Shown in pieces: positions 1 to 64,000 of a DNA stretch of 64,000 nt (positions are counted from its first letter, which is position 1; every line of letters begins with the position of its first letter). The position numbers and the translations under genes are program-made. This DNA comes from Saprospiraceae bacterium (GTDB taxonomy: Bacteria; Bacteroidota; Bacteroidia; Chitinophagales; Saprospiraceae). The notes below the pieces were generated by a model that saw nothing but the letters and a program-made list of their open reading frames with translations, was not told where the DNA came from and searched no databases. The DNA is taken from positions 1-64,000 of the forward strand of contig JABAQQ010000020.1 in NCBI GenBank assembly GCA_019187225.1. Reading direction: 5' to 3'.

Positions 1-235
1 GGATATTGGGATATTGGGATATTGGGATATTGGGATATTGGGATATTGGGATATTGGGATATTGGGATATTGGGATATTGGGATATTGGGATATTGGGAT
101 ATTGGGATATTGGGATATTGGGATATTTAGGGCAATAAAAAAATCAATGGTATTCAATTCTAATTTCATAATATCTCAATATCTCAATATCTCAATATCT
201 CAATATCTCAATATCCTAAATATCCCAATATCCCA
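1..235. repeat. Octamer tandem array arranged as an inverted repeat
   Basis: The left part (1 to about 126) is close to 16 copies of the 8-bp unit GGATATTG. After an AT-rich spacer of about 45 bp, the right part (about 172-235) is an array of CAATATCT/CAATATCC, the complement of the same unit with one change. The two arms could fold into a long imperfect hairpin. The array is cut by the window edge, so its full length is unknown. An open frame through it is only a translation of the repeat. Confidence 0.9.
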
Positions 236-240
236 CCGGT

Positions 241-990
241 TTAATGAAAAAACTGCCTGATCTTTTCATCTTCGGAAGCGGACAATTCATTATATGTTCC
301 AAGTGCATAACATTTTCCATCTATCAACATCGCGACCCTGTGTGCGACCAATTTTACACATTTCATATCGTGCGTGATAATGATAGCCGATGTTCCGAAT
401 TTTTCTTCAATCTCTTGTATCAGGTTGATGATTTCAAGGGATGTGATGGGATCCAAACCCGTTGTGGGTTCGTCGTATAAAATGATCTCCGGCTTGAGGA
501 TCAGCGTTCTGGCAAGGGCGATGCGTTTGCGCATACCGCCCGAAAGTTCCGCTGGCATCATATCTACGGTATGTTCGAGACCGACGTTGCTGAGCGCTTC
601 CATTACCATATCGTTTACTTCCGGTTGGGTCAGTTGGAACGAGTGGCGGCGCAGCGGAAATTCGAGGTTCTCGCGCACTGTCATGGAGTCGTATAATGCG
701 TTGCTCTGGAACAAAAACCCCACCTTCACCCGTATTTCATCCAATTCTACCTGATTGAGTTGTAAAATGTTTTGTCCGAGTACCCGTATACTTCCGTGTT
801 CAGGTCGCATCAGACCGATGATACATTTTATCAGTACGGATTTACCCGAACCCGATTTACCCAATACGACCAGATTCTCTCCGCGGAAGAGAGATAAATT
901 AAAATGATCCAAAACCTTATTGGTCCCGAAAGATTTGCACAGATTTTTTATCTCGATGACTGCCTCCTTCGAAACGGCCTCTTGTGTCAT
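241..990 (-). CDS. MlaF-type ABC transporter ATPase (lipid transport)
   Basis: 249-residue ATP-binding subunit expected on the inner face of the cytoplasmic membrane, powering phospholipid movement between inner and outer membrane with MlaE and an MCE-domain protein. Walker A lies at residues 44-51 (GKSGSGKS), the signature motif is LSGGMRKR, and Walker B is followed by DEPTTGLDP. The signature LSGGM(R/K)KR is characteristic of the MlaF group. The gene lies 9 bp downstream of the permease gene on the same strand, so they are probably co-transcribed. An MCE (MlaD-like) gene would be expected next, but that position is occupied by repeats and the window ends. Family assignment is firm; substrate is inferred from family. 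Confidence 0.9.
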   Translation of the reverse strand: MTQEAVSKEAVIEIKNLCKSFGTNKVLDHFNLSLFRGENLVVLGKSGSGKSVLIKCIIGLMRPEHGSIRVLGQNILQLNQVELDEIRVKVGFLFQSNALYDSMTVRENLEFPLRRHSFQLTQPEVNDMVMEALSNVGLEHTVDMMPAELSGGMRKRIALARTLILKPEIILYDEPTTGLDPITSLEIINLIQEIEEKFGTSAIIITHDMKCVKLVAHRVAMLIDGKCYALGTYNELSASEDEKIRQFFH

Positions 991-999
991 GGTTGTTTG

Positions 1000-1773
1000 T
1001 TAATCGTAAAGGTTCATCAAATCGGTTATTTGGACGGCGATCAGATCGAGCAGAAATACTACCAGCGAAGAAACCACCACCGCCGAATTGGCTGCACGGC
1101 CAACGCCTTCCGTCCCTTTACTCGTATTATAGCCTTTATAACAACCGATGATCCCGATCGCGAATCCGAAAAAGAACGTTTTCAGAACTGCCGGGATCAC
1201 ATCAGCGAAAATTAAGTAGTCAAATATCTGGTTGAAGAAAAAATAAAAAGTGTTTTTCTCATAGATATTGATACCCAGATAGGAACCGTAAAGGGAAATA
1301 GCATCGGAAATGATCACCAGAATCGGCAGCATTAAAGTGGCGGCAAGTGTGCGGGTGACCACTAAGTATTTGAACGGATTGGTACCCGACACCTCCATCG
1401 CATCGATCTGTTCCGTCACTTTCATGGAGCCCAATTCCGCTCCGATGCTGGAGCCGATCTTACCCGCAAAAATCAGAGAAGTCAACACCGGCCCTATCTC
1501 GCGCACAATAGAAATACCCACCATTGCCGGGATCAACGATTCGACGCCGTAATACACCATCGAAGGGTGCAGCTGCATCGTGAGCACCAATCCCATGATA
1601 AATGCCGTCAGCCCGGCGAGCGGCAGCGACTTGTACCCGATGACGAAGCACTGACGCACAAACTCGCGTACTTCGTAGCGGGGCTTCAGACCCTCCCGGA
1701 AAAAACGGGCAGCGAAACGGCTCATGTCGCCGGTCTCCTGCAGGAATAAACGCGTATTTTCAGGCAACCGCAT
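1000..1773 (-). CDS. MlaE-type ABC transporter permease
   Basis: 257-residue integral membrane permease of the MlaE/YrbE family (DUF140), partner of the adjacent ATPase. Typical family stretches are the central REIGPVLTSLIFAGKIGSS segment followed by ELGSMKVTEQIDAM, and several hydrophobic segments. The start chosen is the ATG at 1771-1773 (MRLPENTRLF); the frame stays open much further upstream, but that extension runs antisense through the transporter gene and has no family resemblance. The gene precedes the ATPase by 9 bp. The region upstream of the start is an inverted repeat array rather than a recognisable promoter. Confidence 0.9.
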   Translation of the reverse strand: MRLPENTRLFLQETGDMSRFAARFFREGLKPRYEVREFVRQCFVIGYKSLPLAGLTAFIMGLVLTMQLHPSMVYYGVESLIPAMVGISIVREIGPVLTSLIFAGKIGSSIGAELGSMKVTEQIDAMEVSGTNPFKYLVVTRTLAATLMLPILVIISDAISLYGSYLGINIYEKNTFYFFFNQIFDYLIFADVIPAVLKTFFFGFAIGIIGCYKGYNTSKGTEGVGRAANSAVVVSSLVVFLLDLIAVQITDLMNLYD

Positions 1774-1858
1774 GGTGTGAAGTCGTTTGATGTGGTGTGA
1801 GGTCGTTTGAGATGGTTTGAGTGGTGTGAGATGGTTTGATGCAACCTCAAACAATCTC
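1774..1858. repeat. Short GTTTGA-type inverted array
   Basis: The gap between the MlaE start and the end of the NRAMP-related gene is made of GTTTGA-containing units on the left (GGTTTGAG, GGTGTGAG) and the complementary CTCAAAC units on the right, with the centre near 1840 (TGCAACC). It could fold as a hairpin. Single-arm pieces of the same motif recur at 15811-15845, 33280-33310 and 34556-34600. Confidence 0.7.
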
Positions 1859-3122
1859 AAACTACTATAAAATAAATCAACACCCCCGCCGCCGCTGTCA
1901 TCAGTATCAAAGCCGCGCCGCCGAACGCGTTCGACCAGGGGCCATTGGCAAAAGTACCCATAATCCTGGTATTGTTGGAAATATGCAACACCATCGCGAT
2001 CAGCACCGGGGCAGTAACGCCGTACAAAATGGCCGCCAGCAACAGGGCATCTATCGGGCTGATGCCCGCGTAGTCCATCAGCAATCCGAGTGCGAGCGAC
2101 AACGCCATGACGGCATAAAAACCCCTGGCTTCGTAGTATTTTTTGTTCAACCCCTCTTCCCACCCAAATGTTTCGGCAAAAATATATGATACCGCGCCTG
2201 CCAGTACGGGTATGGCCAACATTCCTGTGCCGATGACACCCAAAGCAAAAAGCCAGTATGCCTGCTCGCCCGCCAGGGGACGCAACGCTATGGCGGCATC
2301 GTGCACCGTCTCGATGTCGTGCATTCCTTCCGGGAACAACACCGAACCGGTCGTCAGAATGATGAAATAAAAGACCAAACACGTGAGAAACATGCCGAAA
2401 TCCACGTCCTGGCGCATTTCGGTGATGAGTTTTTTGTCCACCATCACGGTGTTGCGCCGCGCGCCGACTTCTTCGACTTCCATGCTGGTTTGCCAGAAAA
2501 ACAAATAGGGCGAAATAGTGGTACCCAATATCCCGACCAGCACGGCTAAGTATTCTTTTTCAAAACGAAAGGTCGGCACTAAGGTGTGATACAACACCTC
2601 GCTGAAGTCGGGTTTGACCCAAAAGGGTACCACGAGATACAGCAGCAACGACAAACAAAGGTATTTGAGCACGGCGGCAAAAGGCTTGTAGGGCAACAAA
2701 ACCGTCGCCAACAACAGGACAGCCGTAAAAAAAACGCTTGCCTGTTGCGCCGGTATTTCCGGGAACAACATGTTCGTGACGGCCCCCATCGCCTGGATGT
2801 CCGCACCGATGTTGATGACAATGGCGGGCACGCTGAACAAGATCATGAGATATAGCAAGGGCCTCGGATAATGCTGTTTCAACACGCCGGTCAATCCCTG
2901 GCGGGTCACGATGCCGATTCGGGCGCACATTTCCTGGATGGCCAGCATCAGGGGGTAAGTCGCAACGGCCGTCCACAGGGTCGCCAACCCGAACATAGCG
3001 CCCGCCTGCGAATAGGTGGCGATGCCGGAAGGGTCGTCATCGCTTGCGCCGGTGATCAACCCGGGGCCGAGTTTGCGCCAGAATCGCTGGAAAGTATTGG
3101 AGCGGTTTTTCTTTGTTGTCAC
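1857..3122 (-). CDS. NRAMP-related divalent metal transporter
   Basis: 421-residue polytopic membrane protein with the NRAMP fold. It starts with GPGLITGASDDDPSGIATY, where classical NRAMP proteins have a DPGN motif in membrane helix 1; here it is DDDPSG. The helix-6 region reads GTTISPYLFFWQ, so the metal-selecting methionine of the usual MPH motif is missing. That pattern is known from NRAMP-related proteins with altered selectivity, including Mg2+ carriers; the substrate here cannot be fixed from sequence. The start codon overlaps the stop of the formate dehydrogenase gene by 4 bp (ATGA, 3119-3122), implying translational coupling and perhaps a functional link to that enzyme. Confidence 0.85.
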   Translation of the reverse strand: MTTKKNRSNTFQRFWRKLGPGLITGASDDDPSGIATYSQAGAMFGLATLWTAVATYPLMLAIQEMCARIGIVTRQGLTGVLKQHYPRPLLYLMILFSVPAIVINIGADIQAMGAVTNMLFPEIPAQQASVFFTAVLLLATVLLPYKPFAAVLKYLCLSLLLYLVVPFWVKPDFSEVLYHTLVPTFRFEKEYLAVLVGILGTTISPYLFFWQTSMEVEEVGARRNTVMVDKKLITEMRQDVDFGMFLTCLVFYFIILTTGSVLFPEGMHDIETVHDAAIALRPLAGEQAYWLFALGVIGTGMLAIPVLAGAVSYIFAETFGWEEGLNKKYYEARGFYAVMALSLALGLLMDYAGISPIDALLLAAILYGVTAPVLIAMVLHISNNTRIMGTFANGPWSNAFGGAALILMTAAAGVLIYFIVV

Positions 3123-5932
3123 GGTGTTGCCAATGCGGCGTGGGAAGCAGCCGTTTTATACTTACCCTTGCTTTTGCGGATATTCACCGCTACCACTTTG
3201 TACTCCGGACACATAGCTTCGCTGTCGCGCTCGTCGGAAGTAATGACGTTCAGCGTCATTTCCGGGAAATGGAACGTCGTGCTCAGAATACCCGGCTTCA
3301 CTTCATCCGTGATCCTGGCTTTGATGTCCACTTTTCCGCGCCGGGAGGTGACGCACACCATATCGCCGTCTTCGATAAAATGCCTCGCAGCATCTTCGGG
3401 ATGGATCATCAGTACGTCTTCGGTCAGGATTTGCGCGTTGCGGGTACGGCGGGTCATGGTGCCTGCATTGTAATGCTCCAGTTCCCGGTTGGTGGTGACG
3501 ATATAGGGGAACTCCTGCCCGCTCTCCTCGATTTCCCTGCTTTCCTTGAAATCGAAGTAGTGGAATTTGCCCTTGCCGCGTTTGAAGGTTTCGGTGTGCA
3601 ATATTTCGGTATCACTTCCGTCGGGCAGCACAGGCCATTGTTTGCCGTTGTCGCCCAGTTCGTCCCACCGTACACCGGCGAAGAAGGGTACGATCCGGGA
3701 AATCTCTTCGAGCATGGTTTTGGGGTCGTAATCGGCCTGCGCATATCCCATGCGGTTCATGATGTCCACCATGATCTGGCCGTCGGTTTTGGTGCCGGGC
3801 AGCGGTTCCACCACTTTTTGCACCCGCTGGATGCGGCGTTCGCCGTTGGTGTAGGTGCCGCTTTTCTCGAGGAAAGAAGCGCCGGGCAGCACGACCGTCG
3901 CATATTTGGCCGTCTCTGTGAGGAACAATTCCTGCACCACGAGCAATTCGAGGTTTTCCATCGCCGCGATCACCTTGTTGGTGTTGGGGTCTGTCTGCAC
4001 CACGTCTTCGCCCATGAGCCAGAGCGCCTTCAGGTTACCGGCGATAGAGGCGTCGTACATCTCCGGAATTTTGAGCCCCTTGCGCAGGGGTATATCCGTA
4101 TGGTAAAACGCCGCGTATTTCTTATTGATCTCGGGGTCGTAGGCGTCTAAATAACCCGCGCCCTGGTGGGGCTGGCAGCCCATGTCGGCAGCGCCCTGCA
4201 CGTTGTTCTGTCCACGTAGCGGATTCACGCCCACGCCGCGGCGACCGATGTTGCCGGTGATCATGGCGAGATCGGCGATGAGCATCACCGTGTAGGTGCC
4301 CTGCGAGTGTTCGGTGACGCCCAGCCCGTGGAACGACATGGCGTTCGGGGCGGAAGCGTAGGCAATGGCCGCCTTGCGCACCAATTCCCGGTCAACGCCG
4401 GTGATGCGCTCCATTTCGGCGATGTCTAATTTCAGGATTTGTTCTTTAAACGCCTCGTAGCCTTCCGTCCGGCTTTCGATGAACGCCTGGTCTTCCAGGC
4501 CCTCCTGCATGATGTAGTACAACATCATGTTCAGCAGCGCCACGTTGGTGCCGGGGCGCAGCGCCAGATGGTAGGTCGCGTAGCGTGCCATTTCGGTGCG
4601 GCGCGGGTCAATGACGATGGTCGTTTTGCCTTTCATGGCGAACTGTTTCATCTTCGCGCCGGTGACGGGGTGCGCATCGGTCGGATTGGCGCCGATGACC
4701 ATGATGCAATCCGTGTATTGCAGGTCAATGATAGAATTGGTGGCCGCTCCGGTGCCGAACGCGCGCTGCATCCCCAGGGCGGTGGGCGAGTGGCATACCC
4801 GTGCGCAGGAGTCAATGTTGTTGGTGCCGATGACCGCGCGGATGAATTTCTGCATCAGGTAGTTCTCTTCGTTGGTGCAACGCGCGGAAGAGATGCCCGC
4901 GATGGCGTCGGGGCCGTATTGCGCGCGGATAACAGTCAGTTTGTCGGCGATAAAATCGTAGGCCTCCTCCCAGGTGGCGGGCTCGAGCGTCCCGTTGCGG
5001 CGAATGAGCGGGGTACGGATCCGGTCAGGATGTTCGTAGAAAGAGAAAGCGAAGCGGCCCTTCAGACACGTATGCCCCTGGTTGACTTCCGCACCGTACG
5101 GCGCTTGTATGGATTTAACCTTTCCGCCGGCAACCGCGACCTCCAGGTTGCAGCCGACACCGCAGTAGGTGCAAACGGTTTGTATCTTTTTATCGAATGC
5201 GACGGATTTCGACTCGAACACATCCGAAATGGCCGAGGTGGGGCAAGCCTGCGCGCAGGCGCCGCAACTGACGCAATCGGAGTCGAAGAACGAATTGTTG
5301 AAACTCTTGATGATCTGGCTATCGAAGCCCCTGCCCGCCATACTCAGCACCAGTTCTCCCTGCACCTCGTCGCAAGCGCGCACGCAACGGAAACAATTGA
5401 TGCACTTGGAGAGATCGGAAGTCATATACGGGTGGCTCAGGTCTTTTTTCCTGTCCAGATGGTTTTTGCCTTCCGGGTAACGTACGTCGCGGATGCCCAC
5501 GCGTGCCGCGACGGTCTGCAATTCGCAGTTGTTGTTGACTTCGCAGGTGAGACAGTCCAGCGGGTGGTCGGTCAGCACCAGTTCGATGATGTTGCGGCGC
5601 AGTTTCCGGATGCGCGTACTATCGGTGTAAATATAAGAGCCCTCCATGACGGGCGTGTGGCAGGATGCCTGGGTTTTGGCGGGACCGCCCGCTGTGAGCG
5701 CCACATCCACGCTGCACACCCGGCAGGAGCCGAAGGGTTCGAGGTTGGGCGCGTCGCACAAGGTGGGGATCATCTGGCCACCCAGATGCCTTCTGACAAA
5801 TTTCAGGATGGTTTCGCCCGGCTCGACGGGATATGGCCGGTCATTGATCCAGGCGATTTTGCCCGTTGAGACGCCATTATGTGCATTTGCCTGTACCACA
5901 GGTTTGTCATGGATAAAGGTTATCTCGTTCAT
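3119..5932 (-). CDS. Formate dehydrogenase catalytic subunit (Mo/W-bis-MGD)
   Basis: 937-residue cytoplasmic formate dehydrogenase alpha subunit of the NAD-linked type, oxidising formate to CO2. N-terminal NuoG-like part: 2Fe-2S ligands C59, C70, C73 and C91; a His-Cys3 4Fe-4S site (H123, C127, C130, C136). Then a two-cluster ferredoxin domain (C177/180/183/187 and C220/223/226/230), and the molybdopterin domain with a further 4Fe-4S site (C254, C257, C261, C289). The active-site residue is C380 followed by H381 (RVCHSPTALGM), so this is the cysteine, not the selenocysteine, form. Its electron partner, the NuoE/NuoF-like subunit, lies at 7809-9461, separated by a restriction-modification module. 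The stop overlaps the transporter gene by 4 bp. Confidence 0.95.
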   Translation of the reverse strand: MNEITFIHDKPVVQANAHNGVSTGKIAWINDRPYPVEPGETILKFVRRHLGGQMIPTLCDAPNLEPFGSCRVCSVDVALTAGGPAKTQASCHTPVMEGSYIYTDSTRIRKLRRNIIELVLTDHPLDCLTCEVNNNCELQTVAARVGIRDVRYPEGKNHLDRKKDLSHPYMTSDLSKCINCFRCVRACDEVQGELVLSMAGRGFDSQIIKSFNNSFFDSDCVSCGACAQACPTSAISDVFESKSVAFDKKIQTVCTYCGVGCNLEVAVAGGKVKSIQAPYGAEVNQGHTCLKGRFAFSFYEHPDRIRTPLIRRNGTLEPATWEEAYDFIADKLTVIRAQYGPDAIAGISSARCTNEENYLMQKFIRAVIGTNNIDSCARVCHSPTALGMQRAFGTGAATNSIIDLQYTDCIMVIGANPTDAHPVTGAKMKQFAMKGKTTIVIDPRRTEMARYATYHLALRPGTNVALLNMMLYYIMQEGLEDQAFIESRTEGYEAFKEQILKLDIAEMERITGVDRELVRKAAIAYASAPNAMSFHGLGVTEHSQGTYTVMLIADLAMITGNIGRRGVGVNPLRGQNNVQGAADMGCQPHQGAGYLDAYDPEINKKYAAFYHTDIPLRKGLKIPEMYDASIAGNLKALWLMGEDVVQTDPNTNKVIAAMENLELLVVQELFLTETAKYATVVLPGASFLEKSGTYTNGERRIQRVQKVVEPLPGTKTDGQIMVDIMNRMGYAQADYDPKTMLEEISRIVPFFAGVRWDELGDNGKQWPVLPDGSDTEILHTETFKRGKGKFHYFDFKESREIEESGQEFPYIVTTNRELEHYNAGTMTRRTRNAQILTEDVLMIHPEDAARHFIEDGDMVCVTSRRGKVDIKARITDEVKPGILSTTFHFPEMTLNVITSDERDSEAMCPEYKVVAVNIRKSKGKYKTAASHAALATP

Positions 5933-6001
5933 GGCTTAAGATTTTTGAAACAATTGCTACCCGCCCCTTGTGTCAAAGGCGGATAAGTGTTTTTTAATCA
6001 A

Positions 6002-6586
6002 TTAAATTGCAAGTTTGTATAATTTTCGTTTTGCCCCAATCTCCTCCCCCATCAGATTTGATATATCTACGACAGCCCCATGCTCAATAAACACATCGTA
6101 AAATCTTCGATAATCATCGCCCCAATAAATCATTGCACATGCCATCGGGGCGCCTTTGCCAACATCCTTCCCATTTTCAAGGAACTTTAATCGAGTGTCA
6201 TATAAAAAACATATCGCATTTGCATGCCCGAATACACATTCTTTCCAGTGTGCTGTATTTGTTGCTACAGGAACAAGTGCTATAATTTCAGAACGGTATT
6301 TTTTTCTGGTTTTGACACATTTTATCAACCAATTTTTGATAGTTGTGCCTCTTTCTCTGTCTGCTCCGTATGGCGGATTAACATAAATAGTTTCATAATC
6401 CCATTCTTCTTTTAAACCATCATGGAATGGTAATAAGTACTCAATCTTTGCTTTTACAATCGAATATTCATTGGAACAAGGATCAAGGTCAATCCTTCCC
6501 CCAAAGACTTCTTTAACTGCCCGAACATATTTAGTTGGAGTTCCCCAACTTTGACTTTGTGAATTGACGTTTCTTCCGGCGCTCAT
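6002..6586 (-). CDS. DNA N-6-adenine methyltransferase, phage Dam-like
   Basis: 194-residue methyltransferase of the phage DNA N-6-adenine-methyltransferase family. The catalytic motif IV is NPPYG at residues 70-74, and DLDPCSNE (33-40) with the preceding GTP segment is typical for this family. The start chosen is the ATG at 6584-6586 because it makes a 4-bp ATGA overlap with the stop of the upstream nuclease gene (6583-6586); an ATG at 6604, six codons earlier, is possible. The gene is AT-rich compared with its neighbours. Expected role: protecting host DNA against the adjacent nuclease; recognition sequence unknown. Confidence 0.85.
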   Translation of the reverse strand: MSAGRNVNSQSQSWGTPTKYVRAVKEVFGGRIDLDPCSNEYSIVKAKIEYLLPFHDGLKEEWDYETIYVNPPYGADRERGTTIKNWLIKCVKTRKKYRSEIIALVPVATNTAHWKECVFGHANAICFLYDTRLKFLENGKDVGKGAPMACAMIYWGDDYRRFYDVFIEHGAVVDISNLMGEEIGAKRKLYKLAI

Positions 6587-7728
6587 GATAAAATTTTTAT
6601 CCAATTTTTTGACGTTAGTTCTTGTAGTTCACTTTTTAAATCTTCAATATTTTTATTATTAGGTGCTATAACATTAAACCAACCTTCAATCTCTGCCAAA
6701 TTATTTTGAAAATGCCCTGTTAATATTTTATCTGCATAAATATTCATCTGAACTTTTGTAAATTGGTTACGCTTCTTATTTGGAGCATAGCTCGCCTCAA
6801 AGGCAGATCGAACCAATTCAAACTCTTTTGCATCCGACAATAAAAATCGTTCAATAAACTGAGATAATCCACGGTCAGTTAAAAAAAGCAACCAATCGTA
6901 TGACTGTGCAAGTACCTTCATTTCTTTATTTTGATTTTCGGCTGTAAACCAATTACCATGATTGCTAACTACGCCAATAGTTAAGATAAACCGTCTTAAT
7001 AATTCAATATCATCAGAATATATAATTCGTTCCATCAATTCGGTATATGGAGCAACAAGAAAGTCACCATCCTCTCTGTAAATTATACCATATAGTTCTC
7101 CATCATTGTTTCTTATCTTCTGAAGCGATGACGACGTTCGTGCTACATACGCACCCTGCTTTGCTTTTTCAATTGTTTGCGGCCCCTTATTCATTCCTTC
7201 TTCAATGCCAACTCTTTTACATTCAAAAATTGCAAAAGGGCTAAGGTGCTGTTCATAAACTATTATAAAGTACGCTTCATCATCTTCTCCACCATAATTT
7301 ATAAACAAAGACGAAATGCTTGAGTTAGCAATATTGCAAGCATTCCTCAAAACGCCATCGCCTCTAAATAATTGATTCTTTTTTTCTTCATATCCTTGTA
7401 AACTAATAATTTTTTGGCTTTCGATCTGACTCAATACATTTTTGGAATTTATTGTCCGTGTAGATTTAGGCATTTTAACTTCAAATCTTTTAAGAAGCGG
7501 ATGCAAAGAGTATTCTACATTATGCTTGATGTCTGGGTTCCCATATTCTGCTAACCCCCTTTCAATAGAAAGATAATCATAAAGACCCCAACTTTTAATC
7601 AGATAAAAGGTCACGATTTCAACTAATGTTCCTAATGCTCTCCCCGCAGCCTTCTTTCTGTCTTTTGTGTGAGTAAAAATGGTATCCCCGAGTGCGTTTT
7701 GCAGTTTGTCAACTGATTCGTAGCTCAT
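6583..7728 (-). CDS. Putative type II restriction endonuclease, PD-(D/E)XK type
   Basis: 381-residue protein I cannot assign to a named enzyme. Evidence for a nuclease is positional and local: it is translationally coupled to the methyltransferase, and it contains NPD at 64-66 followed 17 residues later by EVK at 83-85, the spacing of a PD-(D/E)XK active site, with a preceding helix carrying E37 (LGTLVEIV). The rest is helical without obvious domains. The coding DNA is clearly AT-rich, unlike the flanking formate dehydrogenase genes, which points to horizontal transfer. Together the two genes form a compact restriction-modification cassette of about 1.7 kb. Confidence 0.65.
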   Translation of the reverse strand: MSYESVDKLQNALGDTIFTHTKDRKKAAGRALGTLVEIVTFYLIKSWGLYDYLSIERGLAEYGNPDIKHNVEYSLHPLLKRFEVKMPKSTRTINSKNVLSQIESQKIISLQGYEEKKNQLFRGDGVLRNACNIANSSISSLFINYGGEDDEAYFIIVYEQHLSPFAIFECKRVGIEEGMNKGPQTIEKAKQGAYVARTSSSLQKIRNNDGELYGIIYREDGDFLVAPYTELMERIIYSDDIELLRRFILTIGVVSNHGNWFTAENQNKEMKVLAQSYDWLLFLTDRGLSQFIERFLLSDAKEFELVRSAFEASYAPNKKRNQFTKVQMNIYADKILTGHFQNNLAEIEGWFNVIAPNNKNIEDLKSELQELTSKNWIKILS

Positions 7729-7808
7729 GGATTAATGCAATTTGGGTGAAAAATAGTAAAAATTTAAGCGATTTGTTTGATGCCATAAACAAGTGCGTTT
7801 TTGAATAA

Positions 7809-9461
7809 TCATTTAATAAAGTACTGCGTCAACTCTTCTTCGAAGTATTGCATGGCATTTTTAATGGGGAGCGGCAAACCGCCACCCAGGGCGCACAAAG
7901 AACCGATCTCGAGGGTTTCCAGCAGATCGTCCATCAAGGTGCGATCCACTTTAAAATCGCTCGTCCGGGCTTTGCGCAGCATTTCAAATCCGCGCGTCGA
8001 GCCGAGGCGGCAGGGAAAACATTTGCCGCAACTCTCGTGCGCCGTGAATTCGAAGAGGTGCTCCAGGTATTGAATGATGGGAAAATCTTCCGGGATACAC
8101 ACCACCGAGGCGTGGCCCAGGAGAAACCCTTCTTTTGCAAAGGAATCAAAATCAACGGTCAGCGATTCGATCTTGTGCACCGGTACCAAGCCGCCCAGCG
8201 GTCCGCCGATGTGCATGGCTTTGACCGGCTTGCGGAATCCGCCGCCCAGATCATTGACAACCACCCCGAGCGGGGTTCCCATGTCCACTTCGTAAATGCC
8301 CGGCCGGTTGAAATGCCCGTCGAGCGAGAGCAGTTTGGTACCCGTTGATTTCTGGGTACCGATGGCAGCGAATGCCTTGCCGCCGTGCTGCATGATGAAG
8401 GGCAGGTTGGCCAGTGTTTCCACGTTGTTGACCACCGTAGGTCTGTTGAACAAGCCCTGCTGGGTGGGATACGGCGGCCGCACCCGCACCTCGGGACGCT
8501 GGCCTTCGATGGACGACAACAAAGCCGTCTCCTCTCCGCAGATATAGGCGCCCTGCGCCTCGATGATCTTGAAATCGAAAGAAAAGCCCGATCCGGCGAT
8601 GTTGGCGCCGAGCCACCCCGCTTCGCGCAGGTCGGCGACGGCGGCGTTGACGATGTCCACCGACTCCGGATATTCGCCGCGGATGTACACAACGCCCCAT
8701 CCCGCGCCGCAGATATAACCCGCTATCATCATGCCCATCAGCAGGGCGTGGGGGCGTTGTTCCATGATGTAGCGGTCGGAATAGGCGCCGGGGTCGCCTT
8801 CGTCGGCATTGCACACGATGAATTTGAGATCACCGGGGCTTTTACGGCAGGAATCCAGTTTGAAGGCCATTGAAAAACCGGCCCCTCCCCTGCCCCGCAA
8901 ACCTGAATCTTTCAGTTCTGAAAGCAGCATTTCGGGAGAGCGACTCAGGCAGTTTTTAAAAATGGCGTAGTATTCATCGAGGTCCGGATAAGGCGTCGTC
9001 AGGATCGCCGCACCGTGCGCGCCGACGTGATACCGGTCGGGAATGGCTGATTTGCTGCGTTTTATTTCGGCGATCTGTTCTATAGCGTTGCCGGAGTAGT
9101 TTTTGCCCTCGTAATAAAACGCGCTGTTCTCGTGGCAGCGGCCTAAGCAGCACATAACGCCCACCTCGGATGCTGCGAAGTGGTTGGCTAATCCGGCTTC
9201 TACTTTTTGCTGGGTGCCCGCTGTCAGGCAGGCGCTGCCATTGCACACGTACACTTTTTTACCCCGGTTTTCCGGTTTCAGAAAATCGTAAAAAGAAACG
9301 GCGCCGTAGACGTTCGCCTTGCCCACAAGGAACTCCTCCGTCAGCCGTTCCATGTCTTCCATGGAAGGCGTACCGGATTGCTTCGCCGCGATGCCCAACT
9401 CTTCGAAGAGATTGTCGGCAAGGCCTTTCCGGCCGGATAGTTCGCTTAAATTTCTGGACAT
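7809..9461 (-). CDS. NAD-linked formate dehydrogenase diaphorase subunit (NuoE-NuoF fusion)
   Basis: 550-residue fusion that passes electrons from formate dehydrogenase to NAD+. The N-terminal NuoE-like part has thioredoxin-type 2Fe-2S ligands C73, C78, C105 and C109 (VCNGSAC and CLGRC). The NuoF part shows the FMN/NADH-binding GLRGRGGAGFS and GEETALLSSIEG segments and the 4Fe-4S site ESCGKCFPC with a last cysteine in LCALGGG near the C terminus. It lacks the extra C-terminal ferredoxin domain seen in some hydrogenase homologues. Its natural neighbour, the catalytic subunit, lies beyond the restriction-modification cassette on the same strand, and formate-tetrahydrofolate ligase lies 131 bp upstream. 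Confidence 0.93.
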   Translation of the reverse strand: MSRNLSELSGRKGLADNLFEELGIAAKQSGTPSMEDMERLTEEFLVGKANVYGAVSFYDFLKPENRGKKVYVCNGSACLTAGTQQKVEAGLANHFAASEVGVMCCLGRCHENSAFYYEGKNYSGNAIEQIAEIKRSKSAIPDRYHVGAHGAAILTTPYPDLDEYYAIFKNCLSRSPEMLLSELKDSGLRGRGGAGFSMAFKLDSCRKSPGDLKFIVCNADEGDPGAYSDRYIMEQRPHALLMGMMIAGYICGAGWGVVYIRGEYPESVDIVNAAVADLREAGWLGANIAGSGFSFDFKIIEAQGAYICGEETALLSSIEGQRPEVRVRPPYPTQQGLFNRPTVVNNVETLANLPFIMQHGGKAFAAIGTQKSTGTKLLSLDGHFNRPGIYEVDMGTPLGVVVNDLGGGFRKPVKAMHIGGPLGGLVPVHKIESLTVDFDSFAKEGFLLGHASVVCIPEDFPIIQYLEHLFEFTAHESCGKCFPCRLGSTRGFEMLRKARTSDFKVDRTLMDDLLETLEIGSLCALGGGLPLPIKNAMQYFEEELTQYFIK

Positions 9462-9592
9462 AGTGCTTGTGGTGGATAATACGAATATTTCTGATAAGAA
9501 AGGGTGTAAAGTGTTTTTTCAGCGCCGATAAAGGTAAAGGAAACGCTCGAATTTGACAATATTTGAAAAGCTCCTTAAAAATCAACGCCATT

Positions 9593-11266
9593 TCACGACA
9601 ATCCCGTCACATTTCCTTCATTGTCAATATCCATGCCTTCCGAGGCAGGTACGGCCGGCAGACCGGGCATGCGCATGATCTCGCCGACGATGGGAATAAC
9701 GAAACCCGCGCCGGCGGCGAATTCGAACTCCCGCACGGTGATGTTGAAACCGCGCGGCCGCCCGGCTTTGTTTTCGTTGTCCGACAGCGATTTTTGCGTT
9801 TTGGCGATACAAACCGGCAGGTTGTCGAAACCCAGTGTTTTGATGGTTTTCAACTGTGTCTTCGCTTTGGCAGCGTATTCGACCCCGTCGGCGCCGTATA
9901 TCTCCGTCGCGATGGTTTTGATCTTGTCTTCGATGGATATATTCCAGTCGTACAATTGTTTGTACTGGTTTTGACCGCTGTCAATCATATCCGAAACCGC
10001 TTGCGCCAGGTCGGTCGCGCCGTCGCCGCCGTGTGCGAATCCTTTGGAGACAACCGCCTTCACGCCAAAGCGGGCGCATTGTTCCTGCACGTAGGCGATC
10101 TCCTCCTGCGAATCGGTGGGGAAATGGTTGAGCGCGACCACCGGCGTGAATCCGAATTTCTGGCAGTTCTCGATGTGTTTTTCGAGATTTTCAAACCCTT
10201 TGCGCACCAGGTCGAGGTCGGGTGTATTGTACGCTTCCTTTTTCGCGCCGCCATGGTGCCGCAGGGCGCGGATGGTAGCGACGATCACGACTGCTTTGGG
10301 ACGCAACCCGCCGTAGGGGCATTTGATGTCGAGAAATTTCTCCGCCCCGAGGTCGGCGCCAAAGCCGGCTTCGGTTACGACATAATCGGCCAGCGAAAGC
10401 CCCGTTTTGGTGGCGATGATGGAATTGGTGCCCTGGGCGATGTTGGCGAACGGTCCGCCGTGCAGGATGGCCGGATTGCCTTCGAGCGTTTGTACTAAGT
10501 TGGGCTGGATGGCGTCTTTCAGCAGCAAAGCCATAGCGCCCTGCGCTTTCAGGTCGCGGGCAAAAATGGGTTGTTTGTCGAAAGTGAAGCCGACGAAAAT
10601 GTTGCCGAGGCGGTTTTTCAGGTCTGTGAAGTCCTTCGACAGACAAAGGATGGCCATGACTTCGGAGGCGGGCGTGATGTTGAAACCGTCTTCCCGCGGG
10701 ATGCCGTTGGCGCTGCCGCCCAGCCCGATGACGATGTGGCGCAGGGCGCGGTCGTTCATGTCCATCACCCGCTTCCACACCACCGTGCGGGGGTCAATGT
10801 TCAGGTTGTTGCTTTTGTTCTGGATGTTGTTGTCGATGAGCGCCGCCAGGAGGTTGTTGGCCTTTTCGATGGCCGCGAAGTCGCCGGTGAAATGCAGGTT
10901 GATGTCCACCATCGGTATCACCTGCGAATAACCGCCGCCGGCGGCTCCGCCTTTCATGCCGAACACCGGGCCGAGCGAAGGTTCGCGCAACACCACGATC
11001 GTTTTTTTACCTATTTTGTTCAGCCCGTCGGCCAATCCGATAGAAACCGTCGTTTTCCCTTCGCCGGCGGGGGTGGGATTAATGGCTGTGACAAGGATCA
11101 GGTTGCTTTTTGCGATTTTTTGCTCGTCAATGAGTTTCAACGGCAGTTTTGCCTTGTATTTTCCGTAAAGTTCGAGGTCGTTTGCATCAATAGAAACCTT
11201 GGCGGCGATTTCCTGGATTGGGCGGATTATTGCTTGTTGGGCAATTTCGAGATCTGTCAAGTGCAT
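9593..11266 (-). CDS. fhs: Formate-tetrahydrofolate ligase
   Basis: 557-residue cytosolic enzyme making 10-formyltetrahydrofolate from formate, ATP and tetrahydrofolate. The nucleotide-binding loop TPAGEGKTT lies at residues 65-73, followed by VSIGLADGL; length and the conserved GGAAGGGYSQV segment agree with the family. It is encoded upstream of the formate dehydrogenase genes on the same strand, so formate can either be activated to C1-folate or oxidised to CO2 with NADH. No folD gene is seen nearby. Confidence 0.96.
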   Translation of the reverse strand: MHLTDLEIAQQAIIRPIQEIAAKVSIDANDLELYGKYKAKLPLKLIDEQKIAKSNLILVTAINPTPAGEGKTTVSIGLADGLNKIGKKTIVVLREPSLGPVFGMKGGAAGGGYSQVIPMVDINLHFTGDFAAIEKANNLLAALIDNNIQNKSNNLNIDPRTVVWKRVMDMNDRALRHIVIGLGGSANGIPREDGFNITPASEVMAILCLSKDFTDLKNRLGNIFVGFTFDKQPIFARDLKAQGAMALLLKDAIQPNLVQTLEGNPAILHGGPFANIAQGTNSIIATKTGLSLADYVVTEAGFGADLGAEKFLDIKCPYGGLRPKAVVIVATIRALRHHGGAKKEAYNTPDLDLVRKGFENLEKHIENCQKFGFTPVVALNHFPTDSQEEIAYVQEQCARFGVKAVVSKGFAHGGDGATDLAQAVSDMIDSGQNQYKQLYDWNISIEDKIKTIATEIYGADGVEYAAKAKTQLKTIKTLGFDNLPVCIAKTQKSLSDNENKAGRPRGFNITVREFEFAAGAGFVIPIVGEIMRMPGLPAVPASEGMDIDNEGNVTGLS

Positions 11267-11360
11267 TGGTTAGTTAATGTGAAAATTCGGGGTAAACTTA
11301 TGTCAAGTTGCCCTTTCCTTGTTAGAAGTTTTTTCATTTTAAAAAAAACCGCATTTTATT

Positions 11361-12119
11361 TTACCGGGCTGTCATGCCTCCGTCAATGACGAGCTCGGTG
11401 CCGGTCACGTACGATGCTTCGTCGGAAGCGAGGAACAGCGCGCCGTACGCGATCTCGATGGCCTCGCCGATGCGTCCGAGCGGGCACATCGCTTTCATCA
11501 TGGCGCTCCGTTCCAGGGCATCGGCCGGAAGAATGTTTTCGGTCATCGGCGTCAGCACACCGCCGGGGTGGATGGAGTTGACCCGAATGCCGAACGATGC
11601 AAACTCTACCGCCTGGTCTTTGGTCAGCAGGCGCATGGCCGCCTTCGAGGCAGAGTAAGGAGCGCCGTTGCCTCCCACCATGCCTGCAATGGAAGAGACG
11701 TTGACGATGGCGCCTTTGCCCGATTTTTTCAGGTGCGGCAGCGCCGCTTTAGCGCCGAGAAAGGCGCTCGTCGCATTGATGGCGAGGATTTTATTCCAGC
11801 GTTCGAGCGATGTGCCTTCGGTGGTTTCCAAGGGTTGATAGACTCCGGCGTTGTTGACAAGAATGTCAATTTTACCGTAGAGTTGCAGGGCTTTCTCCAC
11901 GACTTTCTGCCAGTCGGACCAGGAGGTGACGTCGTGGCCGATGCATGCGATAGGTAGCTTTTGCCCGCGGGCCTCCTGAACCCACGCGTTCATTTTTTCA
12001 AACTGAATATCGGTGGCCAGTACCGATGCGCCTTCTTCGGCAAACAGCCGGGCAATGGATTCGCCCATGCCGCCGGCAGCGCCGGTAACGATGGCAACTT
12101 TGTTGGGTAAACGGTTCAT
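11361..12119 (-). CDS. Short-chain dehydrogenase/reductase
   Basis: 252-residue classical SDR oxidoreductase. Cofactor-binding TGAAGGMG at residues 12-19, NNAG at 89-92, catalytic N114, S142/S143, Y155 and K159 (YSASK). The acidic D37 after the second strand suggests NAD(H) preference. Substrate is not predictable. It lies 94 bp upstream of the formate-tetrahydrofolate ligase gene on the same strand, but nothing ties it to C1 metabolism. Confidence 0.92.
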   Translation of the reverse strand: MNRLPNKVAIVTGAAGGMGESIARLFAEEGASVLATDIQFEKMNAWVQEARGQKLPIACIGHDVTSWSDWQKVVEKALQLYGKIDILVNNAGVYQPLETTEGTSLERWNKILAINATSAFLGAKAALPHLKKSGKGAIVNVSSIAGMVGGNGAPYSASKAAMRLLTKDQAVEFASFGIRVNSIHPGGVLTPMTENILPADALERSAMMKAMCPLGRIGEAIEIAYGALFLASDEASYVTGTELVIDGGMTAR

Positions 12120-12176
12120 AATTTGTGGATGTGTGGATGTGGCGATTCGGGGATGTGAAGATTCGGTTTTTGTACC

Positions 12177-13805
12177 TTAATTGTGAATCAATTTGTACGC
12201 AGCCAAACGGCCATTTGCGGCGCGCACCTGCAGGATGTACAATCCGGGAGGCAGATCGCCGGTTTGGATTGTCGCAGAAGCTTGTCCGCCAAGGGTCATT
12301 TTCCGCAGCGGACGACCGGTAGCATCGAATACAAGGACCGATTCCATGAGAATTTCCTCACTTTCCACCCGGATCAGACCGGTAAAAGGATTCGGCGAGA
12401 CGGTTACCGGCAAAGCGGCCCCGGGCTCGCCCGTGGCGACGTTGCCAGGGCACCCTTCAAACAATTCAAAACAATTATCGAATATCTCTTGTACCACATC
12501 CATCGTAGCTCCCACGATGGACAGATTGTCCGCGACGCTGCCGTTGGGGTCTTTGCGCACCCAGGTATAACCCAGTATCACCTCATTAACGGCGCCTGGC
12601 ACAAGCCTGAACGGCCCGAAAGAAGCCAGCGCTTTCCGTTCTCCCGGAGTGTTACCGTCGCTGATTTCCGACCAGTCGGAAGGCTGGAGCGGGTCGCCGG
12701 CGTACATGACGCCGTTGTTGGGGAATGGCTGGCCGTTGGTGCGGCGACCGGCCAGCAGGCGGTAGTATTTCTCCGGCGAATCGAGTTCGCTGTCGTCAAC
12801 GGGTACGAAGTGCCAGGGCGCCTCCTGAAAAAAAGGATCGTCGGGATCGAGGGGCCCGCGCAGCAAGTCCACAGCCATAACCGGCGGGGTGTCTTCAAAT
12901 CCGCCTTCGTCCGTTGCGTCGCCATTGTAGGCAAAAACAACCCTTCGTGCGCTGTCGCAACCGATAAAATCGTCGCCGCCGTTGCCGATCTCGAAATCCA
13001 GGAACACGCCGAAATAACAGGAGTCGAGTACAACAGTATCCCGGTTGATGATTTTGTAAGCGACATAGACCACCCGGTCGGCAGGCGATCCTTCCGGACA
13101 ATTGAAACCCGCAACCTGGGCATGGATCTCCGTCAACAAGGGCAAGCCGCCCGATTGGGTATGCGGGCCGGCGTCCTGAAAAGCAAACCACATCGCTTCG
13201 TCCACCCCGAACTTTTGGGAACAGCCGCGTATGTCTATGGCAGGATAATCGCCTTCGTCCGGGTCATAATGGTTGTTACCGAAAAGATCGTGGAAGCCGG
13301 CAAGGCTGGACAAGTTCAAAGGCAAATCAAAGTTGTAATAGTTGGTGAAAAAGGGATTGGCTCTTCCCGGCCAGCCGTAAACAGCGGGTATCATACCGGC
13401 GGGGTTGGCGATGTGGGCGTTCACTTCCGCCTTAGTCACACCGGCGATAAGGTTGAACTCATCATAGGGAAGGCCGTCCTCGCCCAAAACGCCGGGGTAA
13501 AAATCCGTTTTTCCGTTTTCATTGTAGAGTTGCGCGGACAAATGGAGATTGCCCGCATTGTCGCGCCCGCCCAGCCAGAGGCCGGCGGATTTCATCAAAG
13601 AAAGGGCAGGCGCGGCGCCCGTCGTGCCCGGCACAAGAAATTCGCCGCTTGTACCGCCCAGAAAAAACGCGCCGTTGGACTGAACGCGCGCCCGGATGGA
13701 GTTGACTTGAAGGGTGTCGCTGAGCGGTGCAGACTGGGCGAAAAATCCGCCGGGAGCAGCGGTCAGTAAAAGGATCAGGATGGAAAGGGTTGGTTGTTTT
13801 TTCAT
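12177..13805 (-). CDS. Secreted protein with T9SS sorting domain
   Basis: 542-residue exported protein. Start chosen at 13803-13805 because it gives a signal peptide (MKKQPTLSILILLLTAAPGG, cleavage near FFAQS); the frame continues upstream only through the heptamer repeat array. The last roughly 80 residues are a type A T9SS C-terminal domain (VSPNPFTGLIRVE, then TGDLPPGLYILQV and a final YKLIHN). The middle has many aspartates and a DPDEGDYPAID segment typical of calcium-binding or dockerin-like loops, but no catalytic domain that I recognise. It should be secreted and anchored at the cell surface. Confidence 0.85.
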   Translation of the reverse strand: MKKQPTLSILILLLTAAPGGFFAQSAPLSDTLQVNSIRARVQSNGAFFLGGTSGEFLVPGTTGAAPALSLMKSAGLWLGGRDNAGNLHLSAQLYNENGKTDFYPGVLGEDGLPYDEFNLIAGVTKAEVNAHIANPAGMIPAVYGWPGRANPFFTNYYNFDLPLNLSSLAGFHDLFGNNHYDPDEGDYPAIDIRGCSQKFGVDEAMWFAFQDAGPHTQSGGLPLLTEIHAQVAGFNCPEGSPADRVVYVAYKIINRDTVVLDSCYFGVFLDFEIGNGGDDFIGCDSARRVVFAYNGDATDEGGFEDTPPVMAVDLLRGPLDPDDPFFQEAPWHFVPVDDSELDSPEKYYRLLAGRRTNGQPFPNNGVMYAGDPLQPSDWSEISDGNTPGERKALASFGPFRLVPGAVNEVILGYTWVRKDPNGSVADNLSIVGATMDVVQEIFDNCFELFEGCPGNVATGEPGAALPVTVSPNPFTGLIRVESEEILMESVLVFDATGRPLRKMTLGGQASATIQTGDLPPGLYILQVRAANGRLAAYKLIHN

Positions 13806-13822
13806 GGAATTGTAATTGAAGG

Positions 13823-13957
13823 AGGCGGATATTGGATTTTTTGACATTGGATGTTGGATGTTTTGAAGTTGGACGTTGGACGTTGGACGTTGGATGTTGG
13901 ACGTTGGACATTGGACGTTGGACGTTGGACGTTGGACATTTGAACTTGACAACCAAT
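13823..13957. repeat. Left arm of a GGACRTT heptamer hairpin element
   Basis: The left end AGGCGGATATTGGAT (13823-13837) is matched by its inverse at 15314-15328 (14 of 15). It is followed by an array of GGACRTT units up to 13941 and then the core TTTGAACTTGACAACCAAT, which corresponds to the loop of the same element elsewhere. The rest of the loop and the right arm lie beyond the IS element and a second palindrome. Confidence 0.8.
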
Positions 13958-14003
13958 TAAGTTCATTGACAAGATTATTGTAACTTTTTTTTAGTTTTGC
14001 TGC

Positions 14004-15040
14004 ATGGACGGAAGAACACGACTGATTAAATTGACCGAAACGGAGCGCACAGCGTTAGAAAAGGCCTACAAAACAGGCAAGCGGGCCGTTTTTCGGCAGC
14101 GGTGCCATTTTGTGCTCTTGAGTGACCAAGGGTATGGAGTAAAGGAAATTGCGCAAGTATACCAAACTACCCGACAATTGGTCGGCCGTTGGCTGGATCG
14201 CTACGAAGGTGCTGGCATAGATGGACTGCATACGCGCCAAGGTCGTGGGGAAAAACCGATCCTACGGGTGGAAAATACCGCGCAGGTCGAGCGCGTCAAG
14301 GCGTTGGTAGCCGAACATGCTCAGGATTTAAAGCCGGCGATCGCAACCTTGGAATCAGAACTGGGCCGTTCGCTGTCGAAACGCACGCTGCAACGCTTTT
14401 TAAAAAAATTGGTTACGCCTGGAAACGCTTCCGCGCCGTAACGGCCGGCAAACCCCAGATGAGTGAATACGTGCAAGGCCATCAACGCTTGCAACACCTG
14501 CTGGAACTGGCCGCAGGTGGGCACATTGAGTTGCGCTTTGCGGATGAAACGGGCTTCTCGCGCTTACCCAATATTCCCTACGGATGGCTGCCGAAAGGGG
14601 AACAAACGGGTATACTGGCTGATAATCAGCGGGTGATGAACGTCTTTGCTTTGATGTCCCTGGACCATAAACTTTGCGCCTATCCGACCAAAGAAACCAT
14701 CTCGGCCGACTTCATTATTCGTGCGCTCGACGATTTTTGTACAACCCTGCAAAAACCGACCGTGGTAGTGCTCGATCAAGCCCCCTGGCACAGAGCCGCA
14801 CGGCTGCAAAACCGTATACCCGGCTGGCAGCAACAAGACCTGTTCTTGTTTTTCCTGCCACGCTATAGTCCCCACCTCAATGCCATTGAAATTTTGTGGC
14901 GACGCATTAAATATCAGTGGCTTAAGCCGGCTGATTACCGCTCGGCCGAATCTCTCAGGCAAGCCATTTACCATATCTTCAAGCACTTCGGAGCGCTGTT
15001 TCAGATCAACTTTTCAAAGAACTATGAAATGTTACAATAA
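14004..15040 (+). CDS. IS630-family transposase, made by -1 frameshifting
   Basis: Two overlapping frames together encode a DDE transposase of about 345 residues. The first frame (from ATG 14004) has the helix-turn-helix DNA-binding part (VKEIAQVYQTTRQLVGRWLDR). The second frame carries the catalytic part: D in RFADETGFS, D in VVVLDQAPWHRA, and E in NAIEILWRRIK. The switch is at 14402-14408, where the first frame reads A AAA AAA; a one-base backward slip joins LKK to IGYAWKR. The first frame alone stops at 14441 and would give a 145-residue DNA-binding product. The stop codon lies inside the right terminal repeat. Apparently intact. Confidence 0.88.
14402..14408 (+). other. Programmed -1 ribosomal frameshift site (A AAA AAA)
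   Basis: Seven adenines positioned in the first transposase frame as TTA AAA AAA TTG, which fits the X XXY YYZ slippery heptamer. Slipping back one base joins the DNA-binding frame to the catalytic frame of the IS630 transposase. No stimulatory structure was worked out. Confidence 0.8.
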
Positions 15041-15068
15041 TCTTGTTCCACTACTTAGTTAACTCAAG

Positions 15069-15249
15069 TTGTGACCTATTGTTTCACCCCGAGGGTTGTC
15101 ATGTCGGAACGCAGTGAAGACATCTACACAACATGCTTTATCCCGAAATCCTACGCTTTTTTACAATATTTCGGGTTACTTGAGTTGTGTAGTTTCCTTC
15201 ACTGTGTTACGGAATGACAGTTTTCGGGAAAGGAAAAGATAGGTCACAA
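15069..15249. repeat. Concentric inverted repeats between IS630 and the membrane-protein gene
   Basis: Nested pairs share one centre near 15159: TTGTGACCTAT (15069-15079) with ATAGGTCACAA (15239-15249); GTCAT (15098-15102) with ATGAC (15214-15218); CTACACAAC (15124-15132) with GTTGTGTAG (15184-15192); CCCGAAAT (15142-15149) with ATTTCGGG (15168-15175). No gene is visible in this stretch. Confidence 0.85.
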
Positions 15250-15328
15250 TTTGCGTTATTTAGTCAAACGTCCAATGTCAAAAAATCCAACGTCTAACGT
15301 CCAATGTCAAAACATCGAATATCCGCCT
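15250..15328. repeat. Right arm of the interrupted heptamer hairpin element
   Basis: Starts with the end of the loop (TTATTTAGTCAAACGTCC, 15256-15273), continues with complementary YGTCCAA-type units, and ends with ATCGAATATCCGCCT (15314-15328), the inverse of the left end at 13823-13837. It reaches the stop codon of the next gene. Confidence 0.8.
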
Positions 15329-15794
15329 AATACGCTATGAGCCGCAAGGCAACAGCAGAAACAACGACGAGTAAAGCGCTTAAAACAATCCCCACGATGG
15401 CGAGCCTGCGGATCCCTCTTGTATCCTGCCAGGAACTGGCTTTTATCAAACCGAAAATGCTGCAAAACAACCCGGCAATACCGAGCGCGAAAGGCAGATA
15501 AAAATCTATGATAAAAATGAAAGACAGCGACAGGACGCCGAGCACGGCAAGCGTCAGGCCTGCAATGGCCAGCCACTTCCCGTCGCCTTCGCCGGAGCGC
15601 GCCATGATTTTGCTCATGCGTTTGAGGAGCCGTTTTTCGGCAAATCTTTTCAGGAACCCGCGTTTTTCAGCGCTTCGTTCGGTAGAAAAAGAAACCTGGG
15701 AAGATTCGATCTCACCGCATGCCGGAGATGCCGGAACAGCGGCGCCGACGATGCAGGAGATGTTGAGTAAAAGAATGAATAACAAATAGCGCAT
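15327..15794 (-). CDS. Small membrane protein, DUF4190-like
   Basis: 155 residues. An N-terminal hydrophobic segment (MRYLLFILLLNISCIVGAA) looks like a signal peptide. A basic stretch with KRFAEKRLLKRMSK (about 49-62) follows, then two to three hydrophobic helices with GLTLAVLGVLSL and FALGIAGLFCSIFGLI, the pattern of small DUF4190-type proteins. Function unknown. The end of a palindromic element touches its stop codon. Confidence 0.7.
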   Translation of the reverse strand: MRYLLFILLLNISCIVGAAVPASPACGEIESSQVSFSTERSAEKRGFLKRFAEKRLLKRMSKIMARSGEGDGKWLAIAGLTLAVLGVLSLSFIFIIDFYLPFALGIAGLFCSIFGLIKASSWQDTRGIRRLAIVGIVLSALLVVVSAVALRLIAY

Positions 15795-15857
15795 GGATAG
15801 AAAATATAGTCGTTTGAAAGTGATTTGAATGGTTTGAAATTATTTGGTAACCCTGGA

Positions 15858-17150
15858 TCATTTGACAACCACCATTTTCCGCACTGCCGGCTTGAAACCG
15901 TCCAGCAACAGACGATAGTAATAAAAACCGGTTTCTAATTCTCCGGCGCTCAGGCGCTGCGTGTACGTTCCCGGCGAAAGCGATTGATTGACCAGTGTGG
16001 CTCTTTTTCGCCCGCTCAGGTCGAAAACAGCCAGTTCCACTTGTGCGGGCACAGCGAGGGAGAACGAAATAAGGGTCTCGTCGCCGAACGGATTGGGTGT
16101 GTTTTGCAGCAGCTCCGCACCGCTTGCGGCGAATGGTTCGGACGCGGCCACCAAATTTCCGGGGTCGAAAACCTCGACCGATTTGAGCACGCCGCTTTCG
16201 TTGTTGCCGCCGAAAACATAGACTTTTTTGTCAACTGCAGCGGCAGCATGCGCCCGTCTCGCAGTGAGCATGGACGCGACTGGGACGGTTGATATAGGCG
16301 CCAAAGACATCTTTATCATTTCAGCAGAAGCATGCACGGGGCCACCCATGGCGTCCATGCCGCCCATCACAAAAACCTTGTCGTCAATGGCCGCAGAACC
16401 GTGAAACACGCGGGGTACGATCATAGTACCCAAGGGGCCCCATCCTCCCAATATGTCGAAGAACAAAATGCTGTCCTCTGCAGGTGTTGCAGGGCCCGAA
16501 ACACCTCCAAAAATTAAAAAGCCGATGCCGAAATTCGAATTATGGGTTGTATGGCCTCCCCGCGCAAAGCCTGTGAGTGTCGGCCCGGCCGTCCATGTAT
16601 TGGTAGAAGGCCCGTAAAACACCATGGTGTCTAAGACGGATGCTAAGAAAGCGGTTCCGCCGCCAAAGACGGCAATTTTGTTACCAAAACTAATACTCGA
16701 TAAAAAATTCGCGCTTGCGTAGCCCCGTGCAGTCGGCATGGGCGCCAGCGTTTTCCAGGTATTGTTTGTCACGTCGTATTCCAACGCAGCGTCAGAAACC
16801 AGACCACCGAAAGTCGTATATCCGCCGAACAGGTAAATTTTGCCGTCCACCTCGACAGTAGCAGCCCCGCACAAAGCCATCGGCATGGGCGCTTTGGCGA
16901 TAAAAGTGTCTGCAACGGGATCATACTCCCAAACCTCATTGGTGCAGGCCGAGAGATCCGCACCGCCACCGAACAGGTAAATTTTGTCGCCGGATGCCGC
17001 TCCGGAATGGTGGTTTTTGAAAACTGGCATATCGGCTTTCGGTGTCCAGGTTCCCTGGGCGAGGGCGTTGGTCAGGGGGAGAAGCAAGGGGAGCGCCAGT
17101 GCGCTGAAGGTTTGCCCGATGGTTTTCGAAATAAATCTTAAATATTTCAT
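15858..17150 (-). CDS. Kelch-repeat secreted protein with T9SS sorting domain
   Basis: 430 residues from the start chosen at 17148-17150, which places a signal peptide (MKYLRFISKTIGQTF..., ending NALAQ) at the N terminus; a start 16 codons earlier is possible. Repeated kelch units with the (I/V)YLFGG signature (GDKIYLFGGGAD, GKIYLFGGYT, KKVYVFGGN) should form a beta-propeller. The C terminus has the T9SS type A domain (LLQNTPNPFGDETLISFSL, then AVFDLSGRK and a final RKMVVVK). Expected outside the cell or at the surface; ligand unknown. Three similar T9SS beta-repeat genes follow one another here on the same strand. Confidence 0.88.
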   Translation of the reverse strand: MKYLRFISKTIGQTFSALALPLLLPLTNALAQGTWTPKADMPVFKNHHSGAASGDKIYLFGGGADLSACTNEVWEYDPVADTFIAKAPMPMALCGAATVEVDGKIYLFGGYTTFGGLVSDAALEYDVTNNTWKTLAPMPTARGYASANFLSSISFGNKIAVFGGGTAFLASVLDTMVFYGPSTNTWTAGPTLTGFARGGHTTHNSNFGIGFLIFGGVSGPATPAEDSILFFDILGGWGPLGTMIVPRVFHGSAAIDDKVFVMGGMDAMGGPVHASAEMIKMSLAPISTVPVASMLTARRAHAAAAVDKKVYVFGGNNESGVLKSVEVFDPGNLVAASEPFAASGAELLQNTPNPFGDETLISFSLAVPAQVELAVFDLSGRKRATLVNQSLSPGTYTQRLSAGELETGFYYYRLLLDGFKPAVRKMVVVK

Positions 17151-17224
17151 AATCAACAGTTTAAAGAAATGAATGATACTTTTGGCTTTAAACCGCATTC
17201 ATTCTGGAGGGATTTTCAGAGATT

Positions 17225-19984
17225 TTATGGAGCAATCACCCGCACACTCACCGTTCCTTTCCCCGTCCGCAGGCACAAAACGTATGCTCCCGGCTCGAGC
17301 GATGCCGGGAAAAGGATGGTTTCCCGATGATCGCCTGCCGGCCTTTTTTCATTTTGAAAGAAGGTGTGCCGCCTTCGTCCCCGGAGGTCGAATAATTCGA
17401 GCGAAACCGCTCCGGCTTGAGTCAACGTGTATTCAAAAATGGCCTGGCCTCGCACCGGGTTCGGATAAACAAGCAAGGCTGTCGCGCCTGAGGAGACATC
17501 CGCCACACCGACGTTCAGCCCGTTCAGGTAACGGACCACCAGGTATTGATTGCCGGAGTAACCTGCCGCGAGGTAGTTCCCGTCGGACTGAAGGGCGAGC
17601 GCGTTCAATTCCTGCTGCCCGGGAAGTTCCGTTTTGAGAAAGCCCGAATTGCCGAAACTCGTGTCGGGCGAACCGTTCGGAAGCAGGCGAACCAAAAGCG
17701 GGTCGTAGTTTTCAAATACATCGCTGTCGGCACTGAAGCCGGTCAGCACGATTTTACCATCGGTTTGGACGGCGATCGCTTTTGCTGTTTCCACCGCTCC
17801 TGTGTTGATGATGACCAGTCCGTCGTTTCCAAAGCTGGTATCCTTCGTGCCGTCGCCGTTCAAACGCCCCACCACAATCTGCTGATCGCCAGGTGCGCCG
17901 GAGTTGCCGCAAATCAGGATGCGTCCGTCGGTCTGGAGTGCCATCCCGTAAAGCCGGAAGGTTATCGGAAAGTTGACTGAAAGCAGGCCTCCCGTCCCAA
18001 AATTCGGGTCAGGCTGGCCGTTCGGCAGGCAGCGCGCCAAGACGGGTTGAGAAATGCCGCCCTGGGTAACGAAGTGATTGGCCGCTACCAAAGTTTTGCC
18101 ATCAGGCAATATTGCCCCTCCTGCCACTTCATAATAATTCGCACCAGATTGAAAAACAAGTACGCCTGCATCGCCAAAGGACAAATCCAGGTGGCCGTCG
18201 GGCAGGAACCGCGCGATGGCAATTTTCTGCTTGTTTGTGCTGTAAGAATAGGAATGCCCTGCGACCAAAATTTTGCCATCGCTTTTTTGGAGCAAAACCC
18301 TTGCGTTTGTGAGGTAATCCGCCGACCCTTCTATCGTTGCAATGGCAATGCCGCTGCCGGCCGTGCCGAAACCCGTATCAAAGTCGCCATTCGGGAGCAT
18401 CCTTGCAACCGCAAACCCGGAGGAGCCCGGCAAAAGTTGCCCTTCGCCTGCGGCCAGGATTTTTCCGTCGTTTTGACGGGCAAGCAGATTGAGTGTCAAA
18501 AACTTAGTAGTGTCGTTAAAAACCAGCGGCGCAAGCCCATCCCCGGAAAAAGACACGTCTTTCGAGCCATCGGGCAACAATTGCAGGGCAAACGTTTGGC
18601 TTTTTTCTATTGTTCCGCCCATCAAAATCCGGTTTTGGTCATCTGCGAGGACGGATGTGGCAGTGGCATTGCCGAACAGGTTGTCTTTTATTGCGAAACC
18701 GTTTTGAGCGAAAGTTTCGTCCAGGGAAAAGTCGGCCTGTAGGCGAGTCAGGCAAAAATCCGTGAGAAAAAATTCATTTTCCGCCCCGCCACCTATCACC
18801 AGTTTGTTGTCGGGAAGTAAAAACATTCCAGCCTTGAAAAAGCCCGAAACCGGTAATTGAACCACTTTGTCTCCAAAACTCGTGTCAAATAGTCCCGATG
18901 GCAGGTATCTGAAAAACCGGACTGCTGCGGAGTCGTTGGAAACGGTAAAATCAGGGCCGCAGAAAAGCAGCCCGCCGTCGGGTTGTTGCGTCAAATCCGA
19001 GACAATACCAGAGCCGATTTGCGCTTCAAACGAAGTATCAATCAAACCATCGGCGTTGAGCCGTCCCGCAAACCAGTGATCAACCGGGAAGTCCGGGAGG
19101 ATGCCGGAAATGACGATTTTACCATCGGATTGGACAAGCAATTTATCTATTCCCGTATAAACATTTGACAGCGGAGCGAAGCCATTCTGCCCAAAAGAAC
19201 TATCCAATAATCCATCCGGATCGCAGCGGGCAACCAAAGCCGCTCCCCCCTTTTGCCCGCCGATAATAATGGCGCTATCGCCTTGAAAAGCGAGGGATTG
19301 AACAAATGAAGAGTAACCCGGCCCCAAATCCTCAAAAACGTAGCCGTTTTCTCCAAAACTTGTATCTACGGAACCATCGTAGTTCAACCGAAGCAAGGCC
19401 AAAGCCCAGGGGTGCGCTGAACTGTCAGACCCGGCCCCGCCAATGATGATTTTGCCATCCTTTTGACAAATAATGGCCGAGACATTCTGCAAACTATCCG
19501 ATTTGAAAACGCCCTGCTCCCCAAAACCGGCGTCCACCGAGCCGTCTTCGTTAAGCCTTCCAACCTCGCAGCCCGGCCAGCCCCTGAAAACGGTCAATAG
19601 TTTTCCGTCTGTTTGCAAAAATGCAGCATTAACATCAACATAGGCGGGCCAAACGACTGCACCCTGCTGCCCAAAACCGGGATCAGGCATTCCATTCTCG
19701 TCGAATTGGACAATGGCAGCGATGTAATTCCATACATACGGTATGTTTCGGTCTACCGAATTTGTGCTTCCAACGAGCAATACCTTGCCGTTCTGCCGGG
19801 CGAGTAAAAATTTTGGATCGTCCCATCCGCCGATGCTTCCAGTGAAAATACCGCTGTGGTTGAAAGTCGAATCGAGCCAAGTGTTCTGGGATTTTGCTGC
19901 GAACAGCAGCATTAAAAAAAGGGTGGTTGAAAGAAACCGTTTGCTCGCAGCATTAAGCAAAATGACAGCAATTGAGTTTTTCAT
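17225..19984 (-). CDS. Delta-60 repeat secreted protein with T9SS sorting domain
   Basis: 919 residues with a signal peptide (MKNSIAVILLNAASKRFLST..., ending FAAKSQN). Most of the protein is roughly 55-60-residue units with the form R(L/F)xxDGxxDxSFGxxG followed by LLxxDGKILxxG, the delta-60 repeat (probable beta-propeller or solenoid). The C terminus is a T9SS type A domain (VYPNPVRGQAIFEYTLTQAG, then LELFDLRGRR and a final TVSVRVIAP). No enzyme domain is visible. It follows the kelch gene on the same strand. Confidence 0.9.
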   Translation of the reverse strand: MKNSIAVILLNAASKRFLSTTLFLMLLFAAKSQNTWLDSTFNHSGIFTGSIGGWDDPKFLLARQNGKVLLVGSTNSVDRNIPYVWNYIAAIVQFDENGMPDPGFGQQGAVVWPAYVDVNAAFLQTDGKLLTVFRGWPGCEVGRLNEDGSVDAGFGEQGVFKSDSLQNVSAIICQKDGKIIIGGAGSDSSAHPWALALLRLNYDGSVDTSFGENGYVFEDLGPGYSSFVQSLAFQGDSAIIIGGQKGGAALVARCDPDGLLDSSFGQNGFAPLSNVYTGIDKLLVQSDGKIVISGILPDFPVDHWFAGRLNADGLIDTSFEAQIGSGIVSDLTQQPDGGLLFCGPDFTVSNDSAAVRFFRYLPSGLFDTSFGDKVVQLPVSGFFKAGMFLLPDNKLVIGGGAENEFFLTDFCLTRLQADFSLDETFAQNGFAIKDNLFGNATATSVLADDQNRILMGGTIEKSQTFALQLLPDGSKDVSFSGDGLAPLVFNDTTKFLTLNLLARQNDGKILAAGEGQLLPGSSGFAVARMLPNGDFDTGFGTAGSGIAIATIEGSADYLTNARVLLQKSDGKILVAGHSYSYSTNKQKIAIARFLPDGHLDLSFGDAGVLVFQSGANYYEVAGGAILPDGKTLVAANHFVTQGGISQPVLARCLPNGQPDPNFGTGGLLSVNFPITFRLYGMALQTDGRILICGNSGAPGDQQIVVGRLNGDGTKDTSFGNDGLVIINTGAVETAKAIAVQTDGKIVLTGFSADSDVFENYDPLLVRLLPNGSPDTSFGNSGFLKTELPGQQELNALALQSDGNYLAAGYSGNQYLVVRYLNGLNVGVADVSSGATALLVYPNPVRGQAIFEYTLTQAGAVSLELFDLRGRRRHTFFQNEKRPAGDHRETILFPASLEPGAYVLCLRTGKGTVSVRVIAP

Positions 19985-20125
19985 CGTCGCAGGTTTTTCA
20001 TCGTGAAAGAGAGCCTTATTTCTACTGGAGCGCCACTGATATTTTTTTAAATAGATACTGATACGGCATAAAAAGCAATTGAATGGTTAGAGAATCAGGT
20101 TTCCATTGAAAAGGACCGACCCTTA

Positions 20126-21553
20126 TCACTCCACCGAAATCCTTCCCCGGTACACGGCGCCTCCTTTCCCCTCCACTGCGATCAGGTACGTGCCCGTGCG
20201 CAAACCACTCACATCGAGTACTATTTGTTCCAGGTTGTCCACCGAATGGCTTTGTTCCAAGCAACCTTCCGAATTGAACAGGCGCAGATAAGTGGCATCC
20301 GGCGGAAGCGGTACGAACAAGCGGGTATGCGCCGGGTTGGGATAAGGAGGCTGAAGCGTCAGGGGCGCCGGAGGACCGGGTCTGCCCGAAATACCGGTAT
20401 AAATATCCACGACGTCGGAATTGCCCGAGCAACAATACCCCCCTGCGAACAGGAGTTTGTCGCCCACCGTTATGGCGCTCAATCCGCTGCGCGGAACGGA
20501 CAAGTTGCCCAGCGTGTCCCACATGCTGCTGACGCAGTCGTATACTTGCACACTGCCTACCACATCGGCGAGAAAAAGTTTGTCGCCGGCAGCGGCGAAA
20601 GAACCCGCCGCATGTTGCACCGGAACCGGTACCATGTCCCATGTTCCGGAGGCCGCATCGTACACATCCAGCAGACTCCGGTTGTCATCGCCAATAAAAT
20701 AGACTTTGTTGCCTACAACAGCACTGTAAAGGCTGCCGGCATCGCCGTCGAGCGTCATGGTTGTAGAAATCCATTCGTTGAAATCGGCGTCGTATATGCT
20801 CACTGTATTGGTATTGGCGCCATCCGGGCCCTCACCGCCCGCCAGCAGCGCTTTGTTGCCGGCTGCAATCGCTTCGATCTGCGCTCTTTTTTCCGGCAGG
20901 GTATAGATGGTCTGCCTCCACGTTTCCGTGTTCAGTATGTCCACCACATCGCTGACGCCGTCGGTTTTGTACCCACCTGCCAGCAATATCTGTTTGCCCA
21001 CCCCGGCGATGGCGATACCGGTGCGCGGTTCGGACAACTGGATGGCGCGCCAGGTGTTGGTTTTGACATTGTACAAATCCACCGTCCTGGACAAGGCGTC
21101 CGGCGACAGGGCGCCGCCGGCAAATACGACGTAATCGCCGGCAATACCGACGCTGACTGAGCGGCGCGGCTCCAAAAGCATGGCGGTCGTCCAACCGTTG
21201 CTGGCGGCGTTGTATATCCAGATTTCACCGCTCATGCTGTTGTGGTCAGTGGCAAACACCATCGCGCTGTGCGCGACCGCCGAGAAGTCGGGGTAAAGGT
21301 TGCGGGAAGGATTGGGCACATCGTACAACGACCAGGAGCCCGTATTGGCATCGTAAATATCCACCCGCGTACTGCCCCTGCCGTCGTCCGTTTTGCCGCC
21401 GACAAAAAGCGCCTTGTTTGCCGCCACAACCACCTGAGGCTGGAAACGGGCTTCGGAGAGGCGGGCAGTCCCCCATTGTCCCCGAAGCGGCAGGATGATC
21501 AAAAGAGCTCCTGCCAGCGACAATACAGCGCTTAAAACCTTGTTATTTGTCAT
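20126..21553 (-). CDS. Kelch-like secreted protein with T9SS sorting domain
   Basis: 475 residues with an N-terminal signal segment (MTNNKVLSAVLSLAGALLII). Six or more kelch-type units with xxLLAGG or xxLFAGG motifs (KQILLAGGYKTDG, NKALLAGGEGPDG, DKLLFAGGYCC), each followed by a VDIYD or VDILN segment. The C terminus has the T9SS type A pattern (PPYPNPAHTRLFVPL, then SGLRTGTYLIAVEGKGG and a final YRGRISVE). The stop lies 12 bp from the PEP synthase start region; both read on the minus strand. The 141-bp gap downstream to 19985 shows nothing recognisable. Confidence 0.85.
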   Translation of the reverse strand: MTNNKVLSAVLSLAGALLIILPLRGQWGTARLSEARFQPQVVVAANKALFVGGKTDDGRGSTRVDIYDANTGSWSLYDVPNPSRNLYPDFSAVAHSAMVFATDHNSMSGEIWIYNAASNGWTTAMLLEPRRSVSVGIAGDYVVFAGGALSPDALSRTVDLYNVKTNTWRAIQLSEPRTGIAIAGVGKQILLAGGYKTDGVSDVVDILNTETWRQTIYTLPEKRAQIEAIAAGNKALLAGGEGPDGANTNTVSIYDADFNEWISTTMTLDGDAGSLYSAVVGNKVYFIGDDNRSLLDVYDAASGTWDMVPVPVQHAAGSFAAAGDKLFLADVVGSVQVYDCVSSMWDTLGNLSVPRSGLSAITVGDKLLFAGGYCCSGNSDVVDIYTGISGRPGPPAPLTLQPPYPNPAHTRLFVPLPPDATYLRLFNSEGCLEQSHSVDNLEQIVLDVSGLRTGTYLIAVEGKGGAVYRGRISVE

Positions 21554-21565
21554 GATCCCGAATAT

Positions 21566-24130
21566 TCATTTTAAAAATTCACCTCCATCTTCCTCCCGCT
21601 CCCATTCCCAGTTGGTGATGGGGGCGGGCTTTACGTAAGTGTTGTCGCGGGTAATAAGGGTCATTGGGTCATTGGGAGTCATTAAGTCGTTGGGAGTCAT
21701 TGGGTCATTTTCACCTGTCGAAGCCTCGGTGAAAGAGATTCCTTTACCGCCTGCCTCCGCCGCGGTCATGTTGCCGATACCTTTCAACAAAGCGTCGGCA
21801 TTGAACGAAATGCTGTTGATACCTTCATTTACAAGGAATTGCGCGAATTCCGGCATGTCGCTGGGCGCCTGGCCGCAAAGACCGATCTTGATCCCCTTTT
21901 TGCGGGCGGTGCGGATGGCGGTGGCAATGAGCCGCATCACCGCCGGATTTTTTTCGTTGAACAGGCTGCTCACGAGTGAGGAGTCGCGGTCGAGACCGAG
22001 GGTGAGTTGGGTGAGGTCGTTGGAGCCGATGGAAAACCCGTCGAACACCTCGGCGAACTGTTCGGCCATGAGCACATTACTCGGTATTTCGACCATGACG
22101 TATACCTCGAGGCCGTTTTGTCCGCGTTCGAGACCGAACTCTTTCATCGTCGCCACCACCTGTTTGCCCTCTTCCACTGTGCGGCAGAAAGGGATCATCA
22201 GTTTGACGTTGGTGAATCCCATCTCCTCGCGCACCTTTTTCATGGCCTTGCATTCGAGCGCGAAGCCGTCTTTGTACAGCGGGGAATAGTAACGCGACGC
22301 GCCCCGAAAGCCGATCATCGGGTTTTCCTCCAGGGGTTCGAATTGCTGACCTCCGATAAGATTCGCGTATTCGTTGCTCTTGAAATCGCTCATGCGCACA
22401 ATGACGTCGTGCGGGTGGAACGCCGCCGCGATGGTCGCCACACCCTGGGCGAGTTTGTCCACGAAATAGTCCTTTTTGTCGCGGTAATGCCGCGTGAGTT
22501 CCGCGATGCCTTCGCGGATGCCCGGATTGGTGATCTGTTCGAAGCGGGTGAGCGCCAGCGGATGGACTTTGATGTGGTGCGTAATGAGAAACTCCATGCG
22601 CAGCAAACCCACGCCGCGGTTGGGCAGGAACGACTGCTGAAAGGCCAAAGAGGGGTCGCCGAGGATGAGCATGGGCGCCGTTTTGGGCATTTGCAGGTTG
22701 GAAATATCCTTTTCCTCTACTTCCCACTCGGCTTTTCCGGCATAAATAAAACCCGTTTTGCCTTCTGCGCAACTCACTGTGATCTCTTCGCCGTCGTGAA
22801 TCTTGTCGGTCGCGTTGCCGCAGCCGACGATGGCAGTGGTGCCGAGTTCGCGGGCGACGATGGCGGCATGGCTGGTTCGCCCGCCTTTGTTGGTGACGAT
22901 GGCGGCGGCGCGTTTCATGATGGGATCCCAGTCGGGGTTGGTGATGTCGGTCACCAGCACTTCGCCTTCCTGCAGGAGGTGCGCTTCCTGCGGAGAGCGC
23001 AACAGGCGGGCCTTGCCGAAGGCTATTTTTTCGCCGAGGGCGATGCCCTCCGTCAGTTTTTTGCCTTTCGACCTGATTTTGTACGTCCGCACGACAGCAT
23101 GGGCGCCTTTTTTCCCGGAGTGTACGGTCTCGGGGCGCGCCTGCACGATGTAGAGATGACCATCGGGGCCGTCTTTCGCCCATTCGATGTCCATCGCCTT
23201 GCCATAGTGCTGCTCGATCTGCACGCACCACTTGCCCAACGTGGCCACATCCGCATCCGACAGGGAAAATGTATCCCGTTTCTGCGACGGCGTTTGCCGG
23301 TTTTCCACCGTGGCGGAGGATTTGGCGGGGTCGGCGTAGACCATCGTCCATTCCTTTTCACCGAGTTTCCGCTGGATAACGGGGTTGAAATGAGTACCGA
23401 TGTGCGGTTTGAACAGTGCGAATTCATCGGGTGTGGAGCGCCCCTGCACGATGTTCTCACCGAGTCCGTAAATGCTGTCAATGACCACGATACGGTCGAA
23501 ACCCGTGTCGGGATCGAGCGTGAACGCCACGCCCGACGACGCCAGGTCGGAGCGCACCATTTTCTGCACGCCGACGGAAAGCGCCACGTCTATGTTGCCG
23601 AAACCCTGGTCTTCGCGGTATTTGATGGCGCGGTTGGTGAAGAGCGACGCGAAACAGCGGTGCACCGTCTTCACCAGTTCATCCTCACCGCGGATGTTGA
23701 GAAAACTCTCCAACTGACCCGCGAAACTGGCCGACGGCAGGTCCTCCGCCGTGGCGCTGCTGCGCACGGCCAGCGAAAAGTCGGCGCCTTCGCGCCGGCG
23801 CAGGTCGCGGCAGGCTTGTTTGATGGCGGCCCCGACCGCATCCGGCATCGCGGCCTTTCCGATCAGTCCCCGGGCCGCCGCGCCGATGTCGTTCAGGTTG
23901 GAAAAATTGGTTTTGTCCAATTTGTGGAGCAGGTCCGTCAGGGGCTTGCGCAATTTGTTCTCTTCTAAGAACAACCGGTAAGCGTCGGCGGTGACAGCAA
24001 ACCCGTCGGGTACAAGGATCCCTTTGGGCGTGAGTTGGGAGAACATTTCACCCAGCGAGGCATTTTTGCCTCCCACGAGCGCGAGTTCGTTGATGGAAAT
24101 CTCCGAGAAGTTTTTGATAAAAGTGGGCAT
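21566..24130 (-). CDS. ppsA: Phosphoenolpyruvate synthase
   Basis: 854-residue cytosolic enzyme converting pyruvate, ATP and water to PEP, AMP and phosphate for gluconeogenesis. The ATP-grasp N-terminal domain contains SLAVRSSATAEDLPSASFAGQ (119-139), the swivelling domain has the phospho-accepting H421 in GGRTSHAAIVAREL, and the PEP-binding barrel has GSNDLTQLTLGLDRDSS and GLCGQAPSD. Near the C terminus the protein reads NDPMTPNDLMTPNDPMT, the product of in-frame direct repeats (21660-21710), which looks like an expansion of a tolerant linker before the conserved end ITRDNTYVKPAPITNWEWE. Confidence 0.95.
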   Translation of the reverse strand: MPTFIKNFSEISINELALVGGKNASLGEMFSQLTPKGILVPDGFAVTADAYRLFLEENKLRKPLTDLLHKLDKTNFSNLNDIGAAARGLIGKAAMPDAVGAAIKQACRDLRRREGADFSLAVRSSATAEDLPSASFAGQLESFLNIRGEDELVKTVHRCFASLFTNRAIKYREDQGFGNIDVALSVGVQKMVRSDLASSGVAFTLDPDTGFDRIVVIDSIYGLGENIVQGRSTPDEFALFKPHIGTHFNPVIQRKLGEKEWTMVYADPAKSSATVENRQTPSQKRDTFSLSDADVATLGKWCVQIEQHYGKAMDIEWAKDGPDGHLYIVQARPETVHSGKKGAHAVVRTYKIRSKGKKLTEGIALGEKIAFGKARLLRSPQEAHLLQEGEVLVTDITNPDWDPIMKRAAAIVTNKGGRTSHAAIVARELGTTAIVGCGNATDKIHDGEEITVSCAEGKTGFIYAGKAEWEVEEKDISNLQMPKTAPMLILGDPSLAFQQSFLPNRGVGLLRMEFLITHHIKVHPLALTRFEQITNPGIREGIAELTRHYRDKKDYFVDKLAQGVATIAAAFHPHDVIVRMSDFKSNEYANLIGGQQFEPLEENPMIGFRGASRYYSPLYKDGFALECKAMKKVREEMGFTNVKLMIPFCRTVEEGKQVVATMKEFGLERGQNGLEVYVMVEIPSNVLMAEQFAEVFDGFSIGSNDLTQLTLGLDRDSSLVSSLFNEKNPAVMRLIATAIRTARKKGIKIGLCGQAPSDMPEFAQFLVNEGINSISFNADALLKGIGNMTAAEAGGKGISFTEASTGENDPMTPNDLMTPNDPMTLITRDNTYVKPAPITNWEWEREEDGGEFLK

Positions 24131-24288
24131 GACATTCCGATTTTTGTTCTGTGCAAAGATGCCGCGAAAGCGGGCGGGAACGAATGACGGATGTCAAGGG
24201 AGGGGGTGATTTTGGGGGGAGGAGTTTTGCGACATACAGCCCGGAAACAGCGTTAATAAAATTGCATTGAAAATTAATTTCTAAAAAA

Positions 24289-24320
24289 TTTGCCTGCAAA
24301 AGTTTACAAAACTATTTTTG
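24289..24320 (+). promoter_or_regulatory. Bacteroidetes-type promoter of the ImmA-PIN operon
   Basis: A -33 box TTTG (24289-24292), a 20-bp spacer and a -7 box TATTTTTG (24313-24320) match the Bacteroidetes consensus TTTG and TAnnTTTG. It lies about 33 bp before the ATG at 24354. Confidence 0.6.
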
Positions 24321-24336
24321 TGTTGGTTTTTGTAAA
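24306..24336. promoter_or_regulatory. Candidate operator for the XRE-ImmA regulator
   Basis: ACAAAA-CTAT-TTTTGT (24306-24321) is a perfect 6+6 palindrome overlapping the -7 box. A third half-site TTTTGT lies at 24328-24333, so TTTACAAAA (24303-24311) also pairs with TTTTGTAAA (24328-24336). Such sites next to an XRE gene suggest autorepression. Confidence 0.5.
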
Positions 24337-24353
24337 TTAATACAACGCATCTC

Positions 24354-25406
24354 ATGTCAATATTTGGAAATCGTCTCATTGCTGCGCGTAAAATGGCGGG
24401 TCTGTCTTTGCAGGGACTTGCCGACAGAATGGAAGGCATTATAAGCCGTCAGGCCCTGCACAAATACGAGCAAAACCAGACGCTGCCCAACAGCCAGACC
24501 TTGATTGCGCTGTCGCGGGCGTTGAATGTGCCGGTGGATTTTTTCTTCGCGGAGCCAGAAGTGCAGGTAGAACTCAAAGGTGTGGAATTTCGCAAGCGCA
24601 AACGCCTGTCGGCTGCAGACGAGGCTGCCGTGATAACGCAATGCACCGAGTCGCTGAACCGCTACCTGACACTGGAAGAAATCATGCGGGACAGCAAGCC
24701 CGTGGAAGCGTTTTCGTTTAACAAAACCATAGAAACCCCAGAAGATGCCGAGGAAGCTGCTCAACGACTGCGCCTCGAATGGGAACTCGGCACCGATCCA
24801 ATTCCCAGCGTAATAGTCATGCTGGAAGACAAAGGCTACAAAGTGATTGAATTGGAGGCGGATGGCGATTTCGACGGGCTGAAGGCCTTTGGCGGCCCGG
24901 CGCGTGTCATCGGCGTCAACAGCCGACACGACATTTGCCGCAAGCGGTTCACGATGCTGCACGAGTTGGCCCACCACCTCCTGCATTTCCCTTCGGATAT
25001 GCCGGAAGATGAGATAGAGCGTTTGTGTCATGCTTTTTCCGGAGCGGTCATTTTCCCAAAGGAACAGGCTTTGGAAGCCATGCACCCCCATCGTTTTCAT
25101 TTTTATCTGCCTGAATTGGCTATGTTGAAGGAATATTGGGGCATTTCGATTGCTGCCATATTTGCGCGGGCGAAAAACCTCGGCATCATCAGCGATCATG
25201 TTTTTGCCAAACTCAACCAGGGCTACCGCTCCAGACATTATCATAAAGGAGAACCGGGCCGGTTCAGTGGTATGGAGAAACCGATGCGATTCTGCCAACT
25301 CCTTTACCGCGGCTTGGCGGAAGAAATCATATCCATCAATCAGGCCGCCACGCTCAGCCAAAAGACGGTGGGGGAGTTGCGGAACGAACTTGACCAGCTT
25401 GCATGA
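24354..25406 (+). CDS. XRE regulator with ImmA/IrrE metallopeptidase domain
   Basis: 350 residues. An N-terminal XRE helix-turn-helix (about 6-62, GNRLIAARKMAGLSLQGLAD) is followed by a COG2856 ImmA/IrrE-type zinc peptidase domain with the HELAH site (H203, E204, H207). The family either cleaves a repressor or serves as antitoxin/regulator; with the downstream PIN gene overlapping by 4 bp (ATGA, 25403-25406) it forms a recognised kind of toxin-antitoxin-like pair. The promoter and palindrome upstream suggest self-regulation. The true target of the peptidase is unknown. Confidence 0.88.
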   Translation: MSIFGNRLIAARKMAGLSLQGLADRMEGIISRQALHKYEQNQTLPNSQTLIALSRALNVPVDFFFAEPEVQVELKGVEFRKRKRLSAADEAAVITQCTESLNRYLTLEEIMRDSKPVEAFSFNKTIETPEDAEEAAQRLRLEWELGTDPIPSVIVMLEDKGYKVIELEADGDFDGLKAFGGPARVIGVNSRHDICRKRFTMLHELAHHLLHFPSDMPEDEIERLCHAFSGAVIFPKEQALEAMHPHRFHFYLPELAMLKEYWGISIAAIFARAKNLGIISDHVFAKLNQGYRSRHYHKGEPGRFSGMEKPMRFCQLLYRGLAEEIISINQAATLSQKTVGELRNELDQLA

Positions 25407-25906
25407 AAATAATCATCACTGACACGAACGTCTTCATTGATTTAATCAAATCCGGTGCGCTCGATTTTTTCTTCTTGTGTCCGTTTGAAATTTATACGAC
25501 CGATTTGGTGCTGGAAGAAATCAAACCGCAAGAGCAACGGGCTCATTTGGAGAAGCAAGTTATAACTAACCGGCTTCGGGTACTGCAACTTAGCGCGGAG
25601 GATGTTCTCGCGGCGACTCAGTTGCCCACTCAAAGTAATCTGAAACGCATTACGGACAAGTCGGTTTTGCTGAAAGCTATTCAAATGCAAGCCTGCCTGT
25701 TAAGCGGTGATGGCGATTTGCGCAAGGAAGGGCAACGGGCTGGTTTGGAGGTGCGCGGTTCCTTGTGGGTCATCCGTGAAATCTGGTCGGCCGGCTTGTC
25801 GAATGTAACTGATTTGCTGGTTATGCTCGACGAACTTTCGCGCAACACACGATTGCCGGCAGTAGCGATAGAAGAATTGAGAAGCGAAATACTTGCAGCC
25901 GGCTAA
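25403..25906 (+). CDS. PIN-domain protein, probable toxin or nuclease
   Basis: 167 residues with the PIN fold: D7 in IIITDTNVFID, E38/E39 in LVLEEIK, D85 in ITDKSVL and D103/D105 in LLSGDGDLRKEG make a plausible metal-binding acidic cluster. PIN proteins of this type are usually RNases. It is translationally coupled to the XRE-ImmA gene, which would act as antitoxin or controller. The pair could also act in phage defence; the sequence does not decide. Confidence 0.85.
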   Translation: MKIIITDTNVFIDLIKSGALDFFFLCPFEIYTTDLVLEEIKPQEQRAHLEKQVITNRLRVLQLSAEDVLAATQLPTQSNLKRITDKSVLLKAIQMQACLLSGDGDLRKEGQRAGLEVRGSLWVIREIWSAGLSNVTDLLVMLDELSRNTRLPAVAIEELRSEILAAG

Positions 25907-25978
25907 AATCTGATAAATTAGGAGGGCAACTCACTTGTTCCTAAAGCGGAGCAGAATTTTTTTCAGCACAAGTCACAT

Positions 25979-26473
25979 TTAATCCTCCCTTTCACCTTCA
26001 CCTCCTTTTCCACTTACCTCTGCTCCTTCCCCGCCATTCGCATTGAACCACTGCACCAGCGTATTCCGCTGGGCGTCGGAGAGATTGGCCTCCGGGTGTA
26101 ATCCCAGCCATGTATAACTCGGAAGCGGCATTTCACCCTCCTGTACTGTTTCGCCGGCTTCGCCGAGGGCTTCGGCGCGGTCGCCGGCAGCCAGTTGGCC
26201 GAATGTGGAAAAGTTCAGGTGTTCGCGCCCTTCGTTGATGTGGTTGGCAAGCCACCATGAAACCGGCGCCACCTGCGCATACCCGGGATATTTTGTTTCG
26301 AAGGAGTGGCAGTCGTAGCACGCATTTTTCAAAATGGTCATCACTTCCGCGGGCGGGTTGGCGATGTTTTGAAAATCAACGGCTGCATCCACAGCCGGGT
26401 TTTTCTGATCAGGGCGGACAAACTGGGCGAGCAGCAAAAGACCTGCGAGCACCCAAAGAATTTTTTTGTACAT
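25979..26473 (-). CDS. Heme-binding domain protein (cytochrome c-like)
   Basis: 164 residues. An N-terminal membrane segment (MYKKILWVLAGLLLLAQFV) acts as signal or anchor. A single c-type heme motif CYDCH lies at 52-56, followed by the typical PVSWWLANHINEGREHLNFS segment of the Haem_bd family, with a probable distal Met in EGEMPLPSYTWLGLHPEA. Periplasmic. The C-terminal 20 residues are low-complexity Gly/Glu. It is transcribed divergently from the RIC gene, with FNR-like sites between them. Confidence 0.88.
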   Translation of the reverse strand: MYKKILWVLAGLLLLAQFVRPDQKNPAVDAAVDFQNIANPPAEVMTILKNACYDCHSFETKYPGYAQVAPVSWWLANHINEGREHLNFSTFGQLAAGDRAEALGEAGETVQEGEMPLPSYTWLGLHPEANLSDAQRNTLVQWFNANGGEGAEVSGKGGEGERED

Positions 26474-26527
26474 ATGAAAAAATGTTTAAAACCAATGCAA
26501 AGGGAGGCTAAAAAGCGGCCGTTTACA

Positions 26528-26541
26528 ATGACTTGCATCAA
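26528..26541. promoter_or_regulatory. FNR-like palindrome, site 1
   Basis: ATGACTTGCATCAA matches the Crp/Fnr-type TTGAT-N4-ATCAA pattern in 8 of 10 positions. It lies about 55 bp upstream of the heme-binding protein start and in the divergent region shared with the RIC gene. Confidence 0.4.
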
Positions 26542-26602
26542 CCAGCCGGGTGACATCAGAGGGGTGAAAACAGCCGAAGCGATGCTGTCCGTCAGTGCCC
26601 GA

Positions 26603-26616
26603 ATGATAAAGATCAG
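26603..26616. promoter_or_regulatory. FNR-like palindrome, site 2
   Basis: The core TGAT-AAAG-ATCA is fully symmetrical and matches the inner FNR half-sites. It lies about 82 bp upstream of the RIC gene start at 26698. Its likely binder is the receiver-Crp regulator at 28155 or a relative encoded elsewhere. Confidence 0.5.
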
Positions 26617-26697
26617 ATGCGGGTGGTGCGTCAGGTCATTTCTTTCCCCTTCAGCCTGCCCGACTTTTGTGCCCAAGCGACAAAAAATGCAAGCATT

Positions 26698-27456
26698 ATG
26701 GCAACACAAGCAGCTACCATCAGAGAGATTGTGACGGCGGACTACCGCGCCGCTAAAGTGTTGGAAGCATACGGTATTGATTTTTGTTTTTCCGGCAAAA
26801 AAACGCTGCGGGAGGTATCGGAAGAACAGCACTTGAGCAACTCCGTGCTGGAAAAAGCGCTGGCAAACCTGAAGCTGCAACCCAACGGCAGCCCGATCCA
26901 CTGGAATTTTTCGGAATGGGAAACGCGGTTTTTGGTGGAATATATCATCCATACGCACCACAGTTATATTCGCAAAGTAATGCCGGAATTGCTGCGGCTG
27001 GGCGAACGCCTGAGCTCAATGGAAGGCGTGCAATTCCCTGAAATAGCGGAGATATATCAAAAAATAGTCAAGCTGGCCAGCCATACGCATCAACACCTGA
27101 CAAGCGAAGAATACGCGTTGTTTCCTTACATCCTGGAAATGGAAACGGTGCGCGACAGCAAATTGCCCTTTGTTGCGCCGGAATTCGGGCGGGTGGAAAA
27201 ACCCGTGCAGGCCATCGAAACTGAGCATATGCTCTGCGCCGGATTGCTGAGAGAGATCCGCGCGTTGTCGGGCGAATTCACACCGCCTCATGGGAGCTCG
27301 CAGGAACAGCGCACGTGGTATACCATGCTGAAAGAATTGGATGCCGATATGCACCTGCACATCCACCTCGAAAGCAACATCCTGTTTCCCCGCGCCCTGG
27401 CCCTCGAGGCCGAATTACTGCAGCGCAAGGGATTTACTTCCATTTGGTTCGGCTGA
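26698..27456 (+). CDS. Di-iron iron-sulfur cluster repair protein (RIC/ScdA/YtfE)
   Basis: 252-residue cytosolic protein that repairs iron-sulfur clusters damaged by nitric oxide or oxidants. The N-terminal ScdA domain has YGIDFCFSGKKTL (C30; many relatives have CCGG here), followed by a hemerythrin-like four-helix domain with H85, H87, H129, E138 and further C-terminal histidines (MHLHIHLE) as di-iron ligands. The start is ATG 26698 (MATQAATIRE); the frame is open further upstream but without family similarity. Convergent with the CBS gene (9 bp gap). An FNR-like site lies in its promoter region. Confidence 0.92.
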   Translation: MATQAATIREIVTADYRAAKVLEAYGIDFCFSGKKTLREVSEEQHLSNSVLEKALANLKLQPNGSPIHWNFSEWETRFLVEYIIHTHHSYIRKVMPELLRLGERLSSMEGVQFPEIAEIYQKIVKLASHTHQHLTSEEYALFPYILEMETVRDSKLPFVAPEFGRVEKPVQAIETEHMLCAGLLREIRALSGEFTPPHGSSQEQRTWYTMLKELDADMHLHIHLESNILFPRALALEAELLQRKGFTSIWFG

Positions 27457-27465
27457 ACAGCCACT

Positions 27466-27903
27466 TTATGCAGGGTCGGCCGGAGGTTCTTCCTGGTGTT
27501 CAGCCCGGAGAATATCGAAAGGGGTGACCACACCGACGAGGGTGTGGCCCTGCACTACCGGCAATGCCTGAAAATGGTGTTCGACCATGATCTTCAGAGC
27601 GGTTTCGACCGGAGTATCGGGCGGGATCGCGTCTTCACTCGTCGTCATAATGTCCTTTGCCTGGGTGCGCTCCAGGCGAAAGTTGTTGATGGCGAAATCA
27701 TCGCCATGCAACAGCAGTCCGGCCATGAAAAACTTGAAATTGGTCTTGTGAATGATACCGAGGAAATCGTGTCCGCGTAGAATGGGGATATAATGCGTCG
27801 GATGCGTTTCGAAGGCATCGCGCACCCGGATCAGATTGGCATCCCCTTCCAGCGTCACTGCGGGTTTGCTCATGATTGATGCAACGGTAGTGCTATTGGC
27901 CAT
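27466..27903 (-). CDS. CBS-domain pair protein
   Basis: 145 residues containing two CBS motifs (about 9-65 and 80-138), a module that binds adenosine nucleotides and senses energy state. Conserved features are VASIMSKPAVTLEGDANLIRV and AKDIMTTSEDAIPPDTPVETAL. The start chosen is the ATG at 27901-27903 (MANSTTVAS); an upstream in-frame ATG at 27951 would add 16 residues with no family match. No effector domain is attached. A third FNR-like site lies about 54 bp upstream. Confidence 0.88.
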   Translation of the reverse strand: MANSTTVASIMSKPAVTLEGDANLIRVRDAFETHPTHYIPILRGHDFLGIIHKTNFKFFMAGLLLHGDDFAINNFRLERTQAKDIMTTSEDAIPPDTPVETALKIMVEHHFQALPVVQGHTLVGVVTPFDILRAEHQEEPPADPA

Positions 27904-27956
27904 AATTACTTTCGTTTTTGACGCCCAAAAATGCACAGGGGTTTGCAGCATTTGCC

Positions 27957-27970
27957 ATGATATTTGTCAA
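27957..27970. promoter_or_regulatory. FNR-like palindrome, site 3
   Basis: ATGATATTTGTCAA differs from a symmetrical TGAT-N4-ATCA core at one position. It lies about 54 bp before the CBS gene start, close to the spacing seen for site 1. Confidence 0.35.
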
Positions 27971-28021
27971 AATTTACATTGAGCCTCATCAGGTAAAATT
28001 ATTTTTCTATTTTTGCTGGAT

Positions 28022-28145
28022 AAGTGTGCGAATATAATTGGACGTTGGATATTGGACTTTGGACTTTTACCCTCACAACCAATAATGGAGTCCAATATCC
28101 AACGTCCAAAGTCCAATATCCAACGTCCAAAGTCCGGTTATTCAA
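28022..28145. repeat. Heptamer hairpin element between CBS and receiver-Crp genes
   Basis: Left arm 28040-28066 (GGACGTTGGATATTGGACTT), loop around CCCTCACAACCAATAATGGAG in two pieces (28070-28079, then 28080-28090), and a right arm of complementary GTCCAA units to 28136. The loop resembles the core shared by the other copies but is the most diverged. It fills the divergent promoter region of both genes. Confidence 0.75.
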
Positions 28146-28154
28146 TTATACAAA

Positions 28155-29195
28155 ATGAAAAAAATCCTTGTGATCGAAGATGATGCACATATCCGCGAAA
28201 ATGTGGCCGAGATATTGGCCCTGAGCGGATACGAGGCCATCACCGCAGAGAACGGGAAAAAGGGCGTTGAAAAGTCGCTGAGCGAAACACCCGACCTCAT
28301 CCTTTGCGACATTACCATGCCTGACCTGGACGGCTACGGCACTTTAGCCATCCTGAACAAACACCCGCAAACCGCGAGCATCCCGTTTATTTACCTCACT
28401 GCAAAATCCGAAAAGGAAGATTTCCGCAAGGGTATGTCGCTGGGTGCTGACGATTACATCGTCAAACCTTTCGACGATGTTACTCTGCTCTCCACCATCG
28501 AAGCGCGGCTGCGGAAAAATGAAATGCTCAAAAAAGCCTCGGACGCCCAAAACGGCTCGCTGGATCATTTCATCAATGAAGCCCGCGCCCTCGAAGCGCT
28601 CAGCCATTTGCCGGACAACCGCGAATCGCGGCTGTACCGCAAAAAAGACCTGCTTTTTCACGAAGGCGAACACCTGCGCTGGCTTTTTTACATCGAAAAG
28701 GGGAAAATCAAACTGTTCAAAACTTCGGAAGACGGCCGGGAATTCATCACAAAAATCTGCTGCCCGGGTGAATTTGTGGGCTACCTGTCGCTTCTTCAGG
28801 ACGCACGCAGCACAGAAAATGCCGCTGTACTGGACGATGCCACAGTCCGCCTGATCCCCAAATCGGAATTTCTCGCGCTCGTGTTCAGCAACCGCGATGT
28901 TGCCGCCCGGTTCATTAAAATGCTCGCCGGTCACGTTTCCGAACACGAAGAACAACTGCTGCAACTGGCCTATAATTCCGTGCGCAAAAGGGTCGCCGAA
29001 GCATTGGTGCAAGTGGCAGGTGTTGGCAACGATCCCATCAAGATGTTCCGCGAAGACCTCGCCTCCATCGTCGGAACGGCCAAAGAAACGCTGGTGCGCA
29101 CCCTCGCCGATTTTAAATCGGAAAGGCTGATTGATATCAGCGACGGTTTCATCACGCTCCTGCACCCGGAACGGTTACGTACCCTGCCGAATTAG
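28155..29195 (+). CDS. Receiver-Crp/Fnr fusion transcription regulator
   Basis: 346 residues. An N-terminal receiver domain (1-120) with acidic pocket E8/D9/D10, phospho-acceptor D52 and K104; a cyclic-nucleotide-binding beta-barrel (about 150-265); and a C-terminal Crp-type winged helix (about 270-335). The recognition helix reads GTAKETLVRTLADF, with E311 and R315 in the positions that read TTGA half-sites in FNR. It has no N-terminal cysteine cluster, but C202/C203 lie in the barrel. Phosphorylation by an unseen histidine kinase may gate DNA binding. FNR-like sites occur upstream of three neighbouring genes, suggesting a local regulon. Confidence 0.9.
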   Translation: MKKILVIEDDAHIRENVAEILALSGYEAITAENGKKGVEKSLSETPDLILCDITMPDLDGYGTLAILNKHPQTASIPFIYLTAKSEKEDFRKGMSLGADDYIVKPFDDVTLLSTIEARLRKNEMLKKASDAQNGSLDHFINEARALEALSHLPDNRESRLYRKKDLLFHEGEHLRWLFYIEKGKIKLFKTSEDGREFITKICCPGEFVGYLSLLQDARSTENAAVLDDATVRLIPKSEFLALVFSNRDVAARFIKMLAGHVSEHEEQLLQLAYNSVRKRVAEALVQVAGVGNDPIKMFREDLASIVGTAKETLVRTLADFKSERLIDISDGFITLLHPERLRTLPN

Positions 29196-29198
29196 AAC

Positions 29199-29609
29199 TC
29201 ATTCTTCTTCAAAGTATTCCCGTACCTTCGGAAACCACACAACGGAGAAAATGACGAGGCCGATGATCAGCATCCACGCCTGAAACGGGATTTGATAACC
29301 GATCAGCCAAAACTGGAGCATCATCCAGACGACCAGTACGGCGCCGATGCCCGCCGTCAGCTGCAATGCCCAGCGCCGGTGGGTGAGCACGCCGTAAATA
29401 TCCGCTACAGGTGCAATGCCAAATACCACCAGCAGGAACAATCCCGCCATCCAGTAATTGGACACCGGCAATTTTTCCAAAAACTCCGGCGGCATGCCGA
29501 GTTGCTGCCCGGAAGGGTCTTTCAGCAGCAAATATCCACCGCTCAATCCTGCCAGGGCAAGATAGGCTAAGCAAACAACGACGAGCCAGATGTAAAAGGG
29601 CTTTCGCAT
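29199..29609 (-). CDS. Four-helix membrane protein of unknown function
   Basis: 136 residues with four hydrophobic segments (near 5-27, 50-70, 78-100, 104-125). The start chosen is the ATG at 29607-29609 (MRKPFYIWLVV), which gives a normal basic N terminus; the longer frame begins 12 codons earlier. The C terminus KVREYFEEE is charged. It converges on the receiver-Crp gene with 3 bp between the stops. I do not recognise a family with certainty. Confidence 0.65.
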   Translation of the reverse strand: MRKPFYIWLVVVCLAYLALAGLSGGYLLLKDPSGQQLGMPPEFLEKLPVSNYWMAGLFLLVVFGIAPVADIYGVLTHRRWALQLTAGIGAVLVVWMMLQFWLIGYQIPFQAWMLIIGLVIFSVVWFPKVREYFEEE

Positions 29610-30138
29610 GATTCTTTTCCTTTTAATGATCAATAAGCAGTGCAAGGTTCGGTAGCCGGCTCCGGGCTCCGAATGACTTTTATCAGGGGCGTATTTGATT
29701 TTTATCGGACCAGCCGTGGCGTGGGCAGTATCGGTACGGGCAGCGTTCTTTTATCAGGCACATATTTTTAGTTACTGAAAGGGATAAATCCTTTTGACGA
29801 TATTCCCGACTCTGTCCGGTAAGCGGGCAACCCCGCCGAAAGCCGGCATGTGACAACAGTTCTCTCAGCGCGTGATTTTCATCATCCTTTCGCACGGTTT
29901 TGCCATAGACCTTTGCAGCATGAAGCGAAGGGTATTGGCAGGTTTGCCACCGTCCGAGCAGTCGGGCGATACCAACAGAAACAATGAGGCTCATAAGTCG
30001 GTGATGTGTTTATGTGGTGATGTGTTTAATTTATAACACTCTTGGTTATGAGGGAGTAATGCAATAACCAAATCCACAATTAAACAAATACACAGACTTG
30101 TGAACTTCCCTTCTTACACAACTAAATCTTTGCTATCC
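29610..30138. other. Gap with no gene that can be supported
   Basis: About 530 bp. The minus strand has a 103-codon open frame (29683-29994) with no signal peptide, no domain and a composition unlike its neighbours. Two copies of TTTTATCAGG (29688 and 29750 region) and the leader of the outer-membrane gene are the only patterns seen. It may hold a decayed gene. Confidence 0.5.
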
Positions 30139-30777
30139 ATGAAAAAAATTGCCATCCTCGCATTGTTTGCGGTTTTACTGCAAAGCGGTGTGTTTGCCCA
30201 GATACTTGACAGGGGCAACTTTATGATCGGCTCTACGGTCGGTTTTTCCACCGCCAACTCCAAAGTGACCGTCGGCGACGTTGAAAACGAAGGCCTCACG
30301 GCCCAGCAGGTAAATGTCGCGCCCGCCATCGGTTACTTTGTGCTGGACAATTTCGCCCTGGGTCTCGGCGCCGACTTCACCCTGAACTCCGTAACCGAAC
30401 CGGGGCAGGACAAAACGACCGACAGCGATTTGCTGTTCGGCCCCTTTGCGCGCTACTATTTTCCGGTGGGCGACAATGTTGCGCTCTTTTTCGTGACCAA
30501 TTTCGGTTTCGGTAACTCCACGGACGAACAGATCATTGCCGATAACAAGCAAAGCATTGAAACGAATGTCTTTGCCATCGGCGCCGGTCCCGGGCTGACG
30601 GTATTTTCCAAAGGCGGTTTTGCCATCGAAACAGTCTTCAAATACAACTACGCCAACAGCAAATTCGACGTGGAAAATGCCGGCATAACCACTACCACCA
30701 AGACGCGCACCAACCAATTCGCGCTGGCCCTGGGGATACAGTATTACTTCGGCGGCTTCCGAAGTGCGCGGGGATAA
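30139..30777 (+). CDS. Outer-membrane beta-barrel protein
   Basis: 212 residues. Signal peptide MKKIAILALFAVLLQSGVFA, then alternating beta-strands typical of OmpA/OmpX-type eight-stranded porin-like barrels (GNFMIGSTVGFSTA, IGYFVLDNFALGLGADFTL, FAIGAGPGLTVFSKGG), ending FALALGIQYYFGGFRSARG. The start is the ATG at 30139 just before the signal peptide. No OmpA peptidoglycan-binding domain. Role unknown; followed by a heptamer hairpin element. Confidence 0.85.
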   Translation: MKKIAILALFAVLLQSGVFAQILDRGNFMIGSTVGFSTANSKVTVGDVENEGLTAQQVNVAPAIGYFVLDNFALGLGADFTLNSVTEPGQDKTTDSDLLFGPFARYYFPVGDNVALFFVTNFGFGNSTDEQIIADNKQSIETNVFAIGAGPGLTVFSKGGFAIETVFKYNYANSKFDVENAGITTTTKTRTNQFALALGIQYYFGGFRSARG

Positions 30778-30802
30778 ATGGTTTGATGCGGTTTGAAGTT
30801 GC

Positions 30803-31012
30803 GTAAGTACACATGGACAATGGATTTTTGACATTGGACATTGGACGTTGGACATTGGACGTTGGACATTGGACGTTGGACATTGGACATTGGACGTTGG
30901 ACATTGGACGTTGGACATTGGATATTGGACATTGGACGTTTGCCCCTGACAACCAGTCATTTGGTCAAACGTCCAATGTCTAATGTCAAAAATCCAACGT
31001 CCGCATGCGTAA
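30803..31012. repeat. Heptamer hairpin element with intact core
   Basis: Left end GTAAGTACACATGGACAATGG in two parts (30803-30810, 30811-30823), about 15 GGACRTT units to 30941, the core starting CCCTGACAACCAGTC at 30944 and ending ATTTGG at 30964, a right arm of complementary units, and the right end CCGCATGCGTAA (to 31012). The arms are unequal in length. Confidence 0.85.
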
Positions 31013-31155
31013 AAGACATTAAAACAAAGCAAACATGTTGTAACGTGCCGGGCCGACAAGCGTCGCCCGGCATTTTAGATTTGGGTCATCCGCAAAAATT
31101 CTTGTAATCTCTTCATCATCAATCAAAAAACTGGTGGAATTCCTCAAAATTTGAG

Positions 31156-31264
31156 ATAAGTACATGGACAATGGATTTTTGACATTGGACATTTGACCAA
31201 ATGATTGGTTGTCAGGGTCAAACGTCCAATGTTCAATGTCGATTTATTTTGTCCGCTTACTTAA
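31156..31264. repeat. Heptamer hairpin element, inverted orientation
   Basis: Starts ATAAGTACATGGACAATGG (31156-31174), core in reverse orientation (CCAAATGATTGGTTGTCAGG, 31197-31216), ends TTTTGTCCGCTTACTTAA (31247-31264). Both ends match those of the neighbouring copy and the copy at 50512-50668. It lies directly before the LolA-like gene and supplies part of its leader. Confidence 0.85.
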
Positions 31265-31276
31265 TCCATATTATCT

Positions 31277-32062
31277 TTGACTCAAATTTATCGCGCTTTG
31301 AAATATCCTCCTCTGTTCCTGCTGTTCTTGGTTTTTTTACTGGGTACAAGCGGCGCTCTCCCTGCCCAGCAACCGGAAGACGCCGCCACCATAGTCCGCA
31401 AAACCGACGAGCGGATGCGGGGCAAAACTTCCATCGCCGAAATGACCATCACCACCATCCGCCCCAAATGGACGCGCTCGATGGACCTCAAAGCCTGGAC
31501 GAAAGGCAATGATCTGGCGCTGATCCTCGTAAAGTCGCCCGCCAAAGACAAAGGCACGGCCTTCCTCAAACGCAAAAAAGAAGTCTGGAACTGGCTGCCT
31601 TCCCTCGAACGCACCATCAAACTGCCGCCTTCGATGATGTCGCAGTCATGGATGGGCACCGATTTCACCAACGACGACCTGGTGAAGGAGTCTTCTATGG
31701 TGGACGACTACGAGCAAAAACTCCTCGGCTCGGAGCGACAAGGCGACCGCGAATGCCACAAGATCGAATTGATCCCAAAACCCGAAGCGGCGGTGGTGTG
31801 GGGAAAGATCATTATCTGGATTGACAAAAAAGACTACATCGAACTCCGCACTGAATTCTACGACGAAAACGGGGAACTCGCGCAGACCATGATCGGCTCC
31901 GATCTCAAAATACTGGGCGGCAAACTGCTGCCCTCGCGGATCGAAATGACGCCGGTGGGGAAAAAAGGCCATAAAACAGAGATACTCTACAAAACCCTCG
32001 AATACGACAAACCGCTGGCAGACAGTTTTTTTACTACGGAAAATATGACGAAGGTGAAATGA
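31277..32062 (+). CDS. LolA-like outer membrane lipoprotein-sorting protein
   Basis: About 261 residues, periplasmic. The N terminus is a signal peptide (KYPPLFLLFLVFLLGTSGA, cleavage near LPAQ). The LolA-like beta fold is suggested by IAEMTITTIRPKWTRSMDL, FLKRKKEVWNWLPSLERTI and YIELRTEFYDENGEL. There is no ATG before the signal peptide; the start must be TTG at 31277 or, giving a cleaner MKYPPLF start, TTG at 31298. The stop overlaps the first permease gene by 4 bp (32059-32062). Proteins of this group commonly travel with FtsX-type ABC permeases and are thought to carry lipids or lipoproteins to the outer membrane. Confidence 0.85.
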   Translation: MTQIYRALKYPPLFLLFLVFLLGTSGALPAQQPEDAATIVRKTDERMRGKTSIAEMTITTIRPKWTRSMDLKAWTKGNDLALILVKSPAKDKGTAFLKRKKEVWNWLPSLERTIKLPPSMMSQSWMGTDFTNDDLVKESSMVDDYEQKLLGSERQGDRECHKIELIPKPEAAVVWGKIIIWIDKKDYIELRTEFYDENGELAQTMIGSDLKILGGKLLPSRIEMTPVGKKGHKTEILYKTLEYDKPLADSFFTTENMTKVK

Positions 32063-33276
32063 TGCTTCTCCTGCTCGCATGGCGCAACCTTTGGCGCAAC
32101 CCCAATCGCTCCCTCATCACGATGGCGTCGGTGTGGTGTGCGGTCGTTTTGGCCATTGCCATGAGCAGCCTGCAAAAAGGCGTGTTCGACCACCTGGTCG
32201 CCAATGTGGTTAGTTTTTACACCGGCTATGTGCAGGTACACCGGGTAGGCTACCACTCGGAACAAACGCTTGAAAACAGTTTTTTGCTGACCGACTCCAT
32301 TCAAAACGCCGTCCTTTCCAGCCCTGGCGTCGCCTCGGTCACGCCACGGCTGGAAGCCTTCGCGCTGGCTTCGACGGGTGAAAAAACCAAAGGTTGCCTC
32401 GTGACGGGTATCGCGCCGGAAAGCGAAGACCGTGTCACCCGGCTGAGAAGCAAAGTGGTGGCAGGCGAATACTCAGGCGACAGTTCGCAACGAATTTTAA
32501 TTGCCGAAGGACTGGCCGGGCGCCTGCAAACCGGCGTCGGCGACACTGTTATTTTACTTGGTCAGGGCTATTACGGCGCTACCGCCGCCGGCAAATACGC
32601 CGTAGGCGGCATCCTGCATTTCGGATCGCCCGACCTCAACGACCAATTGGTGTTCCTGCCGCTGGCCCTGGCGCAGCATTGGCTCGACGCGCCGGGGCTG
32701 GCCACGACGCTGGTCGTTTCTCCCGGCAGACCCGCCGATACCGAAGCAAACGCTGCCCTGTTGCGCGCGGCGCTGCCTGCAGATTTCGAGACACTGACCT
32801 GGCAGGAAATGATGCCCGATATCTATGAGCACATCCAGACGGACACTGCGAGCGGCGCCATCATCCTCGCCGTACTGTACCTTTTGATCTCGTTCGGCAT
32901 ATTCGCTACCCTGCTCATGATGCTGGCCGAGCGGCAGCGCGAATTCGGCATGCTGGTGGCGCTGGGTATGAAAAAATGGCAACTGGCCCGGATGGTCATG
33001 TTCGAATCGGTTTTTATCACCCTGACAGGTTGTTTGCTGGGTATCCTGGTCAGCATACCCCTTGTTTGGTGGCTGAACAGGCACCCTATCAGATTTGGCG
33101 GCGAAATCGCTGAGATATATGAAAGATTTGGCTTCGAGGCTGTTTTCCCGGCATCGCTCGCGCCATCCATTTTCTGGAATCAGGCCATAGCTGTGCTCGT
33201 TATCGGACTGCTGTTGTCATCGTACCCGGTCATCAAAGTCTTGTACCTGAAACCCGTGGAAGCAATGCAGGCTTGA
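32059..33276 (+). CDS. FtsX-family ABC permease (LolE/MacB type)
   Basis: 405 residues with the FtsX/MacB_PCD layout: one membrane helix near the N terminus (about 18-38), a large periplasmic domain to about residue 265, then three helices (GAIILAVLYLLISFGIFATLLMM, VFITLTGCLLGILVSIPLV and AVLVIGLLLSSYPVIKVLYL) ending LKPVEAMQA. Start MLLLLAWRNLWRNPNRS is typical. Coupled to the LolA-like gene and followed 65 bp later by a second permease. Confidence 0.9.
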   Translation: MMLLLLAWRNLWRNPNRSLITMASVWCAVVLAIAMSSLQKGVFDHLVANVVSFYTGYVQVHRVGYHSEQTLENSFLLTDSIQNAVLSSPGVASVTPRLEAFALASTGEKTKGCLVTGIAPESEDRVTRLRSKVVAGEYSGDSSQRILIAEGLAGRLQTGVGDTVILLGQGYYGATAAGKYAVGGILHFGSPDLNDQLVFLPLALAQHWLDAPGLATTLVVSPGRPADTEANAALLRAALPADFETLTWQEMMPDIYEHIQTDTASGAIILAVLYLLISFGIFATLLMMLAERQREFGMLVALGMKKWQLARMVMFESVFITLTGCLLGILVSIPLVWWLNRHPIRFGGEIAEIYERFGFEAVFPASLAPSIFWNQAIAVLVIGLLLSSYPVIKVLYLKPVEAMQA

Positions 33277-33341
33277 ACAGTCGTTTGAATGGTTTGAGTA
33301 GTTTGAAATCGTTTTATCACTCATCGTTCATCACTTAAAAA

Positions 33342-34553
33342 ATGCTTTTCCTCATCGCCTGGCGGAATTTATGGCGTCACCCGGCGCGCAGTCTGGCCAT
33401 CATCGCTTCGGTAGCGCTGGGGGTGTGGGCGGGCGCCTTCATCATATCGCTGTACTACGGCATGGGCAACGAGCGGGTGCGCATCGCCATCGAACAGGAA
33501 GTTTCGCACTTACAGGTGCACCATCCGAAATTCCGCGAAGATCACGATGTGGCATTCAATTTCGACCTCGACAGCATGGACGCCGTACTGCGGAACACGC
33601 CGGGACTGAAAGCCTTTTCATTGCGCACCATCTGCCATGGCATGCTGGCCAACGTTACCGGCAGCAATGGCGTACAGATCAATGGCGTGGAGCCGGAAGC
33701 GGAAAACGCCACGCGTGGCTTGAAATCATTTGTGATCAACGGCGCTTATTTCGAAGCCGGGAAGAAAAACCAGGTGCTGGTCGGGAAAAAACTGGCCGAT
33801 AAAATGAAACTGGCGCCGGGTGGTAAGATCGTGCTGACCTTTCAGGACATAGAACAAAACATCACCTCCGGCGCCTTTCGCATCGCCGGTATCTACGAAA
33901 CCGCTAATGCCCCGCTCGACGAACTCAACGTATACGTGCGCCGCGACGACTTCAACAACCTGCTTAATACGCCCGGGCGCGGCACGGAAGCGGCTGTATT
34001 GCTGAGCGGCGAAGCCGAATTGCCCGCCGCCCTCGCTGCACTGCGACAACGGTTGCCCGGCCTCGAAGTAGAAGACTGGCGCGCCGTTTCACCGGAAACA
34101 GCCCTCGTCATGACCTCCCTCGATATTACTTCCGTTATCATCATCGCCATCATCCTGCTGGCGCTGGCGTTCGGCATCATCAATACGATGCTGATGGCCG
34201 TGCTCGAACGCACCCGCGAGATCGGGATGTTGATGGCCGTCGGCATGACCAAAACGCGGCTGTTCGGCATGGTGGTGCTGGAAACGTTGTTGCTGACGCT
34301 GGTTGGATGCCCCGTCGGTTTCACGCTGGCATGGGCAGTGAATACCTGGCTGTCGAAAACGGGCATTGACGTTACTGCATTTGCCGGCAACGTGATGAAA
34401 GGCTTCGGCTATGGCGCCGTGATCTACCCCGATCTGCCGGACGACAAAGTATGGTTGATCCTGCGGATCGTATTCGTCACCGCGCTGGTGGCGTCGGTGT
34501 TTCCAGCGTGGAAAGCGCTGAAACTAAGGCCGGCGGAAGCGATCAGGCGATGA
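33342..34553 (+). CDS. FtsX-family ABC permease, second subunit
   Basis: 403 residues, same architecture as the preceding permease (MLFLIAWRNLWRHPARS start, periplasmic domain, last three helices, ending LKLRPAEAIRR). The two probably form a heterodimer like LolC/LolE. The 65-bp gap before it contains GTTTGA repeats. The matching ATPase lies 715 bp further on, after an antisense gene and a tandem repeat. Confidence 0.9.
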   Translation: MLFLIAWRNLWRHPARSLAIIASVALGVWAGAFIISLYYGMGNERVRIAIEQEVSHLQVHHPKFREDHDVAFNFDLDSMDAVLRNTPGLKAFSLRTICHGMLANVTGSNGVQINGVEPEAENATRGLKSFVINGAYFEAGKKNQVLVGKKLADKMKLAPGGKIVLTFQDIEQNITSGAFRIAGIYETANAPLDELNVYVRRDDFNNLLNTPGRGTEAAVLLSGEAELPAALAALRQRLPGLEVEDWRAVSPETALVMTSLDITSVIIIAIILLALAFGIINTMLMAVLERTREIGMLMAVGMTKTRLFGMVVLETLLLTLVGCPVGFTLAWAVNTWLSKTGIDVTAFAGNVMKGFGYGAVIYPDLPDDKVWLILRIVFVTALVASVFPAWKALKLRPAEAIRR

Positions 34554-34598
34554 AGTTGTTTGAGGTAGTTCGAGATTGTTTGAGGTAGTTCGAAATCG

Positions 34599-34994
34599 TT
34601 ATTGCCCCCTTTTGAATTTATTTCCTCGGAAGCCCGATTTGTTAACCGAATTTATGGTGTTGTGAATTTTAACGGATAGGGTTTTAGTTTTTGAGATAAA
34701 ATGGTCGTGCTGTTCCTTTGTGATATAGTCACGGTCAAAAGCCCTATAGATTTGAGAGCGGCACTCTCCGCAAGAGCCTTTCGCTATGCTGAGAAAATTA
34801 ACAAATTCATTGTCACCTTCTCTTTCAAAACCTTCTGCAATATTGTCGGGAACTGAACCGGAAGAGCTCCTTATCTGATTTCGAAATTCAAAATCTTCTT
34901 TCCAACAGTCAGATTTTGTTAATTGATAAATCTCTTTAGCCAATTCACGGCCAATTTGCCAAATGACAAGATCTTCAAATTTTTCAATGGTCAT
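34599..34994 (-). CDS. Four-helix bundle protein (S23/IVP family)
   Basis: 131 residues of the 23S rRNA intervening-sequence-protein family: FEDLVIWQIGRELAKEIYQLT, DFEFRNQIRSSSGSVPDNIAEGFER and GECRSQIYRAFDRDYIT are its conserved segments. Function of stand-alone copies is unknown. It is AT-rich, on the opposite strand, and lies between the two permeases and their ATPase, so it looks inserted. No ribosomal RNA gene is nearby. Confidence 0.88.
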   Translation of the reverse strand: MTIEKFEDLVIWQIGRELAKEIYQLTKSDCWKEDFEFRNQIRSSSGSVPDNIAEGFEREGDNEFVNFLSIAKGSCGECRSQIYRAFDRDYITKEQHDHFISKTKTLSVKIHNTINSVNKSGFRGNKFKRGQ

Positions 34995-35180
34995 GGTATT
35001 ACAAATATTGAGCGTGTTTTAACCTATAGTCGTTTGAAATTGTTGGTAACCAATCTTTTAAAAGTGACCGGCGCTCAAAACCACTTTGCGCTGGCGATAA
35101 ATCCCAAAATCTTCAATTTTACTGCATTATCCTTATTCTTCTACATTTAGAATCACAAAAAGGCTTTGCAAAAATAGCAA

Positions 35181-35267
35181 ATTTCAAACAATTTCAAACA
35201 ATTTCAAACAATTTCAAACAATTTCAAACAATTTCAAACAATTTCAAACAATTTCAAACAATTTCAA
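35181..35267. repeat. Ten-bp tandem repeat ending at a start codon
   Basis: Eight full copies of ATTTCAAACA (35181-35260), then ATTTCAA running straight into the ATG at 35268. The array occupies the whole place where a ribosome-binding region would be. The 186 bp before it (34995-35180) are AT-rich with no gene seen. Confidence 0.95.
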
Positions 35268-35975
35268 ATGCCAGTAATAGACGTCCACAACGTCAGCAAA
35301 ATCTACAACCCGGAAACCATTCCGGTGTATGCCGTGAACAACGTCCACCTCCACCTGGAGCGGGGCGAATTCACGGCACTGGTCGGCCCTTCCGGTTCGG
35401 GCAAGACGACCCTGCTCAACATTATCGGTGGCCTCGATGCGCCGACGGAAGGACAGGTCGTCATCAACGGCACCGACATCACGCGCCTGACGCCCAACCA
35501 ATTGATCCAATTCCGCCTGCACAACATCGGTTTTGTGTTCCAATCCTTCAACCTGATCCCGGTGCTGACCGCCCGCGAGAATGTGGAATTTATCATGCTG
35601 CTGCAGGGCGCCCCGAAAGCCGAACGCGAACGCCGCGTGAACGAATTGATGGCTGCCGTGGGTCTCAGCGATAAAATGGACGTGCGGCCGGCTCAATTGT
35701 CCGGTGGACAACAACAACGCGTCGCCGTGGCCCGGGCGTTGGCGTCCAAACCCCAATTCATCCTCGCCGACGAACCCACCGCCAATCTCGATTCCCATTC
35801 CGCGACCAACCTGCTCGACATGATGGCGCAACTCAACCGCGACGAAGGCATGACCTTCATTTTTTCCACCCACGACGCCCGCGTCATCGAGCGCGCCCGT
35901 CGTGTGATCACATTGGTGGACGGAAGTATCGCGTCGGATACGGCAAGTGTGGATGTGGCGGCGGGACACAAGTAA
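35268..35975 (+). CDS. ABC transporter ATPase (LolD/MacB type)
   Basis: 235-residue ATPase: Walker A GPSGSGKTT at 40-48, Q-loop NIGFVFQSFNLIP, signature LSGGQQQRVAVARAL, Walker B FILADEPTANLDS, H-loop STHD. The length and motifs fit the LolD/MacB group that works with FtsX-type permeases, so it is the likely motor for the two permeases upstream. The start codon is fixed by the end of the tandem repeat; a change in repeat number would not shift the frame but would change the leader. Confidence 0.92.
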   Translation: MPVIDVHNVSKIYNPETIPVYAVNNVHLHLERGEFTALVGPSGSGKTTLLNIIGGLDAPTEGQVVINGTDITRLTPNQLIQFRLHNIGFVFQSFNLIPVLTARENVEFIMLLQGAPKAERERRVNELMAAVGLSDKMDVRPAQLSGGQQQRVAVARALASKPQFILADEPTANLDSHSATNLLDMMAQLNRDEGMTFIFSTHDARVIERARRVITLVDGSIASDTASVDVAAGHK

Positions 35976-36053
35976 TTAGATTGCGGATTGCGGATTGCGG
36001 AGCAAGCGCGGATGTGGCGTCTGGACACAAGTAAAAAGAGGTCATCTGAAATA

Positions 36054-36226
36054 GTAAAAACTTAGGCAGGAGCAGCGCCCCGAAAGATTTGTAGTGATTT
36101 ATAAACAAAATCCACTGTGGAGAGGCAGCGCCCCGAAACATATTCCGGGGCGCTGCCCCTCCACGAAATAATATCGGTCTTTCTGCTACAAATTTTTCGG
36201 GGCGCTGCCCCTGCCTAAGTTTTTAC
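36054..36226. repeat. Nested inverted repeats with GCAGCGCCCCG units
   Basis: Outer arms 36054-36094 and 36186-36226 are near-perfect inverted repeats (GTAAAAACTTAGGCAGG ... GATTTGTAG against its complement). Inside lies a second inverted pair (about 36117-36138 and 36142-36164). GCAGCGCCCCGAAA or its complement occurs four times. The rest of the gap between the ATPase and the DUF2267 gene holds two short direct repeats near 35960 and 36012 and no gene. Confidence 0.9.
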
Positions 36227-36340
36227 CTGAAATAAAATATAGAAATCAAAACGCCGGTTGACGAAAGTCATCTTCAAACCCGTCGTATATCCGCATTTTT
36301 GCTTGCGTAAATTTAAATACTCACCTCTCATCTCCTTCTT

Positions 36341-36781
36341 ATGGCACTCCATTTCAGCAAATACGTTCAGGACGGCGAACAATTCATCAAGGAAGTAGCG
36401 GTTGCAGCCGGCGACCCCGCCGATGTGGGCAAAGCAAGCCGGATGCTGCGCGCAGTGCTGCACGCTTTCCGAAACCGCCTGACCCCGTCCGAGTCCCTCC
36501 AGTTGATCTCCCAATTCCCCATGTTGATCAAAGCCATCTACGTGGACGGCTGGCGCATCAGCGACGAAGCCAAACGGCTGCGTACCTGGGGCGACTTCCT
36601 CGAAGCCGTGCGCGAAGAAGGCGGACGCGCCACCCTCAACGATTTTGTCACCGACCGCGAAGTGGAGCACGCCATTCATGCCGTATTCAAAGTGGTGAAA
36701 TCCCACGTGTCGGCAGGGGAGATCCGGGACATCGCAGCCACATTGCCGGAGGAGTTGCGGCCACTGTTGCGAAGTGAATAA
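36341..36781 (+). CDS. DUF2267 domain protein
   Basis: 146 residues, soluble and helical. DUF2267 hallmarks are the duplicated helical units, the first with KASRMLRAVLHAFRNRLTPSESLQLISQFP and the second with DREVEHAIHAVFKVVKSHVSAGEIRDIAATLPEELRPL (each listed in pieces along 32-61 and 105-142). Biochemical role unknown. It reads in the same direction as the HhH gene 108 bp downstream. Confidence 0.88.
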   Translation: MALHFSKYVQDGEQFIKEVAVAAGDPADVGKASRMLRAVLHAFRNRLTPSESLQLISQFPMLIKAIYVDGWRISDEAKRLRTWGDFLEAVREEGGRATLNDFVTDREVEHAIHAVFKVVKSHVSAGEIRDIAATLPEELRPLLRSE

Positions 36782-36889
36782 ATAAACACATAGACTCATA
36801 GCACACATAGTATATTTTGACATTTAATTTCATCCCAATAAAAAACACTATGTTTTCTATGTGTCTATGTGTTTGATAAATTCAATACT

Positions 36890-37780
36890 ATGTTTTTTTT
36901 CAAAAAAACGGCTACTAACGAAGAAATCGCGCGGGTGATGGACGACATCGCCGGCTTGCTCGAGATCCAGCACGCCAACCCGTTCAAGGTCAAGGCCTAC
37001 CGGACGGGGGCGAAATATGTGCGCGGGCGGGTCGAACCGGTTGCCGACCTGGTGAAATCCGGCGACGGCGAGGCGTTGCAAGCCCTGCCCGGCATCGGCG
37101 AAAGCTTAGCAGCCGTGATAGAAGAATACGTTAAAACGGGCAAATCGAAGTTGCTGCACCGCCTGAAAGGCAAAACCGCCCCGGAGGACTTGTTCGAGCA
37201 CGTGCCCGGTATCGGCCCCGAACTGGCTGAACGCATCGTCAGGGAATTGGACATCAAAACGCTCGAAGAACTCGAACAGGCCGCCCACGACGGACGGCTG
37301 GCAAAAGTAGAAGGATTCGGGCGGCGCCGGGTGGAAGCGATCCAAATGGGACTGGCGGGTATGTTGAGCGGTTTCGCCCGCCGCCGGATACAACGCCTGG
37401 CCCCGCCGAAGGAGGAAAAACACTCCGATGACTCAGAGCCGTCCATCGCCCAGGTACTCGAAGTAGACGCCGAATACCGCCGCAAAGCCGCTGCTGGCAA
37501 ACTCAAAATGATCACACCCAAACGATTCAATCCCCGCAACGAAGCGTGGCTGCCCGTGCTGCACACCGAACACGGCGACTGGTCGTACACAGCCTTATTC
37601 TCCAATACAGCCCGCGCTCACGAACTGGGCAAAACGCACGACTGGGTGGTCATTTTTTTTGAAAACAAAGGACACGAAGGACAGTGCACCGTCGTCACCG
37701 AAACCAGCGGCTCGCTCGAAGGAAAACGGGTGGTGCGGGGTCGGGAACCGGAATGCGGGGATTATTACCGGGGACATTGA
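36890..37780 (+). CDS. PolX-like helix-hairpin-helix DNA-binding protein
   Basis: About 296 residues. The N-terminal 170 residues match the 8-kDa and fingers part of family X polymerases: EEIARVMDDIAGLLEIQHAN, ALQALPGIGESLAAVIEEYV and EHVPGIGPELAERIVREL (helix-hairpin-helix motifs), then VEGFGRRRVEAIQ. There is no nucleotidyltransferase GS...DxD motif. The C-terminal 110 residues (KMITPKRFNPRNEAWLPVLHTEHGDWSYTALFSNTARAHELG in family pieces) belong to a domain I do not recognise. Start ATG 36890 is chosen; one at 36869 would add seven residues. It precedes a frameshifted PolX gene. Confidence 0.8.
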   Translation: MFFFKKTATNEEIARVMDDIAGLLEIQHANPFKVKAYRTGAKYVRGRVEPVADLVKSGDGEALQALPGIGESLAAVIEEYVKTGKSKLLHRLKGKTAPEDLFEHVPGIGPELAERIVRELDIKTLEELEQAAHDGRLAKVEGFGRRRVEAIQMGLAGMLSGFARRRIQRLAPPKEEKHSDDSEPSIAQVLEVDAEYRRKAAAGKLKMITPKRFNPRNEAWLPVLHTEHGDWSYTALFSNTARAHELGKTHDWVVIFFENKGHEGQCTVVTETSGSLEGKRVVRGREPECGDYYRGH

Positions 37781-37905
37781 CTATTGGACGTTGGACGTTG
37801 GACATTGGACATTGGACATTGGACGTTGGACGTTGGACGTTGGACGTTGGACGTTGGACATTGGACGTTGGACGTTGGACGTTGGACGTTGGACGTTGGA
37901 CGTTT
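37781..37905. repeat. One-armed GGACRTT heptamer array
   Basis: About 17 heptamers (GGACGTT and GGACATT) directly after the stop of the HhH gene. No complementary arm or core is present, so this is a partial or collapsed copy of the hairpin element. The remaining 114 bp to the PolX start are AT-rich without a gene. Confidence 0.9.
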
Positions 37906-38019
37906 AAAATTAATATATTATAAATTATGAATTTTATAATTTTTAAAAATGTTCAATGTACACTGATCAATGTACAATGTACAATATCCTGCATCCTGTA
38001 ATGATTAAACACTGGCACC

Positions 38020-39825
38020 ATGACACCCACCAACAGGACACTCGCAAGGATTTTCAAAGAAATGGGCGCCATCTACACCTTTACCGATGGCATCAACCGT
38101 TTCCGCGCGCTGGCTTATGAACGCGCGGCGCGGGTGCTCGGCAGCCTGGAAGACGACATTTCCCGTTACATCGAAAGCGACCGCCTTGAAGAAGTGCCCG
38201 GTATCGGCGAAAGCATCGCCGAAAAGATCAGGGAATACGTGACGACAGGCAAGATCGCCAAATACGAAGTACTCAAAACATCCGTGCCGCACGAATTGCT
38301 CGAAATGCTGGAAATCAAAGGGTTCGGGCCGCAATCGCTCAAAAGGATCCACGAAGAACTGGGCATCGAAACCAAAGAAGGCATTATTCGGGCATTGCAG
38401 GATGGCAGCATCGGCCACATGAAAGGCTTCGGCCAGAAAAAAGTGGCCAACATGATGAAGGGGCTGAAACTGCACAAAACCATCGAAGAAAGAATGCTGT
38501 TGTGGGATGCTCTCAACCTGGGCGAAAACGTCGTGGAACAATTGCGGCATCTGCGGGAAGTGAAACGGATCGAACTGGCGGGCAGTCTCCGGCGGGGCAA
38601 AGAAACCATCGGCGATATTGACATCCTCATCGCTGCCGACAATGCCACCGCAAAAAGATCATGGATGCGTTCGCCGCACTGCCGGAAATCAAAGAAGTGC
38701 TTCTCCGCGGCGACACCAAAGTGAGCGCCCTGCTCAAGGACAAGCTGCGACAGGTGGACATCCGCATCGTCCACGAGGACGAATGGGGCGCCGCGCTGCA
38801 ATATTTCACCGGCTCCAAAGAACACAACATCCATCTGCGCACCATCGCCAAAGACAAAGGACTGAAAATCAGCGAATACGGCTTGTTCCGCCTCGACAAC
38901 GACAAGCGGATCGCGGGGGCCGAAGAAAAGGATCTGTACAAGGCACTGGGCTTCGCCTGGATACCGCGAAGACCGGGGCGAACTCGAACTGGCCGCCAAA
39001 AACAAACTGCCCCGCCTCGTCACCCCCGACGACATCCGCGGCGACCTCCAGATGCACACCAAATGGTCGGACGGCATGCACACCATCGAAGAGGTGGCCC
39101 GCTACGCGAAGAAAAACCTGCCTTACGACTATATCGCCCTTACCGAGCACTCCAGGTCGGTGCGCATCGCCAACGGCATGGATGAAAAACAATTCCTGCG
39201 CCAATTGCAGGAAATCCGCGAAGTGAATGAAAAGTTGGGCGAAAACTTCATCAAACAAGGCGCAGAAGTAGACATCCATACGGACGGAACAATGGATCTG
39301 TCGGATGAACTGCTCGGCCAATTAGACATCGTCGTGGCGTCCATCCACACCGCCTTCAACCGCGACAATACAGACCGGCTCATCAAAGCCTGCGAAAACC
39401 CGTACGTGGCCATCATCGGCCACCCGACCGGACGACTGATCGGTTCGAGGGAAGCGTACCAGGTGGATATGCGGCGGGTGATTGAAGCGGCGAAGGAAAC
39501 GGGCACAGCGCTGGAGATCAACGCCCAACCCAACCGCATGGACCTTAACGACGAATGGGCCGCGCTCGCTCGCGAACAGGGAGTCAAACTCGTTATCAGC
39601 ACCGATATGCATCAGTTGTCCAACTTCCATTACATGAAACTCGGCGTCCTGATCGCCCGGCGGGCGTGGTGCACGGCAGATGATATTTTGAATACAGGAA
39701 AATGGAAAGAGGTGGAGGAGTTTGCCGAAAAGAAGCGGAAAGGAGCTAAGACAACCTCCCGGTTTCACAGATGCAGGTCGCCAATAGGTCAAGTTACACC
39801 ATTTCAAACAACAACTGATGGCTAA
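38020..39825 (+). pseudogene. polX: DNA polymerase X with PHP domain, frameshifted twice
   Basis: A bacterial family X repair polymerase of roughly 600 residues spread over two frames. Frame 1 (38020-38724) has the HhH part and the catalytic start IELAGSLRRGKETIGDIDIL. Near 38652-38656 the coding switches to a second frame (KIMDAFAALPEIKEVLLRG ... ALGFAWIP), consistent with loss of one A from an A-run. Near 38960-38966 it returns to the first frame (EDRGELELAAKNKLPRL) with about 11 bp missing from the expected WIPPELRED region. The PHP domain is intact (DLQMHTKWSDG, TEHS, TDMH). Either a real pseudogene or assembly errors; the two losses total 12 bp. Confidence 0.8.
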
Positions 39826-40438
39826 AACCGATTTCAAAAAAACGCAAAAAGCCTGGTATCAGCCCTCCGCTAAAAATGCCAGCCTCGTTACCCTGCCAAA
39901 GATGAATTTTCTGGTGGTGGACGGCGAAGGCGTTCCTCAAAATTCGGCTTCTTTTCAACAAGCCATTGAAGCTCTGTACGGCACAGCGTACACACTCAAA
40001 TTCATGTTCAAAGACCAACCCAAACCCGGCGGCTGGTTCGATTACGTTGTGCCCCCGTTGGAAGGTTTGTGGTGGATGGAAGGCGACAAACCTTTCGATA
40101 TGAAACACCCGGAGGATTGGCGCTGGACCCTGATGATCATGCTGCCGGATTTTTTCACACCGGCGATGGTGAACACCGCCATCGGGCAACTCCGGGAGAA
40201 AAAGAACCCGCCCGGACTTTCGCGGGTGCGCCTGGAAGCGTTTGAAGAAGGAAAGGCCGTGCAGATCATGCACATCGGCCCTTACGACCAGGAGGGGCCT
40301 TCCATCGCTAAAATGCACGCGTTTGCCGCGGAAAACGGTTTGGAAATTCACGGCAAACATCATGAAATTTATCTCAGCGACCCGAACCGTGCAGCGCCGG
40401 AAAAAATGAAAACGGTGCTGCGGCAAGCGGTTAAATAG
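39818..40438 (+). CDS. GyrI-like small-molecule-binding domain protein
   Basis: 206 residues of the GyrI-like / AraC effector-binding fold without a DNA-binding domain. Family features are the strand [36 protein letters not shown], and the end-region [22 protein letters not shown]. It overlaps the end of the PolX gene by 8 bp and precedes the ZIP gene by 8 bp. Ligand unknown. Confidence 0.85.
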
Positions 40439-40445
40439 AGTACCT

Positions 40446-41270
40446 ATGACCGATATCATTGACTTCATTTCCCGGTTCCACCCGGCTACCCAGGCATTTT
40501 TTGCTACTTTGTTCACCTGGAGCGTGACGGCGCTGGGCGCAGCTCTGGTATTCTTTTTCAAAACGATCAACCAGCGGGTACTCGATGCCATGATGGGCTT
40601 CGCTGCAGGCGTGATGATCGCGGCCAGTTTCTGGTCGCTGCTGGCGCCCGCCATCGAAATGAGCGCGGAAACGAGCAGTCTGCCCGAATGGGGGCCCGCC
40701 CTGATCGGCTTTCTGGCAGGCGGCCTGTTCCTGTCGGCAGTGGACAAAATTTTGCCGCACCTCCACCCCGATCTGGCCATCGAACAGGCGGAAGGCATCT
40801 CGACCAAATGGCGCAGGAGCGTGTTGCTGGTGCTCGCCATCACCCTGCACAACATTCCGGAAGGACTGGCGGTTGGCGTCGCCTTCGGCGCGGTGGTGTA
40901 CGGTTTACCCGCCGCCTCCATCGGCGCCGCTGTCGCGCTGGCCATCGGCATCGGTTTGCAGAATTTTCCCGAAGGCACCGCCGTATCGGTGCCGCTGCGC
41001 CGCGAAGGTATGTCGCGCCGCAAAGCGTTTTGGTACGGCCAGCTTTCCGGCGCCGTCGAACCGGTTTTCGGCGTACTGGGCGCTATTGCAGTACTGTCCA
41101 TGAAACCTGTATTACCTTACGCGCTCTCTTTCGCCGCCGGCGCCATGATCTTCGTGGTGGTGGAAGAACTCATCCCCGAATCACAGCGGGCCGGCAATAC
41201 CGACCTTGCCACACTCGCCACCCTGCTGGGTTTCAGCGTGATGATGGTGCTGGATGTGTCGCTGGGATGA
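40446..41270 (+). CDS. ZIP-family metal transporter
   Basis: 274 residues with eight predicted membrane helices. The metal-binding helix 4 carries [15 protein letters not shown] and helix 5 carries [13 protein letters not shown], with EELIPES near the end. ZIP proteins bring Zn2+, Fe2+ or related cations into the cytoplasm, some members acting in the other direction. Substrate cannot be read from sequence. Its gene follows the GyrI-like gene closely. Confidence 0.92.
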
Positions 41271-41344
41271 GTTATGAGTTATGAGTTATGTATGATGAAT
41301 GATGAAAAAAAACAAACTTGCACCAACCGAACACTATCATCGCA

Positions 41345-41507
41345 TTCCCGTCTACCATCTACCTTCCGCCGTCTACCTTCTACCATCCACCGTCAACCGT
41401 CTACCGTCTACCATCTACCGTCTACCCTCCACCGTCTACCCTCCACCGTCTACCATCCACCGTCTACCATCCACCGTCCACCATCCACCGTCCACCGTCC
41501 ACCGTCC
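41345..41507. repeat. Seven-bp tandem repeat running into the glucokinase start
   Basis: About 22 copies of ACCRTCY (mostly ACCGTCT, ACCGTCC, ACCATCC) fill the region up to the ATG at 41508. All three forward frames are open through it, so the glucokinase frame continues upstream as a Pro/Ser/Thr-rich stretch to 41274. Whether any of this is translated is unclear. Confidence 0.92.
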
Positions 41508-42524
41508 ATGCCAATCCTTCCCATCGCATTTCCGAAACGCCCTCCCCTGCCCGACGGCGCCCAACTGCTCGCCGCCGACGCGGGCGGCACCAAAACCCAC
41601 CTGGCGCTGTTCGAACTGCGCAACGGGACGCCGGTCATTGTCAAAGAAGCGGTATATCCTTCCCGGCAATTCGGCTCGCTGGCGGAGATCATCCGTCAAT
41701 TTCACAGCGCCGCTACCCTGCCCGCACGGCTGAGCATCGCTTTCGCCGGGCCGGTGCAACAGGGCAAAGCCAAAGCCACCAACCTTGAATGGAGCGTGGA
41801 TGTCGAAGAACTGAGCGCAACGCTGGGTATTCCGGAGGTTTTTCTGATCAACGACCTCGAAGCGGCGGCTTACGGACTGGCGGCTTTGAAAAAAGAAGAC
41901 TTGGTGACGATTTATGCCGGCAAAACGCCTTCGGAAGGCAACGCGGCCATCATCGCCCCCGGCACCGGTCTGGGCGAGGGCGGACTCTTCTGGGACGGCA
42001 GCGCCCTGCGTCCTTTCGCCACCGAAGGCGGACACTCGGACTTCGCCCCGCGCAATGATCTCGACTGCGAATTATTTCTGTATTTGCAGCAGCAATTCGG
42101 CCACGTGAGCTGGGAACGGGTGATAACGGGGCCCGGCATACACCATATCTACCGCTTTTTGCTGGACGTCAAAGAATGGCAGGAACCCGCCGGCATGCGC
42201 GAAAAACTCAAAGACCACGACCCCGCAGCGGCCATCAGCCTCGGCGCGCAGGAAGGTTGCCCGGTTTGCGTGGAAACACTTCGCCTGTTCGCAAAATACC
42301 TGGCGGTGGAAGCCGCCAACCTCGCCCTGAAACTGAAAGCCACCGGCGGCATTTTTATCGGCGGCGGCGTGCCGCCGAAGGTCTGGAACAGCGACCTGCA
42401 GGCGGTTTTTCTGGAACACTTTTTCGAGGTGGGCCGGCTGAGACCGCTGATCGAAGCGGTGCCGGTGCGGCTGGTGGTGAATGAGAAGCTGGCGTTGTTG
42501 GGGGCGGGGTGGTATGGGGTATAA
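41508..42524 (+). CDS. glk: Glucokinase
   Basis: 338 residues of the Glk (COG0837) family, phosphorylating glucose with ATP. Phosphate-binding loop AADAGGTKTHLALFE (22-36), LEWSVDVEEL, catalytic FLINDLEAAAYGL, IAPGTGLGEGGLFWDG and the sugar-binding EGGHSDFAP. The start chosen is the ATG at 41508, immediately after the heptamer array, because upstream codons are only repeat. A Bro-N/DinD-like fragment begins directly after its stop. Confidence 0.93.
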   Translation: MPILPIAFPKRPPLPDGAQLLAADAGGTKTHLALFELRNGTPVIVKEAVYPSRQFGSLAEIIRQFHSAATLPARLSIAFAGPVQQGKAKATNLEWSVDVEELSATLGIPEVFLINDLEAAAYGLAALKKEDLVTIYAGKTPSEGNAAIIAPGTGLGEGGLFWDGSALRPFATEGGHSDFAPRNDLDCELFLYLQQQFGHVSWERVITGPGIHHIYRFLLDVKEWQEPAGMREKLKDHDPAAAISLGAQEGCPVCVETLRLFAKYLAVEAANLALKLKATGGIFIGGGVPPKVWNSDLQAVFLEHFFEVGRLRPLIEAVPVRLVVNEKLALLGAGWYGV

Positions 42525-42932
42525 TGGTATTTTTCGGTGGTGGATATCATTCAGGTGTTGATTCAACAACCTGATTTTCAAGCAGCACGCAAATATTGGA
42601 ACAAGATGAAAGAACGGCTTGGTAAAGAAGGAAGTGAAACGGTGACAAAATGTCACCAGTTGAAATTGCCAGCGGAGGACGGCAAAATGCGCCTCACCGA
42701 TGTAGCCGACGTAGAGACGCTGCTACGGCTGGTTCAATCTGTCCCCAGCCCCAAAGCCGAGCCAATAAAACTTTGGTTGGCAAAAGTCGGCTATGAACGA
42801 ATGCAGGAAATGGCAGATCCCGAGCGATCGTTGGACCGGGCGCGTGAAAACTGGAAGAAATACGGCCGCAGCGAAAAATGGATTCAGCAGCGCATGATGG
42901 GACAGGAGACCCGCAACATATTTTTCCCCTGA
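42525..42932 (+). pseudogene. Truncated Bro-N/DinD-like gene fragment
   Basis: Codons from 42525 read WYFSVVDIIQVL and continue KYWNKMKERLGKEGSETVTKCHQLK and VQSVPSPKAEPIKLWLAKVGYERMQE, the hallmark of Bro-N/DinD-type phage and DNA-damage-induced proteins. The family normally starts about 20 residues earlier and continues well past RNIFFP; here the 5' end is missing (similarity begins at the codon following the glucokinase stop) and the 3' end is cut. A GTG at 42537 could start a 131-residue product, but a remnant is more likely. Confidence 0.75.
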
Positions 42933-42947
42933 TACGAAAACATTTAA

Positions 42948-43147
42948 GACCCCGAAGGGGTCGAATTTGAATAGCCCGGCGTTTCACGCCGGGTATTCGT
43001 GATGTCGGATCGTTTCACAACCGCAAAGCGGTTGAATTTGAGGAAGTTATTTGCCGGACATTCAACCGCTTCGCGGTTGCGTCACATGGTTTGGGACCCC
43101 GACCCGGCATTTCAGGCCGGGTTATTCAAATTTGACCCCTTCGGGGT
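42948..43147. repeat. Six-hairpin concentric palindrome
   Basis: Three layers share one centre near 43048. Outer: GACCCCGAAGGGGTC (42948-42962) and GACCCCTTCGGGGTC (43133-43147). Middle: CCCGGCGTTTCACGCCGGG (42975-42993) and CCCGGCATTTCAGGCCGGG (43103-43121). Inner: CAACCGCAAAGCGGTTG (43018-43034) and CAACCGCTTCGCGGTTG (43063-43079). Every piece is itself palindromic and also pairs with its partner. From 43148 to 43484 I see no gene; the segment is AT-rich. Confidence 0.93.
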
Positions 43148-43484
43148 CTCTGGTGTAGATACATGAAGAAAAAGCGATTCAATTTACAGATCATGGGGAA
43201 ATGGGGTTGGCTTGAGGTTAAAATACTGATTTACAACAACCTGCGTTAAATAACCAAAACTTTATCGTTCCTTAAATCCGGGATAATGCATGTTTATTTT
43301 TCAGAAAACATTGATCCGGGCGGAACATTCGTTAAAGTGATTATACTTGCATGAAGAATCCTCCGCGTCTCCTCCTTATTCTTACCACTTCAAAACGTTT
43401 GGTTTTGGGAAGTGTCCTGAGCCCGCAAGGGCACCAACAATCAAAATTTGGGGTTTCCATATTGATTTTAAAATAATAAAATAA

Positions 43485-44384
43485 ATGTTTAACAAAGGAG
43501 AAATTGTTCGTCGTTCAGAACTTCATGACAAGTTTGGTGGAAGTCGCCAAGGAGGAATTGCTAATTGTGCAAGATATCCTTATATTTTCATTTTCTCTTC
43601 TCATTCTGGAAAAGGGCATGGTTATGATGATGGTTGGGATGAAGATGGAAACTTTTGTTATACAGGAGAAGGACAATTAGGTGACATGAAATTTACAAAA
43701 GGGAATCTTGCGCTTCGAGACCATATTAAAAATCAAAAAAGAGTATTTTTATTTACGTTTTATAAAAAGGGGGCCTGGAAATATATTACTGAACTTGAAC
43801 TATTTAAAGACCCATTTGAATTTAAAACTATAGATAAAAACAATGATTATAGAAAAGGAATAAAATTTGTCTTTAAATCGCTTACTCCAATATCTTATCT
43901 GAATCAAGAGAGTCAGATAAATATTTTAGAAGAATATACAACGAAGTATCAACCGATTCGGAACAAGCCTAATGAAACAGAAAGAAACGGATTGGTAAAC
44001 TCGCGGGTTGGCCAAGGGTGGTATCGCCTAAATATACTATCCAGATGGGATAATAAATGTGCCGTAACGGGGTGTAATATTCCTAATATATTGATTGCAT
44101 CCCATATTGTACCTTGGAACCAAGCAACTGACGAAGAGCGGCTTGATATTGAAAATGGAATATTGCTCGCTCCTCATATCGATGCATTATTTGACAAACA
44201 CTTAATATCCTTTAACGATGATGGAAAAATTATTATCTCACATAGAATAATCCCCGAACTACATTCTATTCTCTGTATTAATTCAGAAATGAAAATTTAT
44301 GACCTTTCTGAAAAAAACAAAGAGTACTTAAAAAGGCATAGGGAAGTTTTTCACTCAAATAATAGTATAGAAAATCGGCAGTAG
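43485..44384 (+). CDS. Probable type IV restriction endonuclease (SRA-like plus HNH)
   Basis: 299 residues. The N-terminal half (about 1-130) resembles the SRA-like base-flipping domain of ScoMcrA-type enzymes (GSRQGGIANCARYPYIFIF, SHSGKGHGYDDGW, YTGEGQLGDM). The C-terminal half is an HNH nuclease with zinc-type cysteines C192 and C197 (CAVTGC) and catalytic H207, N224 and H231 (ASHIVPW, NGILLAPHIDALFD). Such enzymes cut DNA carrying modified cytosines. It has no methyltransferase partner, as expected for type IV. The gene is markedly AT-rich and sits among remnants, indicating transfer. Confidence 0.82.
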   Translation: MFNKGEIVRRSELHDKFGGSRQGGIANCARYPYIFIFSSHSGKGHGYDDGWDEDGNFCYTGEGQLGDMKFTKGNLALRDHIKNQKRVFLFTFYKKGAWKYITELELFKDPFEFKTIDKNNDYRKGIKFVFKSLTPISYLNQESQINILEEYTTKYQPIRNKPNETERNGLVNSRVGQGWYRLNILSRWDNKCAVTGCNIPNILIASHIVPWNQATDEERLDIENGILLAPHIDALFDKHLISFNDDGKIIISHRIIPELHSILCINSEMKIYDLSEKNKEYLKRHREVFHSNNSIENRQ

Positions 44385-44514
44385 TACTAATAATGGACGT
44401 GAGAAATCTAGTATGAGTTTGCGACATCACCAGAAGGCACACCAAATTTGACAACCGATTATCTTCTTAATGCCGGTTTCTATTGACATCCCCGCTATAT
44501 ATGGAATACACATC

Positions 44515-45735
44515 CTACATCAACCACTTCTTCACCCCCTTCATCTTGCTCAATCCCCAGATAAGCCCGACGGAAAGCAGCGCAGCCGTAGCCGCCTGCA
44601 GCAGCACCCCGAACAGCGGAAAAACCGGTTGGTTGAACCAGGTATCCGAAGTGATGTGCCATCCTGCTAGGTAGCCGTTTTTCAACACGTCGAGTATCAG
44701 CACGTGCACGAAATAGACGCCGAAACTCAGCCCGGCGAGCCGGTGCACCCAGGCGTCGAGGCGCGGCCAGCGGGCAGCGAAGGCGGACCAGTCGGATTCG
44801 CGCAGCCAGGTGAACAGGGCCGCCGTCATGATGATCACGTTGGGACTGAAATAGACGTACAACGTCTGGTCGTGCGCGCCGCTGCGCAGCGAAAGCCACC
44901 AGGTGCCGAGGGCGGTGACGAGGGGCATGGCCAACCCCAGGGCGTACAGGGCCCTTTTCAGCGGACGCGATAATGTGTAGGCGCTCAGGTAGTAACCCAG
45001 CACATAGAATCCGATATAGCCCAGCCAGCCGATGTATTTGACAATAAAAAGTCCCGGCACAAGGTGTTGCAGGGCGGTAATGGTGAAAGCGAGCGCCAGG
45101 AAATATTCGATGTCGCTGCGACGGGCGTGCTGAATAAATATCCTGAAAACGGGAGTGAGCAGGTACAATCCGATGATCATCGGAATGAACCAGAGATGGT
45201 AATACACGTCTTCGAAGAATACTAAGTGCAGGACGCTGGACAAGGTGGGCCAGTCGTCGCCGAGCAGGGTGCCGCGGTACTGGTAGGCGGTGTACACCAA
45301 TCCCCAGAAAATAAAAGGCGGCACGACCCGCCTGACGCGCTTCAGCAAAAACTGTTGCGTCGCTTCGGGTCGCGACGGGCGCAAAAAGACGCTGCCGCTG
45401 AGCAGGATAAAAAAGGGCGTGGCCCAGCGCAGGAGACTGCAATAGATGTTGGCCGTCCACCAGTGGATATCGAGGGAATTGGCCGGGTCGAACTGCTGCA
45501 AATAAGCGCCGCTGGAGTGGATCGTGACGACCGCCAAAGCGGCCATACAGCGGACGTAGTCGGAGTACAGGCGAATCACCGGCGTTGCCGGGAGGGCGGG
45601 TTGTTGTCCTTGCGGTCCGCCGGGCGTTGAAACGGCAATGGCGGCGCTTCCGTTGACGGCGCCCGACGGCCGGACTTGCTCCGGTTTTTCCGCCGTCAGC
45701 CCTCCCCTCCAATCCGGGATAAGTTTATTCGGCAT
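44515..45735 (-). CDS. Acyltransferase 3 family membrane protein
   Basis: 406 residues from the start chosen at 45733-45735 (MPNKLIPDWRGG); an upstream in-frame ATG at 45831 would add 32 residues that look unlike protein. About ten membrane helices. Family features are RLYSDYVRCMAALAVVTIHSSG (the catalytic-type H in TIHSSG), HLWFIPMIIGLYLLTP and LSFGVYFVHVLIL. These enzymes O-acylate surface polysaccharides or lipids; acceptor unknown. The 130 bp upstream of the stop (44385-44514) hold nothing recognised. Confidence 0.87.
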   Translation of the reverse strand: MPNKLIPDWRGGLTAEKPEQVRPSGAVNGSAAIAVSTPGGPQGQQPALPATPVIRLYSDYVRCMAALAVVTIHSSGAYLQQFDPANSLDIHWWTANIYCSLLRWATPFFILLSGSVFLRPSRPEATQQFLLKRVRRVVPPFIFWGLVYTAYQYRGTLLGDDWPTLSSVLHLVFFEDVYYHLWFIPMIIGLYLLTPVFRIFIQHARRSDIEYFLALAFTITALQHLVPGLFIVKYIGWLGYIGFYVLGYYLSAYTLSRPLKRALYALGLAMPLVTALGTWWLSLRSGAHDQTLYVYFSPNVIIMTAALFTWLRESDWSAFAARWPRLDAWVHRLAGLSFGVYFVHVLILDVLKNGYLAGWHITSDTWFNQPVFPLFGVLLQAATAALLSVGLIWGLSKMKGVKKWLM

Positions 45736-45802
45736 TGCGATGCGTGGATAAAAAATCAGCGTATATTGTTGTTTTGGAGAGGATTGTCTCGAAAGGAGCA
45801 GG

Positions 45803-46066
45803 GTGTTGGGTATCGGCCATTGGCGCCGCAAAAATATTGATTCTTTTCCGGTTGTGAAGGAAATTCAGGTTCAAATAATCCCTTACTTTCGCTCGCCGGG
45901 AATTACCTGGAGCACTGGATTTATTTTTCAATTTGATAAATTCAATATAGGTTTCCTGTTAGGCAAAGATTACGCAAGCGGTATTGGCGACCAGTGGATC
46001 TATCAGGATAAAATGTGGTATTCCTTTGCTATTGGCTATAGCTTCACAAAGCCGGACGAAAAGTGA
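45803..46066 (+). pseudogene. C-terminal fragment of an outer-membrane-type protein
   Basis: An 87-codon frame starting at GTG whose last 55 codons read as amphipathic beta-strands (ITWSTGFIFQFDKFNIGFLL, WYSFAIGYSFTKPDEK), like the last hairpins of a barrel protein. There is no signal peptide or upstream body, so this is probably the tail of a lost gene. It could also be a small expressed protein. It lies divergent from the acyltransferase gene. Confidence 0.4.
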
Positions 46067-46100
46067 ACACTCGCAAAATAACAGATAGTCAAAGTTTACT

Positions 46101-46862
46101 TCACTTCTCTGCTCCCATTGAAAAACCTTCCGATAAAGCATTGATATTGTTGTACAAGCGCTTGCCGCGCCTTTCCAGGCCGGCCAGAATTTTTTTGTCC
46201 GAAAAGCCTTCTTTTTTCAATAGTTCGACGGCCAGCACCACATCGTGCCACTTTCCGATGGCATCCTGCAATTGATCCAGATTGTCGGTATCCAATTTCA
46301 ATTTTTGCACGAGCCGCTCAGACAGGCAGGCGTGCAGATAAAGAAGGTTTTTTATTTTTTTCCGGGTTTGGTGCAGTCCCTCTACGGTGTGTTCAGTCCG
46401 GACAAAAACGCGGGCTATTTTTTGAAGGCGCTTTTGATAGAACCGGATGACGGTTCCATCCTCCGCGTCGCGGAATTGACCTGCCAGTACCGGCCGTATT
46501 TTTTCAAGGGTTCTGAGATATACCTTCCGCTTCGCAAACAAGCGCCGGGTTTCCCTGACCAGGATATTTTCCTGTGCCCTTTTGTGCGCGCCAGCGGTCA
46601 GTTGATACTGATCGAAAAAGCACAAATTGATCCATGCGCTGCGGATGTTACCAGCATGACGAAAAATGGACCGCAACGCTTTCAACTCTTTTGACCGCGC
46701 ATTGTCCTGCCAAAAAAGCGACATTGCTTTGATCTTCTTTACCTGCACGCGGAATTGATGCAAGGCTTCTGGGTCCTGCGTTTCGTAAAAGGCCAGCAAG
46801 TGGGCGAGCATGGATTGCCATACTTCGTTAAAATGCGCTCGTTGCCGGCCTTTTTTCAGCAT
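46101..46862 (-). CDS. CHAD domain protein
   Basis: 253 residues. The CHAD (conserved histidine alpha-helical) domain binds polyphosphate; visible hallmarks are EALHQFRVQVKKIKAMSLFW near the N terminus, REHL-like basic helices, and VEGLHQTRKKIKNLLYLHACL in the second half. The start is placed at 46860-46862 (MLKKGRQRAH); the 13 residues further upstream are encoded by a short GGACGTT inverted repeat (46871-46893). No attached CYTH domain. Confidence 0.88.
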   Translation of the reverse strand: MLKKGRQRAHFNEVWQSMLAHLLAFYETQDPEALHQFRVQVKKIKAMSLFWQDNARSKELKALRSIFRHAGNIRSAWINLCFFDQYQLTAGAHKRAQENILVRETRRLFAKRKVYLRTLEKIRPVLAGQFRDAEDGTVIRFYQKRLQKIARVFVRTEHTVEGLHQTRKKIKNLLYLHACLSERLVQKLKLDTDNLDQLQDAIGKWHDVVLAVELLKKEGFSDKKILAGLERRGKRLYNNINALSEGFSMGAEK

Positions 46863-46897
46863 AGCGTAAGGACGTTGGATTGTTGGACGTCCAACAG

Positions 46898-48388
46898 TCA
46901 AACCTCAAATTCCTTCTCTTCCTTTTTACAGATCAACTGCGCCACATTCCGCCCCGACATCATGGCCGTCGGAATACCGCCGCCGACGGCGATCCAGTGG
47001 CCGCACATGTAAAAATGGTCGAGTCCGGGCAAGGTATGAGGGAGTTCTTTGAAGCCCGTTTCGGGTGTGACCAGCCAGCCTTCGAAACTGCCTTTCCAGT
47101 TGTTGGTGAACCCGATGAGGGTGGCCGGCGTGCTCACGTCGGTCATTTCCACAAAATCGCGCACGTCGCCGATTTTGTGGTCCAGGATACGGATCACTTC
47201 GTCGGCGATGCGTTGTTTCTCCGCTTCGTACAATTCGGGCGTATCGCGTTGCAAGTCTTGCCAATAGGAATAATTGCGGGTTTCGATCATCGTACTCAGC
47301 AGCGTTTTCCCGAAGGGCGCCAGCGTCGGGTCGAAGTGGTGCACCCGCAGGTGCAGGTCGTGGATTTCCGTTTCCGGGTCTATGTGCAGGGGTTCTTTCA
47401 AAGGGAACAGGTAACTGTGTGGCACGGCGTGGAAGGTGCGCCCCACGCCGAGGGCGACATATACCAGCGATGGGAACGTTTTGCCCGTGGAGAAGTAATG
47501 TTCGAATTCCGGCGCGGTGTACCGCCCCTCGAGCATTTCAAAAATCGTGGCGTGGCCGTCGGCGGCAGAGACGATGTAATCGCCCCGGTAGGAAGCGCCG
47601 TTGGCCAGCTGCACGCCGACAGCGCGGTCGTCTTCCACGAGGATCTTTTTCACCCGGCTGTCGTAGTGAAAGACGCCGCCGAGTTGCTCGTAGCGGTTGG
47701 CGATGCGGTTGGCGAATTGCAGCGACCCGCCGATGGGATAACCTGCGGCTTTTTTGTGCATCCAGGCGAGCGTCATCATACAAAACAAAATGGGAATTTC
47801 CGGCTCGAACAAGTGGCCTATGGCTCTGCGCAGCAAAGGGTTTTGAAAACCCTGCGCATAGTCGGCGGTGCTGACGTGGCTGTACTTGCCCAGCGCGCCG
47901 AGGTGCGGCAACATTTTCCACAGCGTTTTCATTTTGTGCCACAGGTTGGCGGTTGCCATGGGTTCCCCGTTGGGCATCTCCATTTGAGCAAACTCATGGC
48001 AGGCGCGGATGAATTCCCTGATCTTCTCCGCATCTTCCGGCGCTTTTTCCAGCATTTCGGCCTGCAGGCGGTCGAGGTTGGTGTAAATGCGCAATTGATT
48101 GCCCTGCAAATCCTCCACCCGCATGAACTCCTCGTGGTTCACCACTTCGACGTGCGACATATCGGTCAACTCGTTCCAGCGCTCGTACAAGCTGTCCGAA
48201 GGTCCGGAGCCGACCAACCAGTGGATGCACCAGTCAATGGTATAATCGCCGCGTTTCCAAGCGGTGCAGACGCCGCCGGGTGTGTGGTTAAGTTCGAAGA
48301 TTTCGGTATCGAAACCGTTCATTTGCAGGTAAGCACCGGCGCTTAAACCGGCCATACCGCCGCCGATAAGGAGGACTTTTTTTCGCAT
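46898..48388 (-). CDS. FAD-dependent oxidoreductase of the CrtI/retinol saturase type
   Basis: 496 residues. The FAD-binding dinucleotide fold at the N terminus reads VLLIGGGMAGLSAGAYLQMNG with the acidic end of strand 2 in EIFE and GGVCTAWKRGDYTID after it. The C terminus has the second FAD motif with GLDHFYMCGHWIAVGGGIPTAMMSGR. The length and layout match carotenoid desaturases/isomerases and retinol saturases. Substrate unknown; no other carotenoid genes are in view. The start at 48386-48388 (MRKKVLLIGGG) is chosen over one 18 codons upstream. Confidence 0.85.
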   Translation of the reverse strand: MRKKVLLIGGGMAGLSAGAYLQMNGFDTEIFELNHTPGGVCTAWKRGDYTIDWCIHWLVGSGPSDSLYERWNELTDMSHVEVVNHEEFMRVEDLQGNQLRIYTNLDRLQAEMLEKAPEDAEKIREFIRACHEFAQMEMPNGEPMATANLWHKMKTLWKMLPHLGALGKYSHVSTADYAQGFQNPLLRRAIGHLFEPEIPILFCMMTLAWMHKKAAGYPIGGSLQFANRIANRYEQLGGVFHYDSRVKKILVEDDRAVGVQLANGASYRGDYIVSAADGHATIFEMLEGRYTAPEFEHYFSTGKTFPSLVYVALGVGRTFHAVPHSYLFPLKEPLHIDPETEIHDLHLRVHHFDPTLAPFGKTLLSTMIETRNYSYWQDLQRDTPELYEAEKQRIADEVIRILDHKIGDVRDFVEMTDVSTPATLIGFTNNWKGSFEGWLVTPETGFKELPHTLPGLDHFYMCGHWIAVGGGIPTAMMSGRNVAQLICKKEEKEFEV

Positions 48389-48484
48389 GATGCTGTTTTC
48401 AGGTTTGTAATGCGGTGCAAAAATAGGCGTCGGACGGCGCATGCACTATGACGCCGGTCGGGGGGACGGGTTGATCATGGTCAA

Positions 48485-50422
48485 TCAATTTTCACCGGCA
48501 GCGACGGAAACATCAGGTCTTTTGCCCAGAATTTTTTCCAGTTCGTCTTTCTCCACGACTTCTTTCTGCAGGAGCAATTCCGCGAGGTTTTCTAATTTGG
48601 AACGGTGCTCTTTCAGGATAGCGGTGGTTTTGTCGAAAGCCGTATCGAACAATTTGCGCACTTCTTCATCAATCAGCCGGGCCGTTTCTTCGCTGTACGG
48701 CTTTTGCAACATCGCGTCGTGCATGCCGGTAGAATCGTAAAAACTGAGGTTTTTCATGCGTTCGCTCATGCCGAGTTCGGCGATCATGACGTATGCCTGT
48801 TTGGTCGCTTTTTCCAGATCGTCGAGTGCGCCGGAGGAAACTTCGTTGAAAACGAGCGATTCGGCGGCGCGCCCGGCCAGCATGACGCACAGGCGCTCGA
48901 ACAACTGGGATTTCGTCAGTATCTGGTGTTCTTCCGGCAGGTACCAGGCGCTACCGAGCGATTTGCCCCTCGGGATAATGGATACTTTCACTAAGGGATC
49001 TACGTGTTCGAGCATCCAGCCCACCAGCGCGTGGCCCGCCTCGTGGTAACTGATCACCTTCTTCTCTTTCGGCGTGATGATCTTGGTCTTTTTTTCCAGC
49101 CCGGCCACGATCCGGTCGACGGCGCCGTAGAAATCGGCCATTTCGATCTTGTCTTTTTTAGCCCTGGCGGCGATGAGCGCGGCCTCGTTGCAGACGTTCG
49201 CGATGTCGGCCCCGGAAAAGCCGGGCGTTTGGGCAGCGAGGAATCCGGCGTCAATATTTACATCCAGTGTCAGCGGTTGAAGGTGCACCCGGAAAATGGC
49301 CTCGCGTTCCGCTTTGTTGGGAAGTTCTAAGTAAATATGGCGGTCGAAGCGACCCGGGCGCAGCAGGGCGGGATCGAGGATATCCGCCCTGTTGGTGGCT
49401 GCCATCACGATCACGCCGGTGTTGGGCGCAAAGCCGTCCATTTCGGCCAGCAACTGGTTGAGCGTACTCTCACGTTCGTCGTTGACCTGGTACGAGGCCG
49501 CCTTGCCGCGCACCCTGCCGATGGTGTCAATTTCGTCAATAAAAATGATACAGGGCGTTTTTTCCATGGCGCGGTCGAACAGGTCGCGCACACGGGAAGC
49601 GCCCACGCCGACGAACATCTCGACGAATTCCGACCCGGACAAGGAGAAGAACGGCACGCCGGCTTCACCCGCCACCGCTTTGGCCATCAGGGTTTTGCCG
49701 GTGCCCGACGGCCCGACGAGCAGAATGCCTTTCGGTATCCTCGCGCCGAGCCGGGTGAAGAATTGAGGATTTTTCAAAAATGCGACGATCTCCATGATCT
49801 CCGTTTTCGCTTCTTCATAACCCGCCACGTCTTTAAAGGTGATGGGGCTGATGTCGCCTTTTTCGAACAACACCGCTTTGGATTTGCCAAAAGAATAAAT
49901 GGAACTTCCCGTGCCTCCCATCGTATTGGCCATGCGCCCCATCACGAAGACCCAGAAGATCACCAACAGGATCAGGGGAAATATCCAGGCCAGGATCGTC
50001 GTCCACCAATTGTCGCGCTTGCTGTATTCGACCGCCACCTTGTCTTCCGGCGCGAATCCCGCCTGCGCGGCTTCTAATTGCTGCGTGAACACCTCCACCG
50101 ACCCGATGCGGAAATGGTAGTGCGGCCCCGCATTCGCCGAGCCGAATACGCCTTTGGCGATGTCCTTGTACATCTCTTTGCTGAGGCTGGCCGGTTTGAT
50201 ATAGACCCACACTTCTTCGTTGTTGACAATATCCACCTTGAGCACATCGCGCTGCTGCAACATTTTTTCATTGAATTCGCTCCAGTTGGTTTCTTTTGTA
50301 CTTTGCCGTGTGCCCCACCAGAACAATGCGAGGAGCAAAAACAAAATAAGGTAGAGCCAGCGCATCGAAACGAGCGGTTTTTCCTGTTGATCCGGCCTGA
50401 TTTTTCTTTTTTCTTTTTTCAT
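48485..50422 (-). CDS. ftsH: ATP-dependent zinc metalloprotease FtsH
   Basis: 645-residue membrane-anchored AAA+ protease that degrades damaged membrane and regulatory proteins. Two membrane segments (about 21-37 and 142-161) flank a small periplasmic domain. AAA domain: Walker A GPSGTGKT (237-244), Walker [10 protein letters not shown] (291-299), second region of homology [20 protein letters not shown]. Zinc site HEAGH at 460-464. The start is ATG 50420-50422 ([10 protein letters not shown]). Divergent from the Lon-like gene, with a heptamer hairpin element between. Confidence 0.95.
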
Positions 50423-50511
50423 AATTGTATCACATTTGCCTTTTTGCACCCTTTCACCAGATTGACCCCAAAAGTACCTGCCGGTTCGTTATTTTGCCAT
50501 TAAATCATGTG

Positions 50512-50668
50512 ATAAGTATGTGGACAAATAAATTGACATGGGACGTTGGACATTTGACATGGGACGTTGGACATTTGACGTTGGACGTTTGGCCCTGACA
50601 ACCAATCATTTAGTCAAATATCCAACATCCAATGTCCAATGTCCAAAATCCAATGTCCGCTTGCTTAT
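50512..50668. repeat. Heptamer hairpin element between ftsH and the Lon-like gene
   Basis: Left end ATAAGTATGTGGACA (50512-50526), GGACGTT-type units, core starting CCCTGACAACCAATC at 50593 and ending ATTTAG at 50613, complementary right arm, right end TGTCCGCTTGCTTAT (50654-50668). The ends are inverse to each other. It stops 15 bp before the ATG of the Lon-like gene. Confidence 0.85.
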
Positions 50669-50683
50669 ATAAAAACGAATATC

Positions 50684-53116
50684 ATGAAACTGAAACCCGA
50701 ACAACTCCGCCGGACGTACGATACGCCTTCCCTGTCCGCACTCGAAAACAAGGGGCAAGTCCGCGCAAAATCCATCATCGGCCAGGAACGGGCGGTAAAA
50801 GCCCTGCAATTCGGCCTGGGTAACAAAGGCCACGGATTCAACATTTTTGTGTCCGGGGTGCCGGGTACGGGAAAACAAACGGCCATCCGGCATTTTCTGC
50901 ACGACATCGCTCAAAAGGAGCCTTCCCCCGGCGATTGGTGCTACGTGAACAATTTTACGGACCCCTATCAACCCCGGCGCCTGAGCCTGCCCAAAGGCCA
51001 GGCCCGCATTTTCCGCAACGATGTGCATCAATATGTGAACAACGCCAGAACCGCGCTGCTCAAAGTATTTGAAAGCGATGAGTTTGCCCGGAAGCGGGAA
51101 TCAGCCCTTCAGAAACTCCGGGATGAAGAGGCCACCATATTCGGGGAATTGGGCAACAAGGCCATCGAGGAAAATTTCGTCATCCAGCGGACGCCGCTGG
51201 AGATCATCGCCGTGCCGATGGTGGACGGACGGCCCATGACCGAGAAGGAATTTGTCGGATTGAGCCAGGAAAAGCAGGACGCCATCATTCAGAAACAGGA
51301 AGCGTTCAAAGAAGAACTGCGCCAGGCTGCCCGGAAAATAAAAGGGCTGGAACGCCAGACCGATCAATTGCTTTTCGACCTGGAAAACAAGGTAGCTGCC
51401 GCCACGCTCGACGATCTGCTCGAGGACATCGCAGTCAAATACGAGACCCTCGAAGACGTGACCCGCTTCCTGACCGACCTGAAATCGGATATCCTGGAAT
51501 ATCTGCACGAATTCATTCAGTTCAAAGCAGGTAATCAGGGGGAAGAAGCCCCCCTCCAGATAAAAAGAGACGGAAACATTCCGCGCCGGTACGAAGTCAA
51601 CGTTTTTGTGGACAACTCGAAAACTGAAGGCGCGCCGATCGTACTCGAACTTAACCCTACCTACAACAACCTTTTCGGAAAGATTGAAAAAGAATCGGTG
51701 ATGGGCAACTGGGTGACCGATTTCACCCTCATCCGCAGCGGCGCCCTGCATGCCAGCAACGGCGGCTATCTCATCCTGCCCGCCATCGAGGTGCTGCGCA
51801 ATCTCTTTTCCTGGGACAGCCTCAAACGCGCGCTGCGCAACGGCGAGATCGTCATCGAGGAACCGGGCGAGCAATTGGGTTTCCTGACAACCAAAAGCCT
51901 GAAACCCGAACCCCTTCCACTTCAGGTTCAGATCATCCTGATCGGCAGCCCGCAGGTCTATTTTCTGTTGTACGAATACGATGAAGATTTTAAGGAGTTG
52001 TTCAAGGTAAAAGCCGATTTCGATACGACGATGGATTATTCGGAGGAAAACCTGGCAGATTTCTCCGCATTCATTCAAAATGTCTGCAAGGACGAAAACC
52101 TGCTGCCCCTCGACACCGGCGGAATGGGCAAACTCCTCGAATACAGCCACCGCAAAGCCGAAGACCAGGACAAACTCGCCATCCGTTTCGGCGACATCAT
52201 TGACGTGGTGAAAGAAGCCCACCACTACGCCCGGAAAGACAACACACCGCAGATCGGCGCAACGCACATCCGCCTGGCCACAGCCGAACGCCTCTATCGC
52301 TCCAACCTCTGGCAGGAAAAGATACAGGAGATGATCGAAAAAAAGATGATCTTCATTGACGTGGCGGGTAAAGAAACCGGCCAGGTCAACGGCATCTCGG
52401 TCATCAACCTCGGCGACGCTTCGTTTGGCCGCCCCAACCGCATCACGGCCAGCGTCAGCGCCGGCGGAGCGGGCATCATTGACCTCGAACGGGAAGCCAA
52501 ACTCGGCGGCCCCATTCACACCAAAGGCGTGCTCATCCTGTCCGGTTATATCGCCGAATTGTTCGGACAGGATAAGGTTATCAGCCTGTCGGCCCAATTG
52601 GTATTTGAACAGAGTTATTCGGAAATAGAAGGCGACAGCGCGTCGAGTGCCGAACTCTACGCCCTGCTTTCCGGGCTTTCGGGCCTGCCTGTCCGCCAGG
52701 ACATCGCCGTCACCGGCTCGGTCAATCAAAAAGGAGAAATTCAGGCCGTTGGCGGCATCAACGAAAAGATCGAGGGCTTTTTCGATGTCTGCCAACTGAT
52801 GGGCTTCAGCGGCGAACAGGGCGTGCTCATCCCGGCGAGCAACGAAAAGAACCTGATGCTGAAAGAAGAAGTCGTCGATGCCGTACGGGGAGGAAAATTC
52901 CACATCTGGTCGGTGCGCAGCATCGAAGAAGGCATCGAACTGCTCACGGGCGTGAAAGCCGGCAGGTTGTCCGATGCCGAAGGAAAGCGCTTTGAACCGG
53001 ATTCCGTTTTCGACCGGGTGGACAAGCGACTGGAGGAGTTTTCTCAAATCCTGCGGCAGACGGCGCCGCCGCGGGTGGGCGGCAGGCCGCAAAGGCCGAG
53101 GGGCAGGAATATGTGA
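50684..53116 (+). CDS. LonB-like AAA+ protease
   Basis: 810 residues of the Lon-related COG1067 group, which lacks the N-terminal Lon substrate domain. Walker A GVPGTGKQ at 58-65, a long coiled segment about residues 120-260, and the C-terminal Lon proteolytic domain with the Ser-Lys dyad: S652 in EGDSASSAELYALLSGLSG and K695 in GGINEKIEGF, 43 residues apart as in Lon. The start is ATG 50684 (MKLKPEQLRR). Probably a soluble protein-quality-control or stress protease; it is divergent from ftsH. Confidence 0.93.
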   Translation: MKLKPEQLRRTYDTPSLSALENKGQVRAKSIIGQERAVKALQFGLGNKGHGFNIFVSGVPGTGKQTAIRHFLHDIAQKEPSPGDWCYVNNFTDPYQPRRLSLPKGQARIFRNDVHQYVNNARTALLKVFESDEFARKRESALQKLRDEEATIFGELGNKAIEENFVIQRTPLEIIAVPMVDGRPMTEKEFVGLSQEKQDAIIQKQEAFKEELRQAARKIKGLERQTDQLLFDLENKVAAATLDDLLEDIAVKYETLEDVTRFLTDLKSDILEYLHEFIQFKAGNQGEEAPLQIKRDGNIPRRYEVNVFVDNSKTEGAPIVLELNPTYNNLFGKIEKESVMGNWVTDFTLIRSGALHASNGGYLILPAIEVLRNLFSWDSLKRALRNGEIVIEEPGEQLGFLTTKSLKPEPLPLQVQIILIGSPQVYFLLYEYDEDFKELFKVKADFDTTMDYSEENLADFSAFIQNVCKDENLLPLDTGGMGKLLEYSHRKAEDQDKLAIRFGDIIDVVKEAHHYARKDNTPQIGATHIRLATAERLYRSNLWQEKIQEMIEKKMIFIDVAGKETGQVNGISVINLGDASFGRPNRITASVSAGGAGIIDLEREAKLGGPIHTKGVLILSGYIAELFGQDKVISLSAQLVFEQSYSEIEGDSASSAELYALLSGLSGLPVRQDIAVTGSVNQKGEIQAVGGINEKIEGFFDVCQLMGFSGEQGVLIPASNEKNLMLKEEVVDAVRGGKFHIWSVRSIEEGIELLTGVKAGRLSDAEGKRFEPDSVFDRVDKRLEEFSQILRQTAPPRVGGRPQRPRGRNM

Positions 53117-53126
53117 GAAAATTGGT

Positions 53127-53236
53127 CGGTAGCACGGCGTTCACGCCGTCGGGATGGGAGCTATTTATGGCGACTGCCGCGTATTTTCGGCCATAAATGG
53201 CCTCGACCGGGACGACGTTCACGCCGTGCTACCGAT
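53127..53236. repeat. Inverted repeat with CACGGCGTTCACGCCG motif
   Basis: Outer arms TCGGTAGCACGGCGTTCACG (from 53126) and its partner CGTTCACGCCGTGCTACCGA (to 53236) are inverse copies, each with a small internal palindrome (CGGCG TTCA CGCCG). An inner pair (TTTATGGC near 53164 and GCCATAAA near 53191) shares the same centre. Half of this element recurs at 60612-60655. No gene is seen in the 264-bp gap. Confidence 0.85.
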
Positions 53237-53380
53237 ACTCCGCCCCCCACTTCATAAAGTAATCCCGGTGCAACGCCGGGGGGATGACCAGAATTATTCA
53301 CGCGACTAAGCCTTGTCATTGAAATCCGTATAAAAGAGAAGCAGTTTTGTCGTGATTCTTAACACTTTAACTTTGAAATC

Positions 53381-55606
53381 ATGGCAAACCCAAACATTTT
53401 ACCTGTCTTCGCGATGCGAACGAGGTGGTACTCCCCTTATATCGCATCTTTTTTGCTTGTCGTCGCCTGCTTTACGGTGGCTGCGCCGGAAAGTCGCGCC
53501 ATGCCATATGCCGGCGATCCAATATTCGTCGAGCCTGCGTTCCTGGCTTGCGCTGCCAACAACGACAGGGATGATGTGCTAAAGGAAACAACCGCAGCCA
53601 TTCGTGGCGGAGAAAATCTGGCCATAGACGTCTGTGGTACCATTGCCGCACTGATCGAAACCATTCAGGGTCTGAACCTGAACGAGGGACTGGAAAATGC
53701 CCTGATCGTCAAGTTGAACAATGCTCTGGCAAGTTTCACCAATGGCAATTACAATGCAGCCATCAACCAACTCGAAGCGTTCATCAACCAGGTGGAGGCA
53801 AAACGCGGCAAGCCACTGACCAACGCAGAGGCCGATGACCTCATTGCCGGCGCCAATGCCATGATCACCGCCATTCAAAACGGCACGGCCGAATGCGGCG
53901 GCCCGGAAATACAATGCCCGCCGGACCTGACTGCCAGCACCAACCAGCTGGAATGTTGCGCCATTGTGGACCTTCCGGACATGTTGGTAGATGGTGGATG
54001 CCCGCCCTTTCACTCGCCCATAGCCCACATTGAGGTCCGCGATGCCGCCACCGGAGAATTGATCGAAACCATTGACATATCCGGCAACCTGACCAACTTT
54101 CCGGGCAATGATCCGGCTGATCCGGATACACTGGCTGTCTTCGGGCTCACACCCTGTCTGCCGCTTGGCACACATACAGTGGTTTACGAGGTTGGTGACA
54201 ATTGCGGCAACATCTCGACTTGCTCGTTTCAACTGACAGTGCGCGACTACCCGATAGCCGTGTGTGACGAGTATACCGTCGTAGCCATCGGCACGGATGC
54301 CCCCAACGATTGTTATGAACCCAACGGCGCCTGCGACGGCGCAGGCGTGACCTGGGTAAAAGCTTCAACCTTCGACGACGGCTCTTACGACATTTGTAAC
54401 AACAACTTAAAATGGACAATACAACGCGTGGCGCCATATTCGGACTGTATTGCGGGTCTGAATGAATGCGAGTACGAAGTCGCCACTGCTGAAAACGATT
54501 CCATCAAATTTTACTGCTGCGAATCAGGAACGACCCAAATGATCGTCATGCGGGTTTATCAGTTGGATGCTTCCGGCGAAATGGTCCTCGACGCCGACGG
54601 CCTGCCGATATTCAATTCGTGCCTGATCGAGGTGGAAGTACAGGACAAAATCAAGCCGGTGTGCATACCGCCGGAGCATGTGACGGTATCCTGCGAGGCA
54701 TTTGATCCGAGCCTGGAGGCTTACGGTATACCTACGGTGAGCGACAACTGCTGCCTGAACACATCGTACGACTACCAGGGGCAATGTGGTTTGTCGCACA
54801 CGGCGAACTATACCCTTTTCGACGAATTAAGCAATGTAGGCACTATTACGCGCTCCTTCCGGACGTACGACTGCCACGGCCAATCGGCGCAGTGCACGCA
54901 ACGCATTGTTGTTACCGATGAACGATCTCCCACTTTAATATGCCTGAATGGCCTGGCCATAAACATCATGCCCGACGGCATGATCACGTTGTGGGCAACT
55001 GACTTTATCGCGTCTTATGGCGAAGACAACTGTACGCCATCGAACCTGTTGGTGTACGCCATCCGCAAAGGAGGCCAGGGTGAAGGCTTCCCGGTGGACG
55101 CCTTTGACAACCCCGTCACGAGCGTTACGTTCGACTGCAATGAACTGGGCCAGCAACTCATAGAATTGTGGGTAAGGGACCTGGCCGGCAACGCCGACTA
55201 CTGCGTTACGTTCATAGACATACAGGACCCCAACGATTGGTGCAACCCCGGGAAAAAAATCACTGCGAACGGTGCATTGAACACTGCTGCCGGTAACAAA
55301 CCAGTGTCGTTGCCGGAACAGCAAATGGATCGCATGGTCACCGGCATCGCCGGGCACACTACTATCGAACTCTTCCCCAACCCCGCAGGCACTGAAGTCA
55401 ACATCCAACTGAAGGGCCTGAAAAACAATGGCACCGTCACCATCTTCGACCAACTGGGCAGCGCCGTGTGGCAGCAGCCGGTGGAAGAAGGGATGGCCGT
55501 GCTGACAGTAAATCTGGCAGACAACGCTTTTGTGCCGGGCGTTTATTTTGTAAGCCTGCGCCTTGATAATGAGGTGATTATCCGGCGATTGATCGTGTCG
55601 GAATAA
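53381..55606 (+). CDS. Large secreted cysteine-rich protein with T9SS sorting domain
   Basis: 741 residues. Signal segment about 12-35 (WYSPYIASFLLVVACFTVAA). A helical region (60-160) is followed by several HYR/Ig-like units rich in cysteine and aspartate (CPPDLTAS, CGNISTCSFQLTVRD, KIKPVCIPPEHVTVSCEAFD, SPTLICLNGLAINI), and a T9SS type A C-terminal domain (IELFPNPAGTEVNIQLKGL, then VPGVYFVSLRLDNEVIIRRL). Probably an extracellular adhesion or matrix protein. The start at 53381 is the longest; ATG at residue 12 would also retain the signal. Confidence 0.85.
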   Translation: MANPNILPVFAMRTRWYSPYIASFLLVVACFTVAAPESRAMPYAGDPIFVEPAFLACAANNDRDDVLKETTAAIRGGENLAIDVCGTIAALIETIQGLNLNEGLENALIVKLNNALASFTNGNYNAAINQLEAFINQVEAKRGKPLTNAEADDLIAGANAMITAIQNGTAECGGPEIQCPPDLTASTNQLECCAIVDLPDMLVDGGCPPFHSPIAHIEVRDAATGELIETIDISGNLTNFPGNDPADPDTLAVFGLTPCLPLGTHTVVYEVGDNCGNISTCSFQLTVRDYPIAVCDEYTVVAIGTDAPNDCYEPNGACDGAGVTWVKASTFDDGSYDICNNNLKWTIQRVAPYSDCIAGLNECEYEVATAENDSIKFYCCESGTTQMIVMRVYQLDASGEMVLDADGLPIFNSCLIEVEVQDKIKPVCIPPEHVTVSCEAFDPSLEAYGIPTVSDNCCLNTSYDYQGQCGLSHTANYTLFDELSNVGTITRSFRTYDCHGQSAQCTQRIVVTDERSPTLICLNGLAINIMPDGMITLWATDFIASYGEDNCTPSNLLVYAIRKGGQGEGFPVDAFDNPVTSVTFDCNELGQQLIELWVRDLAGNADYCVTFIDIQDPNDWCNPGKKITANGALNTAAGNKPVSLPEQQMDRMVTGIAGHTTIELFPNPAGTEVNIQLKGLKNNGTVTIFDQLGSAVWQQPVEEGMAVLTVNLADNAFVPGVYFVSLRLDNEVIIRRLIVSE

Positions 55607-55615
55607 TGCGGAGCA

Positions 55616-57157
55616 TTATTGCTTCACGATCATTCTCTGAGCCCTTTTACCGGACTGTGTTACCATGTCAATCATATAAACACCGTCCGGTAAAAGGGAC
55701 ACATCTATACGTCCCGTGCGGGCAAGAGACTGATCCAAAAGTATCCTTCCGAACACATCCACCAGCGCAACCCTGGTTACAGGATCGTTTTCAGTTGTCT
55801 TTATTTCTACATAATGCGATACGGGGTTGGGAAAAACCAGCAATTCCAACGCATCGGCCTGATCTTCTGCAATGATCACCGGGCTCAATTTTACGACCCA
55901 AAAATCCGATTCGCCGTGATTACCCGACACGTCGCCATCGTTGGAATCGGAGTGCCCGACGACAATATAACCGTCGTCGCCGGTAAGCTTCAGAGAAACC
56001 GCTCCGTCGTAACCGCTGCCGCCCAGCGACTTTTGCCATTGGATGGCTCCTGAAGGGTCGAGTTTTACCACCCAAAAGTCGGTGAATCCATGATTGACCG
56101 TTGCATCTCCATCGCTGGAAGTACTGTTGCCCACGAGGACATATCCCCCATCGCTCGTTGTTTGGATAAATATAGCGATATCTTCAGCGCTCCCCCCCAG
56201 TGATCTTTGCCATTGAATGACGCCGGTACTGTCCAATTTCACCATCCACGCGTCGAAACTCCCGTGATTGCCCGATACGTCGCCGTCGTTGGAAGAAGAC
56301 CAGCCTGTTAAAATATACCCATTATCATTTGTTATCTGGATAGAAAAGGCAGCATCCTGAGCGCTTCCTCCCAATGATTTTTGCCATTGAATATTGCCTG
56401 CATTATCCAATTTTACCAACCAGCAATCAACCTCGCCGTGATTGCCTGATACATCGCCGTCGTTGGAAAAAGTCCAACCTGTCACTATATACCCGCTGCC
56501 GCTGGTTGGTTGAACAGACCAAACTTCATCCTCACTGCTACCCCCCAGCGATTTTTGCCATTCAATGGCGCCCACGCTGTCCAATTTCACCACCCAGCCA
56601 TCTCTTCCCCCGTGATTACCCGACACATCGCCATCATTGGAATCAGACACTCCCGCTAGGATATACCCTCCATCACCCGTTTTTTGAATAGCATAGGCTC
56701 CTTCATTGCCACTGCCTCCCGACGATCGTTGCCATTGGATAACACCCGTACTGTCTGATTTTACTATCCAGTAATCGGTGTTTCCGTGATTACCCGACAC
56801 ATCGCCGTCGTTGGAAGAAGACCAACCTGCCAGGATATAACCGCCGTCGCTGGTTGCCTGCATAGCCCTGGCAAAGTCGTCAGCGCTTCCTCCCAGCGAT
56901 TTCTGCCATTGAATGACGCCGGATGGATCGAGTTTTGCGACCCATGCATCACTACCGCCGTGATTGCCCGACACATCGCCATCATTGGAATAAGACGAGC
57001 CTCCTATGGCATAACCACCGTCATTCGTGATCTGGACAAATCGGGCCACATCGCTTCCACTCCCCCCCAGCGATCTCTGCCATTGGATGGTGGGTTGGGC
57101 ATGGGCGATCATGCTTGCTGCGAAGCAGAAAAACGAAAGAACACACGAACGCTTCAT
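55616..57157 (-). CDS. Secreted seven-repeat protein with T9SS sorting domain
   Basis: 513 residues: signal peptide MKRSCVLSFFCFAASMIAHA, seven tandem units of about 58 residues, and a T9SS type A tail (LLVFPNPVSHYVEIKTTEND, then LLPDGVYMIDMVTQSGKR). Each unit follows the pattern IQWQKSLGGS..D.A..IQ.T.DGGY and then SNDGDVSGNHG..D.WVVKLD, with acidic DGD loops suggesting calcium binding. Repeats 6 and 7 have drifted the most. The start at 57155-57157 is placed at the signal peptide. Convergent with the preceding T9SS gene (9 bp gap). Confidence 0.88.
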   Translation of the reverse strand: MKRSCVLSFFCFAASMIAHAQPTIQWQRSLGGSGSDVARFVQITNDGGYAIGGSSYSNDGDVSGNHGGSDAWVAKLDPSGVIQWQKSLGGSADDFARAMQATSDGGYILAGWSSSNDGDVSGNHGNTDYWIVKSDSTGVIQWQRSSGGSGNEGAYAIQKTGDGGYILAGVSDSNDGDVSGNHGGRDGWVVKLDSVGAIEWQKSLGGSSEDEVWSVQPTSGSGYIVTGWTFSNDGDVSGNHGEVDCWLVKLDNAGNIQWQKSLGGSAQDAAFSIQITNDNGYILTGWSSSNDGDVSGNHGSFDAWMVKLDSTGVIQWQRSLGGSAEDIAIFIQTTSDGGYVLVGNSTSSDGDATVNHGFTDFWVVKLDPSGAIQWQKSLGGSGYDGAVSLKLTGDDGYIVVGHSDSNDGDVSGNHGESDFWVVKLSPVIIAEDQADALELLVFPNPVSHYVEIKTTENDPVTRVALVDVFGRILLDQSLARTGRIDVSLLPDGVYMIDMVTQSGKRAQRMIVKQ

Positions 57158-57278
57158 AATGAAAATATTTAATTTCGGAGAAAAGAGCAATTGCCGTTTG
57201 TAAGGCATGCATTCAAACAGTGTTACAAAGATGAGGCGCCAAACGGCCACATGCCATGACGGTAGTCAGCAGCAAATA

Positions 57279-57292
57279 TTGACAATGATCAA
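57279..57292. promoter_or_regulatory. FNR-like palindrome (isolated)
   Basis: TTGACAATGATCAA matches TTGAT-N4-ATCAA at nine of ten positions. It lies about midway between the divergent T9SS gene and the BamA-like gene. Without a neighbouring regulator it may be coincidental. Confidence 0.3.
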
Positions 57293-57405
57293 TGGATGCG
57301 AAAAAATTGAGCAAACTCACTTCTTTTATTGCGCCGGATCATCTCCAGAAATCAAAGAAAGGCAAAACATTGTGCTCATTACCGCATCGTTATAAAAAAC
57401 CAGAT

Positions 57406-58632
57406 ATGCACACCAGATTTCTTTTTATCACCGGTTTGTGGCTGGCTGCAAACGCAGCGTGGGGGCAGAGCACAGCCCCCGATTCGCTGGGCAGACCCCA
57501 GCCGCGCGATTACAAACGGCTCGACATCTTTCCGGCCATCAGTTATTCCCCCGAAACGAAACTCACACTGGGAGCGATCGGCTTCGCCTATTTCGATTTC
57601 CGCAAAGGCGACTCCGCCACGCCCATCTCTTATGTGGATTTTCTGGCGGTTTATACGCTGAACAAACAGATCCTGCTCGAAAGCCGTTGGGAAATATTCA
57701 CCCATGAGCGAAAGTGGCGCACACGCGGCGAACTGCTGCTCCAGCGTTACCCCGACCGCAATTACGGCATTGGCAACGATGCTTCCGTTCTGCTGGAGGA
57801 AATAGACGACGACGGGAGCCGAGACACACTCAACTATCTGAATTTCAACTCCAACCGCATCAAATTCTCACCCGCGGTGCTGCGCAGGGTGAAGCGGAAT
57901 TGGTACATCGGCCTGCAAAGCGATCTCGAATACCTGTTCAAATACGACGAACTACCCGATCAGTATCATTTTCTGAACGCGGACTCGTTCAGGATCACCG
58001 ATGTGCCCGTGGCGGGCTTTCGTTCGGGCATCGGTTTCCAGGTGTTGTACGATACGCGCGACAACCTGATCAATCCGTTTCGGGGGACTTTTATCGAATT
58101 CAACGACCGCCATTATGTTGAATGGCTGGGCAGTGATTTTACTTTCAGTTACTTTTCTCTGGAAGCGCGGCAATACTTCAACACCTGGTCGAACCACACG
58201 CTCGCGCTGCGTGGCATGGCGAGCCTGGAATACACGAAGGATGCGATTCCGCTGCGGGCTTTGTCGCGGGTCGGTGGGCACAAGTTTATCCGGGGCTATT
58301 TCAGGGGCACTTATCAGGACTATCATATGCTGGCGTTCGAGACCGAATACCGTCTACCCCTGTGGCGGGAAGGTCAGCCGTCGAAACTCTGGCAGGTGTG
58401 GAAGCGGCTGGGAGTCGTCGGCTTTCTGGGCGGCGCCCAGGTATTCCGCGGCGGCGAACGGGTGGCCCCCGACCGCTTCAACCTGGCTGCCGGCGGCGGA
58501 TTGCGCATTTTGCTCAACCCGAAATCGCGGTCTAATATCCGGATTGACTACGCCGTAGCTTTCCGGGACGATTCCGGCGGGCCGGGCAAGCGCCAGAGCG
58601 GGTTTTATTTCTTTCTGGGGGAGGCGTTTTGA
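57406..58632 (+). CDS. BamA/TamA-like outer-membrane barrel protein
   Basis: 408 residues. Signal peptide MHTRFLFITGLWLAANAAWG, then a beta-barrel of the surface-antigen (D15) family: SYSPETKLTLGAIGFAYFDF, RVKRNWYIGLQSDLEYLF, GIGFQVLYDTRDNLINPFRG and the end IDYAVAFRDDSGGPGKRQSG before FYFFLGEAF. There are no POTRA repeats, so it is a barrel-only member, similar to patatin-linked or stand-alone forms. Start at ATG 57406; a frame extension to 57292 lacks a signal peptide. Possibly a channel or secretion barrel. Confidence 0.87.
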   Translation: MHTRFLFITGLWLAANAAWGQSTAPDSLGRPQPRDYKRLDIFPAISYSPETKLTLGAIGFAYFDFRKGDSATPISYVDFLAVYTLNKQILLESRWEIFTHERKWRTRGELLLQRYPDRNYGIGNDASVLLEEIDDDGSRDTLNYLNFNSNRIKFSPAVLRRVKRNWYIGLQSDLEYLFKYDELPDQYHFLNADSFRITDVPVAGFRSGIGFQVLYDTRDNLINPFRGTFIEFNDRHYVEWLGSDFTFSYFSLEARQYFNTWSNHTLALRGMASLEYTKDAIPLRALSRVGGHKFIRGYFRGTYQDYHMLAFETEYRLPLWREGQPSKLWQVWKRLGVVGFLGGAQVFRGGERVAPDRFNLAAGGGLRILLNPKSRSNIRIDYAVAFRDDSGGPGKRQSGFYFFLGEAF

Positions 58633-58639
58633 GAAGGAT

Positions 58640-59215
58640 GGTTTCCCGCAGATTTTTGCAGGTATTTCCCGCAGAATTTTGCAAGTTTTTCCCGCAGATT
58701 TCCGCAGATTGACCCCGCAGATTTCCGCAGATTTATATCGCAGATTTTCGCAGAAAAACGCGGAATATTACGTAGAATTAAATCAAAATCTGCGGAAATC
58801 TGCGGGAAAAACTTGCAAAATTCTGCAATATAAATCTGCGGAAATCTGCGGGAAAAACTTGCAAAATTCTGCGATATAAATCTGCGGAAATCTGCGGGGT
58901 CAATCTGCGGAAATCTGCGGGAAAAACTTGCAAAATTCTGCGATATAAATCTGCGGAAATCTGCGGGAAGAATCTGCGGAAATCTGCGGGAAAAACTTGC
59001 AAAATTCTGCGATATAAATCTGCGGAAATCTGCGGGGTCAATCTGCGGAAATCTGCGGGAAAAACTTGCAAAATTCTGCAATATAAATCTGCGGAAATCT
59101 GCGGGAAGAATCTGCGGAAATCTGCGGGAAAAACTTGCAAAATTCTGCGATATAAATCTGCGGAAATCTGCGGGGTCAATCTGCGGAAATCTGCGGGAAA
59201 AATTATACACATCTG
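58640..59215. repeat. AATCTGCGG minisatellite with inverted left flank
   Basis: From about 58785 the block AATCTGCGGAAATCTGCGGG repeats, each time followed by a 26-bp segment (AAAAACTTGCAAAATTCTGC plus RATATA) or by GTC or AAG. From 58640 to about 58765 the same blocks appear in the opposite orientation. Long frames across it encode only the repeat. It separates the BamA-like gene from the MFS gene. Confidence 0.95.
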
Positions 59216-59237
59216 CGGGAAGACACCACTACGCACC

Positions 59238-60581
59238 ATGCACGAAAAATCAACGGACACCCCTATCCTCAAAAACGACCCCAAAACCATCCGCGCCTGG
59301 GCGATGTACGACTGGGCCAATTCGGTGTACGTCCTGGTGATCACCTCGGCCATTTTTCCGGCGTATTACAACCAGGTCACGCGGCTGAACGGCTCCGGTG
59401 TGGTGGACATTTTCGGCATCCCGATGGAAAACACGGCGGTTTACTCCATCAACATGGGACTGGCTTTCGGCATTGTAGCGCTGATCTCGCCTTTGTTGTC
59501 TTCTATTTCCGACTACATAGGCAACCAGAAGGGATTCATGCGCATGTTTTGCTACCTGGGGGCATTGGGCTGCATGTTGCTTTTTTGGTTCGAAGGGCGG
59601 GACCAATTGTTTCTGGGACTGCTTGGCGTGCTGATAGCGACGGTCGGTTATTCGGGGAGCATTGTTTTTTACAACTCCTATCTTCCGGCAATCGCGACGG
59701 AAGACCAGCAAGATAAAGTGAGTGCCAGGGGTTTTTCGTACGGATACATTGGCGCCACCGTTTTGTTGCTTCTCAACCTGGCCCTGATCATGAATCAAAA
59801 AGCCTTAGGTATCGCCGATGCCACCTTCATGCCGCGCCTGGCTTTTTTGCTGACCGGTTTGTGGTGGCTGGGGTTCGCCCAGATCACTTTTGCCCGGCTG
59901 CCCAACCGTATTGCCGGCAAAGTACCCAAAGGCAAATACCTGTTCAACGGCTACAAAGAACTCAGCAAAATATGGAACCGCCTGAAGCGCGAACGCTTCC
60001 TGCGCACCTTCCTGCTCAGTTTCTTTTTTTACATCATGGGGGTGCAGACGGTGTTGTTCATGGCTGGGTCTTTTGGCGAAAAGGAAGTGCACCTGCGCGT
60101 CACGCAACTCATCGTCACCATTCTGCTGCTGCAATTTGTTGGCATCGCCGGCGCCTATCTGTTTGCCTGGATGTCGAAAAAGGTTGGTAATTTGCGCAGC
60201 CTGACCGTTGCGGTGCTAATGTGGATCGCCATCTGCGCGGGTTGCTTTTTTATCGTCACGCCAATGCATTTCTATACGGCGGCTGCCTGCATCGGACTGG
60301 TCATGGGCGGCATTCAGGCGCTCTCCCGCTCCACCTACTCCAAACTCATTCCCAAAACGGGCAACAACGCCGGCTACTTCAGTTTTTACGACGTGTGCGA
60401 AAAAGTCGCCATGATGTGCGGCTTAGTCATTTGGGGCACCATGGACAACCTGACCGGCAGTATGCGCAATTCGATCGTGTCGCTGGTGTTGTGGTTTTCC
60501 ATCAGCCTGGTGCTGCTGCTGTGGTTGCAGCGAAAGCAAACCCGCCATTCGTCGGACGATGCTGATTCGTCGGACGAGTAA
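59238..60581 (+). CDS. UMF1/Atg22-type MFS transporter
   Basis: 447 residues with twelve predicted membrane helices. Family marks are IRAWAMYDWANSVYVLVITSAIFPAYYN near the N terminus (in pieces 15-42), LLSSISDYIGNQKGFMRMF and GGIQALSRSTYSKLIPKTG. Bacterial members are MFS exporters or importers of unknown solutes, named for similarity to fungal Atg22. The final 15 residues are Ser/Asp-rich. The start is ATG 59238, just after the minisatellite. Confidence 0.9.
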   Translation: MHEKSTDTPILKNDPKTIRAWAMYDWANSVYVLVITSAIFPAYYNQVTRLNGSGVVDIFGIPMENTAVYSINMGLAFGIVALISPLLSSISDYIGNQKGFMRMFCYLGALGCMLLFWFEGRDQLFLGLLGVLIATVGYSGSIVFYNSYLPAIATEDQQDKVSARGFSYGYIGATVLLLLNLALIMNQKALGIADATFMPRLAFLLTGLWWLGFAQITFARLPNRIAGKVPKGKYLFNGYKELSKIWNRLKRERFLRTFLLSFFFYIMGVQTVLFMAGSFGEKEVHLRVTQLIVTILLLQFVGIAGAYLFAWMSKKVGNLRSLTVAVLMWIAICAGCFFIVTPMHFYTAAACIGLVMGGIQALSRSTYSKLIPKTGNNAGYFSFYDVCEKVAMMCGLVIWGTMDNLTGSMRNSIVSLVLWFSISLVLLLWLQRKQTRHSSDDADSSDE

Positions 60582-60611
60582 GAGCATGTTGGGGATTTTC
60601 TGCCGGAGACA

Positions 60612-60655
60612 AAAACGGTCATAAATGGCCCTGAACTGAACGGCGTGGACGCCGT
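60612..60655. repeat. Half copy of the 53127-53236 inverted repeat
   Basis: GGTCATAAATGGCC is followed by ACGGCGTGGACGCCGTGCTG, the inner and outer arms of the element at 53127-53236. The left half is missing. It lies in the 215-bp gap between the MFS and AcsA genes, which otherwise shows nothing. Confidence 0.7.
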
Positions 60656-60796
60656 GCTGCCATGAACGCGCTTTGTCAGACACCCTCGACAGGGTGATAA
60701 AAATCAGTCCACCGGACGACTTAAATTGTCTACGCGGCGGTATGAGGCTGGTATTTTTGCAAATACATATTCGAAGCCATGTAACCAATCCACGCC

Positions 60797-62509
60797 ATGA
60801 TGCCCAACCTGCAGGACCATGATACTTTTTACCGCACTTTCAACTGGCAAAAAGAACGGGACAAATTAGCCGGTTTGCCTAATGGAAAAGGCCTGAACAT
60901 TGCCTTCGAAGCAGTGGAGCGCCATGCCGGCGGCCCGTTGAATGATACGGTCGCCCTGCGATGGCTGCGCAAGGACAAAAGTGTGGAAGAAGTTACCTAT
61001 TCTGATTTACAAAAGCGGACTTCGCAGTTTGCCAATGTGCTCGAACACCTCGGCGTGGCGAAAGGCAACACGGTTTTTTCTTTTGCCGGAAGGATTCCCG
61101 AACTCTATATCGTCGCCCTGGGCACTTTGAAAAAAACGGCTGTTTTTTGCCCCTTGTTTTCCGTATTCGGTCCCGAACCCGTGTGGCAGCGCCTGAGCCG
61201 GGGGAACGCGAAAGTGCTGGTAACCACCACCGCGTTATTCAACAAAACCGTGCAGCAAATCCTCGACCGGCTTCCCTCGCTGCAATATATTCTGCTCACC
61301 GACACAGAAACGAACTTGTCAGAACGCGTTTTGTCGCTGCCGGGTCTGATGAAAAACGCATCGGATCAATTCACCATTCCGCCTACCGACCCGGAAACGC
61401 CCGCCTTGCTGCACTTCACCAGCGGCACCACCGGCATGCCCAAAGGCGCCCTGCACGTGCACCAGGCCATTCTCACACATTACGCGACGGGCAAGTACGT
61501 GCTCGATTTCCATCCCGGCGACATCTTCTGGTGCACCGCCGACCCCGGCTGGGTAACGGGCACTTCCTACGGCATCATCGCGCCGTTGGTCAACGGCGTG
61601 ACCAACATCGTGGACGAAGAAGAATTCGACGCTGCGCGCTGGTATTCTATTTTGGAAAAACAAAAGGTAAACGTCTGGTACACAGCGCCCACTGCCATCA
61701 GGCGCCTGATGCGCATGGACATCCGTCCGCGCGAACAATACGACCTTAAAAACCTGCGCCTCATGCTCAGCGTGGGCGAGCCGCTGCACGCCGACGCAGT
61801 CGTGTGGTGCCAGAAAACCTTCGAAGTGCCCGTGCTCGACAACTGGTGGCAAACGGAAACGGGCGGGATCATGATCGCCAATTTCGCCTCTTTACCCGTC
61901 AAACCCGGTTCGATGGGCAAACCTCTGCCGGGCGTGGAGGCGACCATCGCCGAAGTGAGCGAGACAGGCATCCAGATCATTACCGAAGCGGGCAAACAGG
62001 GCAACCTGGTGCTGAAAAAGGGGTTTCCTTCCATGTTCCGGGCTTACCTGAACGACGAGGAGCGCTACAACAAGTGCTTTCGTGGCGACTGGTACATCAC
62101 CGGCGACCTGGCCAAAAAGGACGCCGACGGCTATTTCTGGTTTGTGGGTCGTGCCGACGACATTATCAAAACTTCGGGCCACATGGTCGGCCCTTTCGAG
62201 GTGGAAAGTACCCTGACGCAGCATCCCGCCGTAGCCGAAGCCGCCGTCATCGGCAAACCCGACCCCAACATCGGCGAATTGGTGAAAGCATTTGTGGTAC
62301 TGAAAAACGGGAACGCTGCAAACGATGATTTGAAACTCGACATTATCGCGTTTGCCCGTAAAAAAATGGGCCCTGCCGTAGCGCCCAAAGAACTCAGTTT
62401 TGTGGAAAACCTGCCCAAAACCAAAAGCGGGAAAATCCTGCGGCGATTGTTGAAGGCGCGGGAGTTGGGGTTGCCGGAGGGGGATTTGTCCACGCTGGAG
62501 CAGGGATGA
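60797..62509 (+). CDS. acsA: Acetyl-CoA synthetase (AcsA type)
   Basis: 570-residue AMP-forming acetate-CoA ligase, closer in length to the Bacillus AcsA than to the longer Acs. Adenylation core [53 protein letters not shown] and the catalytic lysine K546 in [11 protein letters not shown], a position often controlled by acetylation. It feeds acetate into acetyl-CoA. No acuA or acuC gene is seen nearby. Confidence 0.93.
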
Positions 62510-62580
62510 GCAGGTATAACAAACGGTTTTTTTGAAAATCACAGGCGTTGGCTTAGGAATAATTACCGGAGTTTCCGTCT

Positions 62581-62622
62581 GCACCGTGTCATTCTTCGCT
62601 GCGCTCAGAATGACACGGTGGG
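62581..62622. repeat. Short hairpin after acsA, possible terminator
   Basis: GCACCGTGTCATTC (near 62581) and GAATGACACGGTG (near 62608) form a 12-13-bp stem with the loop TTCGCTGCGCTCA. It could act as a transcription terminator or be one more short interspersed palindrome; no T-run follows. Confidence 0.6.
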
Positions 62623-62668
62623 CAGGAAAGTGAAGAACTTATTTTTGATCCAAAAAAGGAATAATACC

Positions 62669-63334
62669 ATGAAAACAACCATTTCAGGCTCAACCGGATT
62701 TTCAGGAAAAGCCGCATTGAGAAAAGCCTTGCTCGCCTGCGGCGTTCTTTCATCGCTGCTCTATGTGGCGATGAATATTTTTATACCCATGCAGTGGGAG
62801 GAATACAGCATGGTTTCCCAAACGGTCAGCGAGTTGTCGGCTATCGGCGCTCCGACGCGGCCGGTTTGGTTTGCCTGGGGCATCGTCTATGCCTTGCTTG
62901 CGGCCTTTTTCGGATGGGGTGTCTGGCAATCGGCGGGCCAAAACCGCCCGCTGCGCATCATGGGAGCTTTGCTTTTGGCCGACGGCATTGTGAGCCTGTT
63001 CTGGCCGCCGATGAACATGCGGGGAGCAGAGATGGCGATGACCGATATATTGCACATCGTTTTTTCATTCGTATGGCTTATTCTGGCGCTGCTGACATTG
63101 GGTTTCGGAATAGCAGCATTCAGAGATCGGTTTCGCCTCTATACCATCGCAAGCCTGGTGCTTTTTATCGTATTCGGCATTTTGACGGGAACGGAGGCGC
63201 CCAACGTTGCAAAAAACCTGCCGACGCCGCGGATAGGGATTTGGGAGCGCATCAACATCGCGGTTTTCATGCTCTGGGTTGCGGTGTTGGCTGTAGTGCT
63301 GATGCGAAAGGATTTTTCAAAAGTAAAAACGTAG
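62669..63334 (+). CDS. DUF998 family membrane protein
   Basis: 221 residues with six membrane helices. DUF998 marks are MNIFIPMQWEEYSMVSQTVSELSAIGAPTRP in pieces (39-69) and LADGIVSLFWPPMNMRG. The start is ATG 62669 (MKTTISGSTG). Function unknown. Followed after 4 bp by the hydrolase gene, so they may be one operon. Confidence 0.85.
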   Translation: MKTTISGSTGFSGKAALRKALLACGVLSSLLYVAMNIFIPMQWEEYSMVSQTVSELSAIGAPTRPVWFAWGIVYALLAAFFGWGVWQSAGQNRPLRIMGALLLADGIVSLFWPPMNMRGAEMAMTDILHIVFSFVWLILALLTLGFGIAAFRDRFRLYTIASLVLFIVFGILTGTEAPNVAKNLPTPRIGIWERINIAVFMLWVAVLAVVLMRKDFSKVKT

Positions 63335-63338
63335 CTAC

Positions 63339-64000
63339 ATGGAAACCCTCCAACTCGTCATTCAAATCCTTGCCATTGTCTCAGGCTGTTTGGCTGCGGT
63401 CATAAGCATTCTGTTGTTCGTGCGGCTGCGTTGGCCTTCACCCGTTTTGTGGTTTATTAAGTTATATGCCTCCGCATTATCGCCCTTGCTTGCCCTTATC
63501 GGTGTGTTCAGCACTATTGTGGGAACGGCAACCTACTCTTCTTTTATCAGTTTGGTTGGCAGTTATGTCGTGTTGGTTTATTTTATACACATCGTCAGGG
63601 TTACCCGTCCACCCGATGTTTCAGGCGATTTTGAACAGGCTTTCGGACCGGATTGGGAAAACCGTATAAAACCCGGACAGAAAAACTACTTTCTTCCCGG
63701 ACGTACCGTATTAAGATTGCCTGTCGTCCCAAAACCACGCTGCGAACAAAATATCCCGTTTTCAACCATTCCCGGCACCAACAGGCAACTTTTATGTGAT
63801 GTTTGGCAACCACCCGAAAATGTGAGTCCGTCAGGCATCGCTTTTATTTATCTGCATGGCAGCGCATGGTATTTCCTCGACAAGGATTTAGGTACCCGCC
63901 CGCTTTTTGGTCATTTAGCTGCACAGGGACATGTGATTATGGACGTGGCTTACCGGCTGGCACCCGAAACGGATATGATGGGAATGATCAACGATGTCAA
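63339..64000 (+). CDS. Alpha/beta hydrolase with membrane segments (cut by window end)
   Basis: The reading frame from ATG 63339 stays open to the end of the window (220 codons visible). Residues 1-30, 36-65 and 70-90 are hydrophobic, so the N terminus is membrane-embedded. Then an alpha/beta-hydrolase begins: IAFIYLHGSAWYFLDKDLG has the HGG-type oxyanion loop (HGSAW), and VIMDVAYRLAPETDM matches the family DYRLAPE segment. The nucleophile elbow and the rest lie beyond the window. Probable esterase or lipase; substrate unknown. Confidence 0.8.
   Translation, partial: METLQLVIQILAIVSGCLAAVISILLFVRLRWPSPVLWFIKLYASALSPLLALIGVFSTIVGTATYSSFISLVGSYVVLVYFIHIVRVTRPPDVSGDFEQAFGPDWENRIKPGQKNYFLPGRTVLRLPVVPKPRCEQNIPFSTIPGTNRQLLCDVWQPPENVSPSGIAFIYLHGSAWYFLDKDLGTRPLFGHLAAQGHVIMDVAYRLAPETDMMGMINDV

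Follow-up and report, generated by a model that had tools for sequence, protein, structure and literature searches.

A tiny mobile hairpin element with heptamer-repeat arms lies between genes of a Saprospiraceae bacterium and probably depends for its movement on the transposase of a larger element

Introduction

The repeated hairpins in the stretch of Saprospiraceae DNA that we analyzed (64,000 nucleotides of contig JABAQQ010000020.1; hereafter the window) are copies of one dispersed, non-coding element of about 107 bases, including its flanking TAs. Very probably, this element is an IS630-type MITE built on the plan of the pneumococcal RUP, with slipping heptamer arms. In the mechanism that we propose, an IS630-family DDE transposase acting in trans would bind the ends TA|AGTAnGYGGACA, carry the palindrome of ~103 bases into TA dinucleotides, and duplicate the TA. 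Replication slippage could then gain or lose heptamers in the period-7 arms, while the ends and the loop would retain the parent sequence.

Results

Five places in the window carry the hairpin

A preliminary description of this DNA had listed a repeated hairpin at five places, and the hairpin was found at each of them: four are recognizable copies and the fifth (13823-15328) is split by insertions. The canonical copy (31156..31264, minus strand; direct reading) is 107 bases long when both TAs are counted, its coordinates taking in one further base on each side, and reads TTAAGTAAGCGGACA ... loop CCTGACAACCAATCATTTGGTC ... TGTCCATGTACTTAT. It matches a covariance model of the element, described below, with 133.3 bits. 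A second copy (30803..31012, plus strand; model match 30896-31012) has a short right arm and a strongly expanded left arm, in which a tandem repeat finder counted 17.7 units at 30814-30937. Both arms are expanded in a third copy (50512..50668, plus strand; model match of 78 bits), whose ends are ATAAGTATGTGGACA and TGTCCGCTTGCTTAT. The fourth (28022..28145, plus strand) is diverged, with heptamer arms, decayed ends, and the loop CCCTCACAACC / CCCTCACAACCAATAATGG, and is matched by the model at 28020-28131 (E = 6.2e-8). Folded as single-stranded DNA, three copies, two in the window and one elsewhere, each beat 200 of 200 shuffles (z = -4.4, -8.1, and -4.9; the canonical and the diverged copy scored -4.42 and -8.06). 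The terminal motifs that had been described as common to three copies are real. The arms are indeed built of heptamers; the unit is looser than the GGACRTT first given for it, and GGATATT and others occur.

The interrupted copy is missing from the model matches, being split by insertions. Its left half (13823..13959, plus strand; direct reading) consists of a heptamer arm and the first half of the loop, and ends in a TA at 13958-13959. The loop is then broken by a 1,096-base IS630 element (13960-15055). Another insert, itself palindromic (~15058..15256, no strand assigned; approximate boundaries from direct reading), reads TTAACTCAAGTTGTGACCTAT ... ATAGGTCACAATTTGCGT and lies between the insertion sequence and the right half of the copy (15259..15328, plus strand; TTTAGTCAAACGTCCAATGTC ... 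ATATCCGCCTAATA; direct reading).

A dispersed family with a conserved core and inverted ends

Collecting the copies across the genome with a profile of the core plus ends had been suggested as a check. In the 73-contig, 7.18-Mb draft assembly of this organism (G000), the 25-base core CCTGACAACCARTCATTTRGTCAAA was found at 72 places with up to three mismatches, compared to 0 for a reversed control; hence, its recurrence is not due to chance. Both ends were recognized at 59 of the 72 places. A search with the left end gave 77 places; 26 that did not overlap the core list were fetched, and 15 of these 26 carry an alternative loop, TTGGAAACCAATCATTTAGTCTGA (up to three mismatches). We built the covariance model, which has only 17 pairs, from the 59 copies. 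It gave at least 142 matches on both strands at E ≤ 0.01, corresponding to at least 114 places on 40 contigs; 150 of 3,461 candidates were scored, so further places may be missing. At 102 of the 114 places, the score exceeds 56.5 bits, which is the highest value reached in the other genomes of the genus that were searched; the remaining 12 score at or below this value, and some of them may therefore be core-less heptamer hairpins.

The consensus between the TAs is AGTA[AT]G[CT]GGACAAAATAAAT[CT]GACATTGGACATTGGACGTTTGACC[CT]TGACAACCAATCATTT[AG]GTCAAATGTCCAATGTCAAAAATCCATTGTCCATGTACT, and the ends form the inverted motif AGTAnGYGGACA. Mean pairwise identity is 0.83 in the 59-row alignment, and 11 of the 59 copies have a nearest neighbor at 0.97 or higher. 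The element is thus short, non-coding, and present in many dispersed copies, as is expected of an IS630-derived MITE.

A second hairpin type, with GATATTAA arms at four places, was suspected of being a separate mobile family. Each of its places, however, has a model place of the main element less than 100 bases away, and this hairpin may therefore travel with the main element.

Arm lengths differ by whole heptamers

With the ends set by the model, the A-to-T length is 105/106 bases in 63 of 97 copies, 98/99 in 10, and 112/113 in seven; with the ends set by pattern, the same classes hold 57, seven, and four of 77 copies. Longer copies are also present, for example those at 50512-50668 and 30803-31012. 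Lengths that lie one heptamer apart suggest that slippage belongs to the history of the element. The preliminary description had set a mobile unit against slippage; mobility stands, and slippage probably contributes as well. We infer that the arms changed by slippage after insertion.

Insertion sites are mostly flanked by TA

We determined the flanking bases in two ways. Pattern-set ends could be used for 77 of 98 candidate places (the others were 13 cores lacking a full pair of ends, five long copies, and three left ends without a right end), and TA stands on both sides in 53 of the 77; bases farther out are not strongly conserved. Some pattern-set ends were misplaced: the left ends of L026, L031, and L056 by 13 bases inward, and the right ends of L035 and L055 at an inner repeat. 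In a recount with model-set ends (97 places; L023, a partial match, was left out), 59 are bordered by TA at both ends, a T precedes the element in 85, and an A follows it in 84, although the model expects TA and its count leans toward TA. TA at both ends does not by itself separate a duplicated target from a part of the inverted repeat. Copies that lie within periodic arrays bear on this distinction. In a period test based on the pattern-set ends, deleting the element but leaving exactly one TA gave the best return to the array period in L017, L022, and L052, whereas another version fitted better in L007 and L112. At a threshold of 0.65, three copies favored one TA and one favored two TAs; in a stricter test, L017 alone remained, favoring one TA. 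Three insertions into arrays are thus compatible with one duplicated TA.

The L022 copy lies between two ABC-transporter genes that are 147 bp apart in G000. Of the 27 relatives in which both genes were present in the fetched locus, 21 have a gap of no more than 84 bp, too short to contain the element, and six have one of 209-621 bp; the 209-bp gap, the one whose sequence was inspected, does not contain the element. The comparison is one of gap lengths, the junction being not alignable base by base. In G009 and G007, which have the most similar protein (85-86%), the genes are not adjacent, and these genomes are therefore uninformative for the site; two further relatives with a protein match lay outside the 27 compared. 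A site without the element in relatives was thus seen at one place. Together with the flanking TAs and the three array insertions, it supports the earlier proposal that the unit is mobile and structured and that its loop and ends are conserved.

None of the 77 copies with pattern-set ends lies within an ORF of 80 or more codons, in a test confined to intact ORFs. The placed copies lie between intact genes: 44 of 74 between tandem genes, 19 between divergent, and 11 between convergent genes, with three copies unplaced.

An IS630 element of the genus has matching ends

The IS630-family insertion sequence inside the interrupted copy (13960..15055, plus strand) is flanked by TA at 13958-13959 and 15056-15057, and its ends are AGTTCATTGACAAGATTATTGTAAC and, as the reverse complement, AGTAGTGGAACAAGATTATTGTAAC. 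Its first reading frame (14004..14441, plus strand) contains helix-turn-helix domains (Pfam HTH_28, HTH_23, and HTH_29). Its second (14189..15040, plus strand) contains a DDE_3 transposase domain (Pfam DDE_3, 3e-28) and matches the NCBIfam IS630 transposase with 125 bits (cut-off 100). The overlap of the two frames, together with a nearby A run, could reflect a programmed frameshift. A genome search detected no other DDE_3 transposase in the assembly. In two pairs of ends compared, this insertion sequence and the hairpin element agree in 20 and 21 of 28 alignment columns, with shuffle p values from 0/5,000 to 0.024 depending on the end type.

Relatives of the window transposase occur in five of 42 genomes of the genus, its own included (E ≤ 1e-10). 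One of them, in the sister species G044, is 39% identical, and its transposase match contains a stop. The G044 element is 1,098 bp long (L224, 1469 to 2566), has inverted ends that both read AGTATGTGGACACAAATAAA, and is preceded or followed by TA at one end but by CA at the opposite end. The first 12 bases of AGTATGTGGACACAAATAAA are identical to one end type of the hairpin element, for which the scores are 17 and 19, compared to at most 11 and 12 in 20,000 shuffles; for the other end type, the score is 13 (shuffle maximum 11). Inverted ends are thus held in common with an IS630 element, through the G044 match and more weakly through the IS630 element of the window. From these hairpin-like ends on an IS630 element, we infer an IS630-type transposase as the mover.

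The 73-contig draft of G000 itself yielded no IS630 element whose ends match. A full partner would be expected to have the ends AGTATGTGGACA. A search by end pattern gave 174 matches in G000 compared to 134 in the control (up to two mismatches), and no clear pair at the distance of an insertion sequence, as expected of a full-length autonomous copy, stood among the matches listed. The exact partner may have been lost from G000 or may be hidden in assembly gaps.

The core family is confined to one genome among those searched

Gene content and a SusD-like protein that scores below the cut-offs of its models point to Bacteroidota as the phylum of the host. In 39 relatives, a pattern search found the core only as single matches in G007 and G009. 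Each has three mismatches; the two lie in near-identical stretches without arms or ends, and we judged them to be chance. The exact 20-base core was absent from 84,980 species genomes and from viral contigs, and one copy had no blastn match among plasmids, all in collections that may omit records of G000 itself. A model search of 42 genomes of the genus, with stricter filters than the search of G000 alone, gave 92 matches in G000; 14 other genomes had weaker matches, none above 56.5 bits. At most of the relatives' loci that we inspected, the hairpins have arms of similar heptamers, but their loops and ends differ from those of the element; one locus, L239, has no heptamers, and three (L230, L233, and L247) were displayed off the match.

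Repeat-armed hairpins occur more widely in the genus

In sampled DNA, tandem-repeat-armed hairpins numbered 16 in 400 kb of G000, 79 in 460 kb of G046, one in 200 kb of G009, and none in 93.5 kb of G054, compared to 0 of 726 in the null. The hairpins of related species are unrelated to the element described here and have conserved cores between repeat arms. The G046 sample consisted of 23 stretches, of which L340 and L341 had been picked for the IS630 relative and for L239. The G046 cores fall into several families, some of them palindromic themselves. For the core GTAGAGTACACC...GGTGTACTCTAC, the flanks are complementary in 24 of 24 pairs, one of them barely above threshold; a further 21 left and 27 right motifs had no partner and stand outside the 24. 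Three or more types of arm repeat accompany this core type. Among 46 testable equal-arm hairpins of G046, 37 have varied units, and in 33 of the 37 the arms match better in register than after a shift by one unit; in G000, two of four varied arm pairs match in register. Arms were taken by best local alignment, which favors register.

It is possible, and we propose it only tentatively, that the element belongs to a broader class of palindromes in the genus, with a conserved core between inverted arms of 7- to 14-base tandem repeats, in which transposition and arm-to-arm copying would keep the arms mirrored while the units change rapidly in sequence and length. Copying from arm to arm within a hairpin is our guess at how the mirroring might arise.

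Discussion

Three other explanations account for part of these observations. The hairpins could be immobile, each having formed where it stands as a common heptamer slipped and was duplicated in inverted order. The heptamer array at 37784-37985, which has no core and lies outside the model matches, fits such an origin, as do the similar heptamers with other loops in other members of the genus and the change of arm length in sevens. The core and the ends are, however, common to about 100 places, the ends stop at TA, and relatives have a gene gap without the element; together, these findings require dispersal. They contradict an origin in place for the core family, for which we regard it as highly improbable, whereas for core-less arrays it could still hold. 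Retention for function, as terminators or regulatory RNA hairpins, would agree with the strong folding, with the location between genes, and with six of 17 predicted pairs in which at least one sequence has changed on both sides while pairing is kept. Yet there is no excess of copies after gene ends. The gene context of the copies resembles the background of 294 G000 gene pairs (166 tandem, 58 divergent, and 70 convergent; 400 kb sampled) and so gives no sign of a terminator role, and Rfam had 0 matches in the window at the gathering threshold. We consider this explanation very unlikely for the family, although a secondary use of single copies is possible.

The preliminary description had suggested looking for a linked RAYT gene, and REPIN-like palindromes moved by a RAYT (a Y1 tyrosine transposase) would likewise be intergenic, palindromic, and present in more than 100 copies. 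The genome does have three Y1_Tnp matches, but these genes are 28.6, 37.0, and 93.0 kb away from the closest copies that were found, and no Y1 gene flanked by the repeat was found; the linkage was not borne out. Moreover, the hairpin ends match those of an IS630 element and are inverted repeats with TA, unlike the ends of Y1 elements. Movement by a RAYT is extremely improbable, and, judging from the sequence of the ends, the mover is likely an IS630-family transposase.

For an IS630-type MITE, the closest known system is RUP of pneumococcus, which is described as 107 bp long, with 108 intergenic copies, insertion at TA, and short inverted ends like those of IS630-Spn1 (PMC2229807). Size, copy number, intergenic location, TA, and IS630-like ends are common to both. 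RUP has another host, the parts of that account available to us mention no tandem-repeat arms, and the likeness is one of description, not of sequence (PMC2229807). The Correia/NEMIS elements, again compared by description, have forms of about 107 and 155 bp and inverted ends with TA; they differ in that the ends are 24 bp long and that the longer form contains a 50-bp internal segment instead of expanded heptamers (PMC2229807). The closest MITE containing a tandem repeat is BrickBuilt of Porphyromonas gingivalis, with 19 copies, a 23-base direct repeat, IS5-family-like ends, and duplications that vary in length (PMC4596501). It too is intergenic and of limited host range; its repeat forms a single direct array, whereas the repeat units of the hairpin element stand in inverted arms around a loop (PMC4596501). 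We therefore rejected a minisatellite MITE of the BrickBuilt type, given the inverted arms and the IS630-like ends. Intergenic heptamers and hairpin MITEs have been described elsewhere (PMC4679880, PMC4853749). The TAACTGA heptamers of Beggiatoaceae are abundant intergenic direct repeats that also occur in some Bacteroidetes; they consist of one fixed heptamer in direct order, and in what we could consult of their description, no mobile mechanism is evident and a transposase is not mentioned (PMC4679880). The titles and abstracts of the best-ranked matches in the open-licence literature contained no description of MITEs with inverted heptamer arms. What is new relative to the RUP-like plan is the heptamer arms.

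With this reading, an abundant repeat gains a clear identity and an IS630 partner, and the arms of a MITE act as minisatellites; single copies could therefore serve as strain markers. Should the wider class prove real, it would provide a natural model of the way in which bacteria make, copy, and tolerate long repeat-armed palindromes.

The main element, a probable IS630-type MITE, shares the window with several other repeat-armed structures. At window 1-240 lies a hairpin whose arms consist of an octamer, GGATATTG, in about 16 copies and its inverted partner array; its loop differs from that of the main element, which places it outside that family. Inverted arrays of CGCAGATTT-type units at 58642-59203, flanking about 58754-58785, form a further repeat-armed hairpin. 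At 37784-37985, about seventeen TTGGACG heptamers are followed by an AT-rich spacer and then by inverted AATGTAC-type units, an array without the conserved core of the main element.

The insert at 15058-15256, within the interrupted copy of the main element, is palindromic, with ends TTAACTCAAGTTGTGACCTAT and ATAGGTCACAATTTGCGT. Because a similar end adjoins a main-element copy at another locus of the same genome (L028), this insert may represent another TA-inserting family. Four loci of this genome (L016, L026, L056, and L114) carry hairpins with GATATTAA arms and a CCTTGACAATCAGTAGGTTACGGC loop, each of the four lying no more than 100 bases from a covariance-model place of the main element.

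In the sister genome G046, a long, near-perfect palindrome with ends ATAAGTACCAGGTCAATA (L239, contig C44) has the TAAGTA start in common with the main element but lacks the heptamers; it is possibly another IS630-type MITE. Repeat-armed hairpins in the 460 kb of G046 sampled (L314-L317 and L323-L341) number 79 and comprise several core families.
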